Part shown: positions 1 to 64,000 of the stretch, one piece after another
Numbering within the stretch: position 1 is the stretch's first letter
Layout of the letters: every line of letters starts with the position of its first letter
Assembly (NCBI RefSeq): GCF_000474945.1
Contig: NZ_AXDW01000022.1
Span: 1-64,000 of the forward strand
Direction: 5' to 3'
Origin: Solimonas soli DSM 21787
GTDB taxonomy: Bacteria; Pseudomonadota; Gammaproteobacteria; Nevskiales; Nevskiaceae
DNA length: 64,000 nt
Notes under the pieces: model-generated
The model's database searches: none
Told to the model about the DNA's origin: nothing
What the model saw: only the letters and a program-made list of their open reading frames with translations
Program-made: the position numbers and the translations under genes

Positions 1-239
1 CCCTTCGCCACAAAGTCGCCCTGCGCCCACAAAGCCGACAGACCGTAGGGGTTGTCCACCTGCTCGGTGTGCGCCCCTTCGCCGGCGGCAGGCGCGGCGT
101 CCGCGGGCGCTTCGGCCGGGGCGCTTTCCGTCGTCGGCGCCGGCGGCGGCGTCTGATTCTGGGCCTGAACCGGCAGGCTGGCGACCAGCGCCAGCAGGCT
201 TCCGGCGACCAGCGCCTTGCATGTTTGCTTCAACGACAT
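1..239 (-). CDS. exbB: ExbB/TolQ-family proton channel, N-terminal part (runs off the left edge)
   Basis: Only the first 79 or so codons are inside the window; the gene continues leftward. The start is an ATG at 239-237 preceded by a GGAG ribosome site. The visible protein has a signal-peptide-like segment (residues 1-27, ending near VQAQ), then an Ala/Pro/Glu-rich linker, then the pre-helix sequence NPYGLSALWAQGDFVAKG. That sequence is typical of the longer ExbB proteins that precede the first membrane helix. ExbB with ExbD forms the inner-membrane proton-driven motor that energises TonB. It lies 105 nt downstream of tonB on the same strand, as expected for a tonB-exbB-exbD operon. Confidence 0.8.
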   Translation of the reverse strand, partial: MSLKQTCKALVAGSLLALVASLPVQAQNQTPPPAPTTESAPAEAPADAAPAAGEGAHTEQVDNPYGLSALWAQGDFVAK

Positions 240-344
240 CTCACATCTCCAAGAGGATGGTGGCTCGGAATTCACACGGCGCTTCAGCGCCGCTTAATGA
301 CCTTGTCCAGCAGGACGGCGCGCGCTTTTTATTCGCGATGCTGC

Positions 345-965
345 TCAGTCTTCGGGCCGGAACGTGTACTTGATCGTGCCCCAAGCCTGGACAGGCTCAC
401 CGGCATCGATTGCCGGATCGAATCTGCACAGGCTCAGCCCTTTGCGAGCAGCCTCATCGAGGCGCGGATAGCCACTGGAGGTGGCGATCTTGCTGTCCTT
501 GACGCGACCGTCAGGACCGACCAGCAGCTGCAGCACGACCGAGCCCGCCTCGCCGAGGCGCTGCGAAACCGAGGGATATTCCGGTGCGCGGCAACGCTTG
601 CCGTCGACTTTCAGCGCCACCGACGGTGGCGGCTTGACCGCTGGTGCCGGCTGCGGCTGAGGCGCCGGCTCTGTGCTCTGCACCGTGATTGCATGTTGCG
701 GTGGAGGGGTCGAAATGTTGATTTCGGGTGGAGGCACGAATGGCGGCGGCGGCACGTCGAGCGTCGGCGGTGGCGGCGGTGGCGGCTCGTCCGGCGGCTT
801 CACCTCTTCGATGATTCTGGTCTCGATCGGCGGCGGGAGAAGCTCGATCGCCTTGCGCGCCAGGCCAGATACGAGTCCCCAGACTAATAAGGCATGAAAA
901 AATACGACGCCGACAATGCCTGCCATGCGGCGGCCGTTGTCCGGCTGAGCCTGCCCCAGTTGCAT
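345..965 (-). CDS. tonB: Energy transducer TonB
   Basis: 206 residues. There is one N-terminal membrane helix (about residues 14-36), then a periplasmic Pro/Glu-rich spacer (about 44-105) with runs of PPPPPP. A C-terminal TonB domain (about 120-206) carries the PEYP and VVLQLLVGPDGRV segments and ends in IKYTFRPED. TonB transmits proton-motive energy from ExbBD to outer-membrane receptors for iron chelates, cobalamin or glycans. The ATG at 965 has a GGGAG ribosome site at good spacing. Two cysteines (in KRCRAPEY and LCRFDP) sit in the C-terminal domain, a common feature of this TonB subclass. Its receptor is not in the window. Confidence 0.93.
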   Translation of the reverse strand: MQLGQAQPDNGRRMAGIVGVVFFHALLVWGLVSGLARKAIELLPPPIETRIIEEVKPPDEPPPPPPPTLDVPPPPFVPPPEINISTPPPQHAITVQSTEPAPQPQPAPAVKPPPSVALKVDGKRCRAPEYPSVSQRLGEAGSVVLQLLVGPDGRVKDSKIATSSGYPRLDEAARKGLSLCRFDPAIDAGEPVQAWGTIKYTFRPED

Positions 966-1048
966 CGCGTATCGCTCCCTGCTGTATCCGTATCTCTAGG
1001 ACGGCGGGATGAACCAGTCCCCTACTTGTGAGCCAGTTAAATTTCCGG

Positions 1049-2200
1049 TCAGCGACGTCGCAAAATGATGGCGTCATCGAAGAACAGCTCGATTAAAGCC
1101 CTTCGCACTACATCAGACGGCGTCTTTCCCAAAAGACTGCAGAGCGCACCGATCGAGAGCGGCCCTTTCTTGGCCAGCGCAGATAAAATGAATTTTTTGT
1201 CTGCATCCAAATGCAGCCGAGCATCTACATGAACTTCACCGTCGATCGCCCGATGCACGACTCCCGAGACAAGTTGCGCTTTGTCGTCTTCATGAAGCGT
1301 CGCTTCGCCAGACAGCAGTTCCAGGTCGAGAGGCGACGGAGCGGATCGATGTCCAGCGCTTTCACGCCTGAAGGCCGCAAGATGTGCAGGATCGCCCAAA
1401 GCTGCGGCGAGGGTCCTGATTGCCATTTGCAGATCGAACGTGGTCGAGAGCTCTAAGCTCTTCCGTGCCTCGTAGAGGGCGGGCAGAACCTGCATGGCAG
1501 TCCACTGGACGTAATCTGCTACGGATTTAGGGTATAAGCCTACCGACAGATGAAAGCTCGTTTGATCGGACGCCTCAACTTCGTGCCACCATCCGCGTGG
1601 CAGGTATAGCAGGTCTCCCGCTTCCAGAATGCATTCAAATACCGGCACGGTAGGACGGCGATGTCTTGATCCCTGGCTTGTCTGCGAGCTATGCGGCAGG
1701 AGCCAAGTGGGCTCATATACGCGCCAGCGCTTCCTTCCAAGCAGTTGCAACACAAAAACGTCATGCGTATCCCAATGCGCGCCGAAAGTAGCCTCTCCCC
1801 CGTTCGCATGGGAGAAGGAAAGATACGCATTGGCCGTGGCGGGCATGCCCATGCGCTCTCCGAGGTTCTGGCAGGCATGCGCAGCAAATGGCATGAAGCT
1901 CTCGAGCCGGTTCAGCACAAGAGTCGCGCCGCCGCTCAATGCCTGATATAAGCGCCGGCGGCTTAAACTGACTCGGCCGAAAACCGACCGCGCATCCTCT
2001 TCCAGATAAGTGGAGCCGTCCTGCACGCGTCCATGCTGGAATAGCTGGACGAAGGGCGTGCGCGGGTCCACAGCGTGAAGCAGGGTATCGACGTCGCGCC
2101 AGGTAGGATGCGGCGCAAGGACCGCGGCTTTATGGTGAAGAAATCCCCGTTCAAGTCGGCTCGCCCGAAACTCTGCATCCGACATTCCTAGATCGATCAT
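1049..2200 (-). CDS. JmjC/cupin-type Fe(II)/2-oxoglutarate oxygenase
   Basis: 383 residues, resembling the ribosomal-oxygenase branch of JmjC proteins (YcfD/NO66-like), which hydroxylate protein side chains. The metal triad is visible: H142 and D144 in AHWDTHDVF and the distal His206 in PRGWWHEV. A C-terminal winged-helix-like tail (about 300-383) fits that family. Peptide- or antibiotic-cluster JmjC enzymes are an alternative. Its GC content and codon use are clearly lower and more mixed than those of its neighbours, suggesting separate ancestry. A second in-frame ATG at 2185 is possible, but neither start has a strong ribosome site. The substrate cannot be told from sequence. Confidence 0.75.
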   Translation of the reverse strand: MIDLGMSDAEFRASRLERGFLHHKAAVLAPHPTWRDVDTLLHAVDPRTPFVQLFQHGRVQDGSTYLEEDARSVFGRVSLSRRRLYQALSGGATLVLNRLESFMPFAAHACQNLGERMGMPATANAYLSFSHANGGEATFGAHWDTHDVFVLQLLGRKRWRVYEPTWLLPHSSQTSQGSRHRRPTVPVFECILEAGDLLYLPRGWWHEVEASDQTSFHLSVGLYPKSVADYVQWTAMQVLPALYEARKSLELSTTFDLQMAIRTLAAALGDPAHLAAFRRESAGHRSAPSPLDLELLSGEATLHEDDKAQLVSGVVHRAIDGEVHVDARLHLDADKKFILSALAKKGPLSIGALCSLLGKTPSDVVRRALIELFFDDAIILRRR

Positions 2201-2640
2201 CCGGCCGAGCTGCTAGCTTTCCTCCCAATTACGACGCACCCGCAAGGCTGTACCCTACCCGCGACACGATTTCCCAACGAGCCACAGCCGCACTACGTCC
2301 TACTTGGCTGAGATCAGCAGCGGCGACAATAGTCGCATGTCCCAGTGTGATCCCGAGGCAGCCGAAGGCAGTTCGGAAGAGTCCATGGGCGCGCCCGCAG
2401 CAGGACGTTCTCGCAACTCGCGCAGGCCGAGCAGTGGCTGCTTAATCTTCAGCTATCACCTGATGAGGGCGATCTCACCCACGTGTGCATACCGAGCAGC
2501 TCAGCGTCCGCGAACTGATCGAGCGCTTCCGCGACAAAGTCGCGGAGCGTTGTTCCAGCCCTGAATCGCGACTGCTCATTCCTGGCTCGGTCGGAGGGCG
2601 GGATCGGCGTTGCCGCGTCGACGAGCGACGCGGACGCCGC
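2201..2640. other. Intergenic stretch without a convincing gene
   Basis: About 440 bases between the JmjC gene and the hsp20 terminator. Short open frames exist on both strands, but none has a ribosome site, a recognisable domain or codon use like the real genes. GC content is intermediate, continuing the lower-GC patch of the JmjC gene. It may hold decayed sequence. Confidence 0.5.
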
Positions 2641-2670
2641 GCCGGCGGTCCCGGCTGCGGGACCGCCGGC
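2641..2670 (-). terminator. Strong hairpin after hsp20
   Basis: A perfect 13-bp stem (GCCGGCGGTCCCG / CGGGACCGCCGGC) with a GCTG loop begins 10 nt after the hsp20 stop codon. There is no U-run after it, so it may act as a 3' stabiliser or a Rho-assisted stop rather than a classic intrinsic terminator. Confidence 0.6.
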
Positions 2671-2679
2671 GACGCCTGC

Positions 2680-3111
2680 TCAGCTCTTCACTTCGATGCG
2701 CCTGGCCTTGGTCGCCTCGCGCTTGGGGATGTGGATTTCGAGCACGCCCTTGTCGGTCTTGGCGGCGATGTTGTCGGCGTCGGCCGAATCCGGAAGCGCC
2801 AGGCGACGGAAGAATTCGCCGTACGAGCGCTCGGTGCGCAGGTAGCCGTTCTTTTCCTCCTTCTTCTCCGACTCGCGCTTGCCGGAGATGGTCAGCATGC
2901 CCTGCTGCATCGTCACTTCGATGTCCTTCGGTTCGATGCCGGGCAGATCGGCGCGCACGACGAATTCGGTCGGCTGTTCCTGGATATCGACGGCCGGCGT
3001 CCAGGCGGTCGCGACATCGTCCGGCAGGCGGCCGAAATTGGCGAACATGCGATTGAAGTCGTTGTGAAACTGATTCAGCGCGTTGCGCGCCTCGTAGGGG
3101 ATCAGGCTCAT
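2680..3111 (-). CDS. Hsp20/alpha-crystallin small heat-shock protein
   Basis: 143 residues. A short N-terminal arm is followed by the alpha-crystallin domain (about 38-143), with ADLPGIEPKDIEV, GMLTISGKRE and a conserved DKGVLEIHIPKRE near the C-terminus. Hsp20 proteins hold unfolding proteins in a refoldable state without ATP. The start chosen is the ATG at 3111 because it has a GGAG site eight bases upstream. Longer in-frame starts reach into the promoter. The FNR-type box at 3168-3181 and a GATAGT -10-like element lie at promoter spacing upstream, so expression is probably induced at low oxygen. The gene is divergent from the ion-channel gene. Confidence 0.95.
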   Translation of the reverse strand: MSLIPYEARNALNQFHNDFNRMFANFGRLPDDVATAWTPAVDIQEQPTEFVVRADLPGIEPKDIEVTMQQGMLTISGKRESEKKEEKNGYLRTERSYGEFFRRLALPDSADADNIAAKTDKGVLEIHIPKREATKARRIEVKS

Positions 3112-3167
3112 CGGCGGTCTCCGGTGGATGGGGAGCTTCACTATCGCCACGGCGCCGCCGCCGCACA

Positions 3168-3181
3168 TTGACCTGGATCAG
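3168..3181 (-). promoter_or_regulatory. FNR/Anr/Dnr-type box for hsp20
   Basis: TTGACCTGGATCAG, close to the FNR consensus TTGAT-N4-ATCAA. Its centre is 63 nt from the hsp20 start. The hexamer GATAGT (3140-3145, read on the minus strand) sits exactly where a -10 element would be if the box is centred at -41.5 (class II activation). Confidence 0.75.
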
Positions 3182-3193
3182 TTCACGCGTCGT

Positions 3194-3207
3194 TTGATGC
3201 GCATCAA
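3194..3207 (+). promoter_or_regulatory. FNR/Anr/Dnr-type box for the ion-channel gene
   Basis: TTGATGCGCATCAA is a perfect palindrome matching the FNR consensus. Its centre is 65 nt before the channel ATG. CATAGT (3230-3235) lies at the -10 position expected for a box at -41.5. It is spaced 26 bp centre to centre from the neighbouring hsp20 box, so each divergent gene appears to have its own site. Confidence 0.8.
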
Positions 3208-3265
3208 GGCGCGCCGCGCCGCGCCCGCGCATAGTCGTCGCCATGCCGCGATCCGCACGCCGCCG

Positions 3266-3733
3266 ATGACCCCGACCCTGCTCAGCGCGATCGCCTCGCC
3301 CGCGCACTGGCTCGCCGTGCTCGCCACCGTGTTCATGGTGACGCTGGCGGTGACGACGCACTACGAAGGCCTGCAGCGCCTGAATCGCGCCATGCCGCGC
3401 TGGCGTCTGCCGGCGCGGCTGCGCATCCTCGCGCTGATCTTCTGCATCATCAGCCTGCACATTGCCGAGATCTGGATGTTCGGCATCGGCATTCACGCGA
3501 TGGTCGCATTCCCGGCGCTCGGCGAAATCGGCGGCGTGTCGTCGGCGCCGCTGCTCGACGCCGTGTATCTGTCGACGACCACGTACACGACGGTCGGCTA
3601 CGGCGATCTGGCGCCGCGCGGACCCTTGCGCCTGGTGCTCGGCAGCGAAGCGCTGACCGGCTTCGTGCTGCTGACCTGGTCGGCGTCGTTCACCTATCTC
3701 GAGATGCAGCGCTACTGGCGTACCGACGCCTGA
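3266..3733 (+). CDS. Two-helix potassium-channel-type membrane protein
   Basis: 155 residues. Hydrophobic segments lie at about 14-31, 52-80 and 125-145. A pore loop before the last helix carries the K+ selectivity filter TVGYGDL at residues 109-115. This is the Ion_trans_2 pore fold without a regulatory domain. The ATG at 3266 is chosen because upstream codons overlap the FNR boxes. Upstream ribosome-site match is weak. The protein may adjust membrane potential or K+ flux under anaerobic stress, which is inference from the regulon. It converges on the BON-domain gene. Confidence 0.85.
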   Translation: MTPTLLSAIASPAHWLAVLATVFMVTLAVTTHYEGLQRLNRAMPRWRLPARLRILALIFCIISLHIAEIWMFGIGIHAMVAFPALGEIGGVSSAPLLDAVYLSTTTYTTVGYGDLAPRGPLRLVLGSEALTGFVLLTWSASFTYLEMQRYWRTDA

Positions 3734-3758
3734 AGCGCCGCCGGCGCCGCGCCCGGCT

Positions 3759-4373
3759 TCAGGCCGCCTCGACCACGATGCGGTTGTCGACGCGCAGCAC
3801 GCCGGGCGCGCTCATCAGCGCCGCCTCGAGGTCTTCCTTCTCGCGCGCGGTGCGCACGCGGCCCTCGAGCACCACGGTACCGTCGCCGCCGGCATAGGAA
3901 CGGATCTGCGGCGCGTCGGGCGCCGTGCCGAAGGCGTCCTCGCGCAAGCGGATGCCGTTCACCACGTCGCGCACGCCGTGCAGGCGGCGGATGTCCTGCC
4001 CGGCGCGGCGTCTTTCGTATTCGGTGTCGACGGTGCCTTGCAGCGCGACCACGCCGCGTTCGACGGTGACGCGCACGGCGCCGGCCGGCAGGCGCAGGTC
4101 CCAGTTCAGGAAGCGAACCGCGCGATCGGCGATCTCGTCGTCGGCGGTTCGCGTCGCCTCGTCCGGGCGCACCTGCAGATGCTCGGCGATGGCACGCACG
4201 CCGCTGACGCCGCGCACCGCGCGCTCGGCAGCCGCCTTTTCGGCGGCCGCGCGCACATGGCCGCTGAGGGTGACGACGCCCTTGCGCACGGCGACGCCGA
4301 TATGCGCGACGTCGACGCCGGATGTCATGGTCAGTGCCGCCATGACGCGGCGTTGCAAATCCTGATCGAGCAT
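3759..4373 (-). CDS. Three-BON-domain protein
   Basis: 204 residues with no evident signal peptide. Three repeated BON modules (about 1-70, 78-145 and 150-204) each carry the GVVTLSGHV / GVVALQGTV / GTVVLEGRV pattern. BON domains are small lipid- or envelope-associated folds found in OsmY and similar stress proteins. The ATG at 4373 has a good GGAGG site. A terminator-like hairpin separates it from the upstream lipoprotein gene, so it probably has its own promoter, but no FNR-type box was found in that gap. The exact role is unknown. Confidence 0.85.
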   Translation of the reverse strand: MLDQDLQRRVMAALTMTSGVDVAHIGVAVRKGVVTLSGHVRAAAEKAAAERAVRGVSGVRAIAEHLQVRPDEATRTADDEIADRAVRFLNWDLRLPAGAVRVTVERGVVALQGTVDTEYERRRAGQDIRRLHGVRDVVNGIRLREDAFGTAPDAPQIRSYAGGDGTVVLEGRVRTAREKEDLEAALMSAPGVLRVDNRIVVEAA

Positions 4374-4464
4374 TCGGAGCCTCCGGATGCGTGCGGGCGA
4401 TGCGGCGCGGATTGCCGCGAACACCGCCGTCGATACCGGCACCGAGCGGCCCGGCAAAGGAAGA

Positions 4465-4498
4465 TGGAGGTCCGGCGACGCGGGTCCGCCGGCCTCCA
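4465..4498 (-). terminator. Rho-independent terminator of the lipoprotein gene
   Basis: An interrupted 12-bp stem (TGGAGG and CCGGCG pairing with CGCCGG and CCTCCA, one bulged base) begins 13 nt after the lipoprotein stop. On the minus strand it is followed by the pyrimidine-rich TCTTCCTTT. Confidence 0.7.
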
Positions 4499-4510
4499 CC
4501 AACGGGGGGA

Positions 4511-4822
4511 CTACTTGCGCAGCGACTTCTGGAACATGCGATCGGCCTTCTGCGCGGCGGTCTGCGCCGCCGCGCTGGAATCGGCCGCCGCCTTGCGTGC
4601 GTCCTCGGCGGCGACCTGCGCGGTCGCGGCGTCGGCTTGCGCCGTCTGCGCGATATCGAGCGCGCGCTGCGCCTTGGCCTGCGCGTCGGCGGCCTGCTGC
4701 TGCGCCGCCTCCGCCTTGCGCGCGGTGCTGTCGAGCAGTTCGCGGTCGGCCTTGCCGAGCGTCGTGCAGGCGCCGAGCGCGAGCATCAGTGCCGTCGTGG
4801 AAGCGAGAGCCAGCTTGGACAT
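4511..4822 (-). CDS. Braun-type alanine-rich lipoprotein ending in Arg-Lys
   Basis: 103 residues. A lipoprotein signal ends in LGAC with the lipidated Cys19. The mature part is an Ala/Gln/Asp-rich coiled coil (AQQQAADAQAKAQ and similar heptads) closing with SLRK. Braun's lipoprotein Lpp also ends in Arg-Lys, and that Lys is joined to peptidoglycan by L,D-transpeptidases. An enzyme of that class is the next gene upstream. The ATG at 4822 has an AGGAG site. An FNR-type box stands upstream at 4909-4922. It is longer than Lpp of E. coli, closer to OprI or other alanine-zipper proteins. Confidence 0.85.
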   Translation of the reverse strand: MSKLALASTTALMLALGACTTLGKADRELLDSTARKAEAAQQQAADAQAKAQRALDIAQTAQADAATAQVAAEDARKAAADSSAAAQTAAQKADRMFQKSLRK

Positions 4823-4908
4823 GGGGAACTCCTGGGCGAGGGTCTTGGCGAAAGGAACGGCGCGGGAAGCGCTGCGGCGATTGTCGGCGGCGCGTGCCCG
4901 GCGCCACA

Positions 4909-4922
4909 TTGACGGCGATCAA
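4909..4922 (-). promoter_or_regulatory. FNR/Anr/Dnr-type box for the lipoprotein gene
   Basis: TTGACGGCGATCAA starts two bases beyond the L,D-transpeptidase stop codon. It is centred 93 nt before the lipoprotein start, farther than the other boxes. GACAAT (4880-4885, minus strand) could be the -10 element. This gives the lipoprotein its own oxygen-responsive promoter. Confidence 0.7.
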
Positions 4923-4923
4923 T

Positions 4924-5841
4924 TCATTGCCGGCCGATCGAGGTCGGCGCCTGGCGGCGGGTGACGGCGAGCGGCATGCCGTTCTGTTCGCGTTGCGCGC
5001 GCTCCACCTGCCGCCAGTCGACGCGGTACGCCTCGGCGCCGAGCGCTTCGAGGATCGGCGCCACCAGATCGAGCGTGGGATCGGGCAACGGCATCTCGCC
5101 CATTTCGACGCGATCGGCTTCGCGCTGCACGGGATGCACTTCGACGTACAGCTCGCCGGCCCGCCAGCCGAGCTTGTACGGCAGATCGATCACGCTCACC
5201 GGCGTGCCGGCATCGACCAGCGGATACAGGCGCGCGATGTCCTCGGGATAGAGGCGGATGCAGCCGTGGCTGCCGCGACGGCCGACGCTGTACGGCTGGT
5301 GCGTGCCGTGGATCGCGAAGCCGGCCCAGCCGAGATAGAGCGCGAACTCGCCCATCGGATTGAGCGGCCCCGGGCCGACCGACAGCGGCAGCTCCGGGTC
5401 TTCCTCGCGTTCCGAAGCGGTCGGCACCCAGCTCGGGTTCTCGCGCTTGCGGTCGATGCGCGTGTGGCCGACCGGCGTTTCCGCGCCCTCGCGGCCGATG
5501 CCGATCGGAAAGCTCAGCGGCTCGCCGCCGGGCGGATAGAAATACAGGCGCAACTCCGCCAGGTTGATGACGATGCCGCGCCGCGCGCCGGGCGGCAGCA
5601 CATGCTGGCTCGGAATGGCGATGACGCGCCCGCCGTCCGGCAGCCAGGGATCGACGTCGGGATTGGCGAGGCGGATGTCGACGTAGCCGACGTCGTGGTC
5701 GCGGGCGATGTCGAGCAGCGTCTGCCGCGGATCGACGACGGCATACGAAGGCGCGCCGATCAGGTCGTCCGCCGCCGCGGCGCCGGCCTGCGCCGCAGCG
5801 AGCAGCAGGCAGGCCGCGCAGGCGCCCGCCGCGCGCTTCAT
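4924..5841 (-). CDS. L,D-transpeptidase (YkuD/ErfK family) with LysM-like domain
   Basis: 305 residues. A signal peptide (1-24) is followed by a LysM-like peptidoglycan-binding segment (about 33-80) and a YkuD catalytic domain (about 87-230). The latter carries IHGT with His178 and the active-site SHGCIRL motif with Cys194. The family makes 3-3 peptidoglycan cross-links or links Lpp to diaminopimelate (ErfK/YbiS). The adjacent Lpp-like gene favours the second role. Its ATG overlaps the stop of the upstream usp gene (ATGA), so the two are translated together behind the FNR-type box at 6867-6880. Confidence 0.93.
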   Translation of the reverse strand: MKRAAGACAACLLLAAAQAGAAAADDLIGAPSYAVVDPRQTLLDIARDHDVGYVDIRLANPDVDPWLPDGGRVIAIPSQHVLPPGARRGIVINLAELRLYFYPPGGEPLSFPIGIGREGAETPVGHTRIDRKRENPSWVPTASEREEDPELPLSVGPGPLNPMGEFALYLGWAGFAIHGTHQPYSVGRRGSHGCIRLYPEDIARLYPLVDAGTPVSVIDLPYKLGWRAGELYVEVHPVQREADRVEMGEMPLPDPTLDLVAPILEALGAEAYRVDWRQVERAQREQNGMPLAVTRRQAPTSIGRQ

Positions 5842-6806
5842 GCCGCGCGGCGGCCCGGCACCTGCAGGCGTTCGCGGATCTGCGCGGCGAGCGCGGCGGC
5901 GAAGGCGTCCGACTTCACCACCAGCACGCTGCACGGCAGATCGTCGAGCAGCGCCGACGCCGTGCTGCCGAGCAGCAGGCGATCCAGCGTGCCGTAGTGC
6001 GTGGTGCCCATCACCAGCACGTCGACATCGTGTTCGCGCACGAAGCGCGCCAGCGCCGGCGCCGCCGGACCGATGAGGAAGTGGCGGGCGTCCTGCGGCA
6101 CGCTGTTGGCGTCGGCGAACTGGTCGAAGTCGTCGCGGTACAGCTTGTAGAGCGTCTCGTAGAGCTCGCCGGTCAGCGCCGGTGCCGCCATCGGCGCCAC
6201 CAGATCGGCGGTCGCGAAGGCCTGGAAGGCGAACGCCAGGTCGAGCTTGGCGTCGGTGGCATAGGCGAGATTGGCGGCGTGGTGCACGATCTTCTGGTTG
6301 AGCGGATCGTCGGCGCCTTTCATGGCGTCGGCGGCGACGACGATGCGTCGCGGCGACAGCTGCTCGCCGTGCACGAGAAAGACCGGCGCCGGGCAGTCGC
6401 GCACCAGCTGCCAGTCCAGCGACGTCATCAGCACGCGGCGCATGCCGTGGTGCATCTCGACGTCCTTGACCACGAGATCGGCCTTGCTCTCGACGACGTG
6501 CGCGAGAATCTCGTCGAGCGGATGGCGGCACCACACGGCTTCGACGGTCACCGTGACGCCGCTTGCGCGCAGCTCCTCGGCCTGCTCGTTCAGCCAGTCG
6601 CGGCGCTGGCGCAGGAAGGCTTCGCGCAGGCCCTGCGCGTCCTCGGCGCGCACGCGCGCGACGACATCGAGCGTGGCGCTGTGATCGAAAATGGCGATGT
6701 GCAGCGCCGCGCCGCATTCGCGTGCGAGCAGCGCGGCTTCGCGCAGCGCCGGCGAGCGCTGCATGTCGCGCCGCGCGATCAGCAGAATGCGTTCGTAGGA
6801 CTTCAT
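5838..6806 (-). CDS. Tandem universal stress protein (UspE-like)
   Basis: 322 residues with two Usp folds (about 1-150 and 155-308). The second carries the nucleotide-binding pattern MGTTHYGTLDRLLLGSTAS, the G-2x-G-9x-G(S/T) loop of ATP-binding Usps, followed by CSVLVVK. Tandem Usps of this kind support survival under oxygen limitation and stationary phase in several proteobacteria. The ATG at 6806 has a GGAG site. An FNR-type box lies 67 nt upstream. It is the first gene of a usp-L,D-transpeptidase pair. Confidence 0.92.
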   Translation of the reverse strand: MKSYERILLIARRDMQRSPALREAALLARECGAALHIAIFDHSATLDVVARVRAEDAQGLREAFLRQRRDWLNEQAEELRASGVTVTVEAVWCRHPLDEILAHVVESKADLVVKDVEMHHGMRRVLMTSLDWQLVRDCPAPVFLVHGEQLSPRRIVVAADAMKGADDPLNQKIVHHAANLAYATDAKLDLAFAFQAFATADLVAPMAAPALTGELYETLYKLYRDDFDQFADANSVPQDARHFLIGPAAPALARFVREHDVDVLVMGTTHYGTLDRLLLGSTASALLDDLPCSVLVVKSDAFAAALAAQIRERLQVPGRRAA

Positions 6807-6866
6807 GACGGGCTCCGGTGGCGGAAGATCTCGCCATCAGCTTGAGCGGCCGCGCTCGCCGCCGCC

Positions 6867-6880
6867 TTGACCGGCGTCAA
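6867..6880 (-). promoter_or_regulatory. FNR/Anr/Dnr-type box for usp and L,D-transpeptidase
   Basis: TTGACCGGCGTCAA is a palindromic FNR-type site centred 67 nt before the usp ATG. No good -10 hexamer is evident at the matching position. Confidence 0.7.
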
Positions 6881-6909
6881 GCCCTCGCGCGGCCGTCGGC
6901 GACGCCGCT

Positions 6910-7923
6910 TCAGGCCGGCGCCATGCTCAGCACCGCGGTGCCGCTGAAGCGCCCCGCGCGCAGATCGTCGAGGGCCTGGTTGGCGGCCGTGAACGGGTAG
7001 ACGCGCGTCTGCACGCGCACCGGAATGCGCGGCGCCAGGGCGAGGAACTGCACGGCGTCGGCGCGCGTCATGTTGGCGATGCTCTGGATCGAGCGCTCGC
7101 CCCACAGGCGCGCGTAGTCGAAGTGCGGAATCTCGCTCATGTGGATGGCCGCGCACACCAGGCGGCCGCCCTTGCGCAGGGTGCGCAGTGCCGCCGGCAG
7201 CAGCGCGCCGTCGCTGGCGAAGATGATGGCGGCGTCGAGTGCCTGCGGCGGCAGCTGGTCCGAGGCGCCGGCCCAGGCCGCGCCGAGGCGGCGCGCGAAC
7301 GCCTGCGCCGCCGCGTCGCCCGGCCGCGTGAAGGCATACACCTCGCGCTGCTGGTGCAGGGCCACCTGGGTGATGATGTGCGCCGCCGAGCCGAAGCCGA
7401 ACAGTCCGAGCCGGCGCGCGGCGCCGCAGGCGCGCAGGGCGCGATAGCCGATCACGCCGCCGCACAGCAGCGGCGCCAGTTCGATGTCGCCGACGTCCTC
7501 CGGCAGCGTGTAGGCGAACTCGGCGCGGGTGATGCAGTGCGTGGCGTAGCCGCCGTCGCGCTGCCAGCCCGTGAAGCGCGCGTCGTCGCAGAGATTCTCC
7601 TCGCCGTGCCGGCAGTACTCGCAGTGGCCGCAGCTGCCGGCCAGCCAGCAGACGCCGACCTTGCTGCCGATCGCGGGACGCGTGACGCCGGCGCCGTGCG
7701 CGAGCACGCGGCCGACGATCTGGTGGCCGGGCACGATCGGATAGCGCAGGCCGGGCAGTTCGCCGTCGAGCACATGCAGGTCGGTGCGGCACACCGCGCA
7801 GGCGTTGACGCGCACGAGAATCTCGCCGGGGCCTGCGACGGGCAGCGGCAAGTGGCGCAGGCGCAGCGCCGTGCCCGGCGCCTCCAGCACCATCGCCTCG
7901 CAGCGTTCGTCGTGCTCGCCCAC
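6910..7923 (-). CDS. Zinc-dependent alcohol dehydrogenase (MDR family)
   Basis: 337 residues. Catalytic zinc ligands are visible as Cys45 (CAVCRTD) and His67 (PGHQIVG). Structural zinc ligands are C98, C101, C104 and C112. The nucleotide-binding part contains GLFGFGSAAH. The family interconverts primary alcohols and aldehydes with NAD(P)H. In an oxygen-limited regulon it could dispose of reducing equivalents. The start taken is GTG 7923, one base after the upstream stop, because GGGAGG lies at the right distance; an internal ATG at 7893 is possible. It is the last gene of the nuclease-phosphorylase / PRPP synthetase / adh operon. Confidence 0.92.
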   Translation of the reverse strand: MGEHDERCEAMVLEAPGTALRLRHLPLPVAGPGEILVRVNACAVCRTDLHVLDGELPGLRYPIVPGHQIVGRVLAHGAGVTRPAIGSKVGVCWLAGSCGHCEYCRHGEENLCDDARFTGWQRDGGYATHCITRAEFAYTLPEDVGDIELAPLLCGGVIGYRALRACGAARRLGLFGFGSAAHIITQVALHQQREVYAFTRPGDAAAQAFARRLGAAWAGASDQLPPQALDAAIIFASDGALLPAALRTLRKGGRLVCAAIHMSEIPHFDYARLWGERSIQSIANMTRADAVQFLALAPRIPVRVQTRVYPFTAANQALDDLRAGRFSGTAVLSMAPA

Positions 7924-7924
7924 G

Positions 7925-8869
7925 TCATGCCTCCCGCGTCAGTCCGGCCAGCGCGCGCGGCGCGGCTGCGTCGCCGCACAGCACGGCCGCGGTCGCCGCG
8001 GCAACCGCGCCGCGAATGTCGATGCGATTCGACGCATGGGCGATGGTGTTGCAGCTGATGACGTCGCCGGCGCCGGCGGCGCGCAGCCGCGCGTAGGCGT
8101 GTCCGGCGAAGATGGCGTGCACCACGATGCACAGCGGCCGGGCGAAGCCGGCGGCGCTCAGTGCCTGCACGGCGCCGCGCAGGGTCTCGGCGGTCGAGGC
8201 GATGTCGTCGACGACGACCGCGTGACGGCCGCGGTGCGCCGCCAGTCCCGACGCCTGCAGCAGCACGTCGTCGTCGCCGCGCCGCTCCTTGCGGAAGCAG
8301 ACATGCGGACAACCCAGCCGCGCGGCGATCGCCGCCACCCATTGCTCGCTCTCGCCGTCGGGGCCGACCAGCAGCGGCGCGTGCGGCCCGGCGCCGGCCA
8401 GCCAGTCGGCGATCGCCGGGGCCGCGCTCACCGCCTCGGCCGGCTTCGCGAAGATGTCGCGCAGGGCATGGATGCGGTGCAGGTGCGGATCGACGGTGAC
8501 GAGCGCGTCGAACAGCGAGCCGAGCCAGGCCGCGTAGTGCCGCGCCAGCGCGCCGCTGCCCGGCAGGAAGACCGCGTCCTGGCGCATGTAGGCCAGATAC
8601 GGCGCGACCAGCACGATGCGGCGCGCGCCGTGCTCGCGCAGTGTCGCGGCCGTGAAGTGCAGCGTCGCCATGCGCACGTCGGCGTCGTCGAGGCCGCAGA
8701 CGATCACCGTGTCGCGGCCGCGCGGCGCGGTGAGCGCGCGCAGGCCGGTCTCGCCGTCGGGAAAGCGGTGAATCCACAGATCGCCGCGCTCGCCGTCGCA
8801 GTGCGCGGCGACGACCTGCGCCAGCGGACCGTTGCCCGGCAGGGCGTAGACGATCGGCGCGTCGCTCAT
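7925..8869 (-). CDS. Ribose-phosphate pyrophosphokinase-like protein
   Basis: 314 residues of the PRPP synthetase family. Features include an N-terminal half with HRFPDGETGLR, the metal-binding VTVDPHLHR motif, and the PRPP-binding loop VVVDDIASTAETL. PRPP synthetase makes phosphoribosyl pyrophosphate from ribose-5-phosphate and ATP for nucleotide synthesis and salvage. It differs from housekeeping Prs in several loops and is probably a specialised paralogue. The ATG at 8869 overlaps the stop of the nuclease-phosphorylase gene (ATGA). Tight coupling to a nucleoside/nucleotide phosphorylase suggests a shared route from RNA breakdown to PRPP or sugar phosphates. Confidence 0.85.
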   Translation of the reverse strand: MSDAPIVYALPGNGPLAQVVAAHCDGERGDLWIHRFPDGETGLRALTAPRGRDTVIVCGLDDADVRMATLHFTAATLREHGARRIVLVAPYLAYMRQDAVFLPGSGALARHYAAWLGSLFDALVTVDPHLHRIHALRDIFAKPAEAVSAAPAIADWLAGAGPHAPLLVGPDGESEQWVAAIAARLGCPHVCFRKERRGDDDVLLQASGLAAHRGRHAVVVDDIASTAETLRGAVQALSAAGFARPLCIVVHAIFAGHAYARLRAAGAGDVISCNTIAHASNRIDIRGAVAAATAAVLCGDAAAPRALAGLTREA

Positions 8870-11760
8870 GCCGGCTCCGCCGCGACCTGCATGGCCTGCG
8901 GATGCGCGTCGGCGTAGCTCGCCGCGTAGACCAGTTCGCCCGGCGATTCGGCGTGCAGGGTGAACAGCGGCTGGCCGCGCTCGACGCGATGGCCGAGGCG
9001 CTGATGCAGTTGCACGCCGGCGGCCGCCGCGCGCGGCGCGCCGGCCAGCTTGGCGATGCGCGCCAGGCGCCGGTTGTCGATGCCGGTCACCACGCCGTCG
9101 ACGGGGCTGGTGAACAGCTTGCGGTAGGCGGCGGTCGGCGGCTCGCGCATGCCGCCCTGCGCGGCGCAGATCGCCGCGAACTTCTTGTACGCCGCGCCGC
9201 TCGCCAGCGTCGCGCTCGCCAGCGCCGCGCCGGCGCCCGGCGCCGCGCGGCCGCCCATCTCCAGCAGCAGGCCGGCCAGGTGCAGCGCGCGCTCGCGCAG
9301 ATCGGCCGGCGCCTGCGCCGCGTTGCCGAGCACGGCGAGCACATCGAGCGCCTCCAGCGCCGGGCCGATGCCGGCGCCGATCGGCTGGCTGCCGTCGGTC
9401 TGGCAGATCTGCACGGTCAGATCGAAGGCGCCGCCCACTTCGCGCAGCAGCGCCGACAGCTGCTGCGCCGCCGCGGCGGAACGCACCTTGGCGGTCGCGC
9501 CGACCGGAATCTCGACCAGCAGCGCGTTGGAGCCGGCCGCCAGTTTCTTCGACAGGATCGACGCCACCATCTGGCCGGGGCTGTCGAAGTCGAGCGGCCT
9601 CTCGACGCGGATCAGGATGTCGTCGGCCGGGCTCAGCGACATCGCCCCGCCCCACACCACGCAACCGCCTTCGCGCTCGACCACCTTGTGCATCGCCGCC
9701 GCGTCGAGCGCGACCGGCGCCAGGGTTTCCATGGTGTCGGCGGTGCCGGCCGGCGAGGTGATGGCGCGCGACGAGGTCTTCGGAATGGTCAGGCCGCAGG
9801 CGGCGACGATGGCGACCACGATCGGCGTCGTGCGATTGCCCGGCAGGCCGCCGACGCAATGCTTGTCGAGCACGATCTTCTGCGGCCACGACAGCCGCTG
9901 GCCGCTGTCGAGCATGGCGCGCGTCAGCGCGATGGTCTCGTCCCGGCCCAGGCTGGCGCCGCCGCAGGCGGTGACGAAGGCGGCCAGTTCGAGGCTGGAA
10001 TAGCGGCCGGCGGCGATGTCGCGCACGACCGCCGCGACGCCGTCGGCGGAGAACGGCGTGCCGTAGACCTTGCCGCGCACGGCCGAGAACGATTCAATCG
10101 GTTCGGGATGCGAGATCTCGACCTCCTCGTCGTCGTGCGCCTGCAGCGCCTCCCAGGCCGCGTGCGAGAGTCCGACGTGGGCGCTGTCGAGCAGGCTTTC
10201 GTCGACCGTGTACAGCGTCGCCACCAGATGCCGGGCGCCGGCGCTGAGCTTGACGCGCGACTGCGACTCGAAGCCCTCGGAGCGGCAGATCGCCGAATCG
10301 GCGCGCATGAACACGACCGGCTCCTGATAGGTGTCGATGCCGATGCGGCGCAGACGCAGGCGCTCGGCCGGCAGATGCTGGCGTTCCGCCTGCGCATCGC
10401 GGCGCAGCTCGACGCGTTCGAGATGCTCGGGAATGCTCACCGCCCAGCCGAGGCGGCGCTCGATGCTCTGGCGCAGCGCGTCGGCGGCGGCCGGCTCGCC
10501 GTGCGTGACGAAACAGCGCCGCGGCGCGCGCTGGAAATGGCCGAGCCAGGCGAGGATCTCCTCGCTGTCGGCGTGCGCCGACAGATTGCCGATGCTGGTC
10601 ACCTCGGCGCGCACCGGCACGTACTGGCCGTGGATGCGGATCGCCTCGGCGCCTTCCAGCAGCGCCGCGCCGCGCGTGCCGGCGGCCTGGAAGCCGGCCA
10701 GCAGGATCGTGTTGGCCGGGTCCGGCGCGAAGGCCTTGAGGTGATGCACGACGCGGCCGCCAGTCGCCATGCCGCTGCCGGCGACGATCACCATCGGACC
10801 GTGGCCTTCGTTGAGGCGCTTGGAATCCTCGACCGTGTTGACGATGGTCGCCGTGCTGCCGAGCGCGGCGCAGGCCGCGGCGTCGAGGCGATGCTCGTCG
10901 CGATGGCGCAGATAGAGCGAGGTCACGTCGGCCGCCATCGGGCTGTTGAGATAGACCGGCAGATCGGCCTGGATGCGCCCGGCGCGCTTGAGGCGGTCGA
11001 TCGCGTACAGCAGCTCCTGCGCGCGGCCGACCGCGAACGACGGAATGACCAGCACGCCGCCGCGCGCCGCGGTGCGCGTGATGATGGCGGCGAGCGCGTC
11101 GAGCGGATCGTCGCTGGCGTGCCGCCGGTTGCCGTAGGTCGATTCGACCACCAGCCAGTCGACGCCTTCGATGAGCGCCGGCGGCCGCATGATGGCGTCC
11201 TGCGGACGACCGAGATCGCCGCTGAACAGGATCGAGCCGTCGCCGCTGTCGAGCTGCACCATCGCCGCGCCGAGGATGTGCCCGGCCGGCAGCAGCCGCG
11301 CCGTGAAGCCGGCCGCCGGCGCGAAAGTCTGCTCGAAGGGCCGCAGCTCCAGGCGCGCGATCACGTCGAGCGCCTCGCTTTCCGTGTACAGCGGCAGCGC
11401 CGGCTTGTGCCGCGAGTAGTGATGGCGATTCGCGTAGTCGGCTTCTTCCTCCTGCAGCCGGCCGCTGTCCGGCAGCAGGATGCGGCACAGCTCGGCGGTG
11501 GCGGCGCTGCAGAAGATCCGCCCGCGGTAGCCCTGCTTGACCAGCACCGGCAGCCAGCCGCTGTGGTCGATGTGCGCGTGCGTGAGCAGCACCGCGTCGA
11601 TGTCGGCCGGCGCGACCGGCAGCGGCGCCCAGTTGCGCAGGCGCAGCGGCTTGTAGCCCTGGAACAGGCCGCAGTCGATCAGCAGCCGCGCACGCGCGCC
11701 TTCGAGCAGGTACTTGGAGCCGGTGACGGTACCGGCCCCACCGAGAAACTGCAGGTGCAT
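8866..11760 (-). CDS. Fusion: MBL/beta-CASP nuclease + thymidine/AMP-phosphorylase-type enzyme
   Basis: 964 residues in one uninterrupted frame. Residues 1 to about 450 form a CPSF73-like metallo-beta-lactamase/beta-CASP nuclease: HAHIDH at 61-66, PAGHILGAA, FSGDLGR, VESTYGNRRH, GSGMATGGRV and THGEP. After a short linker, residues about 465-964 match the ~500-residue putative thymidine phosphorylases related to archaeal AMP phosphorylase. That half begins LRLRRIGIDTYQEPVVFMR, has CRSEGF, a phosphate-binding DKHCVGGLPGN loop at 632-642, and SSRAITSPAGTADTMET. The two functions are usually separate neighbouring genes in this type of cluster. The FNR-type box at 11812-11825 lies 58 nt upstream. 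Likely roles are RNA processing or decay and phosphorolysis of the released nucleosides or nucleotides. Confidence 0.9.
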   Translation of the reverse strand: MHLQFLGGAGTVTGSKYLLEGARARLLIDCGLFQGYKPLRLRNWAPLPVAPADIDAVLLTHAHIDHSGWLPVLVKQGYRGRIFCSAATAELCRILLPDSGRLQEEEADYANRHHYSRHKPALPLYTESEALDVIARLELRPFEQTFAPAAGFTARLLPAGHILGAAMVQLDSGDGSILFSGDLGRPQDAIMRPPALIEGVDWLVVESTYGNRRHASDDPLDALAAIITRTAARGGVLVIPSFAVGRAQELLYAIDRLKRAGRIQADLPVYLNSPMAADVTSLYLRHRDEHRLDAAACAALGSTATIVNTVEDSKRLNEGHGPMVIVAGSGMATGGRVVHHLKAFAPDPANTILLAGFQAAGTRGAALLEGAEAIRIHGQYVPVRAEVTSIGNLSAHADSEEILAWLGHFQRAPRRCFVTHGEPAAADALRQSIERRLGWAVSIPEHLERVELRRDAQAERQHLPAERLRLRRIGIDTYQEPVVFMRADSAICRSEGFESQSRVKLSAGARHLVATLYTVDESLLDSAHVGLSHAAWEALQAHDDEEVEISHPEPIESFSAVRGKVYGTPFSADGVAAVVRDIAAGRYSSLELAAFVTACGGASLGRDETIALTRAMLDSGQRLSWPQKIVLDKHCVGGLPGNRTTPIVVAIVAACGLTIPKTSSRAITSPAGTADTMETLAPVALDAAAMHKVVEREGGCVVWGGAMSLSPADDILIRVERPLDFDSPGQMVASILSKKLAAGSNALLVEIPVGATAKVRSAAAAQQLSALLREVGGAFDLTVQICQTDGSQPIGAGIGPALEALDVLAVLGNAAQAPADLRERALHLAGLLLEMGGRAAPGAGAALASATLASGAAYKKFAAICAAQGGMREPPTAAYRKLFTSPVDGVVTGIDNRRLARIAKLAGAPRAAAAGVQLHQRLGHRVERGQPLFTLHAESPGELVYAASYADAHPQAMQVAAEPA

Positions 11761-11811
11761 GGGAAGTTCCGATTGTCGCGCGCAGCGTGCGCCGGCGCCG
11801 CGGCGCCGGCA

Positions 11812-11825
11812 TTGATGCAGGTCAT
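11812..11825 (-). promoter_or_regulatory. FNR/Anr/Dnr-type box for the nuclease-phosphorylase operon
   Basis: TTGATGCAGGTCAT is centred 58 nt before the fusion-gene ATG. It is one of a pair in the divergent intergenic region. Confidence 0.65.
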
Positions 11826-11840
11826 GCGGCGTCGCGGCGC

Positions 11841-11854
11841 TTGACGCAGGTCAT
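11841..11854 (+). promoter_or_regulatory. FNR/Anr/Dnr-type box for the second usp gene
   Basis: TTGACGCAGGTCAT is centred 65 nt before the usp ATG and 29 bp from its partner box. GATGAA or GATGAT (11873-11881) could serve as the -10 element. The two-box divergent layout repeats that of the hsp20/channel pair. Confidence 0.65.
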
Positions 11855-11912
11855 GGCCGGCCGGCGGCCGCCGATGATGAACTGCCGGCACGTCCCGTCG
11901 CGCGAGCCGACC

Positions 11913-12920
11913 ATGAATCCTTTGCAGCAGATCGTCGCCGTCGTCGATCCTGGCATGCAGCCCGGCGCCGCCCTGCCGCGCGCCGCCGAACTGGCGCGCC
12001 GCAGCGGCGCGCGCCTGCGCCTGTTCATGGGCGCGTACGCGCCGATGATCGACGCCGGCCGCGATCTCGCCGGCGGCAAGGTGCGCAAGCTGGCGCGAAA
12101 CGAATACCTGGAAATCCGCCGCCACTGGCTGGATCGCCAGGCGGCGCCGCTGATCGACGCTGGCCTGCGCGTCGACTGCGAAGTGATCTGGACCTCGGAG
12201 CTGCACCAGGCGCTGATCGCCTATGCCTGGGCGTGCAAGGCCGATCTCGTCATCAAGGACCTGATGCCGCCGCGCAAGGGCGCGACGCGCATGCCGCTGA
12301 GCGCCGCCGACTGGCGCGTCGCGCGCACCTGCCCGTCGGCGCTGATGTTCGTGCGCCAGGACAGCGGCATGCTGCCGCGGCGGATCGCCGCCGCGGTCGA
12401 CGTCGGACTCGATCGCGGCGACTCGCCGCACCCGCTCAACGAAGTGATCGCCGGCATCGGCGCCGGTGTCGCCGCGCTGGCCGGCGCCGAGCTGCATGTC
12501 GTGCACGCCTTCCCGTACCGGCGGCCGCTGCTCGCCGTCGAGGTGTCCGGCGATCTGCGCGCGCTGTACGCCGACGTGCACCGCACCGCGCAGGCCAACT
12601 TCCGCCGCTTCACGCACGAGCATGGCATCGCCGCCGACCGACAGCACTGGATCACGACCTCCGGCGACGTCGCCGACGCGCTCGCCCGCTTCGCGCGCGC
12701 GCAGGCCATCGATCTGCTGGTGATCGGCTCGTCGTATCACTCGATCATCAGCCGCCTGCTGCTCGGCAGCGCCGCGGAAGGCATCCTGCGTCATGCCGAC
12801 TGCGACGTGCTGCTGGTCAAGCCGGCGGATTTCGGCGAGCAGCTGCGCCGGCAATACGACCTCGCGGCGCTGCTCGACGCGATGCGTTTCGACACGGTCC
12901 CGACCGCCGCCGCGGCGTGA
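11913..12920 (+). CDS. Tandem universal stress protein
   Basis: 335 residues with two Usp domains (about 1-150 and 155-315). The second has the ATP-loop pattern IGSSYHSIISRLLLGSAAEG followed by CDVLLVKP. It is a paralogue of the usp gene at 5838-6806, sharing features such as ADLVIKD compared with ADLVVKD. The ATG at 11913 is chosen because it lies just downstream of the box-and-promoter region; earlier in-frame starts would overlap the FNR-type box. The CHAD gene follows after two bases, so they form a pair. Confidence 0.9.
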   Translation: MNPLQQIVAVVDPGMQPGAALPRAAELARRSGARLRLFMGAYAPMIDAGRDLAGGKVRKLARNEYLEIRRHWLDRQAAPLIDAGLRVDCEVIWTSELHQALIAYAWACKADLVIKDLMPPRKGATRMPLSAADWRVARTCPSALMFVRQDSGMLPRRIAAAVDVGLDRGDSPHPLNEVIAGIGAGVAALAGAELHVVHAFPYRRPLLAVEVSGDLRALYADVHRTAQANFRRFTHEHGIAADRQHWITTSGDVADALARFARAQAIDLLVIGSSYHSIISRLLLGSAAEGILRHADCDVLLVKPADFGEQLRRQYDLAALLDAMRFDTVPTAAAA

Positions 12921-12922
12921 AC

Positions 12923-13735
12923 ATGCGCGCCACCGCCGCGCTGCCGCGTCTGCTCGCGCCGCGCCTGCGCGAGGTGGCGCAGGCCATCGACGCGGCCGCC
13001 AGCCGCGACGATCTCGAAGTCTGGCACCACCTGCGCGTCGGCATCGTGCGCCTGCGCGTCGCCCTGTCCGCCTGCCGCGACGTCCTGCCGAAGACGGCGC
13101 GCCGGCAGCTGGACCACGAGTTGCGCTGGCTGCGCCGGCAGCTCGCCGAGGTGCGCGACTGGGACGTCTTCGTGCAGCGCCAGGCGTCGGCGGCGGATGT
13201 CGACCCCGGCCTGCGCCGCGCCGCGCGCGCGCGCCTGCGGCGCAGCACGTCGCAGGCGCGCGACATCGTGCAGGGCCGCCGCTGCCGCGCGCTTGCTCAG
13301 CATCTGCGCCGCTGCGCCCGGCAGCTCCGCGCGCCGGCGCCGCACGCCGCCGCGACCCTGTCGCTGGCCGAGCTCGCCGATCACGCCCTGCGCCGCCGCC
13401 GCCGCAAGCTGCGCCGGCGCGGCCGTCACATCGGGCAACTGCGGAGCGACGATCTGCATCGCCTGCGCCTGGCCGTGAAGAAGCTGCGCTACACCGCCGA
13501 ACTGTTCCGTGCGCTGCATGCCGAGCCGGCCTTCGAGCAGGGCCTGCACGAACTCGAACACCTGCAGGATGTGCTCGGCGACATCCACGACCGCGAGCTC
13601 GCGGCGCCGCTGTCGGCGCGCCTCGCGCGCGACGCCGGCCTTGCCGCGCCCGCCGCGCGGCGCTCACGCATCGGCGCCCGGCAGCGGCGTGCGCTGCTCT
13701 GCGCCTGGGCCGCCGTGGCCACGGCTTGGGGCTGA
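12923..13735 (+). CDS. CHAD-domain protein (polyphosphate-associated)
   Basis: 270 residues, mostly a CHAD domain. Conserved positive-helix motifs include WHHLRVGIVRLR, RDWDVF, LHRLRLAVKKLRY and the LQDVLGDIHD segment. It is strongly basic, with many Arg clusters. CHAD domains bind inorganic polyphosphate and locate to polyphosphate granules, which suggests a phosphate or energy-reserve role within this stress island. It starts two bases after the usp stop. No CYTH domain is fused to it. Confidence 0.88.
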   Translation: MRATAALPRLLAPRLREVAQAIDAAASRDDLEVWHHLRVGIVRLRVALSACRDVLPKTARRQLDHELRWLRRQLAEVRDWDVFVQRQASAADVDPGLRRAARARLRRSTSQARDIVQGRRCRALAQHLRRCARQLRAPAPHAAATLSLAELADHALRRRRRKLRRRGRHIGQLRSDDLHRLRLAVKKLRYTAELFRALHAEPAFEQGLHELEHLQDVLGDIHDRELAAPLSARLARDAGLAAPAARRSRIGARQRRALLCAWAAVATAWG

Positions 13736-13844
13736 ACGCCGCGGCGCGGCCGCCTGTGTTCGGTTTCGTACCGACGCCGCCGTCGCCGGGCGCGAAGATG
13801 CCAGCAACCGGGACGGCTCTTCGAGACGGCAAACCGAGGCACAC

Positions 13845-15278
13845 ATGGGACAGAAGATTTCACTCGACTGGACGGCCCGGCCGGCGCAGACCGCCGCGCC
13901 GCCGTCCGGCAACTGGCGCGCGGCGCTGACCACGCTGCAGCCGCTGCTGGAAACACTGCTCCTCGTCGGCGCCGCCTGGCTGGCGCTGCTCCTGCTGCGG
14001 CCGCTGGTGGGCGCCATGGCGCCGAGCGACCACGAGGCGCTGATGGCGTCGATCACCACGCTGTTCGCGCCCTTCGTGCTGCGCCAGCGCTCCGAGGCGC
14101 GCGTCGCGCCGCGGCGCCGCGTGCTGCGCGATCTGGCCGGGCCGTATCTGCTGTTTGCCGCGATCGCCACGCTGGCGCTGGGGCTGGGCTGGCAGAGCGA
14201 GACGCCGCGTCTCTGGCTGCTGCTGTGGCTGACGCTCGGCTTCGCCGGCATCGGCGCCTTGCGCAGCGCCATGTGCCGCGCGCCGGTCGTCGAGCGCATC
14301 GCCGTGGTCGGCGCCGGCGAAGCCACCGACCGTCTCGTGCACTACCTGCAGCGCTCGGCGCCGGCCAGCGTCGAACTGGTCGGCGTGTTCGACGATCGCG
14401 CCACGCGTCCGCCGTCATCGACCATGGCGCGCAGCGGCTCGGTCGCCGATCTGCTCGCGCTCGGCCGCCAGCGCCGCGTCGACCTGGTGCTGATCGCCCT
14501 GCCCGATCACGCCGAAACGCGCATCCTCGAACTGCTCGGACAGCTGAAGTCGCTGAGCGTGTCGGTGGCGCTGAGTCCCTGCGGCATCGAACTCGCGATG
14601 CCGAAGCTGCCGGTCGAATACGTGGCCGGCCGCATGCCGCTGACGCTGATCGCCGAGCGGCCGATCCGCCGTGCCGGCGCGATCGCCAAGGCCGCCGAGG
14701 ACTATCTGCTCGGCGGCCTGCTGGTGCTGCTGCTGTCGCCGCTGCTGGCCCTGATCGCGCTCGCCGTGCGCCTCGACAGTCCCGGCCCGATCCTCTTCCG
14801 CCAGCCGCGCCATGCCTGGAACAACGCCGAGTTCGACGTCTTCAAGTTCCGCACCATGCGCTGGAATCCGCAGGGCGCGCCGCAGCCGCTGCGGCAGACC
14901 GAGCGCGGCGATCCGCGCGTGACGCGCGTCGGCCGCTTCCTGCGCCGCACCAGCCTCGACGAGCTGCCGCAGCTGTTCAACGTGCTGCGCGGCGAGATGT
15001 CGCTGGTCGGGCCGCGTCCGCACGCCGTCGACATGCGCACCGAGGAACGCCTCGGCAGCGAGATCGTCGAAACCTACGCCCACCGCCACCGCGTCAAGCC
15101 CGGCCTGACCGGCCTCGCCCAGGTGCGCGGCTATCGCGGCGCCACGCATACCGCCGAGCAGCTGCGGCGGCGCATCGAAGCCGACCTTGAGTACGTCGAG
15201 CACTGGTCGCTGTGGCTGGATCTGCAGATACTGGCGCGCACGGCGTGGATCGTGATCCGGGGACACAATGCCTATTGA
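13845..15278 (+). CDS. Polyprenyl-phosphate hexose-1-phosphate transferase (initiating EPS glycosyltransferase)
   Basis: 477 residues. N-terminal membrane helices (about 25-120) precede a Rossmann-like CoA-binding/epimerase-like domain (about 135-260: VVGAGEATDRLVHYL, VELVGVFDDR). A further helix (about 285-305) leads to the bacterial sugar-transferase catalytic domain with FKFRTMRW, the DELPQLFN dyad region and MSLVGPRPH. Such enzymes load the first sugar phosphate onto undecaprenyl phosphate for exopolysaccharide assembly (WbaP/GumD/EpsB type). The ATG at 13845 has a GAGG site. It overlaps the next gene by 11 nt and opens the exopolysaccharide region. Confidence 0.92.
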   Translation: MGQKISLDWTARPAQTAAPPSGNWRAALTTLQPLLETLLLVGAAWLALLLLRPLVGAMAPSDHEALMASITTLFAPFVLRQRSEARVAPRRRVLRDLAGPYLLFAAIATLALGLGWQSETPRLWLLLWLTLGFAGIGALRSAMCRAPVVERIAVVGAGEATDRLVHYLQRSAPASVELVGVFDDRATRPPSSTMARSGSVADLLALGRQRRVDLVLIALPDHAETRILELLGQLKSLSVSVALSPCGIELAMPKLPVEYVAGRMPLTLIAERPIRRAGAIAKAAEDYLLGGLLVLLLSPLLALIALAVRLDSPGPILFRQPRHAWNNAEFDVFKFRTMRWNPQGAPQPLRQTERGDPRVTRVGRFLRRTSLDELPQLFNVLRGEMSLVGPRPHAVDMRTEERLGSEIVETYAHRHRVKPGLTGLAQVRGYRGATHTAEQLRRRIEADLEYVEHWSLWLDLQILARTAWIVIRGHNAY

Positions 15279-16452
15279 GTCCTGGCGTCGCGCCGGCCGC
15301 GCCGGCCTGCTGCTCTGCGCGGCGACGCTGCCGCAAGCCGCGCGCGCCGGCTTCGACTTCACGCCATACGTGGCGGCGAGCGGCTATTACGACTCCAACG
15401 TGTTCTGCGTGTCCGGCCCGGCACAGGCGCTGGCGCGCGGCGGCGACGACCGCTTGAGCGACCGCGTGCTGCGCGCTGTGCTCGGCAGCGGCCTCGACTA
15501 CCGCTACGGCCGGCAGGAACTGAAGGCCACGCTCGAAGGCCGCGCCCTGCGCTACGACCATTTCGGCGAGCTCGATCACCAGGAGCATCGCGCTGCACTG
15601 GATTACCGCCTGCCGTTCGGCGATGTCGTCGAGCTGCACGCGACGGCAGCCGACGAGCGCCGCCAGGCCTCGCTCGCCGATCGTCAGGCCAACCTGCTGG
15701 CCATCGAGCACGAGCGCAGCGGCGACGTCAGCCTGCAGCTCGCGCCCGGCGACGACTGGCGTTTCGATGCCGACGCGCACGCGCGGCGCCTGCAATCGCC
15801 GCTGGCCGAGGCGCCCGACTTCGCGCTCACCGAGCAGGGCCTGCGCGCGACGCTGCGCCGTGTCGGCGAAGGGCCGCTGTCGCTGGGACTCGGCAGCGAA
15901 CTTCTGCAGGGCCGCTTCAGCGGCATCGGCGACGCGCAGCGCTTCACGCAGTACGGCGGCGGCGTCGACCTGCGCTACGAGATCAGCGGACTGACACGCC
16001 TGCAGGCGACGCTCGGCGCGAGCCGCCGCAACGAGAAGAGCGCGGCGCGCGACGACGTCTCGGCGCTGACCGGTTCGCTCGGCGTCGAACACGCCCTGAG
16101 CGGCGTGACCAGCGTCCGCCTCGACGCCTTTCGCAGCATCGACAGCGATGCCGGCGTGGGTCGCTCGCGCATCGCCAACGGCGCCGGCGCCGCGTTGATC
16201 TGGCGGCATGCGATCGTCGGCGCCGAACTGAGCGCGCAATGGACGCGCAGCGACTTCGCCGACGAACCGCGGCGCCGCGACGACAGCTTCGAAGCCAGCC
16301 TGCGCGTCCCCTACCAGATGCGGCGCTGGCTCGCGGTCACACCGTTCGCGCGCCGTTTCGTGCGCGATTCGAGCGACGCCGAAGCGCGTTACCACGTGAC
16401 GACGGCCGGCCTCGAACTGCGTGCGCAGTTCGGCGGCGAAGCCTCACGCTGA
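15268..16452 (+). CDS. Outer-membrane beta-barrel protein of the EPS locus (EpsL-like)
   Basis: 394 residues. A signal peptide (about 1-27, ending ARA) is followed by alternating amphipathic strands rich in aromatic and Arg residues, characteristic of a large beta-barrel. The early YVAASGYYDSNVF segment and the overall size resemble outer-membrane polysaccharide proteins of EpsL type found in beta- and gammaproteobacterial EPS clusters. The assignment rests on these features and on position: its start overlaps the stop of the initiating transferase. It may secrete or modify polymer. Its stop overlaps the convergent epimerase gene by 9 nt. Confidence 0.65.
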   Translation: MPIESWRRAGRAGLLLCAATLPQAARAGFDFTPYVAASGYYDSNVFCVSGPAQALARGGDDRLSDRVLRAVLGSGLDYRYGRQELKATLEGRALRYDHFGELDHQEHRAALDYRLPFGDVVELHATAADERRQASLADRQANLLAIEHERSGDVSLQLAPGDDWRFDADAHARRLQSPLAEAPDFALTEQGLRATLRRVGEGPLSLGLGSELLQGRFSGIGDAQRFTQYGGGVDLRYEISGLTRLQATLGASRRNEKSAARDDVSALTGSLGVEHALSGVTSVRLDAFRSIDSDAGVGRSRIANGAGAALIWRHAIVGAELSAQWTRSDFADEPRRRDDSFEASLRVPYQMRRWLAVTPFARRFVRDSSDAEARYHVTTAGLELRAQFGGEASR

Positions 16453-17412
16453 CAGCAGGCCCGGCTTGTCGACGCCGCCGCGCAGGGCGGCGGCGCAGGC
16501 AGCGAGGCCCTGATCGAGCGGCACCCAGCGTTGCCGCAGCTCGCGCTCCGCGGCCTGGCTGTCGAGCACGATGTCCTGCCGGAACAGCGCCAGCAGCGAC
16601 GGCGTGATCGTCGTCGCCGCCGCGCGCCCGGCGCCGGCGCGCCGCAGCACCTTCAGCAGCGGCGCGCGCAGATAGGCCTCGGCGGCGAGGCGGCGCGGCG
16701 TGATGCGGCGCACCGGCGTGGCGTCGAGCAGGCAGGCGAAGCGCACCAGATATTCGTTCCAGCTTGGCGCCTGCGGCGCGGCGAGATTGAAGGCCACGCC
16801 GCGCGGCGCGCGGCGCAGCACGTGCAGCACGGCGGCGGCGACGTCGTCGACGTGCACGAGATTGCAGCGCCCGTCGCCGGCGGCGCCGAGATCGCCGAGC
16901 CGCCCCTCGCGCAGCAGGCGGGCGATGCGCAGCGTCCATTGCTCGCTGTCCGGACCGTACACGCAGCCGGCGCGCAGCATCACGCTGCGCTCGCAGCGCG
17001 CCAGTTCGCGCTCCGCCTCGCGCTTGGCGGCGCCGTAGGCGCTGAGCCTGCCGGGCGCGGCGCCTTCATCGACGCGGCCCTCGCGATCGCCGTACACCGC
17101 CATCGAACTGAGCTGCACGACGAGCGGCTGCGGCGTGTGCGCGCGCACCGCATCGGCGAGCAGCGCGGCCTGCCGCTGCAGCATGCGCGGCGCGCCGGCG
17201 ACGCAATTGACGACCGCGTCGACGCCGTCGAGCGCGGCGCGCAAGGCGGCGCGGTCGAGCGCGTCGACGCGGCACAGCTGCACGCCGGCCGGCGCGGCGC
17301 GGGCGCGGCGCGTGCCGAGCAGGGGCTGTTCGAAGCCGCCGGCGCACAAGGCGCGCAGCACATGGCCGCCGATGTAGCCGGCGCCGCCGAGAACCAGCAC
17401 GCGCGAAGTCAC
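16444..17412 (-). CDS. NAD-dependent epimerase/dehydratase (extended SDR)
   Basis: 322 residues. The N-terminal NAD-binding loop VLVLGGAGYIGGHV (about 5-18) and the active-site Y126-x3-K130 (SAYGAAK) identify an extended SDR acting on nucleotide sugars or similar substrates. The LSSMAVYGD strand is typical. The start is GTG 17412, overlapping the stop of the GMC gene (GTGA), so the two form an operon. It probably supplies or modifies a sugar for the polysaccharide; the substrate cannot be assigned. Confidence 0.85.
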   Translation of the reverse strand: MTSRVLVLGGAGYIGGHVLRALCAGGFEQPLLGTRRARAAPAGVQLCRVDALDRAALRAALDGVDAVVNCVAGAPRMLQRQAALLADAVRAHTPQPLVVQLSSMAVYGDREGRVDEGAAPGRLSAYGAAKREAERELARCERSVMLRAGCVYGPDSEQWTLRIARLLREGRLGDLGAAGDGRCNLVHVDDVAAAVLHVLRRAPRGVAFNLAAPQAPSWNEYLVRFACLLDATPVRRITPRRLAAEAYLRAPLLKVLRRAGAGRAAATTITPSLLALFRQDIVLDSQAAERELRQRWVPLDQGLAACAAALRGGVDKPGLLSA

Positions 17413-19109
17413 GCCGCCAGCTCTTCGATCGACAGCGCCGCCGGCGACGCCGCCTGCGCGGGCGCCAGGCGACGCTGCAAATGATCGCCAAGCCGCAGGG
17501 CCAGCGCGACGATGGTCAGCGTCGGATTGGCCTGGCTCGAGGTCGGGAACACGGCGGCGCTGGCGACGAACAGATTGCCGACGCCATGCACGCGCAGGTC
17601 GGTATCGACCACGCCGGTGCGCGGCGTCGCCGCCATGCGCGCGGTGCCGATGTGATGGCCGCCGTAGGCGCCGTAGCGCAGCATCTCCTGCTCGATGCTT
17701 TCGGCGGCGTAGTCGAAGCGGCCGACGCCGCTGTCGCGCACGTCGGCGGCGAACGCCGCCAGCGCGCGCTGCACGGTGTCGACGTCGGCCTGCGTGTGGC
17801 GCCAGTCGATGCGCAGGCGCGGCATGCCGAGCTCGTCGCGTTGCTCGCTCAGCTGCACGCGGCTGCTCGGGTTCGGCACCTGCTCGGCGTGGAAGTCGAG
17901 GCTGAAGCAGGGCTCGCGCGGCGTGACGATGATCGACGGGAACTTGCGCGACGCCAGCTTGCGCTGCGTGAGCATCTGCCAGGCGAAGGCGAAGGCGGCG
18001 CACGGATCGCGGGCCACGTTGCGCGCGTGCGCGAGCCAGTCGCGCGGCGCGCTGTCGCCGTCGTGCAGGCGCTTGGCGTACTCGTACGGAATCAGCCGCC
18101 TGGCGAGGAACAGCAGCGACAGCACCGCCGAGCCGTGCGCCGGATCGCCGATGCGCGGATGGTGCAGACGCGCGATGAAGTTGCCGCAGCGCAGCGTGCG
18201 CTGCGCATCCTCGCGCAGGGCGAAGCGTCGCCGGCAATAGACGCCGTCGGCGCTGCGCTGGTAGCCGTGCGCGACGGCGACGCCGTGCCCGAGGCGCAGG
18301 TTGCCGATCGTGCCGGCGAGGTGGCACATGTAGTAGCGCCCGACCAGATCGTGACCGTTGCCGATGCCGGCCGGCTGCCGGTCATGGCTCGCCAGCAGCA
18401 GGCGCGCGGTTTCCAGGCCGCCGGCGGCGAGCACGACGAAGTCGGCCTGCACCTCGATGCGACGGCCGTCGAGCGTGCGCGCCAGCACGGCGGCGATGCG
18501 GTTGCCGTCGCCGTCGAGCCGCAGCGCGGTGACGTTGGCGTGCAGCACCACGCGCGTGCGGGCCGCGCCGTCGAGGCGCAGGCGATAGCGCTGCCCGAAA
18601 TCGGTCGGGCAGCTGAAGCGCTCCAGCGTGTCGTCGGAGAAGCGCGCCGCCGCGAAGCCGGCGACCGGCGGCGCGCTGCCGTCGGGGAAGGCGTCGGCGG
18701 CGCGATAGCGCGCCGGGCCGGCCTCGCAGAGCAGCGAGGCCTCGTCGTAGTAGCGCGCGAGTTCCTCGTAGCTGATCGGCCAGCCGCTGTGCGGTATGTA
18801 GTCGCGCGCCTCGAAATCGATGGGATCGAAGGGCACGCAGCGGCCGCCCCAGGTCGCGGTCGAGCCGCCGAGGCGGCGCTCGCGATAGCGATCGGCCGGC
18901 GGATGCAGGCGCGCGTCCGTGACCTCGCCCTCGTAGAGGCGCTGCGTGCGTGCCTCGTGCCGGCGGCCGCCGGCCTCCAGCAGCACGACATCGATGCCGC
19001 GCTGGCCGAGGCGCAGCGCCAGGGCGATACCGGCGGCGCCGCCGCCGACGATGCAGACCTGTGCCTGCAGCCGCGCGTCGTCGGCAAACCCGCGCGCGTC
19101 GATGAACAT
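17409..19109 (-). CDS. GMC-family FAD-dependent oxidoreductase in the EPS locus
   Basis: 566 residues. The FAD-binding motif VCIVGGGAAGIALALRLG lies near residue 17, followed by RRLGGSTATWGGRC. The C-terminal GMC domain contains GGHHIGTARMA and VFPTSSQANPT. Members oxidise alcohols or sugars. Placement beside a sugar epimerase and divergent from the WecG-like gene suggests it acts on a sugar or lipid-linked sugar of the exopolysaccharide, which is inference. It differs from the choline-dehydrogenase-like GMC protein at 46648-48252. The ATG at 19109 is preceded by a GGGGG stretch. Confidence 0.88.
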   Translation of the reverse strand: MFIDARGFADDARLQAQVCIVGGGAAGIALALRLGQRGIDVVLLEAGGRRHEARTQRLYEGEVTDARLHPPADRYRERRLGGSTATWGGRCVPFDPIDFEARDYIPHSGWPISYEELARYYDEASLLCEAGPARYRAADAFPDGSAPPVAGFAAARFSDDTLERFSCPTDFGQRYRLRLDGAARTRVVLHANVTALRLDGDGNRIAAVLARTLDGRRIEVQADFVVLAAGGLETARLLLASHDRQPAGIGNGHDLVGRYYMCHLAGTIGNLRLGHGVAVAHGYQRSADGVYCRRRFALREDAQRTLRCGNFIARLHHPRIGDPAHGSAVLSLLFLARRLIPYEYAKRLHDGDSAPRDWLAHARNVARDPCAAFAFAWQMLTQRKLASRKFPSIIVTPREPCFSLDFHAEQVPNPSSRVQLSEQRDELGMPRLRIDWRHTQADVDTVQRALAAFAADVRDSGVGRFDYAAESIEQEMLRYGAYGGHHIGTARMAATPRTGVVDTDLRVHGVGNLFVASAAVFPTSSQANPTLTIVALALRLGDHLQRRLAPAQAASPAALSIEELAA

Positions 19110-19304
19110 GATGGCCCCCGGACGAATGATCCGGCCCGCACTATCGGTCGCCGCCGGCGGCGGGGTCTGTACGACGCCGAACACATGCGCGGCGGCGCGG
19201 CGGCCGGCCGCGTTGCGTTCGCTGCCGAACAGAACCGCAGCGCCGACGTCCCTAGCATGCTTGCAAATGATGCCGCACGAGCGGCGGTTGCGAGGAGCGA
19301 CGAC

Positions 19305-20828
19305 ATGGGCGCATCCGACACTTTTCAGTTCTCGCCGCCGGCGCTGGCGGCGACGGCGCCGTGGCACTGGCGCGACGCGCTGCTGCGCCTGCAGCCGCTG
19401 TTCGATCTGCTCGTGCTGCTCGCCGCCGCGCGCGCCGCCACCCTCGCCGCCGCCGCGCTGCATCCCTCGCTGATCTTCCTCGCCGCCGGCTGGCCGGCCT
19501 GGGAACGCTGGTCGCTGCCGGCCGCGCTGTTCGGCGCCGTCCTCATGTCGCGCCGCGCGCAGACGGCGACGCTGCGCCAGGATCTGACGCGCATCGCGCT
19601 GTTCATCGCCCTGGCCGCGCTCGCCGGGCTGAGCTACGCCGAACGGCCCGAGGGCTGGCTGCCGATCTGGCTGGCGCTGTCCGGCGCCGGCCTCGTCATC
19701 ACGCGCCTGTCGCTGCGTCGCCTGCGCCGGCGCCGCACGGTGGCGGTCTACGGTGCCGGTCCGCAGGCCGACCGCCTGATCCGCCAGCTGCGCCGCTTCG
19801 AGGCCGATCGCGTCGACATCGTCGGCGTGTTCGACGATCGCGGCCGGCGCACGCCGGACGCCGAGTTCGCGCCGCGCGGCGACCTCGCCGATTTCGCGCG
19901 CCTCGCGCGCGGCGGGCCGGTCGACGCCGTGCTGCTCGCCCTGCCCGGCGCCGCGCACGAGCGCATCGAGCAGCTGCTCGGCACACTGCAGGGCCTGTCC
20001 GAGACCGTCGCCCTGTGTCCGGAGGACGACAGTGCCGGCGCCCGCGAGCTGCGTCTCGGCAGCTCGCTGAAGGCGCGCGTGCTGGCCGACGCGCATCACA
20101 CGGCCTGCAAGCTCGACGACTACGACCTCAAGGACTTTCTCGAGATCGCCGCCGGCTTCGGCGAGCAGCGCTACACCTACGTCGTCACGCCGAACGTCGA
20201 TCATCTGATCCGCCTGCACGACCAGACCAGCTTCCGGCGCCTGTATGCCAATGCCGGCTACATCCTGCTCGACAGCCGCTTCCTTGCCCACCTGCTGCAG
20301 CTGACGCGCGGCGTGCGCCTGCCGGTCTGCGCCGGCAGCGACCTGACGCGGCGGCTGTTCGAGGACGTGATCCGCGCCGACGACAACATCGTGCTGGTCG
20401 GCGCATCGGCCGAGCAGGCCGAACAGCTGCGCCGCCGCTACGGCCTGCGCGGCCTCGTCCACCACAACCCGCCGATGGGCTTCATCAACGACGCCGCCGC
20501 CGTCGAGACGTGCCTGCAGTTCATCGAAGCGCACAGCCCGTTCCGCTTCTGCCTGCTGGCCATCGGCTCGCCGCAGCAGGAAGTGATCGCCAACGCCTTG
20601 CGCGAGCGCGACAAGGCGCGCGGCATGACGCTGTGCATCGGCGCGTCGATCGACTTCCTCACCGGTCGCGAGCGCCGCGCGCCGGCCTGGATGCAGCGCG
20701 CCGGACTCGAATGGCTGCATCGCCTCGGCCAGTCGCCGCGACGCATGGCGAGCCGCTACCTGGTGCGCGGACCGCGCGTGTTCAATCTGCTGAGCCGCAC
20801 CGACGTGCAGCTGCGCCTGCATGACTGA
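19305..20828 (+). CDS. WecG/TagA-type glycosyltransferase fused to a phosphoglycosyltransferase-like N-terminal half
   Basis: 507 residues. The first half (about 20-260) repeats the architecture of the 13845-15278 protein: membrane helices, then a Rossmann-like unit with VAVYGAGPQADRLIRQL and VDIVGVFDDRGR. The catalytic hexose-phosphate transferase is missing. Instead residues about 285-507 are a GT26 (WecG/TagA/CpsF) domain with VTPNVDHLIRL, ILLDSRF, IVLVGASAEQAEQL, NPPMGF and IGSPQQEVIA. GT26 enzymes add the second sugar (often ManNAc or related) to a lipid-linked first sugar. The ATG at 19305 has a GAGGAG site. Confidence 0.88.
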   Translation: MGASDTFQFSPPALAATAPWHWRDALLRLQPLFDLLVLLAAARAATLAAAALHPSLIFLAAGWPAWERWSLPAALFGAVLMSRRAQTATLRQDLTRIALFIALAALAGLSYAERPEGWLPIWLALSGAGLVITRLSLRRLRRRRTVAVYGAGPQADRLIRQLRRFEADRVDIVGVFDDRGRRTPDAEFAPRGDLADFARLARGGPVDAVLLALPGAAHERIEQLLGTLQGLSETVALCPEDDSAGARELRLGSSLKARVLADAHHTACKLDDYDLKDFLEIAAGFGEQRYTYVVTPNVDHLIRLHDQTSFRRLYANAGYILLDSRFLAHLLQLTRGVRLPVCAGSDLTRRLFEDVIRADDNIVLVGASAEQAEQLRRRYGLRGLVHHNPPMGFINDAAAVETCLQFIEAHSPFRFCLLAIGSPQQEVIANALRERDKARGMTLCIGASIDFLTGRERRAPAWMQRAGLEWLHRLGQSPRRMASRYLVRGPRVFNLLSRTDVQLRLHD

Positions 20829-20854
20829 ATGCGCGCAGACGCGCAAAAGACGAA

Positions 20855-20876
20855 GGGCCGGGATTGCTCCCGGCCC
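20855..20876 (-). terminator. Bidirectional terminator between the WecG-like and GH5 genes
   Basis: A perfect 9-bp stem (GGGCCGGGA / TCCCGGCCC) with a TTGC loop. On the minus strand it is followed by TTCGTCTTTTG, so it terminates the GH5 gene best. It lies 26 nt past the WecG-like stop on the other strand. Confidence 0.75.
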
Positions 20877-20916
20877 CGCGCCTCCCCCCGCGTCGCAGTG
20901 CGCGCCGTTCAGGCGT

Positions 20917-23706
20917 TCACTTGACGACGAACGACGTCGGCGTCCATGCCGCGTACTTCGGGTTGAACAGAGCGATCTGGCCCGTGCTGGCGCCGGCCGG
21001 GATCGTGACCTGCAGCTGCGTGTCGCTGACGACCTTGAAGGACGCCGATGACGATCCGATCGTCACCTTCGACAGACCGCTGTAGCCGTTGCCCGTCAGG
21101 GTGACCACGGTGCCGGCCGGACCCGAGGTCGGCGAGAACGTGGCGATGTACGGCTGCGTGTAGCTGGTCGCCGCGCCGTTGATGGTGACGCTCGCCGTGG
21201 CCGGCGTGCCGATCGTCGCGCCGCCGCTGACGGTGCTCAGATTCAGCGAGAACGCCTTGCTGCCGGCGAAGGCCTTGGCCGTGCTCAGCGGCACGCTGAT
21301 GGTCTTCGCCGTCGCGTCGCCCGCCGCCCAGTTCAGCGTGCCGCTGGTCGCCGTGTAGTCGGTGCCGGCGACGGCCGTACCGTTGACTGTCGCGTACTTG
21401 ATACTGACCGCGCCGCTGCTGCCGGTGCCGCGGGCGACACTGAGCGTCGCCATGCCGGACGACTGCGAAGCCGTGTACGCCGACGACGAGAAGGCCAGCG
21501 TGCCCGGTGAAGTCGGCGCCGTCGTCGAGCCGGTCGAGCTGCTGCCGGTGGTGACGGTAAAGGCGCTGCCCGACCAGGCCGCGTACTTCGGATTGCTCAG
21601 CGCGATCTGGCCGCTGCTCGCCCCGCTCGGCACGGTGATCTTCAGCTGCGTGTCGCCGACCACCTGGAACGTCGCCGCCGTGCTGCCGATCTTCACGCCG
21701 CTCAGGCCGGTGAAGCCCGTGCCGCTGACGGTCACCGCCGTGCCGGCCGGACCCGAGGCCGGCGCGAAGCTGGCGATGTACGGCTGCGCGTAGCTGGTCG
21801 TCGACGTCGAGCCGCTGCTGCCCGAGCCGTTGATCGTCGCCGTGGCGCTGGCCGTGCCGAGCGTCGCGCCGCCGGCGATGCCGGACAGCGTGATGTTGAA
21901 CGTCCTGCTGCCGCTGAACGGCGTGGTGTTGCTGACCGCGACGCTGAAGCTCTTGCTCGCGGTATCGCCCGAGGCCCAGCTCAGCGTGCCGCTGGCCGCC
22001 GTGTAGTCGCTGCCCGCCGTCGCCGTGCCGTTGCTCGTCGCGTATTTCACGCTGACCGCACCGCTCGAACCGCCGCTGCGCGCGACGCTGATCGTCAGCG
22101 CGCCACCGCTCTGCGCGACCGTGTAGCTCGACGCGCCGAGCGCCAGCGTACCGGCCGAAGCCGCCGCCGCCGAACCGTTGATCGTCACCGAAGCAACGTT
22201 CGGCGTGGCCAGCGAAGCGCCGCTGCTGGCGCCGGACAGCGACACCGTGAAGGTCTTGCTGCCGCTGAACGGCGTCGCGTTGCTGACCGGAATGGAGATG
22301 GTCTTGGCCGCCGTGTCGCCGGCGGCCCAGTTCAGCGTGCCGCTCTTCGGCGTGAAGTCGGTGCCGGACACCGCGGTGCCGCCGGCCGTCGCGTAGCTCA
22401 CCGACACCGCGCCGCTGCCGCCGCTGCGGTTGACCGACAGGCTCACCGAGCCGGCGCTCTGGCTGACCGTGTAGGCGCTCGACGCCAGCGCGATCGACGC
22501 CGCGCTCGTGCCGCTGCTGCCCCACAGCTTCTGCAGCAGCGCCATCTTGTCGGTGCGCACCTGCAGGTTGTCGTCGAGGATGCCGCCGGTGTCGCCGCTG
22601 TTCGGCGTGTAGCACCAGTAGAAACTGTCGCGCATGCCCTTGCCGATCATGTAGTCGACGAAGGCGTTCTGCCAGGCCACGTCGCGCGGATCACCGCCGA
22701 CGCCGTAGCGGCCGCCCCACTCGCCGGGAATGACCGGATGCGCCGGATAGAACTGGCCGAACAGCGTCTCCCAGTCGGCCGCCAGATTGGCCGGGAAGTT
22801 GGAGGCGCTGAACGTCGACTTCACGTAGACGTCCGGACCGTAGGTATGCGGGCTCAGCACCAGCTTGTCGGCCGCGATGTTGAGCGGCTGGTAGCGCTGC
22901 GGCTGGAAGTCCTCGCCGTAGTTCATCGGGATGTTGCTGTTCTCGACGCCGTCCCAGTTGCCGTTGATGCCCTGCACGAAGATCATCAGGTTCGGATTCG
23001 CCGCGAGCACGCCGGCGGCAGCCTTCTCGGCGGCATCCTTCCAGTAGTTCTTGGTCTGCGTCATGTTGGCGTCGCCGACGCTCCAGCGCACGATGCCGTT
23101 CGGCTCGTTGTAGATGTCGATGGCGAAGAAGTGCTGCAGGTTGGCGTAGCGCGCGGCGACGAACTTGAGATCGCGGATCCAGTTGTCGACGGTATAGGCC
23201 GAGCTGTTGTAGATCAGGCCGAAGTCGGCGCTGTTGTCGACGAACCAGGTCGGATACTGGCGGTCGTTCGACACGCTGTGGAAGTCGAGCATCACGTAGA
23301 GGCCCTGGCGATCGGCCTCGGCCATCCACATGTCCATCACCTGCAGCGGCGTCTTGCCGATCAGATCCGGATTCTTGCCCGGATCGACGTAGCTGAGCTG
23401 GTCGACCGGCGTCGTCACGTACAGCGTGTCCGGCACGTACGGCAGGCGCACGGCGTTGAAGCCGAGCGCCTTGATCTGCGCGATCTGCTCCTTCCAGCCC
23501 ATCGACCACAGATACTGCGGCTGCAGGATGTTGGCGTTGAAGCCGTAATGGCTGATGCCGCGGATCGGCACCTGCTGGCCATTGGCGTCGTAGATCTTGC
23601 CCTGTTGCGCGTAATAGCCGGCGGCGTCGGCCGCCGGCGCAAGCGCGCCGCAGACCGCCGCCACAATGAGCGCGCCCAACGCCCGGATTTTAAGGCTCGT
23701 CTTCAT
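20917..23706 (-). CDS. Secreted GH5 glycoside hydrolase with Calx-beta and IPT/TIG modules
   Basis: 929 residues. A signal peptide (1-29) precedes a GH5/cellulase catalytic domain (about 30-395), with acid/base Glu201 in YNEPNG and nucleophile Glu329 in IPGEWGG. The remainder is modular: two Calx-beta domains (about 403-512 and 515-625), an IPT/TIG domain (about 632-715), a third Calx-beta (about 730-835) and a C-terminal IPT/TIG. Both IPT units share PYIA-F-P-SGPAGT and NPKYAAW, so they are recent duplicates. It probably cleaves or trims a beta-glucan-like polymer outside the cell, perhaps the locus's own product. The ATG at 23706 has an AGAGG site. Confidence 0.9.
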   Translation of the reverse strand: MKTSLKIRALGALIVAAVCGALAPAADAAGYYAQQGKIYDANGQQVPIRGISHYGFNANILQPQYLWSMGWKEQIAQIKALGFNAVRLPYVPDTLYVTTPVDQLSYVDPGKNPDLIGKTPLQVMDMWMAEADRQGLYVMLDFHSVSNDRQYPTWFVDNSADFGLIYNSSAYTVDNWIRDLKFVAARYANLQHFFAIDIYNEPNGIVRWSVGDANMTQTKNYWKDAAEKAAAGVLAANPNLMIFVQGINGNWDGVENSNIPMNYGEDFQPQRYQPLNIAADKLVLSPHTYGPDVYVKSTFSASNFPANLAADWETLFGQFYPAHPVIPGEWGGRYGVGGDPRDVAWQNAFVDYMIGKGMRDSFYWCYTPNSGDTGGILDDNLQVRTDKMALLQKLWGSSGTSAASIALASSAYTVSQSAGSVSLSVNRSGGSGAVSVSYATAGGTAVSGTDFTPKSGTLNWAAGDTAAKTISIPVSNATPFSGSKTFTVSLSGASSGASLATPNVASVTINGSAAAASAGTLALGASSYTVAQSGGALTISVARSGGSSGAVSVKYATSNGTATAGSDYTAASGTLSWASGDTASKSFSVAVSNTTPFSGSRTFNITLSGIAGGATLGTASATATINGSGSSGSTSTTSYAQPYIASFAPASGPAGTAVTVSGTGFTGLSGVKIGSTAATFQVVGDTQLKITVPSGASSGQIALSNPKYAAWSGSAFTVTTGSSSTGSTTAPTSPGTLAFSSSAYTASQSSGMATLSVARGTGSSGAVSIKYATVNGTAVAGTDYTATSGTLNWAAGDATAKTISVPLSTAKAFAGSKAFSLNLSTVSGGATIGTPATASVTINGAATSYTQPYIATFSPTSGPAGTVVTLTGNGYSGLSKVTIGSSSASFKVVSDTQLQVTIPAGASTGQIALFNPKYAAWTPTSFVVK
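20920..22500 (-). repeat. Internal tandem module repeats of the GH5 gene
   Basis: The 3' half of the GH5 gene codes for three Calx-beta copies, each with SSYTV-QS, GT(D/S)YTA-SGTL-WA-GDTA and TFS/FN-LSG patterns, and two IPT/TIG copies. The DNA is visibly repetitive, so copy number may vary between strains and assemblies may misjoin here. Confidence 0.75.
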
Positions 23707-23822
23707 TGAGGACCTCTTGCTGAATAGATGAATCAAAAAGTTCTTCGCACCGCACGGAGCGCCGAAAACCACGCGACCAAGGTCGTCAAAGCGGAAGCGT
23801 CTGTGCGCTCACACACAACAGG

Positions 23823-23841
23823 AGGTAGATAATTTCTACCT
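23823..23841. promoter_or_regulatory. Palindromic operator candidate upstream of GH5
   Basis: AGGTAGATAATTTCTACCT: perfect 7-bp arms around TAATT, 117 nt before the GH5 start in an AT-richer patch. It could bind a dimeric regulator. The family of regulator is unknown. Confidence 0.4.
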
Positions 23842-24127
23842 GGGCGGCGTGGATGAGCGGCGCGGCCGCCGCTGACACCGGCGACCGCCGCCGTTCGTCT
23901 GTGTTTGCTCGCCAACACAGCGCAAAACCGCTCGCCGCGGCACGCCGGACGGACGCGCCGCACACCTCTTTTCGAATGGATTTCGCCCTGCTCAGACGCG
24001 GACGCAGCCGCTCCCGCTTCGCATGGCCATGCGACTCGAGGAAAAACGATGCGGGCTTGCGGCGGCTCCCTGCCGCCCTGCATGCCGGGATCGACCGGCT
24101 GTGATGCGCTGACCGACCGACCTTATC

Positions 24128-24147
24128 GCCGCATTGATGAATGCGGC
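24128..24147. terminator. Small hairpin beyond the Sfp-type gene
   Basis: A perfect 8-bp stem (GCCGCATT / AATGCGGC) with a GATG loop, about 46 nt after the phosphopantetheinyl transferase stop. It has no U-run, so termination is uncertain. Confidence 0.3.
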
Positions 24148-24193
24148 TTGACCACCATCGGTCCGAAACCGGACACAGGCGCCGTGCGCGGGC

Positions 24194-24919
24194 TCAGACG
24201 CTCAGCGCAACGCCGGTGAACAGCCAGCGCTCGTGCACGAGGTAACGTGCGGGCCAGCAGGAGGGGACGCCCGGCAGCGCGCGCCGCGCGCGCAGGCGCA
24301 GATGGCCGCGCGCGTCGTCGATCGGCTCGACGCTGTCGATCTCCACGTCATGGAACTCGAGCCATTGCCGGGTCAGCGTGTACTGCGCCTTGTAGAAGGC
24401 TTCCTTGGCGCTGAAGGCGAGCGCCGCGAAGCGCTGCCGCCGCGCGGCCGGCAGCGCCTGCAGCGCCTGCATCTCGGCCGGCGTGAGAAGGTGCGACCAG
24501 ATGCCCGGCTCGACGTCGTCGATGCGCTCGACGTCGATGCCGATGCTGCGATACCGGCGGCGCGGCGCGACGGCCGCCACGCAGAATCCGGTCGTGTGGC
24601 TGATGCTGCCGACCACCGTCGACGGCCAGGCCGGACAGCGGTCGGCCAGCGGCGGCAGGGCCACGCGCGGCAGACCGAGCTGCTGCAGGGCAAGGCGTGC
24701 GCAGGCGCGACCGGCGGCGAACTCGGCGAGGCGCTTGGCGCTGACCGCGCCGAGCTGACGGACTTCGGACGGCAGCAGCCAGGCGGCATCGCCGCGCGCG
24801 CGATACTCGGCGACCGCCACGCCGGCGTCGAACAAGGCCGCCAGCAGCGACGAATGCCGCACCAGGGCCGGCATGGCGCCGTCGAAACGTTCCGGCGCCG
24901 CGGCGCCGTCGGCGTCCAT
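24194..24919 (-). CDS. Sfp/EntD-type 4'-phosphopantetheinyl transferase
   Basis: 241 residues. The EntD-like N-terminus is followed by the family signature: SISHT, the Mg/CoA-binding IGIDVERIDD and FSAKEAFYKAQY. It attaches phosphopantetheine from CoA to carrier proteins, so it should activate the T domains of the adjacent NRPS and of the A-T protein at 39529-41358. The ATG at 24919 is used here. A GTG at 24958 overlapping the NRPS stop (GTGA) would give 254 residues and is a good alternative, since coupled starts are common in this window. Confidence 0.9.
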   Translation of the reverse strand: MDADGAAAPERFDGAMPALVRHSSLLAALFDAGVAVAEYRARGDAAWLLPSEVRQLGAVSAKRLAEFAAGRACARLALQQLGLPRVALPPLADRCPAWPSTVVGSISHTTGFCVAAVAPRRRYRSIGIDVERIDDVEPGIWSHLLTPAEMQALQALPAARRQRFAALAFSAKEAFYKAQYTLTRQWLEFHDVEIDSVEPIDDARGHLRLRARRALPGVPSCWPARYLVHERWLFTGVALSV

Positions 24920-24954
24920 CGCGTCGCGCGTGGCGCGCCGCGACCCGGCGCCGC

Positions 24955-27900
24955 TCACGGCGGCGGACGGCGGCCGATCGTCTCCGCCATCTGCTGCACG
25001 CCGGGCTCCTGGAACATCGAGAAGTGATCGCCGTCGATGACCGTGACTTCGGCGCCGCGGCTGGCGAACGCGCTCCAGCCCATGTCCTGATCGAGCGGCC
25101 AGCGGTCCGGCTGACGGCGCGACCGCAGCAGCTGGATACGGCCGTCGAAGCGGCCCGGCGCGTAGGCTTCGTAGGCGGTACGCAGATGTTCGAGCAGCCA
25201 CAGGTCGTAGTCTTCCGGCGACAGCCGGCGGCGCGCGAGCAGATCGCGCTTCGCGCGACCGCTGACCCAAGCCTGCATGCGCTTGGCGAAGCCGCGATTG
25301 GCGATGAACCGGCGCAGGCTCAGGCGGCCGCGCAGCAGATCGGCGATGTCCAGCGCGATCAGCTGCAGGCGATGCGACGTGTCGGCCAGCCGGCGGCGCA
25401 GCCAAGGCATGCGCTGCACGTAGCCCGGCACGTAGCCGTCGATGATCACCAGCTGCTCGACCGTCTCGCCGGCGGCCTGCAGCTGGCAGGCGATCTCGAA
25501 CGCCAGCGCGCCGGCCACGCACCAGCCGAGCAGCCGGTACGGCCCCTGCGCCTGTTCGCTGCGGATCAGCGCGACGTAGGCGGCGGCGATCTCGGCGAAG
25601 CCGCTCGGCAGGTCGCGCGGATCGCTGGCGGGATCGAAGATCTGCAGCGTGGTGAAGGGCTGGTCGCTGCCGAGCTTGCGCGACAGCATGAAATAGATGC
25701 CGGTGTTGTTGATCGCCAGCAGCGGCCGGCGCGCGCCGCCGGTGCGCAGGCGCAGCACCGGCCGGAAGTCGTAATGCCGCGTCGCGTCCGAATCGAGCAG
25801 CGGCGCCAGCTGCGCGATGGTCGGCGCGTTGAACAGCGCCGACAGCGCGATGCGGGTGCCGAACTCGTGTTCGATGCGCGCCAGCATGCGCGCCGCCAGC
25901 AGCGAGTGGCCGCCGAGCTCGAAGAAGTTCGCGGCGCGGCCGACCGCCGCGGCGCCGAGTACGTCCATCCAGATGGCGGCCAGGCGCTGCTCGGTCGCGG
26001 TGCGCGGCGGGCCACCGTCGTCGGCCTCGAGCGGCACCGGCACGGGCAGCGCGCGCTGATCGACCTTGCCGTTCTGGTTGCGCGGCAGCGCGTCGACGAT
26101 GGTGATCGCCGACGGCAGCATGTACGGCGGCAGCAGCGCGCGCGCATCGCGCATCAGCTCCTCGACGAGATCGGCGGCATCGCTGCCCGGATCGCGCAGG
26201 CTGACGTAGGCCCAGATGCCGGCGTCGCCGCGTTCGTTGCGGCCGAGCGTCGCGAACACCTCGGCCACCGCGCGATGACGCAGCAGCGCCGACTCGACCT
26301 CGCCGAGCTCGATGCGGAAACCGCGCAGCTTGATCTGCGCGTCGACGCGGCCGATGAACTCCATGCGCTCGCGCTCGCGCCAGCGCACGATGTCGCCGCT
26401 GCGGTACAGGCGTGCCTGCGGATCGTCGCTGAACGGATCGGCGACGAAGCGTGCCGCGGTGAGTTCCGGCTGGCCGGCGTAGCCGCGCGCCAGCTGCGCG
26501 CCGCCGATGTAGAGCTCGCCGGGCGCGCCGATCGGCACCGGCTCGCGGTGCGCGTCGAGCACGTAGAAGCGCAGGTTCGGCAGCGGGCCGCCGAGCGGCA
26601 CGGTCGCGTACTGCGCCAGCATCGCCGCATCGATGCGCAGCACGCTGGCGTAGATGGTCGTCTCGGTCGGTCCGTAGACGTGCCAGAGCTCGCTGCCGGT
26701 CGCCAGCAGGCGCTCGGCCAGCTCGCGCGGCATCTTCTCGCCGCCGCACATGATCTTCAGCCGCGGCGCGCCGTTCCAGCCGGCGGCGAGCAGGAACTGC
26801 CAGGTCACCGGTGTCGCGAACATGATGGTGGCGCGATGGCGGCGCATGACGCTGAGCAGCGCGTCGCCGTCAACCACCTCGCGCTCGGTGGCAAGCACCA
26901 GACGCGCGCCCGCCGCCAGCGTGGCGAAGACCTCGAGGCCGGAAATGTCGAAGGCCACCGAGCTCACCGACACGAAGACGTCGTGGCGGTCGATGCCGGG
27001 CCGTTCGCGTACCGCCCACAACAGGTTGGCGAGCGCCCGCTGCGGGACCATCACACCCTTCGGCGCGCCGGTCGAGCCGGAGGTGTAGATGATGTAGGCG
27101 ATGTCGTCGGGCGCCGTCGTGCGCGGCGGCGCGGCACTGCGCTGCGCGGCGATGCGCGCGGCGTCGCGGTCGAGCAGCAGCATCGGCACGTCGACCTGCG
27201 CCAGCGCCGCCGCCTCGGCGCTGCGCGTGACGATGGCGGCGATGCCGGCGCCGCCGATGATCGCCGTGAGCCGTTCCGGCGGATTGCCGGTATCGAGCGG
27301 CACATAGGTGCAGCCGGCCTTGATGATGCCGAGCAGCGTGACGACCAGATCCGGCGAACGGCGCACGAACACGGCGATCCGCTGTCCGTCACCGAAGCCG
27401 CGCGCGCGCAGTTCGTGGGCGAGCCGGTTGGCGCCGGCATCGAGCTCGGCGTACGTCAGCTGCCGGGTGCCGCAGGCGACCGCGACGGCCTGCGGCTGGA
27501 ACGCCGCCACGCCCTCGAACAGATCGACGACGTTGCGCTCGAGCGGATAGTCGGCGGCGCTGCGGTTCCAGTCGACCGTGAGCCTGTGCCGCTCGGCATC
27601 GTCGAGCAGCGGCAGGCGCGAGATCGCCTGGCGCGGCTGCGCGACGATCGCCGCCAGCAGGCGTTCGAAATGCGCGAGCAGGCGCTCGACCGTCGCGCTG
27701 TCGAACAGATCGGTGTTGTGGTCGCAGGACAGCCGCCAGCCGTCCGGCCGCTCGACCATGAACAGGTTGAGATCGTGCAGCGCGCCGGCCGACACCGACG
27801 GCATGTCGATCAGCTGGAACTGCCCGTAGCGGCGGTTGCTGATGAACGAGCGCTGCATCACGAAATTGATCGAGAACAGCGGATTGCGGCTGCGGTCGCG

Positions 27901-29004
27901 CGGCGGCCGCAGGATCTCGATGAGCTCCTCGATCGGCATCGCGCCATGCTCGAAGGCGTCGAGCACGACATCGGCGACGCGGCCCAGCAGCGCGTCGAAC
28001 GACGGATCGCCGGAAACGTCGCAGCGCAGCACCAGGGTGTTGACGAACAGGCCGATCAGCGGCTCGAGCGCCGCCTCGTCGCGTCCGGCGGCCTGGGTGC
28101 CGACCACGATGTCGCTTTCGCCGGAGTAACGATGAAGCAGCACGAGCAATGCCGACAGCATGAGCATGAACAGCGTGCAGCCCTGCTCGCGCGCGTGCGC
28201 GGCGAGCGCGTCGCTCAGCGCGCGCGGCAGCAGGCGCGAGACGATGTGCGCGTTGCTGCTGAGCACCGGCGGTCGCGGATGATCGGGCGGCAGCTCGAAC
28301 TGCGGCAGATCGCGCAGCTGCCGGCGCCAGTAACGGCCGAGCCGTTCGGCGCCGCCGCCCGCCAGCCATTGCCGCTGCCGCGCGGCATGCCTGCCGTAGG
28401 ACTGCGCGAGCGCCGGCAGCGCCGCCGCGCGCTGTTCCTGCTGCGCGGCGCACAACTCGCCCATTTCCTGCGCGAGCACGCCGATCGACCAGCCGTCGCA
28501 GACGATGTGATGCAGGGTGACCAGCAGCACCGAGACGTTCTCGGCCAGGCGCACGCGCACGACGCGCAGCAGCGGCGGTGGTCCGGCGAGATCGAACGGC
28601 GTGCGCGCCTCGCGCAGCGACAGCCGCTGCAGCTCGGCCTCCGCGCCCTGCCCGCCGAGGTTGCGCAGGTCAATGTCGGCGATGCGCAGCGGCACCTGCG
28701 TCTCGATGCGCTGATGCGGCTCGCCGTCGATCTCCACGAAATGCGCGCGCAGCACTTCGTGGCGCTCGATGATCTGGCGGAAGGCTTGCTCCAGCTCGGC
28801 CGTCGTCACCTGTCCTTCGAGACGCCAGCGCACGGCGACGTTGCCGGCGGCGTAGACGCCGTCGTGCAGGCGGTCGAGCGCCCAGAAGCGGCGTTGCGCG
28901 AGCGAGCACGGAAACAGCCCCGGCTCGCCGCGGCCGGCGGTGTCGGGCGCATCGACATTGCGTGAGGTGGCGCTGCCGTTCATGGCGATCTGTGAGGTAT
29001 CCAT
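24955..29004 (-). CDS. Nonribosomal peptide synthetase, C-A-T-TE
   Basis: 1349 residues. The condensation domain (about 30-450) has HHIVCDGWS at 165-173. The adenylation domain (about 470-985) has YTSGSTGAPKG, YGPTETTIY, LYRSGDIVR and NQNGKVDQRAL. The T domain has Ser1034 in ELGGHSLLA. The thioesterase (about 1095-1349) has a GWCVAG elbow (Cys1162 where Ser is usual) and catalytic-type His1327 in DGDHFSMF. Read by eye, the specificity residues are D-I-L-F-M-G-V-I-Y, nearest to glycine-type codes I know, low confidence. With no other C domain in the window, it would condense one activated amino acid with an upstream acyl or aminoacyl donor and release the product. It is divergent from the wza operon. 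Confidence 0.93.
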   Translation of the reverse strand: MDTSQIAMNGSATSRNVDAPDTAGRGEPGLFPCSLAQRRFWALDRLHDGVYAAGNVAVRWRLEGQVTTAELEQAFRQIIERHEVLRAHFVEIDGEPHQRIETQVPLRIADIDLRNLGGQGAEAELQRLSLREARTPFDLAGPPPLLRVVRVRLAENVSVLLVTLHHIVCDGWSIGVLAQEMGELCAAQQEQRAAALPALAQSYGRHAARQRQWLAGGGAERLGRYWRRQLRDLPQFELPPDHPRPPVLSSNAHIVSRLLPRALSDALAAHAREQGCTLFMLMLSALLVLLHRYSGESDIVVGTQAAGRDEAALEPLIGLFVNTLVLRCDVSGDPSFDALLGRVADVVLDAFEHGAMPIEELIEILRPPRDRSRNPLFSINFVMQRSFISNRRYGQFQLIDMPSVSAGALHDLNLFMVERPDGWRLSCDHNTDLFDSATVERLLAHFERLLAAIVAQPRQAISRLPLLDDAERHRLTVDWNRSAADYPLERNVVDLFEGVAAFQPQAVAVACGTRQLTYAELDAGANRLAHELRARGFGDGQRIAVFVRRSPDLVVTLLGIIKAGCTYVPLDTGNPPERLTAIIGGAGIAAIVTRSAEAAALAQVDVPMLLLDRDAARIAAQRSAAPPRTTAPDDIAYIIYTSGSTGAPKGVMVPQRALANLLWAVRERPGIDRHDVFVSVSSVAFDISGLEVFATLAAGARLVLATEREVVDGDALLSVMRRHRATIMFATPVTWQFLLAAGWNGAPRLKIMCGGEKMPRELAERLLATGSELWHVYGPTETTIYASVLRIDAAMLAQYATVPLGGPLPNLRFYVLDAHREPVPIGAPGELYIGGAQLARGYAGQPELTAARFVADPFSDDPQARLYRSGDIVRWRERERMEFIGRVDAQIKLRGFRIELGEVESALLRHRAVAEVFATLGRNERGDAGIWAYVSLRDPGSDAADLVEELMRDARALLPPYMLPSAITIVDALPRNQNGKVDQRALPVPVPLEADDGGPPRTATEQRLAAIWMDVLGAAAVGRAANFFELGGHSLLAARMLARIEHEFGTRIALSALFNAPTIAQLAPLLDSDATRHYDFRPVLRLRTGGARRPLLAINNTGIYFMLSRKLGSDQPFTTLQIFDPASDPRDLPSGFAEIAAAYVALIRSEQAQGPYRLLGWCVAGALAFEIACQLQAAGETVEQLVIIDGYVPGYVQRMPWLRRRLADTSHRLQLIALDIADLLRGRLSLRRFIANRGFAKRMQAWVSGRAKRDLLARRRLSPEDYDLWLLEHLRTAYEAYAPGRFDGRIQLLRSRRQPDRWPLDQDMGWSAFASRGAEVTVIDGDHFSMFQEPGVQQMAETIGRRPPP

Positions 29005-29055
29005 CGGGAAGCCCTGACCTCCCGTTCGGCCGGCACCTTAGAGCGCGACCGGCGC

Positions 29056-29083
29056 GCCGTCTGTTCGAAATCGAACAGACGGC
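29056..29083. promoter_or_regulatory. 28-bp palindrome between the NRPS and wza operons
   Basis: Perfect 13-bp arms, GCCGTCTGTTCGA and TCGAACAGACGGC, around a central AA. It sits in the 140-nt gap between the divergent NRPS and polysaccharide-export start codons, about 52 and 62 nt from them. Its position suits an operator that co-regulates both units. The spacing does not fit an E. coli-type LexA box. Confidence 0.6.
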
Positions 29084-29144
29084 CGGCGGCGTGCCGTCAA
29101 CAATCGCCCCGCAGTCCACCCTCCCACGCCGATCGAGGTCATCG

Positions 29145-30014
29145 ATGAGTCCGCGCCTTCGCGCCGCAGCCGCCGTTACGGGTCTGGCCCTCATGCTCGG
29201 CGCCTGCGCGTCGGCGCCGCCGGCCGCCGCGCCGGCGCCCGCCGCGCCGACGCTGGTGGCGCGCCTGCCGGCCGGCGGCGCCGAGCCGCAGCTGCTGCAG
29301 CTCGGCGCCGGCGATGCCGTGCGCCTGCAGGTGACCGGGCGGCCGGAACTCGACGCCACGCTCTATGTCTCCGACGGCGGCGAGCTCGACGTGCCGATGG
29401 TCGGCCGCGTGCGCGCCGCCGGCCTGTCGCCGGCCGAGGCCGCGCGCAACATCGCCGCCGCCTACCGCGAGCGCCAGCTGCTCGTCGATCCGCAGGTGAC
29501 GCTGGTGCTCGATCGCTATCAGAGCCAGCGCATCTCGGTGCTCGGCCAGGTGCGCTCGCCGGGCCGCCTGTCGCTGCAGTCGCGCACCACCGTCTTCGAT
29601 GCCCTGGCCGAGGCCGGCGGCGTCACCGAGGACGCCGCCGACACCGTGTACGTCATGCGCACCGGCGCCGACGGCAATGTCAGCCGCGTCGCCGTGCCGC
29701 TGCGCAGCGGCGCGGCGGCGGCCAGCGCGCCGCTGGAACTGTCGCTGCGCGGCGGCGACGCCATCTATGTGCCGCCCGCCGAGCGCTTCTATATCTACGG
29801 CGAGGTCAACACCGCCAACATGTATCGCATCGAGCCGGGCATGACCGTGCGCCAGGCGATCTCGCGCGGCGGTGGCATGACCGTGCGCGGCAGCAGCCGC
29901 CGCGTCGAGATCACGCGGCAGCTGCCGGACGGCCGCAGCACGACCATCGACGCCAATGCGGACGAGCGCGTGCAGGCCGGCGATGTCATCCGCGTCAAGG
30001 AGCGCCTGTTCTGA
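29145..30014 (+). CDS. Outer-membrane polysaccharide export lipoprotein (OPX/Wza family)
   Basis: 289 residues. A lipoprotein signal ends in LGAC with Cys21. A polysaccharide-export domain (about 53-135: LGAGDAVRLQV, VDPQVTLVLDRYQSQRISVLGQV) is followed by SLBB-type beta-grasp repeats, including FYIYGEVNTANMYRIEPGMTV. It forms the outer-membrane channel for the polymer together with the co-polymerase encoded next. The ATG at 29145 has a GAGG site. It is the first gene of a run of ten mostly overlapping genes to 41358. Confidence 0.93.
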   Translation: MSPRLRAAAAVTGLALMLGACASAPPAAAPAPAAPTLVARLPAGGAEPQLLQLGAGDAVRLQVTGRPELDATLYVSDGGELDVPMVGRVRAAGLSPAEAARNIAAAYRERQLLVDPQVTLVLDRYQSQRISVLGQVRSPGRLSLQSRTTVFDALAEAGGVTEDAADTVYVMRTGADGNVSRVAVPLRSGAAAASAPLELSLRGGDAIYVPPAERFYIYGEVNTANMYRIEPGMTVRQAISRGGGMTVRGSSRRVEITRQLPDGRSTTIDANADERVQAGDVIRVKERLF

Positions 30015-31438
30015 TGTCGAACCAGCTGCCCGCCCTGAACGTCTCGCAGTCGGTGGCCTCGATGCCGCCGCTGGTGCCGCTCACCTATGTGCACCCCGGC
30101 CTGTCGCTGGCGCAGCTGCTGGCCATCCTGCGCGCGCATCGCCGCCGCATCGCGGTGATCTTCACCGCCGTGCTCGGCCTCGCCCTCGCCGCCGCGCTGC
30201 TGCTGCCGCGCACCTACGAGGCCGATGCCACGCTGCTGGTCCGCTACGAGGTCAACGATCCGCTCGGCGGCAAGGAATTTCCGCTCGGCCTGCTCGGCGG
30301 CTACATCGCCACGCAGGTCGAGATCCTGCAGGGTCCGTCGGTGCTGCTGCCGGTGATCGAGACGCTGGGCCTGACCCGGCAACGCGACTACACGGCCGGC
30401 TTCAAGGGCGCGGCGCAGGATCTGCCGTCCTGGGTGATGGAGCGCATGCGCAAGCGGCTCGAGGTCAGGCAGGGCCCGGCCGGCAGCCAGCTGATCCACA
30501 TCCAGTACAGCGCCGACAGCCCCGACGAGGCGGCGCGCATCGCCAACGCCATCGCCGACACCTACGTCAGCCACCAGAACGCGCGGCTCACCGAGCCGGC
30601 GGCGGCGCACGCGACACGCTACGCCGGGCAACTCACCGAGCTGCGCGACAAGGCCGACGCCGCGCAGCGCGCGCTGAGCGCCTTCCGCGACGCGCACACG
30701 CTGATCGACGTACAGCCGGAGATGGCCGCGCTCGACGCGCTGGAGCAGCGCCTGCGCGAGGCCGAGGATGCGCGCCGCGTCGCCGAAACGCGCGCGCGCG
30801 GCGACGTGCAGACCGGCGCCGCGGTGATGAGCTCGACGCTCGTGCAGTCGATGAAGACGCAGCTCGGCCTGCTGCTGACGCGCCGCGCCGAACTGCGCAC
30901 CACGCTCGGCCCGCGCCATCCCGACATCCTCGCGCTCGACGCGCAGATCGCCGAGGCCAAGCGCACGCTCGCCGCCGAAGTGGGCGGCTACGCGCGCGGC
31001 GCCGCCGCCGACCTCGACGCGGCACGCAGCCTCGAGGCCAAGCTGCGCAAGGCGGTCGACGATCAGCGCACGCGCACGCTGCAGATCCGCGAGCTGCAGG
31101 ATCAGGCGGCGCGGCTCGAGATCGAGGTCGCGTCGGCGCAGGCCGTGTACAAGCGCGCGCTCGACGGCTACGACCAGGTCGCCTTCGCCTCGCAGAGCCC
31201 CTACAACAACATCGGCATCGAGAGCCGCGCCAGCAAGCCGCTGCGGCCGGCGAGTTCGCGCGGGCTCAAGCTCGCCGTGCTCGGCGTCGGCCTCGGCGCC
31301 GCGCTCGGCGTCGGCCTGTCGCTGGTCCTCGAACTGCTGCGGCGCCGCGTGCGCTGCCGCGACGACATCGAGCGCGACCACGGCATTCCGGTGCTCATGG
31401 AGTTCGCCGCGCTGCCTTCCTCCGGAAGCCGCCCATGA
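30014..31438 (+). CDS. Polysaccharide co-polymerase / chain-length determinant (Wzz/Wzc N-terminal type)
   Basis: 474 residues. Transmembrane segments at about 46-64 and near 415-440 flank a long periplasmic coiled-coil region, with the Wzz motif near the start (TYEADATLLVRYEV). It has no fused kinase; the kinase is encoded separately next, as in EpsF/EpsG-type systems. It sets polymer length and couples Wzy to the OPX channel. The ATG shares a base with the wza stop (TGATG). Confidence 0.9.
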   Translation: MSNQLPALNVSQSVASMPPLVPLTYVHPGLSLAQLLAILRAHRRRIAVIFTAVLGLALAAALLLPRTYEADATLLVRYEVNDPLGGKEFPLGLLGGYIATQVEILQGPSVLLPVIETLGLTRQRDYTAGFKGAAQDLPSWVMERMRKRLEVRQGPAGSQLIHIQYSADSPDEAARIANAIADTYVSHQNARLTEPAAAHATRYAGQLTELRDKADAAQRALSAFRDAHTLIDVQPEMAALDALEQRLREAEDARRVAETRARGDVQTGAAVMSSTLVQSMKTQLGLLLTRRAELRTTLGPRHPDILALDAQIAEAKRTLAAEVGGYARGAAADLDAARSLEAKLRKAVDDQRTRTLQIRELQDQAARLEIEVASAQAVYKRALDGYDQVAFASQSPYNNIGIESRASKPLRPASSRGLKLAVLGVGLGAALGVGLSLVLELLRRRVRCRDDIERDHGIPVLMEFAALPSSGSRP

Positions 31439-32166
31439 GCATCGTCAACCGGGATTCCGTTCTTCTGCATTCGCGGCACGCGATGCCCGATCCGGCGATG
31501 TCCGTCGAGCCGGGCCGCGACAGCCTGCCCGCGCGGCGCGGCCGCGCCGCCGCGCAGCTGATCGTCGCGCACCAGCCGTTCGACGCGCGCAGCGAACGCG
31601 TGCGCGCGCTGCGCACGGAACTGCTGCTGCGGCGCAGCGCCGGTGATCGCCTGTGCATCGCCCTGCTCAGCCCGCGTGCCGGCGAAGGCCGCTCGCAACT
31701 CGTCGCGGAACTGGCGATCGCCTTCGCCAAGACCGGCCGCCCGACGCTGCTGGTCGATGCCGATCTGCGCCGGCCGGTGCAGCACGAACTGTTCGGTCTC
31801 GATTGCCGTCCCGGCCTCGCCGATGCGCTGCAGGACGGCACGCCGCCGCTCCTGCACGGCGTCGAAGCGCTGCCTTCGCTGACGCTGCTGACGGCCGGCC
31901 GCGCGACCGCCAATCCGCTCGAACTGCTCGCCGACGATCGTTTCGCCACGCTGGTCGAAGGCTGGCGCGCGAGCTTCAACTACGTGCTGTTCGACACGCC
32001 GGCGGTGAGTGATTTCAGCGACGGCCTCGCCGTCGTCACGCTGGCCGGCCAGGCCCTGACCCTGTCGCGCGCGCAGTCGACGCCGTACCACGACGCGCGC
32101 GAACTGCTGAAGCGCCTGGCGGCGACGCAGGCGCGCGTGCTCGGCGCCGTCATCAATCACTTCTGA
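31435..32166 (+). CDS. BY-kinase-type ATPase of polysaccharide export (CpsD/EpsG-like)
   Basis: 243 residues of the MinD/ParA-like tyrosine autokinase family. The P-loop reads SPRAGEGRSQ, with Arg where Lys is usual, a variant I recall from exosortase-linked EpsG proteins. Walker A' is LLVDADLRRP and the B-like strand is VLFDTPAVSDF. The C-terminus ends in VINHF without a tyrosine cluster, so autophosphorylation of the Wzc type is doubtful. It would act as the cytosolic partner of the co-polymerase. ATGA overlap with the preceding gene. Confidence 0.87.
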   Translation: MSIVNRDSVLLHSRHAMPDPAMSVEPGRDSLPARRGRAAAQLIVAHQPFDARSERVRALRTELLLRRSAGDRLCIALLSPRAGEGRSQLVAELAIAFAKTGRPTLLVDADLRRPVQHELFGLDCRPGLADALQDGTPPLLHGVEALPSLTLLTAGRATANPLELLADDRFATLVEGWRASFNYVLFDTPAVSDFSDGLAVVTLAGQALTLSRAQSTPYHDARELLKRLAATQARVLGAVINHF

Positions 32167-32175
32167 GCCCGCACG

Positions 32176-33573
32176 ATGCCGACGCTGGCCGGTCCTTCGC
32201 CGTCGCCGTATCGCTCGCCCGCCGCGGCGTCGCCGTGGGTGCGCGACGATCGCTGGAGCGCGCTGCTGGCGCTGCTCGTCTGGCTGTTGCTGCTGCTGAT
32301 GATCGTGCCGGACGGTTTCGACTATGCCGCGCTGAACGGCAGCGCGCCGGCCTCGGGCAGCGCCGCGAGCCGCCTCGCCTGGCTGCTGCTGCTCGGCGTC
32401 GCCGGCAGCCTGATCGCCTGGCGCTCGGCGCTCGCCTGGCTGGTGCTCAGGCAGCTCGATGTCTTCCTGCTGCCGTTCCTGGTGCTGGCGGCCGCCAGCG
32501 TCGCCTGGTCCATCGCGCCGGATTTCACGCTGCGCCGCCTGATCCGCGTGCTGACCTGCATCGCCGTCGCCCTCGCCTTCACGCTGGTCGGCTGGCAGCG
32601 ACGCCGCTTCGAGGACCTGCTGCGCCCGCTGCTGACCCTGCTGATGGCCGGATCGATCGTCTTCTCGCTGCTGCGTCCCGATCTCGCCGTGCATCACGAC
32701 ATGGAGGCCGGCGTCGACGGCGCCTGGCGCGGCCTGACCAACCACAAGAACACGCTCGGCATGCTCGCCGCCATCGGCCTGCTGCTGTGGACGCAGGCCC
32801 TGCTCGGCGGCCGCGCGCGGCGCGGCGCGGTCCTCGCCGGCGGCGCGCTCTGCCTGGTCTGCCTGGTCATGTCGCGCAGCTCGACGTCGCTGATGACGAC
32901 GCTGCTCAGCCTGCCGCTGCTGGCGCTGATGATGCGCGCGCCGGCCGCCTGGCGGCCGTACCTGCCGTGGATCGTCGCCGCCTGCGCCGTGCTGCTGGTG
33001 CTGTACGCGGTCGCCGTGCTGCGCCTGGTGCCGGGGCTCGACAGCCTGCTCAAGCCGGTCGCGGCGCTCACCGGCAAGGACCTCAGCTTCACCGGCCGCA
33101 GCCGCATCTGGGAACTGGTCGGCGACAACGTGCGCCTGCATCCCTTGCTCGGCAGCGGCTACGGCGCCTACTGGATCGGCCCGACGCCGATGTCGCCCTC
33201 CTACATCTTCGTGCCGACCATGTACTTCTATCCCGGCTCCGGACACAACGGCTATCTCGACGTCGTCAACGATCTCGGCGCGCTCGGTCTGGCCTGCCTG
33301 CTCGGCTACCTCGGCGCCTACGTCATGCAGGGCCTGCAGCTGCTGCGCAGCGATCGCGAGCAGGCGGCGCTGCTGCTGGCGCTGTTCATCCAGCAGGCGC
33401 TCGGCAACTTCTCGGAGTCGCACTGGTTCAATTCGCTGAGCGTCGGCTTCGGCATCATGGTGCTGGCCAGCTTGTCGCTGGCGCGCGCGCGGCTCGAGCT
33501 GCAGCTGCGTCGCCACTTCGGCGAGCCGCTGCTGCTGCCGGTGCGGCCGCCGGCGACGGGAGCCGCGCGATGA
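32176..33573 (+). CDS. Wzy/ExoQ-like polysaccharide polymerase (O-antigen ligase family)
   Basis: 465 residues with about ten to twelve membrane helices. The Wzy_C/O-antigen-ligase region is visible as FTGRSRIWELV followed by LLGSGYGAYW and GHNGYLDV, typical of ExoQ-type polymerases. It polymerises repeat units on the periplasmic side. It begins 10 nt after the kinase stop and overlaps the next gene by ATGA. Confidence 0.87.
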   Translation: MPTLAGPSPSPYRSPAAASPWVRDDRWSALLALLVWLLLLLMIVPDGFDYAALNGSAPASGSAASRLAWLLLLGVAGSLIAWRSALAWLVLRQLDVFLLPFLVLAAASVAWSIAPDFTLRRLIRVLTCIAVALAFTLVGWQRRRFEDLLRPLLTLLMAGSIVFSLLRPDLAVHHDMEAGVDGAWRGLTNHKNTLGMLAAIGLLLWTQALLGGRARRGAVLAGGALCLVCLVMSRSSTSLMTTLLSLPLLALMMRAPAAWRPYLPWIVAACAVLLVLYAVAVLRLVPGLDSLLKPVAALTGKDLSFTGRSRIWELVGDNVRLHPLLGSGYGAYWIGPTPMSPSYIFVPTMYFYPGSGHNGYLDVVNDLGALGLACLLGYLGAYVMQGLQLLRSDREQAALLLALFIQQALGNFSESHWFNSLSVGFGIMVLASLSLARARLELQLRRHFGEPLLLPVRPPATGAAR

Positions 33574-34688
33574 ACGCGCGCGACGGCATCGGCGCTGCGA
33601 TTCCCTCGCTCGACGGCATCCGCGCCGTGGCGATCCTGCTGGTCGTCGCCGCGCACGCCGGCCTCGAGCGCCAGGTGCCCGGCGGGCTCGGCGTGACGGT
33701 GTTCTTCGTGCTCAGCGGCTATCTGATCACCACGCTGCTGCGCATCGAACAGGCGCGCAGCGGCAGCATCGATCTTCGCGCCTTCTATCTGCGTCGCGTG
33801 CTGCGCCTCGGGCCGCCGCTGCTGGTCGTCGTCGCGCTGTCGGCGCTGCTGGTGCGCATCGTGCCGAGCAACGGCTACACCGGCGAGGGCCTGCTCGCGG
33901 TGCTCTTCTACTACGGCAACTACTACATGATCGTGCAGGACTTCCACGGCGTGCCGGCCGGCATCGGCGTGGTCTGGTCGCTCGCCGTCGAAGAGCATTT
34001 CTACCTGCTCTATCCGCCGCTCGCGCTCGTCCTGATGCGGCGCTGTTCGCCGCCGCGCGCCGCCGCGCTGCTGCTCGCCGCCTGCGGCGCCGTGCTGCTG
34101 TGGCGCGGCTGGCTGGCCACGCACGGCGCGACGGCGTCGTACATCTCGATGGCCACCGACACGCGCATCGATGCGATCCTCGCCGGCGCCGCGCTGGCCT
34201 TCGCCGCCAACCCCTGGCTGGCGCCGCCGCGCCGCGACGCGCGCCGCGATCTGCTGCTCGGCACCGCCTGCGTGGCGCTGCTGCTGCTGAGCCTGCTGTG
34301 GCGCGATCCGCTGTTCCGCCTGAGCTTGCGCTACACCGTGCAGAGCGCCGCCGCCGCCGGCCTGCTGTGGCTCGCCGTCGCGCACGGACGGCGCACGCCG
34401 CTGCTCAACACGCGCGTCGCCGTCTACCTGGGCTCGGTGTCGTACAGCGTGTACCTGATCCATCACCTGCTCATCTATGCGCTGCTGCGCCTGTGGCCGC
34501 AGCTGCCGTGGTACGCGCTGCTGGCGCTCGGCCTCGGCCTGTCGCTGCTGGTCGCCGAACCGATGCGGCGCTGGATCGAGCGGCCCTGCGCAGGCTTGCG
34601 GCGGCGTCTCGCCGAGGGCGCGCGGCGGCGCCGGCGCGGCGCCGCGCCGGCGGCGGCGCGCGCGACAATGGCGGAGCAAGCGCGATGA
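33570..34688 (+). CDS. Acyltransferase family 3 membrane protein
   Basis: 372 residues with about ten membrane helices. The family's SLDGIRAVAILLVV start, FFVLSGYLIT, FYLRRVLRLGPPL and WSLAVEEHFYLLYP motifs are present. Such proteins O-acetylate or otherwise acylate sugars of exopolysaccharides. The tail is Arg/Ala-rich. ATGA overlaps on both sides place it in the export operon. Confidence 0.9.
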   Translation: MNARDGIGAAIPSLDGIRAVAILLVVAAHAGLERQVPGGLGVTVFFVLSGYLITTLLRIEQARSGSIDLRAFYLRRVLRLGPPLLVVVALSALLVRIVPSNGYTGEGLLAVLFYYGNYYMIVQDFHGVPAGIGVVWSLAVEEHFYLLYPPLALVLMRRCSPPRAAALLLAACGAVLLWRGWLATHGATASYISMATDTRIDAILAGAALAFAANPWLAPPRRDARRDLLLGTACVALLLLSLLWRDPLFRLSLRYTVQSAAAAGLLWLAVAHGRRTPLLNTRVAVYLGSVSYSVYLIHHLLIYALLRLWPQLPWYALLALGLGLSLLVAEPMRRWIERPCAGLRRRLAEGARRRRRGAAPAAARATMAEQAR

Positions 34689-36130
34689 GCCGCCCGGCCC
34701 GCCTGCCCGACAGCGCGCGTTTCCCGCACGCCGACGATCATTCGCCGGCGGCCGCGCTGGCGGCGGTGCGCGAGCATCACGGCGCGCTGCTGATCGACCT
34801 CGACGAGACGCTCTACCTGCGCAACTCGACCGAGGACTTCCTCGACAGCGCGCGGCCCGGCCTGCTGGCGCTGCTGCTGCTGCGCCTGCTCGACGTGCTC
34901 AAGCCCTGGCGCTGGACCGGCGGCGAAAGCACGCGCGATGTCTGGCGCGTGCGCGTGATCCTGACCCTGCTGCCGTGGACCCTGCGGCGCTGGTGGCGCC
35001 GCGTGCCCGGCCTGGTCCGCGATCACCGCAATGTCGCCCTGCTCGAGGCGCTGGCGCCGGCCGGTCCGCGCGCCTGGGTCGTCACCGCCGGCTTCGCGCC
35101 GATCGTCGCGCCGCTGATCGAGGCGCTCGGCCTCGACCACGGCCGGGTGCTGGCCTGCTCGCTGTTCGAACTCGACGACCGTCGCCTCGGCAAGCTGCCG
35201 CGCGTGGTCGCCGCGCTCGGCGAGAAGTCGCTGCGCGACAGCCTGGTGCTGACCGATTCGCCCGACGATGACGCCCTGCTGGAAGCCTGCGCGCGTCCGC
35301 TGCACGTGGTCTGGCCGAACGCGCTCTATCGCCGCGCGCTGAGCCACGTCTACCTGCCCGGGCAATACCTGACGCTGGTCAAGCGGCCCGGCGAGCGCTA
35401 CATCCTGCGCGGCATCCTGCAGGAGGATTTCGCGTTCTGGCTGCTCGCCTCGCTGGCGCTGGCGGCGGCGCCGCTGACGCATGCGCTCGGCCTCGGCGCG
35501 CTGCTGCTGTCGTTCTGGACGATCTACGAACTCGGCTACGTCGACAACGACCGCATCGCCGCGCGCTACGAACGCGAGCCCAAGCTCAGCGCCGCCTTCC
35601 ACCAGGCGCCGGTCGCGACCCCGGTCGTGCAGCCCTGGCTATGGGCGGCGGCCGCCGGCTCCGCCGGTATCTGGCTGCTGCGCTGGCCGGCGCCGCCCGG
35701 CATGCGCGACGCCCTGGCCTGGGCGGCGATGCTGCTGGCGACGCATCTGTGGTTCCGCTTCTACAACCGTGTCGACAAGGCGACGCGCGTCTGGCTCTAC
35801 CCGGGCCTGCAGGCGGCGCGCAGTGTCGCCTTCGCGGTCATCGTGCCGGTCTGCCTCGGCGGCGCGATCGCGCTCGGCGCGCACGTGCTGGCGCGCTGGA
35901 TGCCCTACGTCGTCTACCGCAACGGCCGCTCGAGCTGGCCGGAAGTGCCTTTCCATCTCCTGCGCCTGGTGTTCTACGTCGTGCTGATGCTGATGCTGAC
36001 CCTGGTCGACGGCCCGGTCGTGCTCTGCAACCTCAGCGCCGCGGCGCTGCTCGTCTGGAACCTGTTCCGCGCGCGCGGCGAGCTGGGCGCCGTGCTCGGC
36101 GCCGCGCGGCGCATCGAGCACGCGCCATGA
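34685..36130 (+). CDS. HAD-hydrolase domain fused to a multi-helix membrane domain
   Basis: 481 residues. The N-terminal part (about 25-225) is a HAD fold, with nucleophile motif LLIDLDETLYLRNS, WVVTAGF as motif II and LTDSPDDDAL as the acidic motif. The C-terminal part (about 250-480) has about seven membrane helices with conserved-looking YVDNDRIAARYE and RFYNRVDKATR stretches. HAD plus UbiA-like membrane fusions make or cleave polyprenyl-phosphate sugars in other bacteria. A role in lipid-linked sugar or phosphate turnover is inference. I do not recognise the membrane half with certainty. Confidence 0.7.
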   Translation: MSRPARLPDSARFPHADDHSPAAALAAVREHHGALLIDLDETLYLRNSTEDFLDSARPGLLALLLLRLLDVLKPWRWTGGESTRDVWRVRVILTLLPWTLRRWWRRVPGLVRDHRNVALLEALAPAGPRAWVVTAGFAPIVAPLIEALGLDHGRVLACSLFELDDRRLGKLPRVVAALGEKSLRDSLVLTDSPDDDALLEACARPLHVVWPNALYRRALSHVYLPGQYLTLVKRPGERYILRGILQEDFAFWLLASLALAAAPLTHALGLGALLLSFWTIYELGYVDNDRIAARYEREPKLSAAFHQAPVATPVVQPWLWAAAAGSAGIWLLRWPAPPGMRDALAWAAMLLATHLWFRFYNRVDKATRVWLYPGLQAARSVAFAVIVPVCLGGAIALGAHVLARWMPYVVYRNGRSSWPEVPFHLLRLVFYVVLMLMLTLVDGPVVLCNLSAAALLVWNLFRARGELGAVLGAARRIEHAP

Positions 36131-37050
36131 GCGTCGAACAGCCGTCGGTCAGCGTCTGCATCGCCACCTATCGCCGGCCGGCGAAGCTCGCCCTGCTGCT
36201 CGACGATCTCGCCGCGCAGACGCGGCCGCCGGCGCAGGTCGTGGTCGTCGACAACGACGCCGGCCAGAGCGCGCGTCCGGCCATCGACCGCGCGCGCGGC
36301 CGCGGCCTGCCCTACGTGCTGCAGTACGCGACGCAGTCGGAGAAGAACATCTCGCTGGCGCGCAATCTCAGCGTGCGCCTGGCCCGCGGCGACTGGCTGG
36401 CGCTGATCGACGACGACGAGCGGGCCGGACCGCAGTGGCTGGCGCGCCTGGTCGATGCCGCCGCGCGCTATCGCGCCGACGGCGTGCTCGGCCCGGTCGA
36501 GCCGCAGCTGCCGGCGCACGCGCCGGGCTGGATCCTGCGCGGCCGCTTCTACGAGTGGGCGCGCTTCCGCAGTGGCACGCCGGTGCCGCCCAATCGCCTG
36601 CGGCTCGGCAATGCGCTGCTTTCCGCCACCGCGCTGCGCGGCCTGCACGGACCGTTCGATCCCGCCTACGGCCTGACCGGCGGCGAGGACGGCGATCTGC
36701 TGTCGCGCCTCGTGCGGGACGGCGCGCGCATCGTCTGGTGCGACGAGGCCACGGTGCAGGAGCCGGTCGACGACGCGCGCCTGTCGCTGCGCTGGCTGCT
36801 GCGCCGCGCCCTGCGCGGCGGCCAGGACTTCGCGCGCCACACGCTGGCCGGCCGCTACGGCCCGGCGACGCCGCGCCGCCGCCTTGCTTTCACCGTGCGC
36901 GCCGCCGCGCAGCTGCTCGCCGCCGGCGCGCTGACCATCGTCAGCGTGCCGTTCGGCCGGCACCGCGCGGCGCGCTGGCTGCTAGCCGCCTCCGCCAACT
37001 TCGGCAAGCTGACGCAGTTGCTGGGCCTGCACTACCGCGAGTACGCCTGA
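36127..37050 (+). CDS. GT2 family glycosyltransferase
   Basis: 307 residues. GT-A fold with SVCIATYRRPAKL at the start, VVVVDNDAG, the metal-binding LALIDDDERAG and a GGEDGDLLSRL acceptor-site motif. A C-terminal hydrophobic stretch may anchor it to the membrane. It would add a sugar to the lipid-linked repeat unit on the cytosolic face. ATGA overlap upstream and TGATG junction downstream. Confidence 0.9.
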   Translation: MSVEQPSVSVCIATYRRPAKLALLLDDLAAQTRPPAQVVVVDNDAGQSARPAIDRARGRGLPYVLQYATQSEKNISLARNLSVRLARGDWLALIDDDERAGPQWLARLVDAAARYRADGVLGPVEPQLPAHAPGWILRGRFYEWARFRSGTPVPPNRLRLGNALLSATALRGLHGPFDPAYGLTGGEDGDLLSRLVRDGARIVWCDEATVQEPVDDARLSLRWLLRRALRGGQDFARHTLAGRYGPATPRRRLAFTVRAAAQLLAAGALTIVSVPFGRHRAARWLLAASANFGKLTQLLGLHYREYA

Positions 37051-38231
37051 TGGACAGTGTGCTCGTCCTGCTGCTGCTCTTCGTCGGCGCGCCCGCCGTC
37101 GTCGCCTGCGCCTATCTCGCCGTCCTGAGCCTGCTGTCGGCGCCGTTGCCGGCGCCGCCGCCGTCGTCGCGCACGCTGCGCTTCGACGTCATCGTGCCGG
37201 CGCATGACGAGGCGCTGGTCATCGGCCGCACGCTCGCCAGCCTGGCGCGGCTCGACTGGCCGGCGACGCAGTTCCGCCGCGTCGTGGTCGCCGACAACTG
37301 CCGCGATGCGACGGCGGCGCTGGCGCGTGCCGCCGGTGCCGTCGTGCTCGAGCGCCGCGACGCCGAGCGGCGCGGCAAGGGCCGCGCCCTGGCCTTCGCC
37401 TTCGCGCACAGCGCCGCCGATGGCTGGGCCGACGCGGTGGTGGTCGTCGATGCCGATTCCGAGGTGTCGCCGAACCTGCTCGAAGCCTTCGCCACGCGCA
37501 TCGAGCGCGGCGCCGAGGCGCTGCAGGCGCACTACGGCGTGCTCAATCCGCTGGCCTCGTGGCGCACGCGGCTGATCGAGATCGCGCACGGCTCGTTCCA
37601 CGTGCTGCGCTCGCGGGCGCGCGAACGTCTGGCGCTGTCCTGCGGGCTGCGTGGCAACGGCTGGTGCGTGACGCACGCGCTGCTGCGCGCGGTGCCGTTC
37701 GACGCCTTCTCGCTGACCGAGGATCTCGAATACGGGCTGACGCTCGGCCTCGCCGGCCACCGCGTGCACTACGCGCACGAGGCGCGCGCCGACGCCGAGA
37801 TGACGTCGAGCGCCGCGGTCGCGCTGCGCCAGCGCCAGCGCTGGGAACAGGGCCGCTTCGCCCTGCAGCGGCGCTTCACGCCGCAGCTGTTGCGCGCGCT
37901 GCGGCGCCGGCCGTCGCGCCTCGGCTTCGATCTGCTCTGCGAGCTCTGGGTGCCGCCGCTGTCCTATCTGTGCCTGCACGTGCTCGCCTTCAGCGCGCTG
38001 GCGATCACGGCCTGGCGCTACGACGCGGCGCTGTGGCCAGCGCCGCTCGCCGCCCTGCTGTCCTGCCTGGTGCTGCTGCTCTACGTGCTGCGCGGCTGGG
38101 CGCTCAGCGACATCGGCTGGCGCGGCGTCTTCGATCTGGCGCGCGCGCCGCTGTTCCTGCTCTGGAAGCTGCGCGTGCTGCTGTCGCGCAGCCTGCGCGA
38201 ATGGGTGCCGACTTCGCGGCACCATCCATGA
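37050..38231 (+). CDS. Membrane GT2 glycosyltransferase (cellulose-synthase-like)
   Basis: 393 residues. An N-terminal membrane helix is followed by a GT-A domain with VIVPAHDEALVI, VVADNCRD, VVVDADSEV (metal-binding DAD), SLTEDLEYG and the processive-type QRQRWEQGR (QxxRW). Two or three membrane helices form the C-terminal third. Processive GT2 enzymes have these motifs, but similar proteins also add single sugars. The ATG shares its A with the preceding stop. Confidence 0.9.
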   Translation: MDSVLVLLLLFVGAPAVVACAYLAVLSLLSAPLPAPPPSSRTLRFDVIVPAHDEALVIGRTLASLARLDWPATQFRRVVVADNCRDATAALARAAGAVVLERRDAERRGKGRALAFAFAHSAADGWADAVVVVDADSEVSPNLLEAFATRIERGAEALQAHYGVLNPLASWRTRLIEIAHGSFHVLRSRARERLALSCGLRGNGWCVTHALLRAVPFDAFSLTEDLEYGLTLGLAGHRVHYAHEARADAEMTSSAAVALRQRQRWEQGRFALQRRFTPQLLRALRRRPSRLGFDLLCELWVPPLSYLCLHVLAFSALAITAWRYDAALWPAPLAALLSCLVLLLYVLRGWALSDIGWRGVFDLARAPLFLLWKLRVLLSRSLREWVPTSRHHP

Positions 38232-39532
38232 GCGCGCGCCTGAACGCACGCCGTGCCTTCTATCGCCTGGCGCAGCTGCTCGGCGGCGCCGTCGTCGGCC
38301 AGGCGCTGCTGTCGGCCGCCAACCTCGCCGCCGGCGTGCTGCTGCTGCGCTACGCGCATGCCGAGCAGTACGGCGGCTACGTCCTGGTCGGCTCGGCGGT
38401 CGCTCTGCTCGGCGCGCTGCAGGCGGCCTTCGTCGGACCGCCGCTGGTGCAGCGCCTCGCCGAACTGCCGGCGGCGGCCAGGCGGGCGCTGGCCGCCGGC
38501 GCCTGGCGCGAGCAGCGCCGGCTGATCCTGCAGGTCCTGCTGATCGGCGCGCCGCTGCTCGCGCTCGCCGCCCTGGCCACGCGTGCGTCGCCGGGACTGG
38601 CGGCGCTCAGCGCCGCCGCGCTGCTGGCGTCGGCGGCCGCCCTGTATCGCAATTTCCACCGCCTGCTGCTGCAGTTCCATCGCCGCGCCTGGCCGATCCT
38701 GTGCGGCGACATGCTGTATGCCGCCGTGCTCGTGCTCGGCATCCTGCTGTCGTGCCGCCTGCCCGGCGCCGCCTTGATGGCGACCCTCGCCCTCGGCGCG
38801 GCCGCCCTGCTGTCGGGAAGTTACGGCGCGCGCGCCCTGCGCCGCGACGCCGCCGGCGACGACGCGAGCCGCGGCGTGCTGCGCCAGCTGGCGCCGCTCG
38901 GCCTCTGGTCGGCCGGCGGCGCGGCGATCCACTGGACCTTCAACCAAGGCTACAACTACCTGGTCGCCGCGCTGGCCGACGTCGGCACCGTCGGCGCGAT
39001 CGCCGGCACGCGCCTGGCGCTGATGCCGGTCAATCTGCTCAGCACCGGCATCGGCTCGACGCTGCTGCCGCTGACCGTCGACTCGCTGCAGCGCGACGGC
39101 GCGCGGCGCACGCTGCGCCGGCTCGCGCTGATGGCGGGGCTCATCGCCCTGCTCGCGCTGCTCTACGCCGGCGCGCTGTGGCTGCTGCGCGACTGGCTGT
39201 TCGACGTGGTGCTGCGCAAGTCCTTCGCGCAACGCGACACGCTGCTGCTGCTGTGGATGCTCGCGGTCGTCGCCGCCGCCGTGCGCGAGCCGCTGATCTA
39301 TCTGGTCGTCGCGCGGCAGCGCCTGCGCGCGCTGACGCTGGCGACCGGCGGCGCGGCGATCGCCGCCGTCGGCACCGTGCTGCTCGCCACACCGCGCTAC
39401 GGCGCGCCGGGCGCGGTCGGCGGCGTGCTGCTCGGCGAGCTGTGCAGCCTGGCCGCCGTGCTGTTCCTGTGCTGGCGCGAATGCCGGCCGGCGCGCGTCG
39501 CGCCGCTGCCGGGCATGGAGATGACGACGTGA
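38228..39532 (+). CDS. Wzx-like oligosaccharide flippase
   Basis: 434 residues with about 12 membrane helices in the MOP (Wzx/MATE-like) arrangement. It is hydrophobic throughout with short charged loops, and its order next to GTs and a Wzy-like polymerase supports the call. It would move the undecaprenyl-linked repeat to the periplasm. ATGA overlap with the GT2 gene; its stop overlaps the GTG start of the A-T gene. Confidence 0.82.
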   Translation: MSARLNARRAFYRLAQLLGGAVVGQALLSAANLAAGVLLLRYAHAEQYGGYVLVGSAVALLGALQAAFVGPPLVQRLAELPAAARRALAAGAWREQRRLILQVLLIGAPLLALAALATRASPGLAALSAAALLASAAALYRNFHRLLLQFHRRAWPILCGDMLYAAVLVLGILLSCRLPGAALMATLALGAAALLSGSYGARALRRDAAGDDASRGVLRQLAPLGLWSAGGAAIHWTFNQGYNYLVAALADVGTVGAIAGTRLALMPVNLLSTGIGSTLLPLTVDSLQRDGARRTLRRLALMAGLIALLALLYAGALWLLRDWLFDVVLRKSFAQRDTLLLLWMLAVVAAAVREPLIYLVVARQRLRALTLATGGAAIAAVGTVLLATPRYGAPGAVGGVLLGELCSLAAVLFLCWRECRPARVAPLPGMEMTT

Positions 39533-41358
39533 ACGAACGACCCGAAGCCCTGCGTCAGAACGTCGTCGCGGTGTTCCTCGATCGTGTGCGCGAGCAGCCA
39601 CGGCGCATCGCCCTGCGCGGCGCGCAGGGCCTCGACTACGCCGGACTGGAAGCGCGCTCGGCGGCGATCGCCGCCGCCCTGCAGCGCCACGGCGTCGGCC
39701 GCGGCGCGATCGTCGGCCTGTGCGCGCGACGTTCGGTCGACACCATCGCCGCGCTGCTCGCCATCCTGCGCTGCGGCGCCGCCTATCTGCCGTTCGACCG
39801 CAGCTACCCGGCGCCGCTGCTGCGGCGCATCTACGAGGAGGCGCGGCCGGCGGCGATGCTGCTCGACGACGCCGATCGCGAGGCGCCGTTCTGGGACGGC
39901 GACGCGCTGTCGCTCGCGGCGCTGGCGGCCGGCAAGGAACGTCCCCGCGAGGTCGACATCGGCGTCGACGATCCGGCCTACGTGATGTACACCTCGGGCT
40001 CGACCGGCGCGCCGAAAGGCGTGGTGGTTCCGCACCGCGGCATCGTGCGCCTGGTGCGCGAAACCGACTATGCCGACTTCGGCGCCGATCAGGTCTTCTT
40101 GCAATGGGCGCCGCTCGCCTTCGACGCCTCCACCTTCGAGATCTGGGGCGCGCTGCTCAACGGCGCGACGCTGGCGATCGCCGATCCGGACGCCGCCTCG
40201 CTCGACGCGCTCGCCGACACCATTCGCGCGCATGGCGTGACCACGCTGTGGCTGACCGCCGGCCTGTTCCACCTGATGGTCGAACGCCGCCTCGACGGCC
40301 TGGCGCCGCTGCGCCAGCTGCTCGCCGGCGGCGACGTGCTGTCGCCGACGCATGTGCGCCGCGTGCTCGCCGCGCTGCCGCGGTGCGCACTGATCAACGG
40401 CTACGGGCCGACCGAGAACACCACCTTCACCTGCTGCCAGCGCATCACCGCGGTCGAGGACGGCGGTTCGATCCCGATCGGCCGGCCGATCGCGCACACC
40501 GAGGTACTGATCCTCGACGAAGCCGGCCAGCCGGTCGCCGACGGCGACAGCGGCGAGCTCTACGCCGGTGGCCTCGGCGTCGCGCTCGGCTATCTGCACC
40601 AGCCGGCGCTGAGCGCCGCGCGCTTCGTCGCCGATCCGCGCGGTGGCGGACGCCTGCTGTATCGCAGCGGCGATCGCGTGCGCCGGCGCGGCGACGGCGC
40701 GATCGAGTTCATCGGCCGCATCGACCGCCAGGTGAAGATCAACGGCAAGCGCGTCGAGCTCGACGCCGTCGAGGACGCGCTGCAGCGCTGCGGCGTCAGC
40801 GCGGCGGCGGTGATCGCCCGCGATCTCGGCGGCGCCCAGCGCCGCCTCGAAGCCTTCGTCTGCGGCAGCGACGCCGAGCCGCAGGCCCTGCGCGCGGCGC
40901 TCGCCGCGCAGCTGCCGGCGTTCATGCTGCCGGCGACGATCACATCGCTGCCGGCGCTGCCGCTGACGCCGACCGGCAAGATCGATCGTCGCCGCCTCGC
41001 CGAACAGACCGCCGCCGCCGGCGCGATGCCGGCAGCCGTCGGCGACGGCGTGGAAGCGGCGCTGGCGCGGCTCTGGTGCCAGGCCCTCGGCCGCGACCGC
41101 GTCGGCCTCGACGACAACTTCTTCGATCTCGGCGGCAGCTCGCTGCAGCTGCTCGATCTGCACGCGGCGATGCGCGCCACGCTCAAGCCCGACGCGGCGC
41201 TCGTCGATCTGTTCCGCCACACGAAGATCCGCCAGCAGGCGGCGTGGATTCGCGGCGACGCGGCGCGCGAGGCGCGCGGCGCGGTGTCCGGACGCGAGGC
41301 GCAGCGCCGCGCCGCGATCGCCGCCGCGCGCCTGCGCCACGGCCCGACGAGGCCCTAA
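39529..41358 (+). CDS. Stand-alone NRPS adenylation-thiolation (A-T) didomain protein
   Basis: 609 residues. The adenylation domain (about 10-500) has VMYTSGSTGAPKG, FDASTFEIWG, YGPTENTTF, LYRSGDRVR and LTPTGKIDRR. The T domain (about 515-585) has phosphopantetheine Ser538 in DLGGSSLQL. Read by eye, the specificity residues are D-A-F-W-L-G-G-T-F, a valine-type code I recall. No C or TE domain is present, so it would load an amino acid for another enzyme, either the C-A-T-TE NRPS or a glycan-modifying step. The GTG start at 39529 overlaps the flippase stop, making it the last gene of the polysaccharide export operon. Its stop overlaps the convergent Rieske gene. Confidence 0.9.
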   Translation: MNERPEALRQNVVAVFLDRVREQPRRIALRGAQGLDYAGLEARSAAIAAALQRHGVGRGAIVGLCARRSVDTIAALLAILRCGAAYLPFDRSYPAPLLRRIYEEARPAAMLLDDADREAPFWDGDALSLAALAAGKERPREVDIGVDDPAYVMYTSGSTGAPKGVVVPHRGIVRLVRETDYADFGADQVFLQWAPLAFDASTFEIWGALLNGATLAIADPDAASLDALADTIRAHGVTTLWLTAGLFHLMVERRLDGLAPLRQLLAGGDVLSPTHVRRVLAALPRCALINGYGPTENTTFTCCQRITAVEDGGSIPIGRPIAHTEVLILDEAGQPVADGDSGELYAGGLGVALGYLHQPALSAARFVADPRGGGRLLYRSGDRVRRRGDGAIEFIGRIDRQVKINGKRVELDAVEDALQRCGVSAAAVIARDLGGAQRRLEAFVCGSDAEPQALRAALAAQLPAFMLPATITSLPALPLTPTGKIDRRRLAEQTAAAGAMPAAVGDGVEAALARLWCQALGRDRVGLDDNFFDLGGSSLQLLDLHAAMRATLKPDAALVDLFRHTKIRQQAAWIRGDAAREARGAVSGREAQRRAAIAAARLRHGPTRP

Positions 41359-42515
41359 GCGGCGTCCATGTACGCGCGGTAGGCGCGGTGGAACAGCTGG
41401 TTGGTCACCTCGTTGCGGCCGAGGCAGACCTTGCCGGCGTGCGGCATGGCGGCCGAAGCCTGGATGCCGTTACCCACGGGCACGTCTTCGTTGATGATCG
41501 CGTCGGTGGCGATCTTCCAGTTCTTGTCGAGGATCTCGATGCCGCGCGCGTCGTGTTCGCCCTTCGGCGTCAGATAGCGCAGGTGCACGCGACAGGCGCC
41601 GGTGTTGTCCGGGTTCTGGTAGACCGTCCAGAACTCGATGTGATGCGGATGCATGACCATCACCGCGTTCGGCACGAACAGGTTGCCGATGATCGCGTAG
41701 CGGTCGAGCGGCGGCGCCCGCTCCGGCGGATGATCGGCCAGTTCCTGCATCTTGCGCCGCGGGTTGCCCCACAGCGCGTTGTGGCCGAACACCTCGATGC
41801 CCATCATGTTCGGATAGAAGTACGGGCTGATGGTCGCGCCGTGCAGGAACTGCACGTGATAGCCGTCGATCAGGCCGTCCATCATCACTTTCCAGTTCTG
41901 CGGAAAGTCGAAGACGTGGGCCTTGTAGAAGAACCACTTGTCGAGGCCGTATTCGCCGAGCGCCTGGTCCATGCCCTCGCCGAGATGCGCTTTCACGTCG
42001 ATGCTGCCGTTCGGGTTCTCGACGATCCAGATGAAGCCGTGACGCTCCTCGACCGGCAGGGCCACCAGATTCTTCTCGTCGTTCGGCTTCATGCCGAACG
42101 AATCGGCGAAGCCGATGCCGCGCAGCTTGCCGTCGTTGGTATACGTCCAGCCGTGGTAGGGACAGGTGAAACGGTTGCGCTGGCCGGCCGCGGCGCCGAC
42201 CAGACGCGAGCCGCGATGACGGCAGACGTTCAGGTACGCGCCGACCGTGCCGTCCGCCTTGCGCGTGACGATGACGTTGCTGCGGTTGAGCTGCACGGTG
42301 ATGAACGAGCCCGGCGTCGCGATCTGGTTCGCGTGCGCCGCCATCATCGGCGCCTTCTCGAAGATCTGCGTGCACTCGCGCTTCGCGGTGTCCGCACAGC
42401 TGTAGATCGACAGGTCGTACTCGAAAATCTCGTCGACGCGATCGGTGCTCGTTTCGGCGATGTGGCGGAACAGCTTGCGCGCCAGCCGTTCGTTGCGTTC
42501 GGGCGTGAAATACAT
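41355..42515 (-). CDS. Rieske oxygenase alpha subunit (first copy)
   Basis: 386 residues. The Rieske 2Fe-2S site is C98-R-H100 and C118-PY-H121 (NVCRHRG, CPYHGW). The C-terminal catalytic half has the mononuclear-iron region around MDGLIDGYHVQFLH, with two His and a later acidic ligand expected. Such enzymes hydroxylate rings or other unactivated carbons using electrons from a ferredoxin. No beta subunit gene is nearby, so it is probably an alpha-only type. The ATG at 42515 has a GGAGG site. It is the last gene of the 49494 to 41355 run. Confidence 0.92.
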   Translation of the reverse strand: MYFTPERNERLARKLFRHIAETSTDRVDEIFEYDLSIYSCADTAKRECTQIFEKAPMMAAHANQIATPGSFITVQLNRSNVIVTRKADGTVGAYLNVCRHRGSRLVGAAAGQRNRFTCPYHGWTYTNDGKLRGIGFADSFGMKPNDEKNLVALPVEERHGFIWIVENPNGSIDVKAHLGEGMDQALGEYGLDKWFFYKAHVFDFPQNWKVMMDGLIDGYHVQFLHGATISPYFYPNMMGIEVFGHNALWGNPRRKMQELADHPPERAPPLDRYAIIGNLFVPNAVMVMHPHHIEFWTVYQNPDNTGACRVHLRYLTPKGEHDARGIEILDKNWKIATDAIINEDVPVGNGIQASAAMPHAGKVCLGRNEVTNQLFHRAYRAYMDAA

Positions 42516-42537
42516 GACGGCCTCCGATGGCCTGCGA

Positions 42538-44046
42538 CTAGCGGACGCGCGGCAGCGTCGGCAGCAGTTCGGCGAAGCGCGCGCGCAGCGCCGGCTTGGC
42601 GATCTTGCCGGTCGCCAGCCGCGGCAGCGGTTCGGTCTCGACGACGATGTAGCGCGGCACCTTGTAGTCGGCGAGATTCCGGTTGCAGTGCGCGACGATC
42701 TGCTCGACCTGCAGCGGCAGCGTCGAATGAATGATGGCCATCGGCGTCTCGCCGAATTTCGCATCGGCGGCGCCGATCACCGCGACTTCGAACACACCCT
42801 CGAAGCTGGCGACCACGCGTTCGACCTCGGCCGCGGAGATGTTGAGGCCGCCGGAGATGATGATGTCCTTCATGCGATCGACGAAGGTGAGATAGCCCTG
42901 CTCGTCGATGCGGCCGAGATCGCCGGTATGCAGCCAGCCGTCGACCAGCGTCTTGGCGGTCGCCTCCGGATTGTTCCAGTACTCCTTCATCACCGACGGG
43001 CCGCGGATCAGGATCTGCCCGAGTTCGTTCGGCGGCAGCGCGCGGCCGTCGGCATTGACGACGCGCAGTTCGGTGAACATGCCGCCGCGGCCGGCCTTTT
43101 CCGGGTAACGCGCGGCGTCCCGCTTGCTCATGATGCTGATCGCGCCGCCGGCCTCGGTCTGCCCGTAGATCTGGCGCAGCAGGCAGCCCTTCTTCTGCCA
43201 CACCTCGAGCAAGGCGCGCGACACCGGTGCGCCGCCGACGCTGGTGAACTGCAGCGCCGACAGATCGGCGTCGGCGAAACCGGGACAGGCGGCGATGCGC
43301 TCGAAGAACAGCGGCACGCCCTGGAACGCATTGATGCGTTCGTCCTGCAACAGACGCAGCGCGCGTTCGGCGTCGAAGCCGGATTCGAAGCGCGCGGTCG
43401 CGCCGAGCACCATGAATTCCATCAGCTGCACGAAGCCGCCGGAGGTCGACAGCGGCGGCAGCGCAAGGATGCGCGAGCCGGCGCCGATGAACGGCTCTTC
43501 GATCGAGAATTCCTGCGCGTAGGCGAGCATCGAGCGGTGCGTATAGACGACGCCCTTGGGCTTCGCCGTCGAGCCGCTGGTGGCGATGATGACGACGCTG
43601 TCGTCCGGCGCCGCATCGGCGGTGAAGACCGGCGCGTCGGCGCCGCGCAGCGCCTCGACCGCCGCGAGCGTCGACACGCCGCAGCCGATCGCCGCCAGGC
43701 CCTCGTGCTTGGCGGCCTGATCGGCATCGGTCAGCAGCAGGCGCGGCTGCGTGTCCTCGCAGAATTCGACGGTCTCGCGCAGCGACAGGCGCGGGCTCAG
43801 CGGCGAGGCGATGGCGCCGGCGCGCACCGCGCCGATCAGCAGCGCGCAATGCGCGAGCGAAGTGCTGGCGATGCTGCCGACGCGGTCGCCGGCCTCTACG
43901 TTCTGCGCCCGCAGCCAGGCCGCGACCTTCGCGGTCCAGCGGTCGAGTTCAGCGAACGTGACGGCGCCGTCGCCGACGCGCAGCGCGACGTTGTCCGGCG
44001 TCTCGCGCGACCACCACCGCAACGCACTGATAAGCGTATGAGCCAT
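42538..44046 (-). CDS. Acyl-CoA synthetase (AMP-forming, class I adenylate-forming)
   Basis: 502 residues. P-loop-like ATSGSTAKPKGVV, QIYGQTEAGG, the hinge WLHTGDLGRID and the C-terminal LPRLATGKIAKPAL with the catalytic Lys. It activates a carboxylic acid as CoA ester through an acyl-AMP, likely a product of the Rieske/dehydrogenase steps. GGAG lies upstream of the ATG at 44046. It follows the crotonase gene by 75 nt. Confidence 0.92.
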   Translation of the reverse strand: MAHTLISALRWWSRETPDNVALRVGDGAVTFAELDRWTAKVAAWLRAQNVEAGDRVGSIASTSLAHCALLIGAVRAGAIASPLSPRLSLRETVEFCEDTQPRLLLTDADQAAKHEGLAAIGCGVSTLAAVEALRGADAPVFTADAAPDDSVVIIATSGSTAKPKGVVYTHRSMLAYAQEFSIEEPFIGAGSRILALPPLSTSGGFVQLMEFMVLGATARFESGFDAERALRLLQDERINAFQGVPLFFERIAACPGFADADLSALQFTSVGGAPVSRALLEVWQKKGCLLRQIYGQTEAGGAISIMSKRDAARYPEKAGRGGMFTELRVVNADGRALPPNELGQILIRGPSVMKEYWNNPEATAKTLVDGWLHTGDLGRIDEQGYLTFVDRMKDIIISGGLNISAAEVERVVASFEGVFEVAVIGAADAKFGETPMAIIHSTLPLQVEQIVAHCNRNLADYKVPRYIVVETEPLPRLATGKIAKPALRARFAELLPTLPRVR

Positions 44047-44121
44047 CGATCAACCACTCCATCGTTTTTGCTGAAGCGGCACGCCGCGGCGCGCCGGTAC
44101 TGGATTCTTTGCCACTGCCGG

Positions 44122-45021
44122 CTATCGGTATTCCGGCTCGTCCCACCACGGGAAGAAATCGGGCATATCCGTCGACACACGGTCCGGGTAATGCGCCGGC
44201 CGCTTATCGAGGAACGCCTGCACGCCTTCGCGCGCGTCGGCGCTGCGCGAGCGCCAGACGACACCGCGGCTGTCGACGCGGTGCGCTTCCATCGGATGCG
44301 CTGCATCGAAGCCGCGCCAGATCATCTGCCGCGTCAGCGCGACCGACACCGGCGCCGTGCCGTCGGTCAGGTGCCGGACGAAGGCGCGCGCCGCCGGCAA
44401 CAGTTCGTCCGGCGCATGCAGCGTCTGCACGAGTCCGGCCGCGTGCGCCTCGTCGGACAGGAACGGGCTGCCGCTGTAACACCATTCGAGCGACTTCGGC
44501 AGGCCGACCAGGCGCGGCAGGAAATACGCCGACGCCGACTCCGGCACGATGCCGCGCCGCGTGAATGGCAGCACTAACTTCACGCCGGGCACCGCGAGGC
44601 GGAAATCCATCGCCAGCGTCGCGGTGACGCCCATGCCGGCGGCGACACCGTTGATCGCCGCGATCACCGGCTTGAGGCTGCGGAAGATGCGCAGCGTCAG
44701 GACGCCGCCGATGTCGCGGGCGCATTCCTTGCCGTAGTCGAAGCTGCCGTCGGCTCGCACCGGCGAGTCCTCGCCCTGCAGCGAGAACGACGCGAAGGTG
44801 TCGGCGCCGCCGGACAGATCGGCGCCGGCCGAGAACGCGCGGCCCGCGCCGGTGACGATGACGGCGCGCACCGAGTCGTCGGCGTCGCTGCGGTCGAAGG
44901 CGTCGATGACCTCCTGCGTCATCTGCGCGGTGAAGGCGTTGAGCTTGTCGGGCCGGTTGTAAGTGAGTGTGGCGATGCCGTCGCTGACTTCGTAACGGAT
45001 GCACTGGTAGGTATCGCTCAT
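44122..45021 (-). CDS. Enoyl-CoA hydratase/isomerase family protein
   Basis: 299 residues. Crotonase fold with GRAFSAGADLSGG (first oxyanion-hole region), INGVAAGMGVTATLAMD and RRGIVPESASAYFLPRLVG. The extended C-terminus and insert AGADLSGGADTFASFS are as in many long crotonases. Likely a hydration or isomerisation step of beta-oxidation. Start ATG 45021; 25 nt after the thiolase-like gene. Confidence 0.9.
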   Translation of the reverse strand: MSDTYQCIRYEVSDGIATLTYNRPDKLNAFTAQMTQEVIDAFDRSDADDSVRAVIVTGAGRAFSAGADLSGGADTFASFSLQGEDSPVRADGSFDYGKECARDIGGVLTLRIFRSLKPVIAAINGVAAGMGVTATLAMDFRLAVPGVKLVLPFTRRGIVPESASAYFLPRLVGLPKSLEWCYSGSPFLSDEAHAAGLVQTLHAPDELLPAARAFVRHLTDGTAPVSVALTRQMIWRGFDAAHPMEAHRVDSRGVVWRSRSADAREGVQAFLDKRPAHYPDRVSTDMPDFFPWWDEPEYR

Positions 45022-45046
45022 GGCGCGGCCCCGTTGGCTCGACGGC

Positions 45047-46210
45047 TCAGTTGATGACTTCGTTGCTGAAGATCGCCGAGCTGACCGTCGGCGCGCCAGG
45101 GCCGCCGGCGAGCAGGCAGGTCCGCGCGCCCGGCACCGGGTTGGCGGATTCGCCGCGCAGCTGGCGTACCGCTTCGACGGCCATGCCGATGCCATGGATG
45201 AAACCTTCCGCGAAATTGCCGCCGGCGGTATTGACCGGCAGCGTGCCGCCCGGCGCGATCAGGTTCTCGAAGCGCACGAACTCGGCGACGTTCTCGTAGT
45301 TGCAGAAGCCGTGGTCGATCAGCGAGGCGATGCCCTGCGCGCTGAAGTTTTCGTAGAGCTGCGCGCAGTCGATGTCGTCCGGCGTCAGGCCGGTCTGCGC
45401 CCACAGACGGCGCGCGACCGAGGCGAAGCCGGCCGAAGCGTAGTCGTCGTCGTTCTCGAGCAGATCGCCCCAGCCCTTGCCGGCGCCCTGCGCGACGCCG
45501 ACCAGGTGCACCGGCTTCTTCCTCAGATCGCGCGCGCGCTCGGCGGACACCAGCAGCAGCGCGCCGGCGCCGTCGTTCTCGCGCGAGCAGTCGAACAGGC
45601 GGAACGGCTCGGCGATCCAGCGCGCCGTGCGGTAGGCGTCGAGATCGAGTTCCTTGCCGTAGCTCACCGCGTTCGGATTGCGCGCGCCGTGGTAGTACGA
45701 GGCGCGTACCAGTTCCTCGGTGACCGAGCGCGGCACCTGGTGATGTTCGAACAGGCGCTGCGCACGCAGCGCGCAGGGTTGCGCCGGCGAGATCAGGCCG
45801 GCACCGAGCAGATGATCGTTGAGGTGATGCGCCATCACCGCCCCGGACAGGCGGCCGCTGTTGCTCTGCACCAGGGTGCGGAACACGATCACCGCGCTCG
45901 CCTGGCCGCTGGATATCGCCGCCGCCGCATGGCCGAAAGCCCCCGCGATGCCACCACCACCGCCGCCCCAGACCTGCGACGACCAGCACAGCTCCTTCGT
46001 GCCCAGATCCGACATCAGGCGCACCGGCTCGTTCTTGTCATCGCCGTAGGCGACGAAGCCGTCGACCTCGGCCGGATCGAAACCGGCGTCCTCGCAGGCG
46101 TCGACGATCGCGCGCACGAGCACGCCGCGTTCCGGCAACGGTGCCTGCGCACGCTTGTACTGGCGCAGGCCGACACCGGCGACGGCGACCCTGGCGTTGA
46201 AACGCGTCAT
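45047..46210 (-). CDS. Thiolase-like / lipid-transfer-type protein without the catalytic Cys (Ltp2-like)
   Basis: 387 residues of the SCP2-thiolase/Ltp2 branch. The usual nucleophile-Cys region reads WGGGGGGIAGAFGHAAAAI, so the Cys is replaced by Gly. The C-terminal motif is NTAGGNFAEGFIHGIG. Cys-less members of this branch, paired with a DUF35 partner, act as retro-aldolases that cut steroid side chains. The DUF35 gene directly upstream (ATGA overlap) makes a similar aldolase role likely here. Confidence 0.82.
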   Translation of the reverse strand: MTRFNARVAVAGVGLRQYKRAQAPLPERGVLVRAIVDACEDAGFDPAEVDGFVAYGDDKNEPVRLMSDLGTKELCWSSQVWGGGGGGIAGAFGHAAAAISSGQASAVIVFRTLVQSNSGRLSGAVMAHHLNDHLLGAGLISPAQPCALRAQRLFEHHQVPRSVTEELVRASYYHGARNPNAVSYGKELDLDAYRTARWIAEPFRLFDCSRENDGAGALLLVSAERARDLRKKPVHLVGVAQGAGKGWGDLLENDDDYASAGFASVARRLWAQTGLTPDDIDCAQLYENFSAQGIASLIDHGFCNYENVAEFVRFENLIAPGGTLPVNTAGGNFAEGFIHGIGMAVEAVRQLRGESANPVPGARTCLLAGGPGAPTVSSAIFSNEVIN

Positions 46211-46638
46211 GATGACGCTCCGCTCAAGGTCCAGCGCAGCGCCGGAATGCGCTCGCCCCAGATCTCGGTTTCGGCGACGCGTGCGCGAACCGCGGCGCCG
46301 ATGCGCAAGCCGCCCGCCTCGCCTTCGAGCAGGCCGAGCAGGCGGCGGCCGCCGCATTGCGGCAGTTCGACGACCAGCGACACGAACGGCAGGCCGATCT
46401 TTTCGCTGCCGTCGAAGGCATGCCAGGTACGCGTCCAGCTGAACACCGTGCCTTCCGGTTCGACGGCGTGCCACTGCTGATCCCAGGATCCACATTCCCC
46501 GCAACGGAACACGGCCGGCCAGTGCCAGCGACCGCAGCCGGCGCAGCGCGGCAGCTCGACGCGACCGGCGGCCAGCGCCCGCCAGTACGGGCCGTCGGCC
46601 CCGGTCGTATGACGCACTGCCAGCATCGGTTCACTCAT
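46207..46638 (-). CDS. DUF35 zinc-ribbon/OB-fold protein
   Basis: 143 residues. A rubredoxin-like zinc ribbon (C32-x2-C35 and C46-x2-C49) is followed by an OB-fold domain (about 60-140). DUF35 proteins bind thiolase-like or hydratase partners and complete their acyl-CoA site. It overlaps the Ltp2-like gene, its presumed partner, and starts 9 nt after the GMC stop with an AGAGG site. Confidence 0.9.
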   Translation of the reverse strand: MSEPMLAVRHTTGADGPYWRALAAGRVELPRCAGCGRWHWPAVFRCGECGSWDQQWHAVEPEGTVFSWTRTWHAFDGSEKIGLPFVSLVVELPQCGGRRLLGLLEGEAGGLRIGAAVRARVAETEIWGERIPALRWTLSGASS

Positions 46639-46647
46639 CTGTGCCTC

Positions 46648-48252
46648 TCAGCGATCGCGGCGGATGATGTCGGCGGCGCGCCAGGCCATCGCCATCGTCG
46701 GGCCGTTGGTATTGCCGGACGGAATCTGCGGCATCACCGAGGTGTCCATCACGCGCAGGCCTTCGACGCCGCGCACGCGCAGCTGCGGGTCGACGACCGA
46801 GCGCTCGTCGCGACCCATGCGGCAGCTGCCGACGGCGTGATAACCGCAGCTGCCCTGGCGGTCGTAGGCGTCGATGATCTCGGCATCGCTCTCGCAGTCC
46901 GGGCCCGGATAGGTCTCGACCTCGATGATCTCGCGCAGCGCCGGCTGCGCCGCGTAGCGACGCGCGCTGCGCACCAGCGCGCACATCAGCTCGCGGTCGT
47001 GCTCGGTCGCGTGATGGTTCGGGCGCAGGCGCGACGACTCGGCAACGTTCATCGACTTGATGTTGATCTCGCCGCGCGAGGTCGGGCGCAGCGGATACGC
47101 GACCATGTGGAAGCCGTGGAACGGATCGGGCTTCTGGCGATCCGACTCGAAATCGAGCGAGAACGGCGCGATCAGGAACTGCAGATCGGGCCGCGCCAGC
47201 TCCGGCCTCGATTTCAGCCAGGCGCCGATCTCATAGGTCGCCGCCGCCATCGGGCCGCGCCGCGTCACGAAATACTTCAGTGCCGACAGGCCCGCGCGCC
47301 AGCCGGCGAAGTCCGGGTTCTGCGACAGTGGCTGCGACAGCTTCCACGACATCAGGATCGCGCGATGTTCGATCAGGTTCTGGCCGACCTCCGGCGCGTC
47401 GTGCACGAGCGCAATGCCGAGCTTCTGCAGCAGCGCGGCCGGACCGATGCCGGAGCGCTGCAGCAGCGCCGGCGACGACAGCGCGCCGCCGGCGACGATG
47501 ATCTCGCGGCTGGCACGATAGTCACGCCGGCCGCCGTCGCCGTTCACTTCGGCGGCAACGGCGCGGCGGCCTTCGAAACGGATGCGCTGCACCGGCGCGC
47601 CGGTGACGACGGTGAGGTTCCGACGCGAGCGCACCGGATCGACGAACGCGGTCGCCGCATCCTGACGGCGCCCCGCGTAAATGTTGCGCGCCGCGTAGCC
47701 GATGCCCTCGCCGCCGTCCGGCGCATTGGGATCGCGGCGCAGCGGCAGGCCCATCTGCACGCCGGCCTTGACCATCGCCTCGGTCAGCGCGCTCTTCTCG
47801 TCGGACAAGGTGATGCGCAGCGGGCCGGCGTCGCCGCGCGTGCCGGTCGCGTCGGCGCCAAGCTGATGGTTCTCCAGCGCGCGATACGCGGCGCCGATGT
47901 GCTGCCACGACCAGTCATCGCTGGTCTGCGCGGCGATCTCGTCGAAATCGGCCGGCTGGCCGCGCACGTACATCAGGCCGTTGACCGAGGTCGAACCGCC
48001 GAGCACTTTGCCGCGCGCCCAGGGCTCCGACTTGCCCCCGGTGCTCGCTTCCGGCTCGGTGACGAACGACCACACGTACTTCGGGTTCTTCAGCACGATG
48101 CCGAGCCCTTTCGGCATCGCGATCAGCGGATGCTTCTGGCTCGGGCCCGCTTCCAGCAAGGCCACGCGCACCGCCGGATCCTCGGACAGGCGGTGCGCCA
48201 GCACGCAACCCGCCGCACCGGCCCCGACGATCACGTAGTCGAAACTCTCCAT
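46648..48252 (-). CDS. GMC alcohol dehydrogenase (choline dehydrogenase/AlkJ-like)
   Basis: 534 residues. N-terminal FAD motif DYVIVGAGAAGCVLAHRL, then WARGKVLGGSTSVNGLMYVRG. The C-terminal catalytic region is HAVGSCRMG followed by LRVMDTSVMPQIPSGNTNGPT. Members oxidise primary or secondary alcohols and donate electrons to the respiratory chain. Context suggests oxidation of an alcohol made by one of the Rieske oxygenases. ATG at 48252 with an AGGAG site. Confidence 0.93.
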   Translation of the reverse strand: MESFDYVIVGAGAAGCVLAHRLSEDPAVRVALLEAGPSQKHPLIAMPKGLGIVLKNPKYVWSFVTEPEASTGGKSEPWARGKVLGGSTSVNGLMYVRGQPADFDEIAAQTSDDWSWQHIGAAYRALENHQLGADATGTRGDAGPLRITLSDEKSALTEAMVKAGVQMGLPLRRDPNAPDGGEGIGYAARNIYAGRRQDAATAFVDPVRSRRNLTVVTGAPVQRIRFEGRRAVAAEVNGDGGRRDYRASREIIVAGGALSSPALLQRSGIGPAALLQKLGIALVHDAPEVGQNLIEHRAILMSWKLSQPLSQNPDFAGWRAGLSALKYFVTRRGPMAAATYEIGAWLKSRPELARPDLQFLIAPFSLDFESDRQKPDPFHGFHMVAYPLRPTSRGEINIKSMNVAESSRLRPNHHATEHDRELMCALVRSARRYAAQPALREIIEVETYPGPDCESDAEIIDAYDRQGSCGYHAVGSCRMGRDERSVVDPQLRVRGVEGLRVMDTSVMPQIPSGNTNGPTMAMAWRAADIIRRDR

Positions 48253-48306
48253 GCTCTCCTCACGCGCGGGTGCTCTGCCCGCGCTTGCTGACGCCAGATC
48301 GCTGGC

Positions 48307-49494
48307 CTATCGGCAGCCGCCGCGCGGTGCTTCGACACCGCTGTGCTCCTCGATCAGGTCGTGAAAATATCGCACGCCCTGCTCCATGCCACCGAGCGTC
48401 AGCGCCTTCACCGCACCGGTTCGCAAGCCTTCCTGGCTCAGCTCCGCCGCCTTGAAGTCCTCGTTGCCGAACGCATCGGCCATCAGCTTGAACGAGCGCT
48501 CGTAGACGCCGAGCAGTTCGGCTGAAGGATCGTTCTCGTCGACGAGCATCACGTAGCGCGCCAGCGTGCGGTCGCGGGCGAGCGGCGTGAGGATGGTGAC
48601 GCTGACATAGACCGGGCTGGTGACGACGATGACGTTCGGGAACGCGATGTACGCGTAGACGACCGCCTTGCGTAGCTCGTTCCAGTCTTGCTTCACGTCC
48701 GCCGCCGAGAAGCCGCGGCGGCTGCCCGAGGTCTGGCGCAGATGACGGCCGATGCGCTCGATCATCTGCGGCGCGTCGACGAAGAAGCGCGCCAGCGTCT
48801 TCGCGTGCAGGCGGGTGACGTGGTAACCCTCGAGAAAGGCGTCGGTGACAAGCTTCCAGTTCGCCTGCAGATCGTATTCCTGGGTCTTGAAGATGCGCAT
48901 CTGCGGCAGGCGGATCGACTCGAAGTCGTGCACCAGCTCGGCGCCGATGCTGTCGCGATCGACCCGGGCGCCGCGATCGAGATTGACCCAGATCAGGCCG
49001 CCGGCTTCGGCGCACGGCAGCTCGACGAGGTGGTAGCGGTCGCGCTCGAGCCTGTCGAAGATCTCCTCGCGAGGCACGCCGATCAGCTTGCCCTGCAGGT
49101 TGAAGGTCCAGGCGTGATAGGGGCAGCTGATCTTCTGGCTGGCACCGCACTCGCCCTTCTCGATCAGCCGCGTGCCGCGATGCGTGCAGGCATTGAGGAA
49201 GGCCTTGACCACGCCGTCCCTGGGGCGGCTCAGGATGACCGGCACGCCGGCCACCTCGATGCTCTTGTAGGTGCCCGGCCCCGGCAGGTCCTGCGTGATC
49301 GCGACCGGCACCGGCAGCTTGCCGAACAGCGAGGTCTGCTCGCGATCGAACACCGCATCGTCGAGATAGGTCCGCGCGTCGACGTAGGTCGTGCACGGCT
49401 CGATGTGCGCCATCTCCGGCCGCGTCAGACGCAGTGCCGCTTCGTACTGACCGGCCGAAGCCTTGATCGCTGGAATCGTGAAAGTGTCGGCCAT
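48307..49494 (-). CDS. Rieske oxygenase alpha subunit (second copy)
   Basis: 395 residues. Rieske ligands C103-x-H105 (ACTHRG) and C124-x2-H127 (CPYHAW). The catalytic half has TDAFLEGYHVTRLH for mononuclear iron. It is clearly divergent from the copy at 41355-42515, so the two probably act on different intermediates. An AT-rich operator-like stretch (49508-49531) precedes it. It is the first gene of the long minus-strand operon. The ribosome site is weak. Confidence 0.92.
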   Translation of the reverse strand: MADTFTIPAIKASAGQYEAALRLTRPEMAHIEPCTTYVDARTYLDDAVFDREQTSLFGKLPVPVAITQDLPGPGTYKSIEVAGVPVILSRPRDGVVKAFLNACTHRGTRLIEKGECGASQKISCPYHAWTFNLQGKLIGVPREEIFDRLERDRYHLVELPCAEAGGLIWVNLDRGARVDRDSIGAELVHDFESIRLPQMRIFKTQEYDLQANWKLVTDAFLEGYHVTRLHAKTLARFFVDAPQMIERIGRHLRQTSGSRRGFSAADVKQDWNELRKAVVYAYIAFPNVIVVTSPVYVSVTILTPLARDRTLARYVMLVDENDPSAELLGVYERSFKLMADAFGNEDFKAAELSQEGLRTGAVKALTLGGMEQGVRYFHDLIEEHSGVEAPRGGCR

Positions 49495-49507
49495 CGTAAG
49501 GCTCTGT

Positions 49508-49531
49508 TTTTAACTTACGTTATTAGATTAT
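49508..49531 (-). promoter_or_regulatory. AT-rich promoter/operator candidate before the Rieske operon
   Basis: An AT-rich island in very GC-rich DNA. It contains the inverted repeat TAAC-TTAC-GTTA followed by TATTAGATTA. The block TATTAGATT also occurs in the palindrome at 58289-58313. Confidence 0.5.
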
Positions 49532-49580
49532 GCGCCGCGGCCGCCCGCGTCAACGACCGCTCCGGCCGTGGGCGCGCCGC

Positions 49581-51029
49581 TCAGAAGCCGAGCTTGTAGC
49601 CTGCTTTTTTGGGAATGTAGAGCGTCTTCGGCTGGGTGAACTCGAGCAGGCCGGGCAGGCCGTTCTCGACGCCGACGCCGGAATGCTTGTGGCCGGCCAG
49701 CGGTGCCTGCGGCGTCGTCTGCAGGTTCTGGTTGATCCACACCGTGCCGGTTTCGAGTCGCTTCGCCACCTCGATCGCCTGGCCGATGTCGGCCGACCAG
49801 ACCGCGCCGGCCAGGCCGTATTCGCTGGCGTTGGCGCGAGCGATGACCTCGTCGATGCTGTGATAGCGCAGCAGCGGCAGCACCGGACCGAACGCTTCCT
49901 CGACGACCACGCGCGCATCGTCCGGCGGGTTGTCGACCAACGTCAGCGGCAGGAAATAGCCCTGCTCCGGCACCGCGGCGCCTTCGAGCACGACATGGCC
50001 GGCGGCCTTGGTTTCCTCGATCAGCTGCTTGACGCGGCGGTACTGCGGCGCGTTCTGCAGCGGACCAAACTGCGTTTCCTTGTCCATGCCGTCGCCGACC
50101 CGGGCGCGCTGCGCGATCGCGTGCAGGCGATCACGCACGGCGTCGTAGATCGAGTCGTGAATGTAAAGGCGCTTGGTGGCGATGCAGACCTGCGCGCTGT
50201 TGTAGAACGCACCGAAGAACAACGCCTCGGCGACGGCGTCGACATCGACGTCCGGCAGCACGATCGCCGCGTCGTTGCCGCCGAGTTCCAGCGTCAGGCG
50301 CTTGAGATCGCGCGCCGCCGCTTCCATCACGCGCTTGCCGGTCGCCGTCGAGCCGGTGAAGCTGATCTTGGCGAAGCCGGCATGCGCGGTCATCAGCGGC
50401 CCGAGCGCGTCGCCGCCGCAGATCACGTTGAGCACGCCCGGCGGCAGCACGTCGCGCAACAGCTCGGCGATGCGCAGCATGCACAGCGGCGTGAACGGCG
50501 ACGGCTTCAGCACCATGGTGTTGCCGGCGACCAGGGCCGGGCCGATCTTCCAGGCCGCCAGCATCACCGGGAAATTCCACGGCACGATCGCGCAGACCAC
50601 GCCGAGCGGCTCGTGATACACCTCGATGCGCCGCGCCTCGCTGTCCTCGGCGATCTCGACCGGAATCTCGATCGCCGCCATCGCGCGCAGCCAGTACGCG
50701 GCACCGTAGATTTCCTGCTTGGCGTAGGCGAACGGCCGGCCCTGCTCGCGGGTGAACAGCGCGCCGAGTTCCTTGGCGTGCTGCTCGATGCGTTCGGCGG
50801 CCTTGACGATCAGCGCGCGGCGCTCCGCCGACGGCAGCGCACGCCAGGCCGGATACGCGGCCTGCGCGGCGGCCACCGCGGCGTCGAGTTCCTCGGTACC
50901 GGCGTCGGGCGCCAGCGCAAAGGCTTCGCCGTTGGCCGGATTGACGACCGGCATGGTCTTCGCCGCGTCGACCGCCTGTCCGGCGATGGTCATGCGGTAG
51001 ACCGGCAGTTCCGCGTTGCTGATGCCCAT
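49581..51029 (-). CDS. NAD(P)-dependent aldehyde dehydrogenase
   Basis: 482 residues of the ALDH superfamily. VPWNFPVML for cofactor binding, KPSPFTP, FTGSTATGKRV, ELGGND with the general-base Glu, and NSAQVCIATKR with the nucleophilic Cys. It oxidises aldehydes to acids before CoA activation, likely following the alcohol dehydrogenase step. AGGAG precedes the ATG at 51029. It is divergent from the ADP-forming CoA ligase gene. Confidence 0.93.
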   Translation of the reverse strand: MGISNAELPVYRMTIAGQAVDAAKTMPVVNPANGEAFALAPDAGTEELDAAVAAAQAAYPAWRALPSAERRALIVKAAERIEQHAKELGALFTREQGRPFAYAKQEIYGAAYWLRAMAAIEIPVEIAEDSEARRIEVYHEPLGVVCAIVPWNFPVMLAAWKIGPALVAGNTMVLKPSPFTPLCMLRIAELLRDVLPPGVLNVICGGDALGPLMTAHAGFAKISFTGSTATGKRVMEAAARDLKRLTLELGGNDAAIVLPDVDVDAVAEALFFGAFYNSAQVCIATKRLYIHDSIYDAVRDRLHAIAQRARVGDGMDKETQFGPLQNAPQYRRVKQLIEETKAAGHVVLEGAAVPEQGYFLPLTLVDNPPDDARVVVEEAFGPVLPLLRYHSIDEVIARANASEYGLAGAVWSADIGQAIEVAKRLETGTVWINQNLQTTPQAPLAGHKHSGVGVENGLPGLLEFTQPKTLYIPKKAGYKLGF

Positions 51030-51072
51030 GTCTGTCTCCTCGTCAGTCTTGTGCGCTGTCCGTCCCGCGCCC

Positions 51073-51090
51073 TATTATCTAATGGTAATA
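51073..51090. promoter_or_regulatory. AT-rich inverted repeat between ALDH and the CoA ligase
   Basis: TATTATCTAATGGTAATA has TATTA/TAATA arms. It lies in the 137-nt divergent gap, and its reverse complement contains ATTAGAT, shared with the two other AT-rich operator candidates of the catabolic region. Confidence 0.5.
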
Positions 51091-51166
51091 GACAAACAAC
51101 GGCCGTGGAAAGCGGCCCGGCGCACAGTGGCGTCGGGGCACCGCGAGGCCGATACAGGAGAGTCCC

Positions 51167-53335
51167 TTGTCCGCCATGTCCGCCGCGCCGCTTGCAGACG
51201 CTCACGGCCCTAGGTCCGCACCAGCCCGGGACGGCGAGCCCTCGGGTCTCGAGGCGCTGTTCAATCCGCGCTCGATCGCCCTGGTCGGCGCGACCGAGCG
51301 TTCGGTCTGGTCGATCGCTGCGGTCGATAACCTTCGCCGATTCGGTTTTTCCGGCAAGGTGCACATGATCAACCCGAAGGGCGGCACCATCTTCGGCAGC
51401 GAGGCGGCGGCGACCTGCTCCGCCGTCGGCGAACCGATCGACGCGGCGCTGCTGATGGTTCCGGAATCGAAGATGGTCGAGGTGTTCGACGATCTGCAGA
51501 ACGCCGGCGTCGGCGGCGTGGTGATCCTCTCCGGCGGCTTCGCCGAGACCGGCCACGACGGCAAACAGCGCCAGCAGCAGATCGCCGACAAGGCGAAGTC
51601 GGCCGGCATCCGCATGCTCGGCCCCAACTGTCTCGGCTTCGCCAACTTCGTCGCCGGCACGCCGATCTGGACCACGCAGCTGCGCCGGCCGAGCGGCAAG
51701 GCGCAGGTCGCGCTGGTTTCGCAGAGCGGCGCGCTGGCCAGCCAGCTCGAACAGTTCGCGCACCAGCAGCGCGTCGGCCTCACGCACATGATCTCGACCG
51801 GCAACGAGGCCGATGTGCAGGTCGCCGATGCCATCGAATATCTCGCCCGCCAGCCGGAGGCCAAGGCCATCGCCCTGTTCCTCGAATCGGTGCGCGACCC
51901 GCTCCGTTTCGAGCGCGCGATCAGCACCGCGCACGCCGCCGGCAAGCCGGTCGTCGTGCTCAAGGTCGGCGCCAGCGAGGCGTCGGCCAAGGCCGCACAG
52001 GCGCATACCGGCTCGCTGGTCGGCAATGATCGCGTGTTCGATGCGCTGTGCCGCAAGCTCGGTCTGTCGCGCGTGCATTCGCTCGAAGAGCTGATCGTCA
52101 CCACCGATCTGTTCGCGCGCACTGGCGCGCTGCGCGGCAAGGGCCTGGCCTTCGTCGCGATGTCGGGCGGCATGTGCGAGATCGTCACCGATCAGGCCGA
52201 TCGGGAAGGCATCGCCCTGCCCGAGCTGGCGCCGGCCACGGCCGCCGCGCTGCGCGAGGTGCTGCCGCCGCTGGCTACGCCGAACAATCCGCTCGACGTC
52301 ACCGGCGCGGCGATGGTCGAGCCGGAACTGATCGCCCGCTCGCTGAAGGCACTCGCCCAGGACCCGGACATTGCCGCCTTGAGCTTCGTTTTCGATGCGC
52401 CGGCCAAGGAAGACGCGCGCGGCTTCGCGCGCCGCTTCATCACACAGATCGGCGAAGGCTTTCGCGGCGCCGGAAAACCCTGCGTGATGCTCAGTCACAC
52501 CTTCAGCGGCGTCAGCGGTGAAGCGCGCGCACTGACCGAAGAACTCGGCGTCACCTACAGCGGCGGCGGCGTGCGCCACGGCCTCCATGCACTCGGCCAT
52601 CTGCTGCGGCATGGCGCCTGGCGCGAGCGGCTGCCGGCACCGCCGATGGCGCTGAAGCCCGGCAGCGAGCGGCCAGACGGCGAGCGCGCCGTCCTCGATT
52701 TTCTTGCGCGGCACGGCGTGCCGATCGTGCCGGCACATGTCGCGCGCTCGGCCGACGACGCCGCGGCCTTCGCCCGCGATCTCGATGCCGCCGTCGTGCT
52801 GAAGATCGCCTCGCCCGACATCCAGCACAAGACCGAGGTCGGCGGGGTGCTGCTGAACCTGCGCGGCGACGACGCCGTGCGCGCCGGCTACGAGCAGATC
52901 ATGCAGCGCGTGCAGGCGGCGAAGCCCGATGCACGCATCGACGGCATTATCGTTTCGCCGATGCGGCGCGGTGGTGTCGAGCTGTTCGTCGGCACCATGC
53001 GCGATCCGCAATGGGGTCCGTCGATCGCCGTCGGTCTCGGCGGCGTGTTCGTCGAAGTGCTGAAGGACACCAGCCTGCGCCTGCTGCCGATCACCGAAAG
53101 CGACGCGCTCGACATGCTCGGCGAACTGCGCGGCGGCAAGCTGCTGGACGGCTTCCGCGGCGCGCCGGCCGTTGATCGCGCGTCGCTGGCGAAGGTCATC
53201 GTCGCAATTGGCAAGGCCGCGCTCGCGCTCGGCCCCGACCTCGTCTCGCTGGAAATCAATCCGCTGCTCGCCTTCGACGGCGGCATCGAGGCGCTCGATG
53301 GCCTGACCGTCTGGGAGAACGCCGGTGAGCACTGA
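51167..53335 (+). CDS. ADP/NDP-forming acyl-CoA synthetase (acetate-CoA ligase family)
   Basis: 722 residues. A CoA-binding domain (about 28-160: FNPRSIALVGAT), a succinyl-CoA-synthetase-like domain with the HTGSLVGND phosphohistidine-region motif, then an ATP-grasp domain (about 500-720) with KIASPDIQHKTEVGGV. It makes acyl-CoA from a free acid and ATP (ADP-forming), as in feruloyl/pimeloyl-type relatives. The TTG start at 51167 fits a GGAG six bases upstream; the ATG at 51176 is an alternative but would sit too far away. It overlaps the next gene by 11 nt. Confidence 0.9.
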   Translation: MSAMSAAPLADAHGPRSAPARDGEPSGLEALFNPRSIALVGATERSVWSIAAVDNLRRFGFSGKVHMINPKGGTIFGSEAAATCSAVGEPIDAALLMVPESKMVEVFDDLQNAGVGGVVILSGGFAETGHDGKQRQQQIADKAKSAGIRMLGPNCLGFANFVAGTPIWTTQLRRPSGKAQVALVSQSGALASQLEQFAHQQRVGLTHMISTGNEADVQVADAIEYLARQPEAKAIALFLESVRDPLRFERAISTAHAAGKPVVVLKVGASEASAKAAQAHTGSLVGNDRVFDALCRKLGLSRVHSLEELIVTTDLFARTGALRGKGLAFVAMSGGMCEIVTDQADREGIALPELAPATAAALREVLPPLATPNNPLDVTGAAMVEPELIARSLKALAQDPDIAALSFVFDAPAKEDARGFARRFITQIGEGFRGAGKPCVMLSHTFSGVSGEARALTEELGVTYSGGGVRHGLHALGHLLRHGAWRERLPAPPMALKPGSERPDGERAVLDFLARHGVPIVPAHVARSADDAAAFARDLDAAVVLKIASPDIQHKTEVGGVLLNLRGDDAVRAGYEQIMQRVQAAKPDARIDGIIVSPMRRGGVELFVGTMRDPQWGPSIAVGLGGVFVEVLKDTSLRLLPITESDALDMLGELRGGKLLDGFRGAPAVDRASLAKVIVAIGKAALALGPDLVSLEINPLLAFDGGIEALDGLTVWENAGEH

Positions 53336-55673
53336 AACCGACACGAGGCTGGCCGCCGACCGCATCGCCGTGATCGTCGGCGTCGGTGAGTTCACCGATC
53401 GCCCGGCGCAGAGCAGCGCGGCGCTCGAACCGCTCGCGCTGATGGAGCGTGCGCTGCGCGCGGCGGAGGCCGATGCCGGCGCCGCACTGCTGCACAAGGT
53501 CGAATCGATCGAACTGATCGGCCTGATCAGCTGGCGCTACGCCGATCCGGTGACACTGCTGTGCGAGCGTCTCGGCATCGCGCCGGCACGCAAGGTCAAC
53601 GCCAGCATGGGCGGCGAAACGCCGATCCGCCTGATCCATGAAGCCGCCGTGCGCATTGCGCGCGGCGAGCTGCAGGCCGCCGCCATCGTCGGCGGCGAGG
53701 CGATGAACGCGCGCAATCGCGCCGCCAAGGAAAAGGTCAAGCTCGACTGGACACCGGCGGCCTCGAAAGAAACCGCCGTGCAGTTTCCGTCGAGCCGCTT
53801 CGAGCTGAGTCCGGCTGCGCAGAAACTCGGCGTCACCGATCCGGCGCAGATCTATCCGCTGTACGAGATGGCGACGCAGGCCGCCTGGGGCCAGACGCCG
53901 GCCGAGGCACAACAGGAATCGGCGGCGCTGTGGGCGCAGTACGCGGCGGTCGCCGCCGGCAACGAGTACGCGTGGATCCGCACGGCGCCGGATGCGCAAG
54001 CGATCGCTGGCGTCGACGGCAACAACCGCTTGATCAACTGGCCCTATCCGAAACTGATGGTTGCCAATCCGTCGGTCAATCAGGCGGCCGGCGTCATCGT
54101 CACCAGTCTCGCGCTGGCGCGCGCGGCCGGCGTACCGGAGGACCGGATCATTCACATCTGGGGCGGCGCGACGGCTAAGGAACCCGCGGACTACCTCAAG
54201 CGCGATGCCTACACGCACAGCACCGCGCAGCAAGCGGTGCTCGAACAGAGCGTCGCGCTGGTCGGCGGCGACGCGAAGCGTTTCGACCGTCTCGAGCTGT
54301 ACAGCTGCTTCCCGGTCGTGCCGAAGATGGCGCTGCGCCATCTCGGTCTCGATGCGCGGCAGCGTACGCCGACGGTCGCCGGCGGCCTCACCTTTTTCGG
54401 TGGCCCGCTCAACAACTACATGTCGCACGCCGTGTGCGCGATGGTACGCCAGCTGCGCGCCGCGCCGCAGGAGCTCGGCCTGCTCTACGGTCAGGGCGGC
54501 TACGTCAACAAGCATCACACACTGATCATCAGTGCCACGCCGCCGTCACAGGCACTGGCGCTCGACTATTCCGTGCAAGAGAAAGCCGATCGTCTGCGCG
54601 GTCCGGTGCCGGCACTGGTCGACGATTACCAGGGCCCCGCGCGCATCGAGACCTACACCGTGCTGTACGCACGTGACGGCGAGCCGCTGCATGGCATCGT
54701 CGTGCTGCGCACGCCGGACGAGCGCCGCCTGATGGCCAGGGTGCTGGCCGACGACGAACCGTCGATGGCGCTGCTGCTGTCGACCGAGCGCAATGCAATC
54801 GGCGCGGCGGGTCATGTGCGCGTCGATGCCTTCGGCCTGCCGGTCTGGGAAGCCGGCGCGCTGCGCGATCGCCGCAGCCTGCCGAAACGTTACTGCACCG
54901 TCGAGCGCGACGGCGCGCTGACGATCGTGACGATGAACCGCCCGGAAGCGATGAACGCCCTGCATCCTGCCGCCAATGCCGAACTCGCCGAAGTCTTCGA
55001 CGACTTCGCGCGCGACCCCGAACAGTGGGTAGCGATTCTCACCGGCGCCGGCGAACGCGCGTTCTGCACCGGGAACGATCTGAAGTTCACCGCCAGAGCG
55101 ATGGCGCGCGGCGAAAGCTTCGCACCGCCGTTGACGGGCTTCGCCGGCCTCACAGGTCGCTTCGATCTGAACAAGCCGGTGATCGCCGCCGTCAACGGCG
55201 CAGCGATGGGCGGCGGCTTCGAGATCGCGCTCGCCTGCGATCTGCTGATCGCCGCCGACAACGCAGTGTTCGCACTGCCGGAACCCAAGGTCGGCCTCGC
55301 CGCCTTCGAAGCCGGCCTCTTGCGCCTGCCACAGCAGATTCCGTTGAAGCAGGCCATGGGCATGATTCTCACCGGCCGCAGCGTACCGGCGCAGGAAGGC
55401 CTGTCGCTCGGCTTCGTCAACGAAGTGGTGCCGGCCGGCGAACTGCTGGCCGCCGCGCGGCGCTGGGCGGCGGCGATCATCGCCTGCAGCCCGATGTCGA
55501 TCCGCGCTTCGAAGGAAATCGTCCGCCAGGGCCACAACGAAGCGACGCTCGCCGACGCCTACCGGAACCAGATGCGCTATCCGGCGGCGCGCGCGCTGTT
55601 CCGCTCGTCGGACTTCCGCGAAGGCCCGCTGGCGTTTGCGCAGAAGCGCGCACCACGCTGGAAAGCCGAGTAA
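53325..55673 (+). CDS. Fusion: thiolase-like protein type 1 + enoyl-CoA hydratase
   Basis: 782 residues. Residues about 10-510 form a thiolase-like protein. The Cys region reads NASMGGETPIRLI without a catalytic Cys. The part ending in YTVLYARDGEPLHGIVVLRT matches the additional C-terminal domain of TLP1 proteins. Residues about 525-782 form a crotonase with GERAFCTGNDLKF, VNGAAMGGGFEIALACD and EPKVGLAAFEAGL. TLP1 and crotonase are normally separate, so this is a two-enzyme fusion for consecutive beta-oxidation steps. GTG start at 53325. Confidence 0.88.
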   Translation: MSTETDTRLAADRIAVIVGVGEFTDRPAQSSAALEPLALMERALRAAEADAGAALLHKVESIELIGLISWRYADPVTLLCERLGIAPARKVNASMGGETPIRLIHEAAVRIARGELQAAAIVGGEAMNARNRAAKEKVKLDWTPAASKETAVQFPSSRFELSPAAQKLGVTDPAQIYPLYEMATQAAWGQTPAEAQQESAALWAQYAAVAAGNEYAWIRTAPDAQAIAGVDGNNRLINWPYPKLMVANPSVNQAAGVIVTSLALARAAGVPEDRIIHIWGGATAKEPADYLKRDAYTHSTAQQAVLEQSVALVGGDAKRFDRLELYSCFPVVPKMALRHLGLDARQRTPTVAGGLTFFGGPLNNYMSHAVCAMVRQLRAAPQELGLLYGQGGYVNKHHTLIISATPPSQALALDYSVQEKADRLRGPVPALVDDYQGPARIETYTVLYARDGEPLHGIVVLRTPDERRLMARVLADDEPSMALLLSTERNAIGAAGHVRVDAFGLPVWEAGALRDRRSLPKRYCTVERDGALTIVTMNRPEAMNALHPAANAELAEVFDDFARDPEQWVAILTGAGERAFCTGNDLKFTARAMARGESFAPPLTGFAGLTGRFDLNKPVIAAVNGAAMGGGFEIALACDLLIAADNAVFALPEPKVGLAAFEAGLLRLPQQIPLKQAMGMILTGRSVPAQEGLSLGFVNEVVPAGELLAAARRWAAAIIACSPMSIRASKEIVRQGHNEATLADAYRNQMRYPAARALFRSSDFREGPLAFAQKRAPRWKAE

Positions 55674-55679
55674 GCGCGC

Positions 55680-56903
55680 ATGGATCTCGACTGGAGTGCC
55701 GCCGACCTCGCCTTTCGCGATGAAGTCCGCGCGTTCCTCGCCGAGGCGGTCGACGACGAGCTGCGCGCCGCCGGCACGCGGATGACCAGCGTCTATCCGG
55801 ACCATCACGCCTCGATCGCCTTCCAGAAGAAACTCGCCGCGCGCGGCTGGGGCGCACCGAGCTGGCCACGCGAACACGGTGGTTGCGCGTGGAGCGTCGT
55901 GCAGCGCTATCTGTTCGCGCGCGAGCGCTTGGCCGCCGGCGCACCGCCGCCGCCGCTTGGCATCCACATGGTCGGCCCGGCGATCATCCGTTTCGGCACA
56001 CCGGAACAGCACGCGCGCTTCCTGCCCGGCACGCTGAGCGGCGACATCCTGTGGAGCCAGGGTTACTCCGAACCACAGTCCGGCTCCGATCTCGCATCCC
56101 TGCAGATGCAGGCGATCGACGACGGCGACGATCTCGTCTGCACCGGCTCGAAGATCTGGACCACGCACGCGCACGTCTCGAACTGGATGTTCGCGCTGGT
56201 GCGCAGCGCGCGCGAATCGAGGCCGCAGCAAGGCATCACCTTCGTTCTGCTCGACATGCACAGCCCGGGCATCAGCGTGCGGCCAATCGTCATGTCGTCC
56301 GGCGAGCACATCCAGAATCAGGTGTTCTTCGATGCCGTGCGCGTGCCGAAGGCCAATGTGCTCGGCAAGATCGGCGACGGCTGGACAGTCGCCAAGTTCC
56401 AGCTCGAATTCGAACGCAGCAATCTGGCTTCCGCACCGGAGTCGCAGCTGCGCCTCGACGAGCTGCGCCGTTTCGCCGCGTCGGTCCGTACCGAGGACGG
56501 CGACAGCATGCTCGACGACCCACTGTTCGCGTCGCGCCTGGCCGCCGCGCGCGTACGCGCGACGACGCTCGAACACTATGAACTGCAGGCGCTGTCGGCG
56601 ATCGCCGGCGGCGGCTCGCCGGGACTCGCGGCGTCGATCATGAAGATCGTCGGCACCGAGCTGAGCCAGCATCTGACCGAACTCGCGCTCGATGCCGCCG
56701 GTTTCTACGGTCGAGCCTACCAGCCGCAGGCCTTCCGGCCAGGCGGCGATGTGATGCTGCCGCACGCGTCCGATGCGACGAATGGCCCGCTCGCGGCGGC
56801 CGCCGCGCCGCTGCGCTATCTCAACGACCGCGCCGCCACGATCTACGCCGGCTCGACCGAGATCCAGTACAACATTCTCGCCAAGGCAGCGCTGGGGCTT
56901 TGA
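55680..56903 (+). CDS. Acyl-CoA dehydrogenase
   Basis: 407 residues. ACAD fold with WSQGYSEPQSGSDLASL (FAD/substrate region), TGSKIWTTHAH and the C-terminal IYAGSTEIQYNILAKAALGL. It introduces a double bond next to the CoA ester and passes electrons to ETF. It starts 6 nt after the TLP1-crotonase stop and closes the plus-strand operon. Confidence 0.92.
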   Translation: MDLDWSAADLAFRDEVRAFLAEAVDDELRAAGTRMTSVYPDHHASIAFQKKLAARGWGAPSWPREHGGCAWSVVQRYLFARERLAAGAPPPPLGIHMVGPAIIRFGTPEQHARFLPGTLSGDILWSQGYSEPQSGSDLASLQMQAIDDGDDLVCTGSKIWTTHAHVSNWMFALVRSARESRPQQGITFVLLDMHSPGISVRPIVMSSGEHIQNQVFFDAVRVPKANVLGKIGDGWTVAKFQLEFERSNLASAPESQLRLDELRRFAASVRTEDGDSMLDDPLFASRLAAARVRATTLEHYELQALSAIAGGGSPGLAASIMKIVGTELSQHLTELALDAAGFYGRAYQPQAFRPGGDVMLPHASDATNGPLAAAAAPLRYLNDRAATIYAGSTEIQYNILAKAALGL

Positions 56904-57024
56904 ACGAATTCATCGCCGCCCCCCATGGCGGGCGTCGCGAGGCGTCCGGCAGCGTCAGCGGATCGGACAGCGCTGCGTCGCTCCGCCGCGGCATTGCTCA
57001 CAATGACGAAGCAGGTGCAGGAAC

Positions 57025-58134
57025 CTAAGCCGCCGCGCGCTCCAGGCGCGCGTGACGGCGCAGATGATGGTCGACATCGCCGAATTCACGTTCGATCGCC
57101 GTCGCGCGCTTGAAGTAGCTGCCCAGCGGCAGCTCATCGGTCATGCCCATGCCGCCGTGCAGCTGCACGGCGTTCTGGCCGACGAAGCGGCAGGCCTCGG
57201 CGACGCTGATCTTCGCGGTCGAGACGGCGAGCGCGCGCTCGCGCGGCGGCTTGCCCAGCGACAGCGTCGCCATCACCGGCGCCGCGCGCGCCAGCTCGAT
57301 CTTCAGATGCATGGCCACGAGACGATGCTGAATCACCTGAGACTCGGCAAGCGCCTGACCGAACTGGCGACGCTCGCGCACGTACGCCAGCGTGTCGGCC
57401 TGCAGCCGCGTCATCACGCCGAGCGCTTCGGCGCACACCGCAGCGGCACCTTCATCGAGCATCTGTTCAAGTGAAGTGCGCGCGGCTTCGCCTTCGGCGA
57501 GCAAGGCTTCGCTCGCGAGTGTCACCGCGTCGAAGTGCAGATCGGCAGCGCGGCGGCCGTCGAAGGTCGGATACACGACGAGCTGCAAGCCGCGCGTGTC
57601 ACGCGGCACGACGAACAGGGCGATCTTCGCGCCCTCGACCGCCGCACTGGCGATGAAATGCGTCGCCCACGGTGCCGCGACGACCACGGCCTTGCCGCCG
57701 TCGAGGCGCCAGCAGCCCGCCGTCCGCCGCGCCCGCAGATCGCCTGCCTGCGCTTCCGTCCACGCCGGCACGACGACGGCGCCTCCGTCGGCGATTCGCT
57801 TCAGCAAGGCATCGCCCGGCTCGCTCGCGGTGCGCGACAGCAGCCCGGCGGCGAGCACGCAGCTTTCGAGGTAAGGCTCGACGACCAGCGCCTTGCCGAA
57901 CGTCTCCATCACCAGCATGTGCTCGACGGCACCGCCGCCGCTGCCGCCGACACGCTCCGGCAAGGCGGCGCCGAGCAGGCCGAGTTCGTCGGCGAAACGT
58001 CTCCACAACGCCGGCTGCCAGCCGTTCTCGCCGACGATAACCTTGCGGCGCGCCTCGAACTGATACTGCTCGCCGAGGAAGGTATCGAGGTTGTCGCGCA
58101 GCAAGCGCTGCGTCGTATCGAGTTCGAAATTCAT
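57025..58134 (-). CDS. Acyl-CoA dehydrogenase family protein (short, second subunit type)
   Basis: 369 residues. N-terminal ACAD helices (LLRDNLDTFLG), GLLGAALPERVGG and the C-terminal QLHGGMGMTDELPLGSYFKRAT. The middle beta-domain is weakly conserved and the FAD/catalytic residues are hard to place. Such proteins are often one half of a heteromeric ACAD, as in steroid-side-chain FadE pairs. The ATG at 58134 (GGAG upstream) is chosen over a longer start. It is divergent from the ferredoxin gene across the 25-bp palindrome. Confidence 0.85.
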   Translation of the reverse strand: MNFELDTTQRLLRDNLDTFLGEQYQFEARRKVIVGENGWQPALWRRFADELGLLGAALPERVGGSGGGAVEHMLVMETFGKALVVEPYLESCVLAAGLLSRTASEPGDALLKRIADGGAVVVPAWTEAQAGDLRARRTAGCWRLDGGKAVVVAAPWATHFIASAAVEGAKIALFVVPRDTRGLQLVVYPTFDGRRAADLHFDAVTLASEALLAEGEAARTSLEQMLDEGAAAVCAEALGVMTRLQADTLAYVRERRQFGQALAESQVIQHRLVAMHLKIELARAAPVMATLSLGKPPRERALAVSTAKISVAEACRFVGQNAVQLHGGMGMTDELPLGSYFKRATAIEREFGDVDHHLRRHARLERAAA

Positions 58135-58288
58135 GTTGGACTCCGTCGTGATGCAGCCGGGCCGACGCGCGGCGTCAAACACGCGCTTGCCGTCGGCGCC
58201 TCAGCGGCACGGGCGCGACCGGCGTCGCCCCGCCGGCGGCGGCGCAATGCCGCCGCATCGATGCCGGGGCTTGGCCATCGCCGGGCGC

Positions 58289-58313
58289 TTAAATATAATA
58301 ATATTAGATTTAA
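58289..58313. promoter_or_regulatory. 25-bp AT-rich palindrome between ACAD and ferredoxin genes
   Basis: Arms TTAAAT and TAATA mirror TATTA and ATTTAA, with only single unpaired bases between them and at the centre. It lies midway in the 224-nt divergent gap in otherwise GC-rich DNA. A strong operator candidate for a dimeric regulator of the catabolic genes. Confidence 0.65.
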
Positions 58314-58358
58314 TGCCCAGCGGCGCGATGCGCCTTCGGACCCCGCCAGGAAACCCTT

Positions 58359-58679
58359 ATGACCCGAGCCATTTTCATCACCGCCGAAGGCAAGCGCTTC
58401 GATGTCGACTGCGGCAAGGAGGCGTCGATGATGCGCGTCGCGCTTTCGAACAATGTGCCGGGCATCGACGCGGACTGCGGCGGCTCCATGGTCTGCGGCA
58501 CCTGCCACGTCCACGTCGCCGACGCCTGGCTGGCCAGGCTGCCCGCGAAGACGTCCATGGAGGCGGAGATCCTCGATTACGTGCCGGAACCGAATCCGAA
58601 TGCGCGGCTGTCGTGCCAGATCCCGGTCAGCGCCGAACTCGACGGCATCGAGCTGACCGTTCCGCGCCTGCAGCGCTGA
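58359..58679 (+). CDS. [2Fe-2S] ferredoxin (adrenodoxin/putidaredoxin type)
   Basis: 106 residues. Cluster ligands C40, C46, C49 and C86 in the C-x5-C-x2-C pattern (DADCGGSMVCGTCHVHV, LSCQ), as in P450 and Rieske-oxygenase redox partners. The size and spacing are identical to the ferredoxin at 62981-63301, though the sequences differ. AGGAAA precedes the ATG. It probably supplies electrons to an oxygenase of this region; no ferredoxin reductase gene is in the window. Confidence 0.93.
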   Translation: MTRAIFITAEGKRFDVDCGKEASMMRVALSNNVPGIDADCGGSMVCGTCHVHVADAWLARLPAKTSMEAEILDYVPEPNPNARLSCQIPVSAELDGIELTVPRLQR

Positions 58680-58730
58680 GCCGCCGACCGCATCCATGCG
58701 GGCCGCGATGCGGGCCGCCGCGCTCATCGG

Positions 58731-59738
58731 CTAGGCGGCGAGGTCGATGATGATCTTGCCGAAGTGGCGGCCGCTTTCCTGATGGAGAAACGCGTCCACG
58801 AGCCGCGACAGCGCGAACGTGCGATCCAGTACCGGGCGCAGGCCGCTCAACTCGATGCCGCGGCACATGTCCAGCTGCATCGCCCTGCTGCCGACCGCGA
58901 TCGGCCGCAGGCGCGGCTGCCTGGCGATCAGGCGGCCGATATGCAGCGGCGCTTCCAGACCGCCGAGCACACCGACCATCACGATGTTGCCGCCGACGCG
59001 CACCGCCTTCAGCGACTGCGCCAGCGTCGAGTGGCCGCCGACGTCGACCACGTGATCGACGCCGCCGCCCGACAGCCGGCGCACCGTCTCGCCCCAGAGC
59101 TTGTCTTCGCGATAGTTCACGAGATGATGCGCGCCCAGCGTGCGCAGGCGTTCGAGCTTGTCCGGCAGCGATGAGGTCGCGTATACCTCGGCGCCGGCGA
59201 GTCGCGCGAACTGCAGCGCGAAGATCGACATGCCGCCGCTGCCCTGCACCAGCACGCGGTCGCCCGGCTTGATGCCGCACTCGACGACGAGCGCGCGCCA
59301 GGCGGTCAGCGCCGCGCACGGCAGCGTGGCGGCTTCCGCAGGACTCAGATGCGCGGGCATCGGCGTCAGCGCCTGCGGCTCGACGACGCTGTACTGCACG
59401 GCGCAGCCGTCGATGCTGTCGCCAGTCATCGTCAGCGTGTTGTCGAGCGTCGCCGCGCCGTCCTGCCATTTCGGAAAGAAGACACTGATGACGCGATCGC
59501 CGACCTTCCATTCCCGCACGCCGGCACCGACCGCGACCACTTCGCCGGCACCGTCGGACAGCGGAATGCGTCCGTCGACACTCGGCAGGGCGCCGGTGAC
59601 GACGGCGTAGTCGTGATAGTTCAGCGAGGAGGCGTGCCAGCGCACCTTGACGCGGCCCGGCGTCACGTCCGGCTCCGGGCGCTCGCCGATCTGCAGGGCG
59701 CTCAGCGCCGCGGGCAGCTTCAGCGTGGCCAGCTTCAT
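58731..59738 (-). CDS. Zinc-free MDR oxidoreductase (quinone-oxidoreductase-like)
   Basis: 335 residues of the medium-chain reductase superfamily. HASSLNYHDYAVVTG, a VLVQGSGGMSIFALQFARL cofactor loop and DHVVDVGGHSTLAQSL. Zinc-ligand cysteines of the structural site are absent. Members reduce enoyl or quinone substrates with NADPH. ATGA overlap with the upstream ACAD; last gene of its operon. Confidence 0.88.
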   Translation of the reverse strand: MKLATLKLPAALSALQIGERPEPDVTPGRVKVRWHASSLNYHDYAVVTGALPSVDGRIPLSDGAGEVVAVGAGVREWKVGDRVISVFFPKWQDGAATLDNTLTMTGDSIDGCAVQYSVVEPQALTPMPAHLSPAEAATLPCAALTAWRALVVECGIKPGDRVLVQGSGGMSIFALQFARLAGAEVYATSSLPDKLERLRTLGAHHLVNYREDKLWGETVRRLSGGGVDHVVDVGGHSTLAQSLKAVRVGGNIVMVGVLGGLEAPLHIGRLIARQPRLRPIAVGSRAMQLDMCRGIELSGLRPVLDRTFALSRLVDAFLHQESGRHFGKIIIDLAA

Positions 59739-61432
59739 GCCGCGATCCCGGCTGCCCGCGGTGCCGCGCCGCGCACCACGGCGAGCCGGTAGTCGAATTC
59801 CGCAAACAGGTGACGGAAGTAGAACGCCGCCACCTCGCCCGCGCCGTGCATCCCGCCGCGATCCGCGGCGGCGGCGCGCAGCAGCAGCCAGCCGACGACG
59901 AGCAGGCCGAGCGCGCGTAACAGGTGCACCGCGACCTCGGCGGCATCGACGGGCGGCAGCGCGAGAAGCGCGTCGCGCAGCGGCGGCAGGCGCGCGCGCA
60001 GCGCATCGCCGTGCGCCGACGGCGGCAATGCGGCATCGATCTCGTCGAGCAGCCGCTGCAGTCGCAGGCCGCGGTCGCCGAGCAGCTTGCGCACGACGAG
60101 GTCGAGGGCCTGGATGCCGTTGGTGCCTTCGTAGATCGAAAAGACGCGAACGTCGCGCGCGATCTGCTCGACGCCGTACTCGCACACGTAGCCATGGCCG
60201 CCGTGGACCTGGATCGCGAGATGGGCGACGTCGTGCGCATTGTCGGACAGAAAGGCTTTGGCGACCGGCGTCAGCAGCGCAAGCCGCTCGCCCGCACGCT
60301 CGCGCTCGCCGGCGTCCGCGTGCGCGGCCTCGATGTCAAGCTGCAGGGACAGCCAGCTGGTCAGCAGACGGCCGCCCTGGGTCCAGGCGCGCTGCGTCAT
60401 CAGCATGCGCCGCACGTCGGCGTGCTCGATCAGCGGCACGGCCGGGGCGTCGCCGGCGCCGCGGCCCTGCAGGCGCGTCTCCGCATAGGCTTGTGCGAGC
60501 TGGCATGCCAGTTCGCCGGCGCCGACCGACTGCACCGCGACGCCTAGGCGCGCGGCGTTCATCATCACGAACATGCAGGCCAGGCCGCGATTCGGTTCGC
60601 CGACCAGCCAGCCCTGCGCGCGCTCGAAGTTCAGCGCGCAGGTCGCGCTGCCGCGCATGCCCATCTTGTGTTCGAGACCGACGACGGCGATGCCGTTGCT
60701 GCCGGCCGCGAGCCCGTCGCCCTCCGGCAGCTGCCGCGGCACGAGAAACAGCGACAGACCCTTGCTGCCCGGCGGCGCATCCGGCAGACGCGCCAGCACG
60801 AGATGCACGATGTTCTCCGCGGCGTCGTGGTCGCCGCCGGAGATGAACAGCTTGGCGCCGCTGATGGCGTAGCGGCCGTCCGCCAGCGGCTCGGCGCGCG
60901 TGCGCACAAGGCCGAGATCGCTGCCGGCCTGCGCCTCGGTCAGACACATGCTCGTCGTCCAGGCGCCGCTGGCGATCTTCGGCAGATACCGGCTTTGCAG
61001 TTCGGCGTCCGCGTGCGCGCGCAACAGTTCGTAGGCACCGTGCGCGATGCCGGGAAACATGGCCCAGGACGGATTCGCGGCATTGAGCATTTCGAGCAGC
61101 GCGTTGGCGAGCACCATCGGCAGCCCCTGCCCGCCGTGTTCGGCGGCGCAGGCCAGCGCCGGCCAGCCGCCGTCGACGAAGACGCGGTAAGCGTCGGCAA
61201 AGCCGGGCGGCAGCGCGACGCGGCCATCCTCGAGGCGGCAACCCTGGTCGCCGGCGACGCGCGTCGGCGCCAGCACGCCCGCCGCGAAATCCGCCGCCTC
61301 GTCGAGGATCTGGTCGACGAGCGCGCGATCGACACCCGCGTAGCCCGGCATCGCGGCGTACGCGTCCGTCACCGCCAGCACCTCGTGCAGCACGAAGCGC
61401 ATCTGCTCCAGCGGCGCGCGATAGGCGCTCAT
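59735..61432 (-). CDS. 60-kDa acyl-CoA dehydrogenase (DmdC/AcdB-like)
   Basis: 565 residues, longer than ordinary ACADs, with an extra C-terminal domain (about 455-565). CLTEAQAGSDLG, GIAVVGLEHKMGMRGSAT and the catalytic-region IYEGTNGIQALDLVVRKLL identify the large ACAD class that includes 3-methylmercaptopropionyl-CoA dehydrogenase. Overlaps both neighbours by ATGA, so it is co-translated with the aldehyde dehydrogenase and MDR genes. Confidence 0.92.
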   Translation of the reverse strand: MSAYRAPLEQMRFVLHEVLAVTDAYAAMPGYAGVDRALVDQILDEAADFAAGVLAPTRVAGDQGCRLEDGRVALPPGFADAYRVFVDGGWPALACAAEHGGQGLPMVLANALLEMLNAANPSWAMFPGIAHGAYELLRAHADAELQSRYLPKIASGAWTTSMCLTEAQAGSDLGLVRTRAEPLADGRYAISGAKLFISGGDHDAAENIVHLVLARLPDAPPGSKGLSLFLVPRQLPEGDGLAAGSNGIAVVGLEHKMGMRGSATCALNFERAQGWLVGEPNRGLACMFVMMNAARLGVAVQSVGAGELACQLAQAYAETRLQGRGAGDAPAVPLIEHADVRRMLMTQRAWTQGGRLLTSWLSLQLDIEAAHADAGERERAGERLALLTPVAKAFLSDNAHDVAHLAIQVHGGHGYVCEYGVEQIARDVRVFSIYEGTNGIQALDLVVRKLLGDRGLRLQRLLDEIDAALPPSAHGDALRARLPPLRDALLALPPVDAAEVAVHLLRALGLLVVGWLLLRAAAADRGGMHGAGEVAAFYFRHLFAEFDYRLAVVRGAAPRAAGIAA

Positions 61433-62937
61433 GCGGAGCGCCGCCGCGGCGTCTTTTCGTAGCGCCTGGCCAGCTTTTCGAGTCCGCCGCGCACGGCGAA
61501 GTCGAACAGCTTGCCGTACGGCGGCTGCAGCACGCGCATCAGCGCCGCGGGCCCGGCCTGCCGATAGACCGAACGCGCGTGACTGAAGCGGCGGAATCCT
61601 TCGATGCCGAAGCTGTACGAGCCCATGCCGCTGCGGCCGACGCCGCCGAACGGCAGGTCGGGCACGCTGTAATGGAACATCGCGTCGTTGATCGTCACGC
61701 CGCCGGAGAAGCTGCGGTCGAGCACGTCCTGCGCGAAGGCATGGCTGCGCGAGAACACGTACAGGCCGAGCGGTTTCTCCAGGCGACGCAGACCGGCGCA
61801 GAGCGTGTCGAGGTCGTCGTACGGAATGACGACGAGCACCGGGCCGAACAGTTCCTCGCCCAGCGCCCGCGTGCCCTCGGGCGGATCGATGATCGCCTGC
61901 AGGGCCAGACGCTTGTTCGCTTCATCGCGCAAGGGTCCCGTCCGTCCGCCGAGGCCGAGCGGAACCACGCGCGCGCCGCGACGCCGCGCCTCCTCGACGA
62001 GGCTTTCGAGACGGCGAAAATGCCGCTCGTTGACCAGGCCGCAGTAGTCGCGGTTCTGCACCGAGCCCGGATAGAGCTTCGCCATCGCCGCGTCGAGCCT
62101 GGCGATGAACGGCTCCAGCTTGGCGCGCGGCACGAACAGCAAGTCGGGCGCCAGACAGGCCTGGCCGCCGTTGAGCGTCTTGGCGGCGATCAGGCGGCCG
62201 GCGCACTCGTCGAGATCGGCATCGTCGCCGACGATCACCGGGCATTTGCCGCCGAGTTCGAGCGTGACCGGCGTGAGATTCGGCGCCGCGGCTTCCATGA
62301 TCTTGGCGCCGACGCCGGGGCTGCCGGTGAACATCAGGTGATCGAAGCGCAGGCTCGCGAATGCCTTGCTGGTTTCGAGACCGCCGCCGATCACGGCGAG
62401 CTCGGTCTCGTCGAAGTAGTCGCGGACCGCCGCGTCGAGCGCGGCCGTGCTCGCCGGCATCATGTCGGAAGGACACAGCATCGCCCGGTTGCCGGCGGCG
62501 AGCACCGTGACCATCGGCGCCAGCACCAGGTTCAGCGGCGCATTCCAGGCGCCCATGACGCCGACCACGCCGAGCGGCTGATACTGGATCTCGGCGCGCG
62601 CGCCGAACAGCTTGAACGGCATCGGCGCCGGACGCCGCTCCGCCTTCATCCACTCGCCGACGCGCTTGCGGGCGGTTCGCAGCAGCTGCACCGGCAGGAA
62701 GATTTCCGTCATCAGGCTCCACTCGCGGCCGCGTACCGCAAAGTCCTGCATGATCGCGTCGAGCAAGGCCTCGCGGTGCGCGAGGAGCATGGCCGTCGCG
62801 CGATCGAGACGGTCTTCGCGGGTCGCCCGCGACACCGGCATCTCGGCCACGAATGCCTCGCGCTGCCGGCGCAGGATGCGCAGCAGATGCTCGAGATCGG
62901 CGGGCTGGGTGCTGTCGTTCGGCATCACACTCGGCAT
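61429..62937 (-). CDS. Coniferyl-aldehyde-dehydrogenase-like ALDH
   Basis: 502 residues. ALDH fold of the coniferyl/long-chain aldehyde group: MGAWNAPLNLVLAP, MFTGSPGVGAKI, ELGGKCP with the Glu and GGQACLAPD with the catalytic Cys. The FGGVGRSGMGSYSF end is typical of membrane-associated class 3-like enzymes. The ATG at 62937 (GGAG seven bases upstream) is used. It oxidises an aldehyde to the acid, perhaps the product of the nearby P450. Confidence 0.91.
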   Translation of the reverse strand: MPSVMPNDSTQPADLEHLLRILRRQREAFVAEMPVSRATREDRLDRATAMLLAHREALLDAIMQDFAVRGREWSLMTEIFLPVQLLRTARKRVGEWMKAERRPAPMPFKLFGARAEIQYQPLGVVGVMGAWNAPLNLVLAPMVTVLAAGNRAMLCPSDMMPASTAALDAAVRDYFDETELAVIGGGLETSKAFASLRFDHLMFTGSPGVGAKIMEAAAPNLTPVTLELGGKCPVIVGDDADLDECAGRLIAAKTLNGGQACLAPDLLFVPRAKLEPFIARLDAAMAKLYPGSVQNRDYCGLVNERHFRRLESLVEEARRRGARVVPLGLGGRTGPLRDEANKRLALQAIIDPPEGTRALGEELFGPVLVVIPYDDLDTLCAGLRRLEKPLGLYVFSRSHAFAQDVLDRSFSGGVTINDAMFHYSVPDLPFGGVGRSGMGSYSFGIEGFRRFSHARSVYRQAGPAALMRVLQPPYGKLFDFAVRGGLEKLARRYEKTPRRRSA

Positions 62938-62980
62938 GCGAGGTCTCCGGTACGGTTTCGGAACCGAGCTGCGCCGCGCG

Positions 62981-63301
62981 TCAGCGCTGGCTCGCCGGCA
63001 GGCTGACGACGATGCCGTCGAGCGACGCGTCGGCGTGCAGCTGGCAGCTGAGCCGCGATCCGCGCCGGCGCTCCTCGACGACATCGAGCATCGCGTCCTC
63101 GTTGCCGGATACCGGCGGCAGGCGCGCGATCCATTCGTCGGCGACGAACACGTGGCAGGTCGCGCACGCGCATGCTCCGCCGCAGTCGGCGTCGATACCG
63201 GGAATCGAGTGATTCTGTGCCGTCTGCATCAGCGAGTCGCCGGGCTTGGCCTCGACCGTGTGCTGCGTGCCGCTGTGCTCGATGAAGGTGACTTTGACCA
63301 T
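62981..63301 (-). CDS. [2Fe-2S] ferredoxin (adrenodoxin/putidaredoxin type, second copy)
   Basis: 106 residues with C40, C46, C49 and C86 ligands (DADCGGACACATCHVFV, LSCQL). It is directly downstream of the P450 gene, so it is the likely electron donor for that P450. The 131-nt gap to the P450 contains a very stable hairpin. The ribosome site is weak. Sequence identity to the 58359 ferredoxin is clear but moderate. Confidence 0.92.
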   Translation of the reverse strand: MVKVTFIEHSGTQHTVEAKPGDSLMQTAQNHSIPGIDADCGGACACATCHVFVADEWIARLPPVSGNEDAMLDVVEERRRGSRLSCQLHADASLDGIVVSLPASQR

Positions 63302-63324
63302 GCTGAACTCGCTGAAGGCGCCCC

Positions 63325-63369
63325 GCGGTCGGCAGACTCGAGCTTTCCTGGCTCTCGTCTGCCGACCGC
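63325..63369 (-). other. Very stable 45-nt hairpin between P450 and ferredoxin genes
   Basis: Perfect 13-bp outer stem (GCGGTCGGCAGAC / GTCTGCCGACCGC), a 2x2 internal loop, a 4-bp inner stem and a 7-nt loop. It has no U-run. It sits between two same-strand genes of one probable operon, so it may set their expression ratio or stabilise mRNA rather than stop transcription fully. Confidence 0.6.
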
Positions 63370-63432
63370 AGCGGCGAAATGCGGCGGAATGGGCGACGCC
63401 CTCCGTCGCGGGGAGAGAATGAGGACCGTGCG

Positions 63433-64000
63433 TCAGGGCCGCGACGACGTGTCCTCGGCCGTGAAGCGGCGCTTCGCGTCGAGCCACGCGCTGCGTTGCG
63501 CGGGCACGAAACGCACCGGCAGGCTCTTCATGCCGCGCGCTTCGCCGACGAGGTACTCGGGTGCGAAATCGGCGGCCACTTCGTAATCGCCGAAGCGCTC
63601 GAGAACGGTCTTCAGCAGAATCTCGATCTCGAGGCGCGCGAGATTGCGGCCGAGGCAGATGTGCGCGCCGCTGCCGAAGGCGACGTGCGGATTCGGCTGA
63701 CGCTCCAGGACACACTGCGCGGCCCGCTCGAACACCGCCTCGTCGCGATTGGCCGAGCCGTGCAGGCCGAACACCCAGTCGCCCGCCTTGAGATCCTGGC
63801 CCTCGATGCGTGTGTCCTGCGTCACCGTGCGGCGCAGGCCCTGGATCGGCGAGGTGTAGCGCACCAGTTCCTCGATCGCCAGCGACCACGGCGTGGCACC
63901 GGACTTGAGACGCTCCTTGTCCTGCGGATGGCGCGCGAGATGCAGCAGCGACTCGAGCATCACCGCACTGGTGGTGTCCAGGCCGCCGAACAGGATGATC
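63433..64000 (-). CDS. Cytochrome P450, C-terminal part (runs off the right edge)
   Basis: About 189 codons are visible; the N-terminus lies outside. The I-helix oxygen-binding region (FGGLDTTSAVM), the E-x-x-R motif in IEELVRY, and the heme loop FGSGAHICLG with the Cys ligand are present. A bacterial class I P450 that hydroxylates small hydrophobic molecules using a ferredoxin, which the next gene provides. The substrate cannot be inferred from this part. Confidence 0.95.
   Translation of the reverse strand, partial: IILFGGLDTTSAVMLESLLHLARHPQDKERLKSGATPWSLAIEELVRYTSPIQGLRRTVTQDTRIEGQDLKAGDWVFGLHGSANRDEAVFERAAQCVLERQPNPHVAFGSGAHICLGRNLARLEIEILLKTVLERFGDYEVAADFAPEYLVGEARGMKSLPVRFVPAQRSAWLDAKRRFTAEDTSSRP

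What the first reader, a model, noticed from the sequence alone, without database searches (positions are those of the whole stretch)
13845..41358. Exopolysaccharide locus interleaved with nonribosomal peptide synthetase parts
A Wzx/Wzy-type pathway shares its export operon with an A-T didomain (last gene, translationally coupled), and a divergent C-A-T-TE NRPS plus its own Sfp-type activator sits beside it. The arrangement suggests amino acid or short peptide decoration of a polysaccharide or its lipid precursor, or co-secretion of a peptide with the polymer. I do not know a described system of this exact layout.
Basis: partly seen in the sequence, partly recalled or inferred. Interest (0 to 1): 0.85.

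Follow-up and report, generated by a model that had tools for sequence, protein, structure and literature searches.

The report
Peptide-making enzymes embedded in slime-sugar locus
A Solimonas bacterium carries what look like the first and last enzymes of a small peptide assembly line inside the genes for a secreted polysaccharide, an arrangement shared by some relatives, which suggests that the slime polymer is tagged with, or made together with, a short peptide.

Summary
A ten-gene wza-to-wzx operon (29145-41358) ends in an A-T gene overlapping wzx by 4 bp; a C-A-T-TE NRPS and a PPTase lie divergently beside it. The locus is in 3 of 11 genomes of the genus. The C-A-T-TE stands beside this exopolysaccharide (EPS) core in 10 of 16 countable loci, one in a complete genome of another family. 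In five of these genomes no other condensation domain was found. A palindrome between the two operons is exact in the three Solimonas loci. So A-T (Val-like code) and C-A-T-TE are best read as start and end of one hybrid line. Loci with a lone C-A-T-TE carry a cupin-like plus GNAT gene pair instead (5 of 5; 0 of 11 others). Attachment of the product to the EPS is inferred, not shown. No such system was among the papers listed.

The parts
13845..15278 (+). undecaprenyl-phosphate hexose-1-phosphate transferase (WcaJ/EpsB type): starts EPS repeat
   Evidence: PF02397/PF13727; TIGR03025 381 bits over cut-off 296
15268..16452 (+). EpsL-like outer-membrane beta-barrel
   Evidence: PF10082; TIGR03014 126 bits, below its cut-off of 275
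16444..17415 (-). NAD-dependent epimerase (approximate start)
   Evidence: PF01370
17409..19109 (-). GMC-type oxidoreductase
   Evidence: PF05199; conserved in S. variicoloris, S. flava, G025
19166..19185 (.). palindromic site between GMC and WecG genes (TGTnCGAnnnCGnACA, 0 mismatches)
19257..20828 (+). WecG/TagA/CpsF glycosyltransferase with CoA-binding_3 N-terminal part (start approximate)
   Evidence: PF03808, PF13727
20917..23772 (-). GH5-Calx-beta-TIG protein
   Evidence: PF00150, PF03160, PF01833; 81-84% identical in the other two Solimonas loci
24194..24958 (-). Sfp/Npt-type 4'-phosphopantetheinyl transferase, overlaps NRPS stop by 4 bp
   Evidence: PF17837, PF01648
24955..29004 (-). 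C-A-T-TE NRPS; C motif HHIVCDG, A code DILFMGVIYK, TE nucleophile Cys (GWCVAG)
29056..29083 (.). perfect 13-bp-arm palindrome between NRPS and EPS operons
   Evidence: 12-bp-arm version exact in S. variicoloris and S. flava
29145..30014 (+). EpsE/Wza-like polysaccharide export protein (lipobox LGAC read by eye)
   Evidence: PF02563, SLBB; TIGR03028 205 bits, below its cut-off of 263
30014..31438 (+). EpsF/Wzz chain-length protein
   Evidence: PF02706; TIGR03017 below cut-off
31435..32166 (+). EpsG-type tyrosine kinase
   Evidence: TIGR03029 below cut-off
32176..33573 (+). Wzy polymerase-like (Wzy_C)
   Evidence: PF04932
33570..34688 (+). acyltransferase-3 membrane protein
   Evidence: PF01757
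34685..36130 (+). HAD phosphatase fused to a membrane half that may be UbiA-like
   Evidence: PF12710; model pLDDT 88; Foldseek best HAD hit E 1e-3, UbiA/PRTase hits weak, E 0.24-0.54
36127..37050 (+). GT2 glycosyltransferase
   Evidence: PF00535
37050..38231 (+). EpsU-like GT2 glycosyltransferase
   Evidence: PF13641; NF041865 453 bits, below its cut-off of 700
38228..39532 (+). Wzx flippase
   Evidence: model pLDDT 84; WzxE 9g9p E 1.7e-8, TM 0.72
39529..41358 (+). A-T didomain (adenylation + carrier), code DAFWLGGTFK, read as initiation module
   Evidence: PF00501, PF00550; best PDB core hit PA1221; 4-bp overlap with wzx

Best explanation
The locus makes a Wzx/Wzy-type exopolysaccharide and holds the starter and terminal modules of a three-protein hybrid NRPS-PKS line. 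The A-T protein loads a Val-like amino acid. The KS-AT-T-aminotransferase-C-A-T protein (encoded elsewhere in this genome, beside the A-T gene in relatives) extends it with malonate, converts the keto group to an amine and adds a Gly-like residue. The C-A-T-TE adds a last small residue and releases the chain through a cysteine thioesterase. The adjacent PPTase arms the carriers. NRPS and EPS operons start from one divergent intergenic region that holds a conserved palindrome. The line itself is well supported by sequence. Chain order and substrates are inferred, and so is the last step: that the product is placed on the EPS (repeat unit or lipid-linked precursor) before Wzx/Wza export.
For: Missing parts fit: the C3 protein has KS-AT-T-AMT-C-A-T and no TE or starter. 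The genome has two C domains, in this protein and in the C-A-T-TE; of five PF00975 thioesterase matches the one in the C-A-T-TE is by far the strongest. KS, AMT and T motifs are intact. Orthologues: A-T and PKS-NRPS genes adjacent in S. variicoloris, S. flava and G025; A-T, PKS-NRPS and C-A-T-TE genes contiguous in G016 and G017. An A-T is fused to KS in one frame in G008 and in a G027 fragment (the G008 A domain is only 36% identical). The C3 block is 79% identical over 10 kb to the block right of A-T in S. variicoloris. EPS coupling: C-A-T-TE in 10 of 16 countable EPS cores; palindrome exact in the three Solimonas loci; related sites before the cupin-GNAT genes of G026, G139, L102 and L105.
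Against: No acceptor, attachment enzyme or product was seen. Type I TEs normally hydrolyse or cyclise (recalled). In G016 and G017 the line lies away from the EPS core, and there the terminal A domain lacks its core motifs and catalytic Lys and the second C-domain His is Gln. The window genome has the PKS-NRPS gene on another contig, and no palindrome within one mismatch was found in that stretch. The palindrome pattern also occurs, with one mismatch, in EPS loci without C-A-T-TE (L101, L104, L109, G017), and no sigma-70 promoter match was found in the shared gap. Only 3 of 11 genomes of the genus hold the locus.
Confidence: 0.5

Rival explanations
1. The line makes a free, secreted small peptide (signal, metal binder or surfactant) that is merely co-expressed with the EPS, as part of one biofilm programme.
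For: Complete-looking assembly line with TE. In G016 and G017 it is an operon away from the EPS core. A shared intergenic region and palindrome fit co-regulation without attachment.
Against: Lone C-A-T-TE enzymes, without any other condensation domain found, stay tied to the EPS core in five genomes. Weakly: of ten proteins scanned around the PKS-NRPS and related genes none matched a peptide-exporter family, but five had no Pfam hit and the rest of the genome was not searched for exporters.
Confidence: 0.32
2. The C-A-T-TE (working as A-T-TE) is a self-standing enzyme that puts a single glycine-like residue on the EPS in all these loci; the A-T/PKS-NRPS genes of Solimonas serve another product and share the neighbourhood only.
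For: In G005, G020, G026, G139 and G426 no other C domain was found. In G005, G026 and G020 the C motif is lost (HQ..DR, NA..DR, deleted) while the A, T and TE motifs checked stay. Code DILQLGLIW in G020 and G026 equals that read from the DhbF Gly module. These loci add a cupin-like + GNAT pair (5 of 5) that could modify and transfer the residue (inferred).
Against: In Solimonas and G025 the C motif HHIVCDG is intact, and the PKS-NRPS protein has no TE of its own, the next best PF00975 matches in the genome being far weaker. The Solimonas code DILFMGVIY differs from the Gly one.
Confidence: 0.13
3. Chance neighbourhood of an NRPS and an EPS cluster.
For: 6 of 16 EPS cores lack any C-A-T-TE.
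Against: Same layout in 10 loci from at least two families; the same single other genome of 369 carries both markers; shared palindromes.
Confidence: 0.05

Closest known systems
AlmEFG glycine modification of Vibrio cholerae lipid A
   Same: Adenylating enzyme and carrier put an amino acid on a surface glycan; AlmE is a Gly-activating A domain (PMC11253843 passage).
   Different: Separate small proteins and a lipid A acyltransferase (recalled); here multidomain NRPS and PKS parts in an EPS locus, acceptor unknown.
Dlt D-alanylation of teichoic acids
   Same: A domain + carrier feeding aminoacyl groups to a cell-surface polymer (recalled; DltA models match below their cut-offs).
   Different: No C, TE, KS or aminotransferase; acts outside through DltB/DltD (recalled).
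Microcystin/nodularin-type hybrids (McyG/McyE/McyC)
   Same: Recalled layout A-T-KS..., KS-AT-T-AMT-C-A-T, C-A-T-TE.
   Different: Far smaller here, and initiation and termination genes lie in an EPS locus.
AB3403 of Acinetobacter baumannii (PDB 4zxh/4zxi)
   Same: C-A-T-TE single module; best PDB hit of the G025 A core; Gly-activating (table in PMC11253843, where it is printed AB3404).
   Different: Not in a wza/wzx/wzy locus as far as recalled; its TE nucleophile was not compared here (one search gave no hit).
Vibrio polysaccharide (VPS)
   Same: An EPS with an amide-linked glycine (PMC11637428 passage), so amino-acid-bearing EPS exist.
   Different: No NRPS known to me in the vps loci (recalled).
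XrtA/XrtB (Eps) EPS loci
   Same: EpsE, EpsF, EpsG, EpsL are the best NCBIfam matches; an AMP ligase family of XrtA systems (TIGR03098) also matches both NRPS proteins below its cut-off.
   Different: All these scores are below the family cut-offs; no exosortase among the genes scanned.
ObiF (obafluorin)
   Same: C-A-T-TE with a cysteine TE nucleophile, GXCXG (PMC6668435 passages).
   Different: ObiF makes a beta-lactone and carries an MbtH domain (same passages).

Membership tests
Wzx/Wzy-dependent EPS pathway | initiating transferase, Wzx, Wzy, Wza-type exporter and Wzz/kinase in one locus | tested here: met
Hybrid NRPS-PKS assembly line | starter, elongation and release modules with intact catalytic motifs in one genome | tested here: met
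   A-T and C-A-T-TE in window, KS-AT-T-AMT-C-A-T on C3
Hybrid NRPS-PKS assembly line | transfer of the chain between the three proteins | not testable with these tools
   needs reconstitution; gene adjacency and A-T-KS fusions in relatives support it
AlmEFG-like aminoacyl modification | Gly-type adenylation plus carrier | tested here: inconclusive
   Gly-like codes in G020, G026 and, with changes, G025, G027, G005; Solimonas code DILFMGVIY differs
AlmEFG-like aminoacyl modification | dedicated transferase moving the residue to the glycan | tested here: inconclusive
   GNAT PF13480 beside lone C-A-T-TE in 5 of 5 loci; not found in the three Solimonas loci
AlmEFG-like aminoacyl modification | amino acid covalently on the polymer | not testable with these tools
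   no chemistry available
XrtA/XrtB exosortase EPS system | Eps proteins above the curated NCBIfam cut-offs | tested here: not met
   EpsE 204.8 of 262.65, EpsF 243 of 423, EpsG 156 of 314, EpsL 127 of 275
XrtA/XrtB exosortase EPS system | exosortase gene | not tested
   no exosortase model was searched in the whole genome

The most novel reading that the evidence does not exclude
A clade of EPS loci carries dedicated NRPS (and in Solimonas hybrid PKS) machinery whose aminoacyl or beta-amino-peptidyl product is joined to the exopolysaccharide. There would be two flavours: lone (C)-A-T-TE with a cupin-like oxygenase and a GNAT transferase, and a full A-T / KS-AT-T-AMT-C-A-T / C-A-T-TE line. This would be assembly-line peptide decoration of a secreted bacterial polysaccharide.
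Probability: 0.4. Interest if true: 0.85.

Novelty: new variant of a known kind. Interest (0 to 1): 0.62.

Why it matters
Amino-acid substituents on surface glycans can change charge, gelling and resistance, and the enzymes known to me add single residues. A conserved EPS locus with its own NRPS/PKS modules would give a genetic handle on peptide-bearing exopolysaccharides and a marker set (HAD-UbiA-like + C-A-T-TE with cysteine TE, cupin-like + GNAT) to find them. It also shows how genome mining could file such parts as orphan, broken NRPS fragments.

Tried and rejected
Rejected: 16531-17484 and the N-terminal half of 17481-20828 (+) as genes; they are the antisense of the epimerase and GMC genes. 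Rejected: A-T as a stand-alone decorating enzyme, because of the PKS-NRPS partner. Tried without result: literal search for the code DILQLGLIWK (0 papers); Solimonas + exopolysaccharide + NRPS (0 papers); sigma-70 and terminator scan of 28700-29400 (none); PDB sequence search with the TE domain (no hit at 1e-8); the palindrome near the C3 PKS gene (none within one mismatch). The HAD C-terminal half as UbiA-like rests on weak Foldseek hits only. The T-TE tree groups the 10 EPS-linked enzymes with G016 and G017 (97/97) but does not resolve their order. Not counted among the 16 loci: L103, L105, L108, L112, L114, L115 and L117 (contig ends before the NRPS side, or EPS core not seen); L099, L100, L104, L106, L110, L111, L113 and L116 were not counted again, being contigs of G046, G038, G008, G020, G026, G017, G027 and G005. 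Left out of the pair test: L105 (pair present, NRPS side not visible) and G027 C352 (contig ends). The pair test was set up after seeing the pattern.
Full report
What is there. A polyprenyl glycosylphosphotransferase (13845-15278) and an EpsL-like barrel open the region; a WecG-type glycosyltransferase, a GMC oxidoreductase, an epimerase and a GH5-Calx-beta-TIG protein lie between. A ten-gene operon 29145-41358 follows: EpsE/Wza, EpsF/Wzz, EpsG kinase, Wzy, acyltransferase-3, HAD-UbiA-like, GT2, EpsU-like GT2, Wzx and A-T. Of its nine joints six are 4-bp overlaps, two 1-bp overlaps and one a 9-bp gap (coordinates). Wzx had no Pfam match but its predicted structure matches WzxE. Divergently, 24955-29004 encodes C-A-T-TE and 24194-24958 a PPTase.

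Is the association real. Two markers were used: the HAD-UbiA-like protein for the EPS core and C-A-T-TE orthologues at 950 bits or more (a line drawn after seeing the scores). In 58 family genomes they occur in 11 and 10, the 10 all within the 11; within the genus, 3 of 11 genomes have the locus and 8 lack both markers. In 369 class genomes each occurs in the window's genome and one other, and that other, G139 (single contig, 99% complete, another family), is the same. There PPTase, C-A-T-TE and EPS core lie together, with one GDSL-type gene between C-A-T-TE and core. Counting EPS cores with the NRPS side visible, 10 of 16 have the C-A-T-TE: G000, G046, G038, G025, G027, G026, G020, G005 (Hydrocarboniphaga daqingensis), L102 and G139. 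Six do not: G008, L101, L107, L109, G016 and G017. EpsE itself was not detected by tblastn in L101, L102 and G139. All cores but G139's were found through HAD-UbiA or NRPS searches, so the set is not random. The EPS core evidently exists without NRPS genes, and the NRPS is a recurrent accessory.

The missing middle. One search gave one other condensation domain in the genome, on C3. The protein there (2615 aa) reads KS-AT-T-aminotransferase class III-C-A-T with no thioesterase and no starter. In S. variicoloris a 71%-identical protein is encoded immediately right of the A-T gene, convergent; S. flava has the same order; in G025 A-T and PKS-NRPS genes are adjacent on one strand; in G017 A-T, PKS-NRPS and C-A-T-TE genes follow each other, and match positions give the same order in G016. 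In G008 and in a G027 fragment an A-T is fused to the KS in one frame, although the G008 A domain is distant (36%). A 10-kb block with the PKS-NRPS gene on C3 is 79% identical to the S. variicoloris block, so in the window's genome it lies apart from the EPS locus, at an unknown distance. The six genomes with this set (G000, G038, G046, G016, G017, G025) have exactly two C domains each. The simplest reading is one line, split over two sites here.

Chemistry predicted. The A-T code reads DAFWLGGTFK (anchored by eye). Its nearest solved core is PA1221, which activates Val (passages). The AT domain has HAFH, which I recall as malonyl-type; KS Cys and His and the carrier serines are present. C-A-T-TE codes are DILQLGLIW in G020 and G026, identical to residues read from the DhbF Gly module (Gly); DILQMGMIW in G025 and G027; DIMQLGLIW in G005; DLPQLGMVW and DMPQLGMVW in L102 and G139; DILFMGVIY in the three Solimonas, whose substrate I leave open. 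The TE nucleophile is Cys in all 14 aligned proteins, including the non-EPS G016, G017, G138 and G367; of five outgroup TEs four have Ser and one gave no motif. A catalytic cysteine is called less common in PMC6668435 (passages).

Two flavours. In G005, G020, G026, G139 and the genome of L102 (G426) no other C domain was found (at E <= 1e-10; at 1e-5; G026 is a 570-contig draft and the completeness of G426 is not told). In three of the five the C motif is lost; in L102 and G139 the histidines and Asp remain but the Gly is Ala or Ser. G027, which has a second C domain and an A-T-KS fragment elsewhere, has HRMVCDG. The A, T and TE motifs checked stay intact in the EPS-linked enzymes. All five lone loci carry a cupin-like gene and a PF13480 GNAT gene near the EPS core: by Pfam in G005, G026 and G139, by Pfam (GNAT) and tblastn (cupin) in G020, by tblastn in L102; the PF13621 scores are below Pfam's cut-off. 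None of 11 other loci (four with A-T, seven without C-A-T-TE) carries the pair (Fisher 2e-4, post hoc and not corrected for relatedness). Weak cupin hits without GNAT occur in the G016 and G017 EPS loci. This suggests that a lone (C)-A-T-TE with its own tailoring and transfer enzymes, and the full hybrid line, are alternative accessories of the same polymer.

Control. A 28-bp perfect palindrome lies at 29056-29083, between the NRPS and EPS start codons; a 26-bp version is perfect in both other Solimonas loci. The pattern TGTnCGAnnnCGnACA, allowing one mismatch, occurs four times in the window (two exact). It lies between GMC and WecG genes in the three Solimonas loci, in the gap between C-A-T-TE and the EPS core of G027, L102 and G139, and before the cupin-like genes of G026, L102, G139 and L105; shuffled window sequence gives about 0.1 per 64 kb (simple base shuffles only). 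Against a tight link: it was not found in the gap of G025, G005, G020 or G026, nor near the PKS-NRPS gene on C3, and one-mismatch matches also occur in loci without C-A-T-TE (L101, L104, L109, G017). A Crp-type regulator gene neighbours the PKS-NRPS gene in G000 and G046; whether it binds the palindrome is unknown.

Most likely working. Shown by sequence: the EPS pathway, the line's parts, their conserved neighbourhood and the shared intergenic region. Inferred: chain order, substrates, and above all that the product is joined to the EPS precursor in the cytoplasm before Wzx. I give the full statement 0.5, a free co-regulated peptide 0.32, a glycine-only tag by C-A-T-TE 0.13, chance 0.05.

Literature. 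Searches (25 of 39 papers listed; none; 15 of 94; 4 of 4; 2 of 2; 8 of 4,150) showed no title or abstract on an EPS locus with such NRPS parts; I read only passages of PMC3102044 among them. Many subscription papers are not held. VPS of Vibrio cholerae carries amide-linked glycine (PMC11637428 passages), so amino-acid-bearing EPS are known, but made by means not compared here.

Noticed in passing
window 8866-11760 (-): One 964-aa frame matches a beta-CASP/RMMBL RNase in its N half and thymidine-phosphorylase-type domains in its C half: an unusual fusion of RNA and nucleoside enzymes.
   Followed up: no
window 41355-58182: Dense catabolic block right of A-T: Rieske oxygenases, AMP ligase, enoyl-CoA hydratases, thiolase, GMC oxidoreductase, aldehyde and acyl-CoA dehydrogenases. 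Distant homologues of the Rieske and AMP-ligase genes (30% and 38%) flank the PKS-NRPS gene on C3.
   Followed up: partly
window 20917-23772 (-): GH5-Calx-beta-TIG protein with odd codon-position GC (0.53, 0.56, 0.93), 81-84% identical in the two other Solimonas loci, with GH5 parts in G020, G026 and G139 EPS loci: perhaps an EPS-trimming enzyme.
   Followed up: partly
window 34685-36130 (+): HAD phosphatase fused to a membrane half, used here as EPS marker. Weak fold resemblance to a membrane-bound PRTase (8j8j, E 0.26) hints at a pentofuranose-lipid donor.
   Followed up: partly
L055 (G017) and L056 (G016): Terminal C-A-T-TE of these lines has lost A-domain core motifs and the catalytic Lys, yet keeps T and Cys-TE.
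   Followed up: partly
L102:13523-14815: The wzx-like stretch of the groundwater MAG L102 has an in-frame stop; left as is.
   Followed up: no
L140 (G138) and L144 (G367): Distant C-A-T-TE with GWCFGG thioesterase and Gly-like code beside AMP-ligase-like genes, no EPS-core homologue found in the fetched stretch; the only C domain found in each genome.
   Followed up: no
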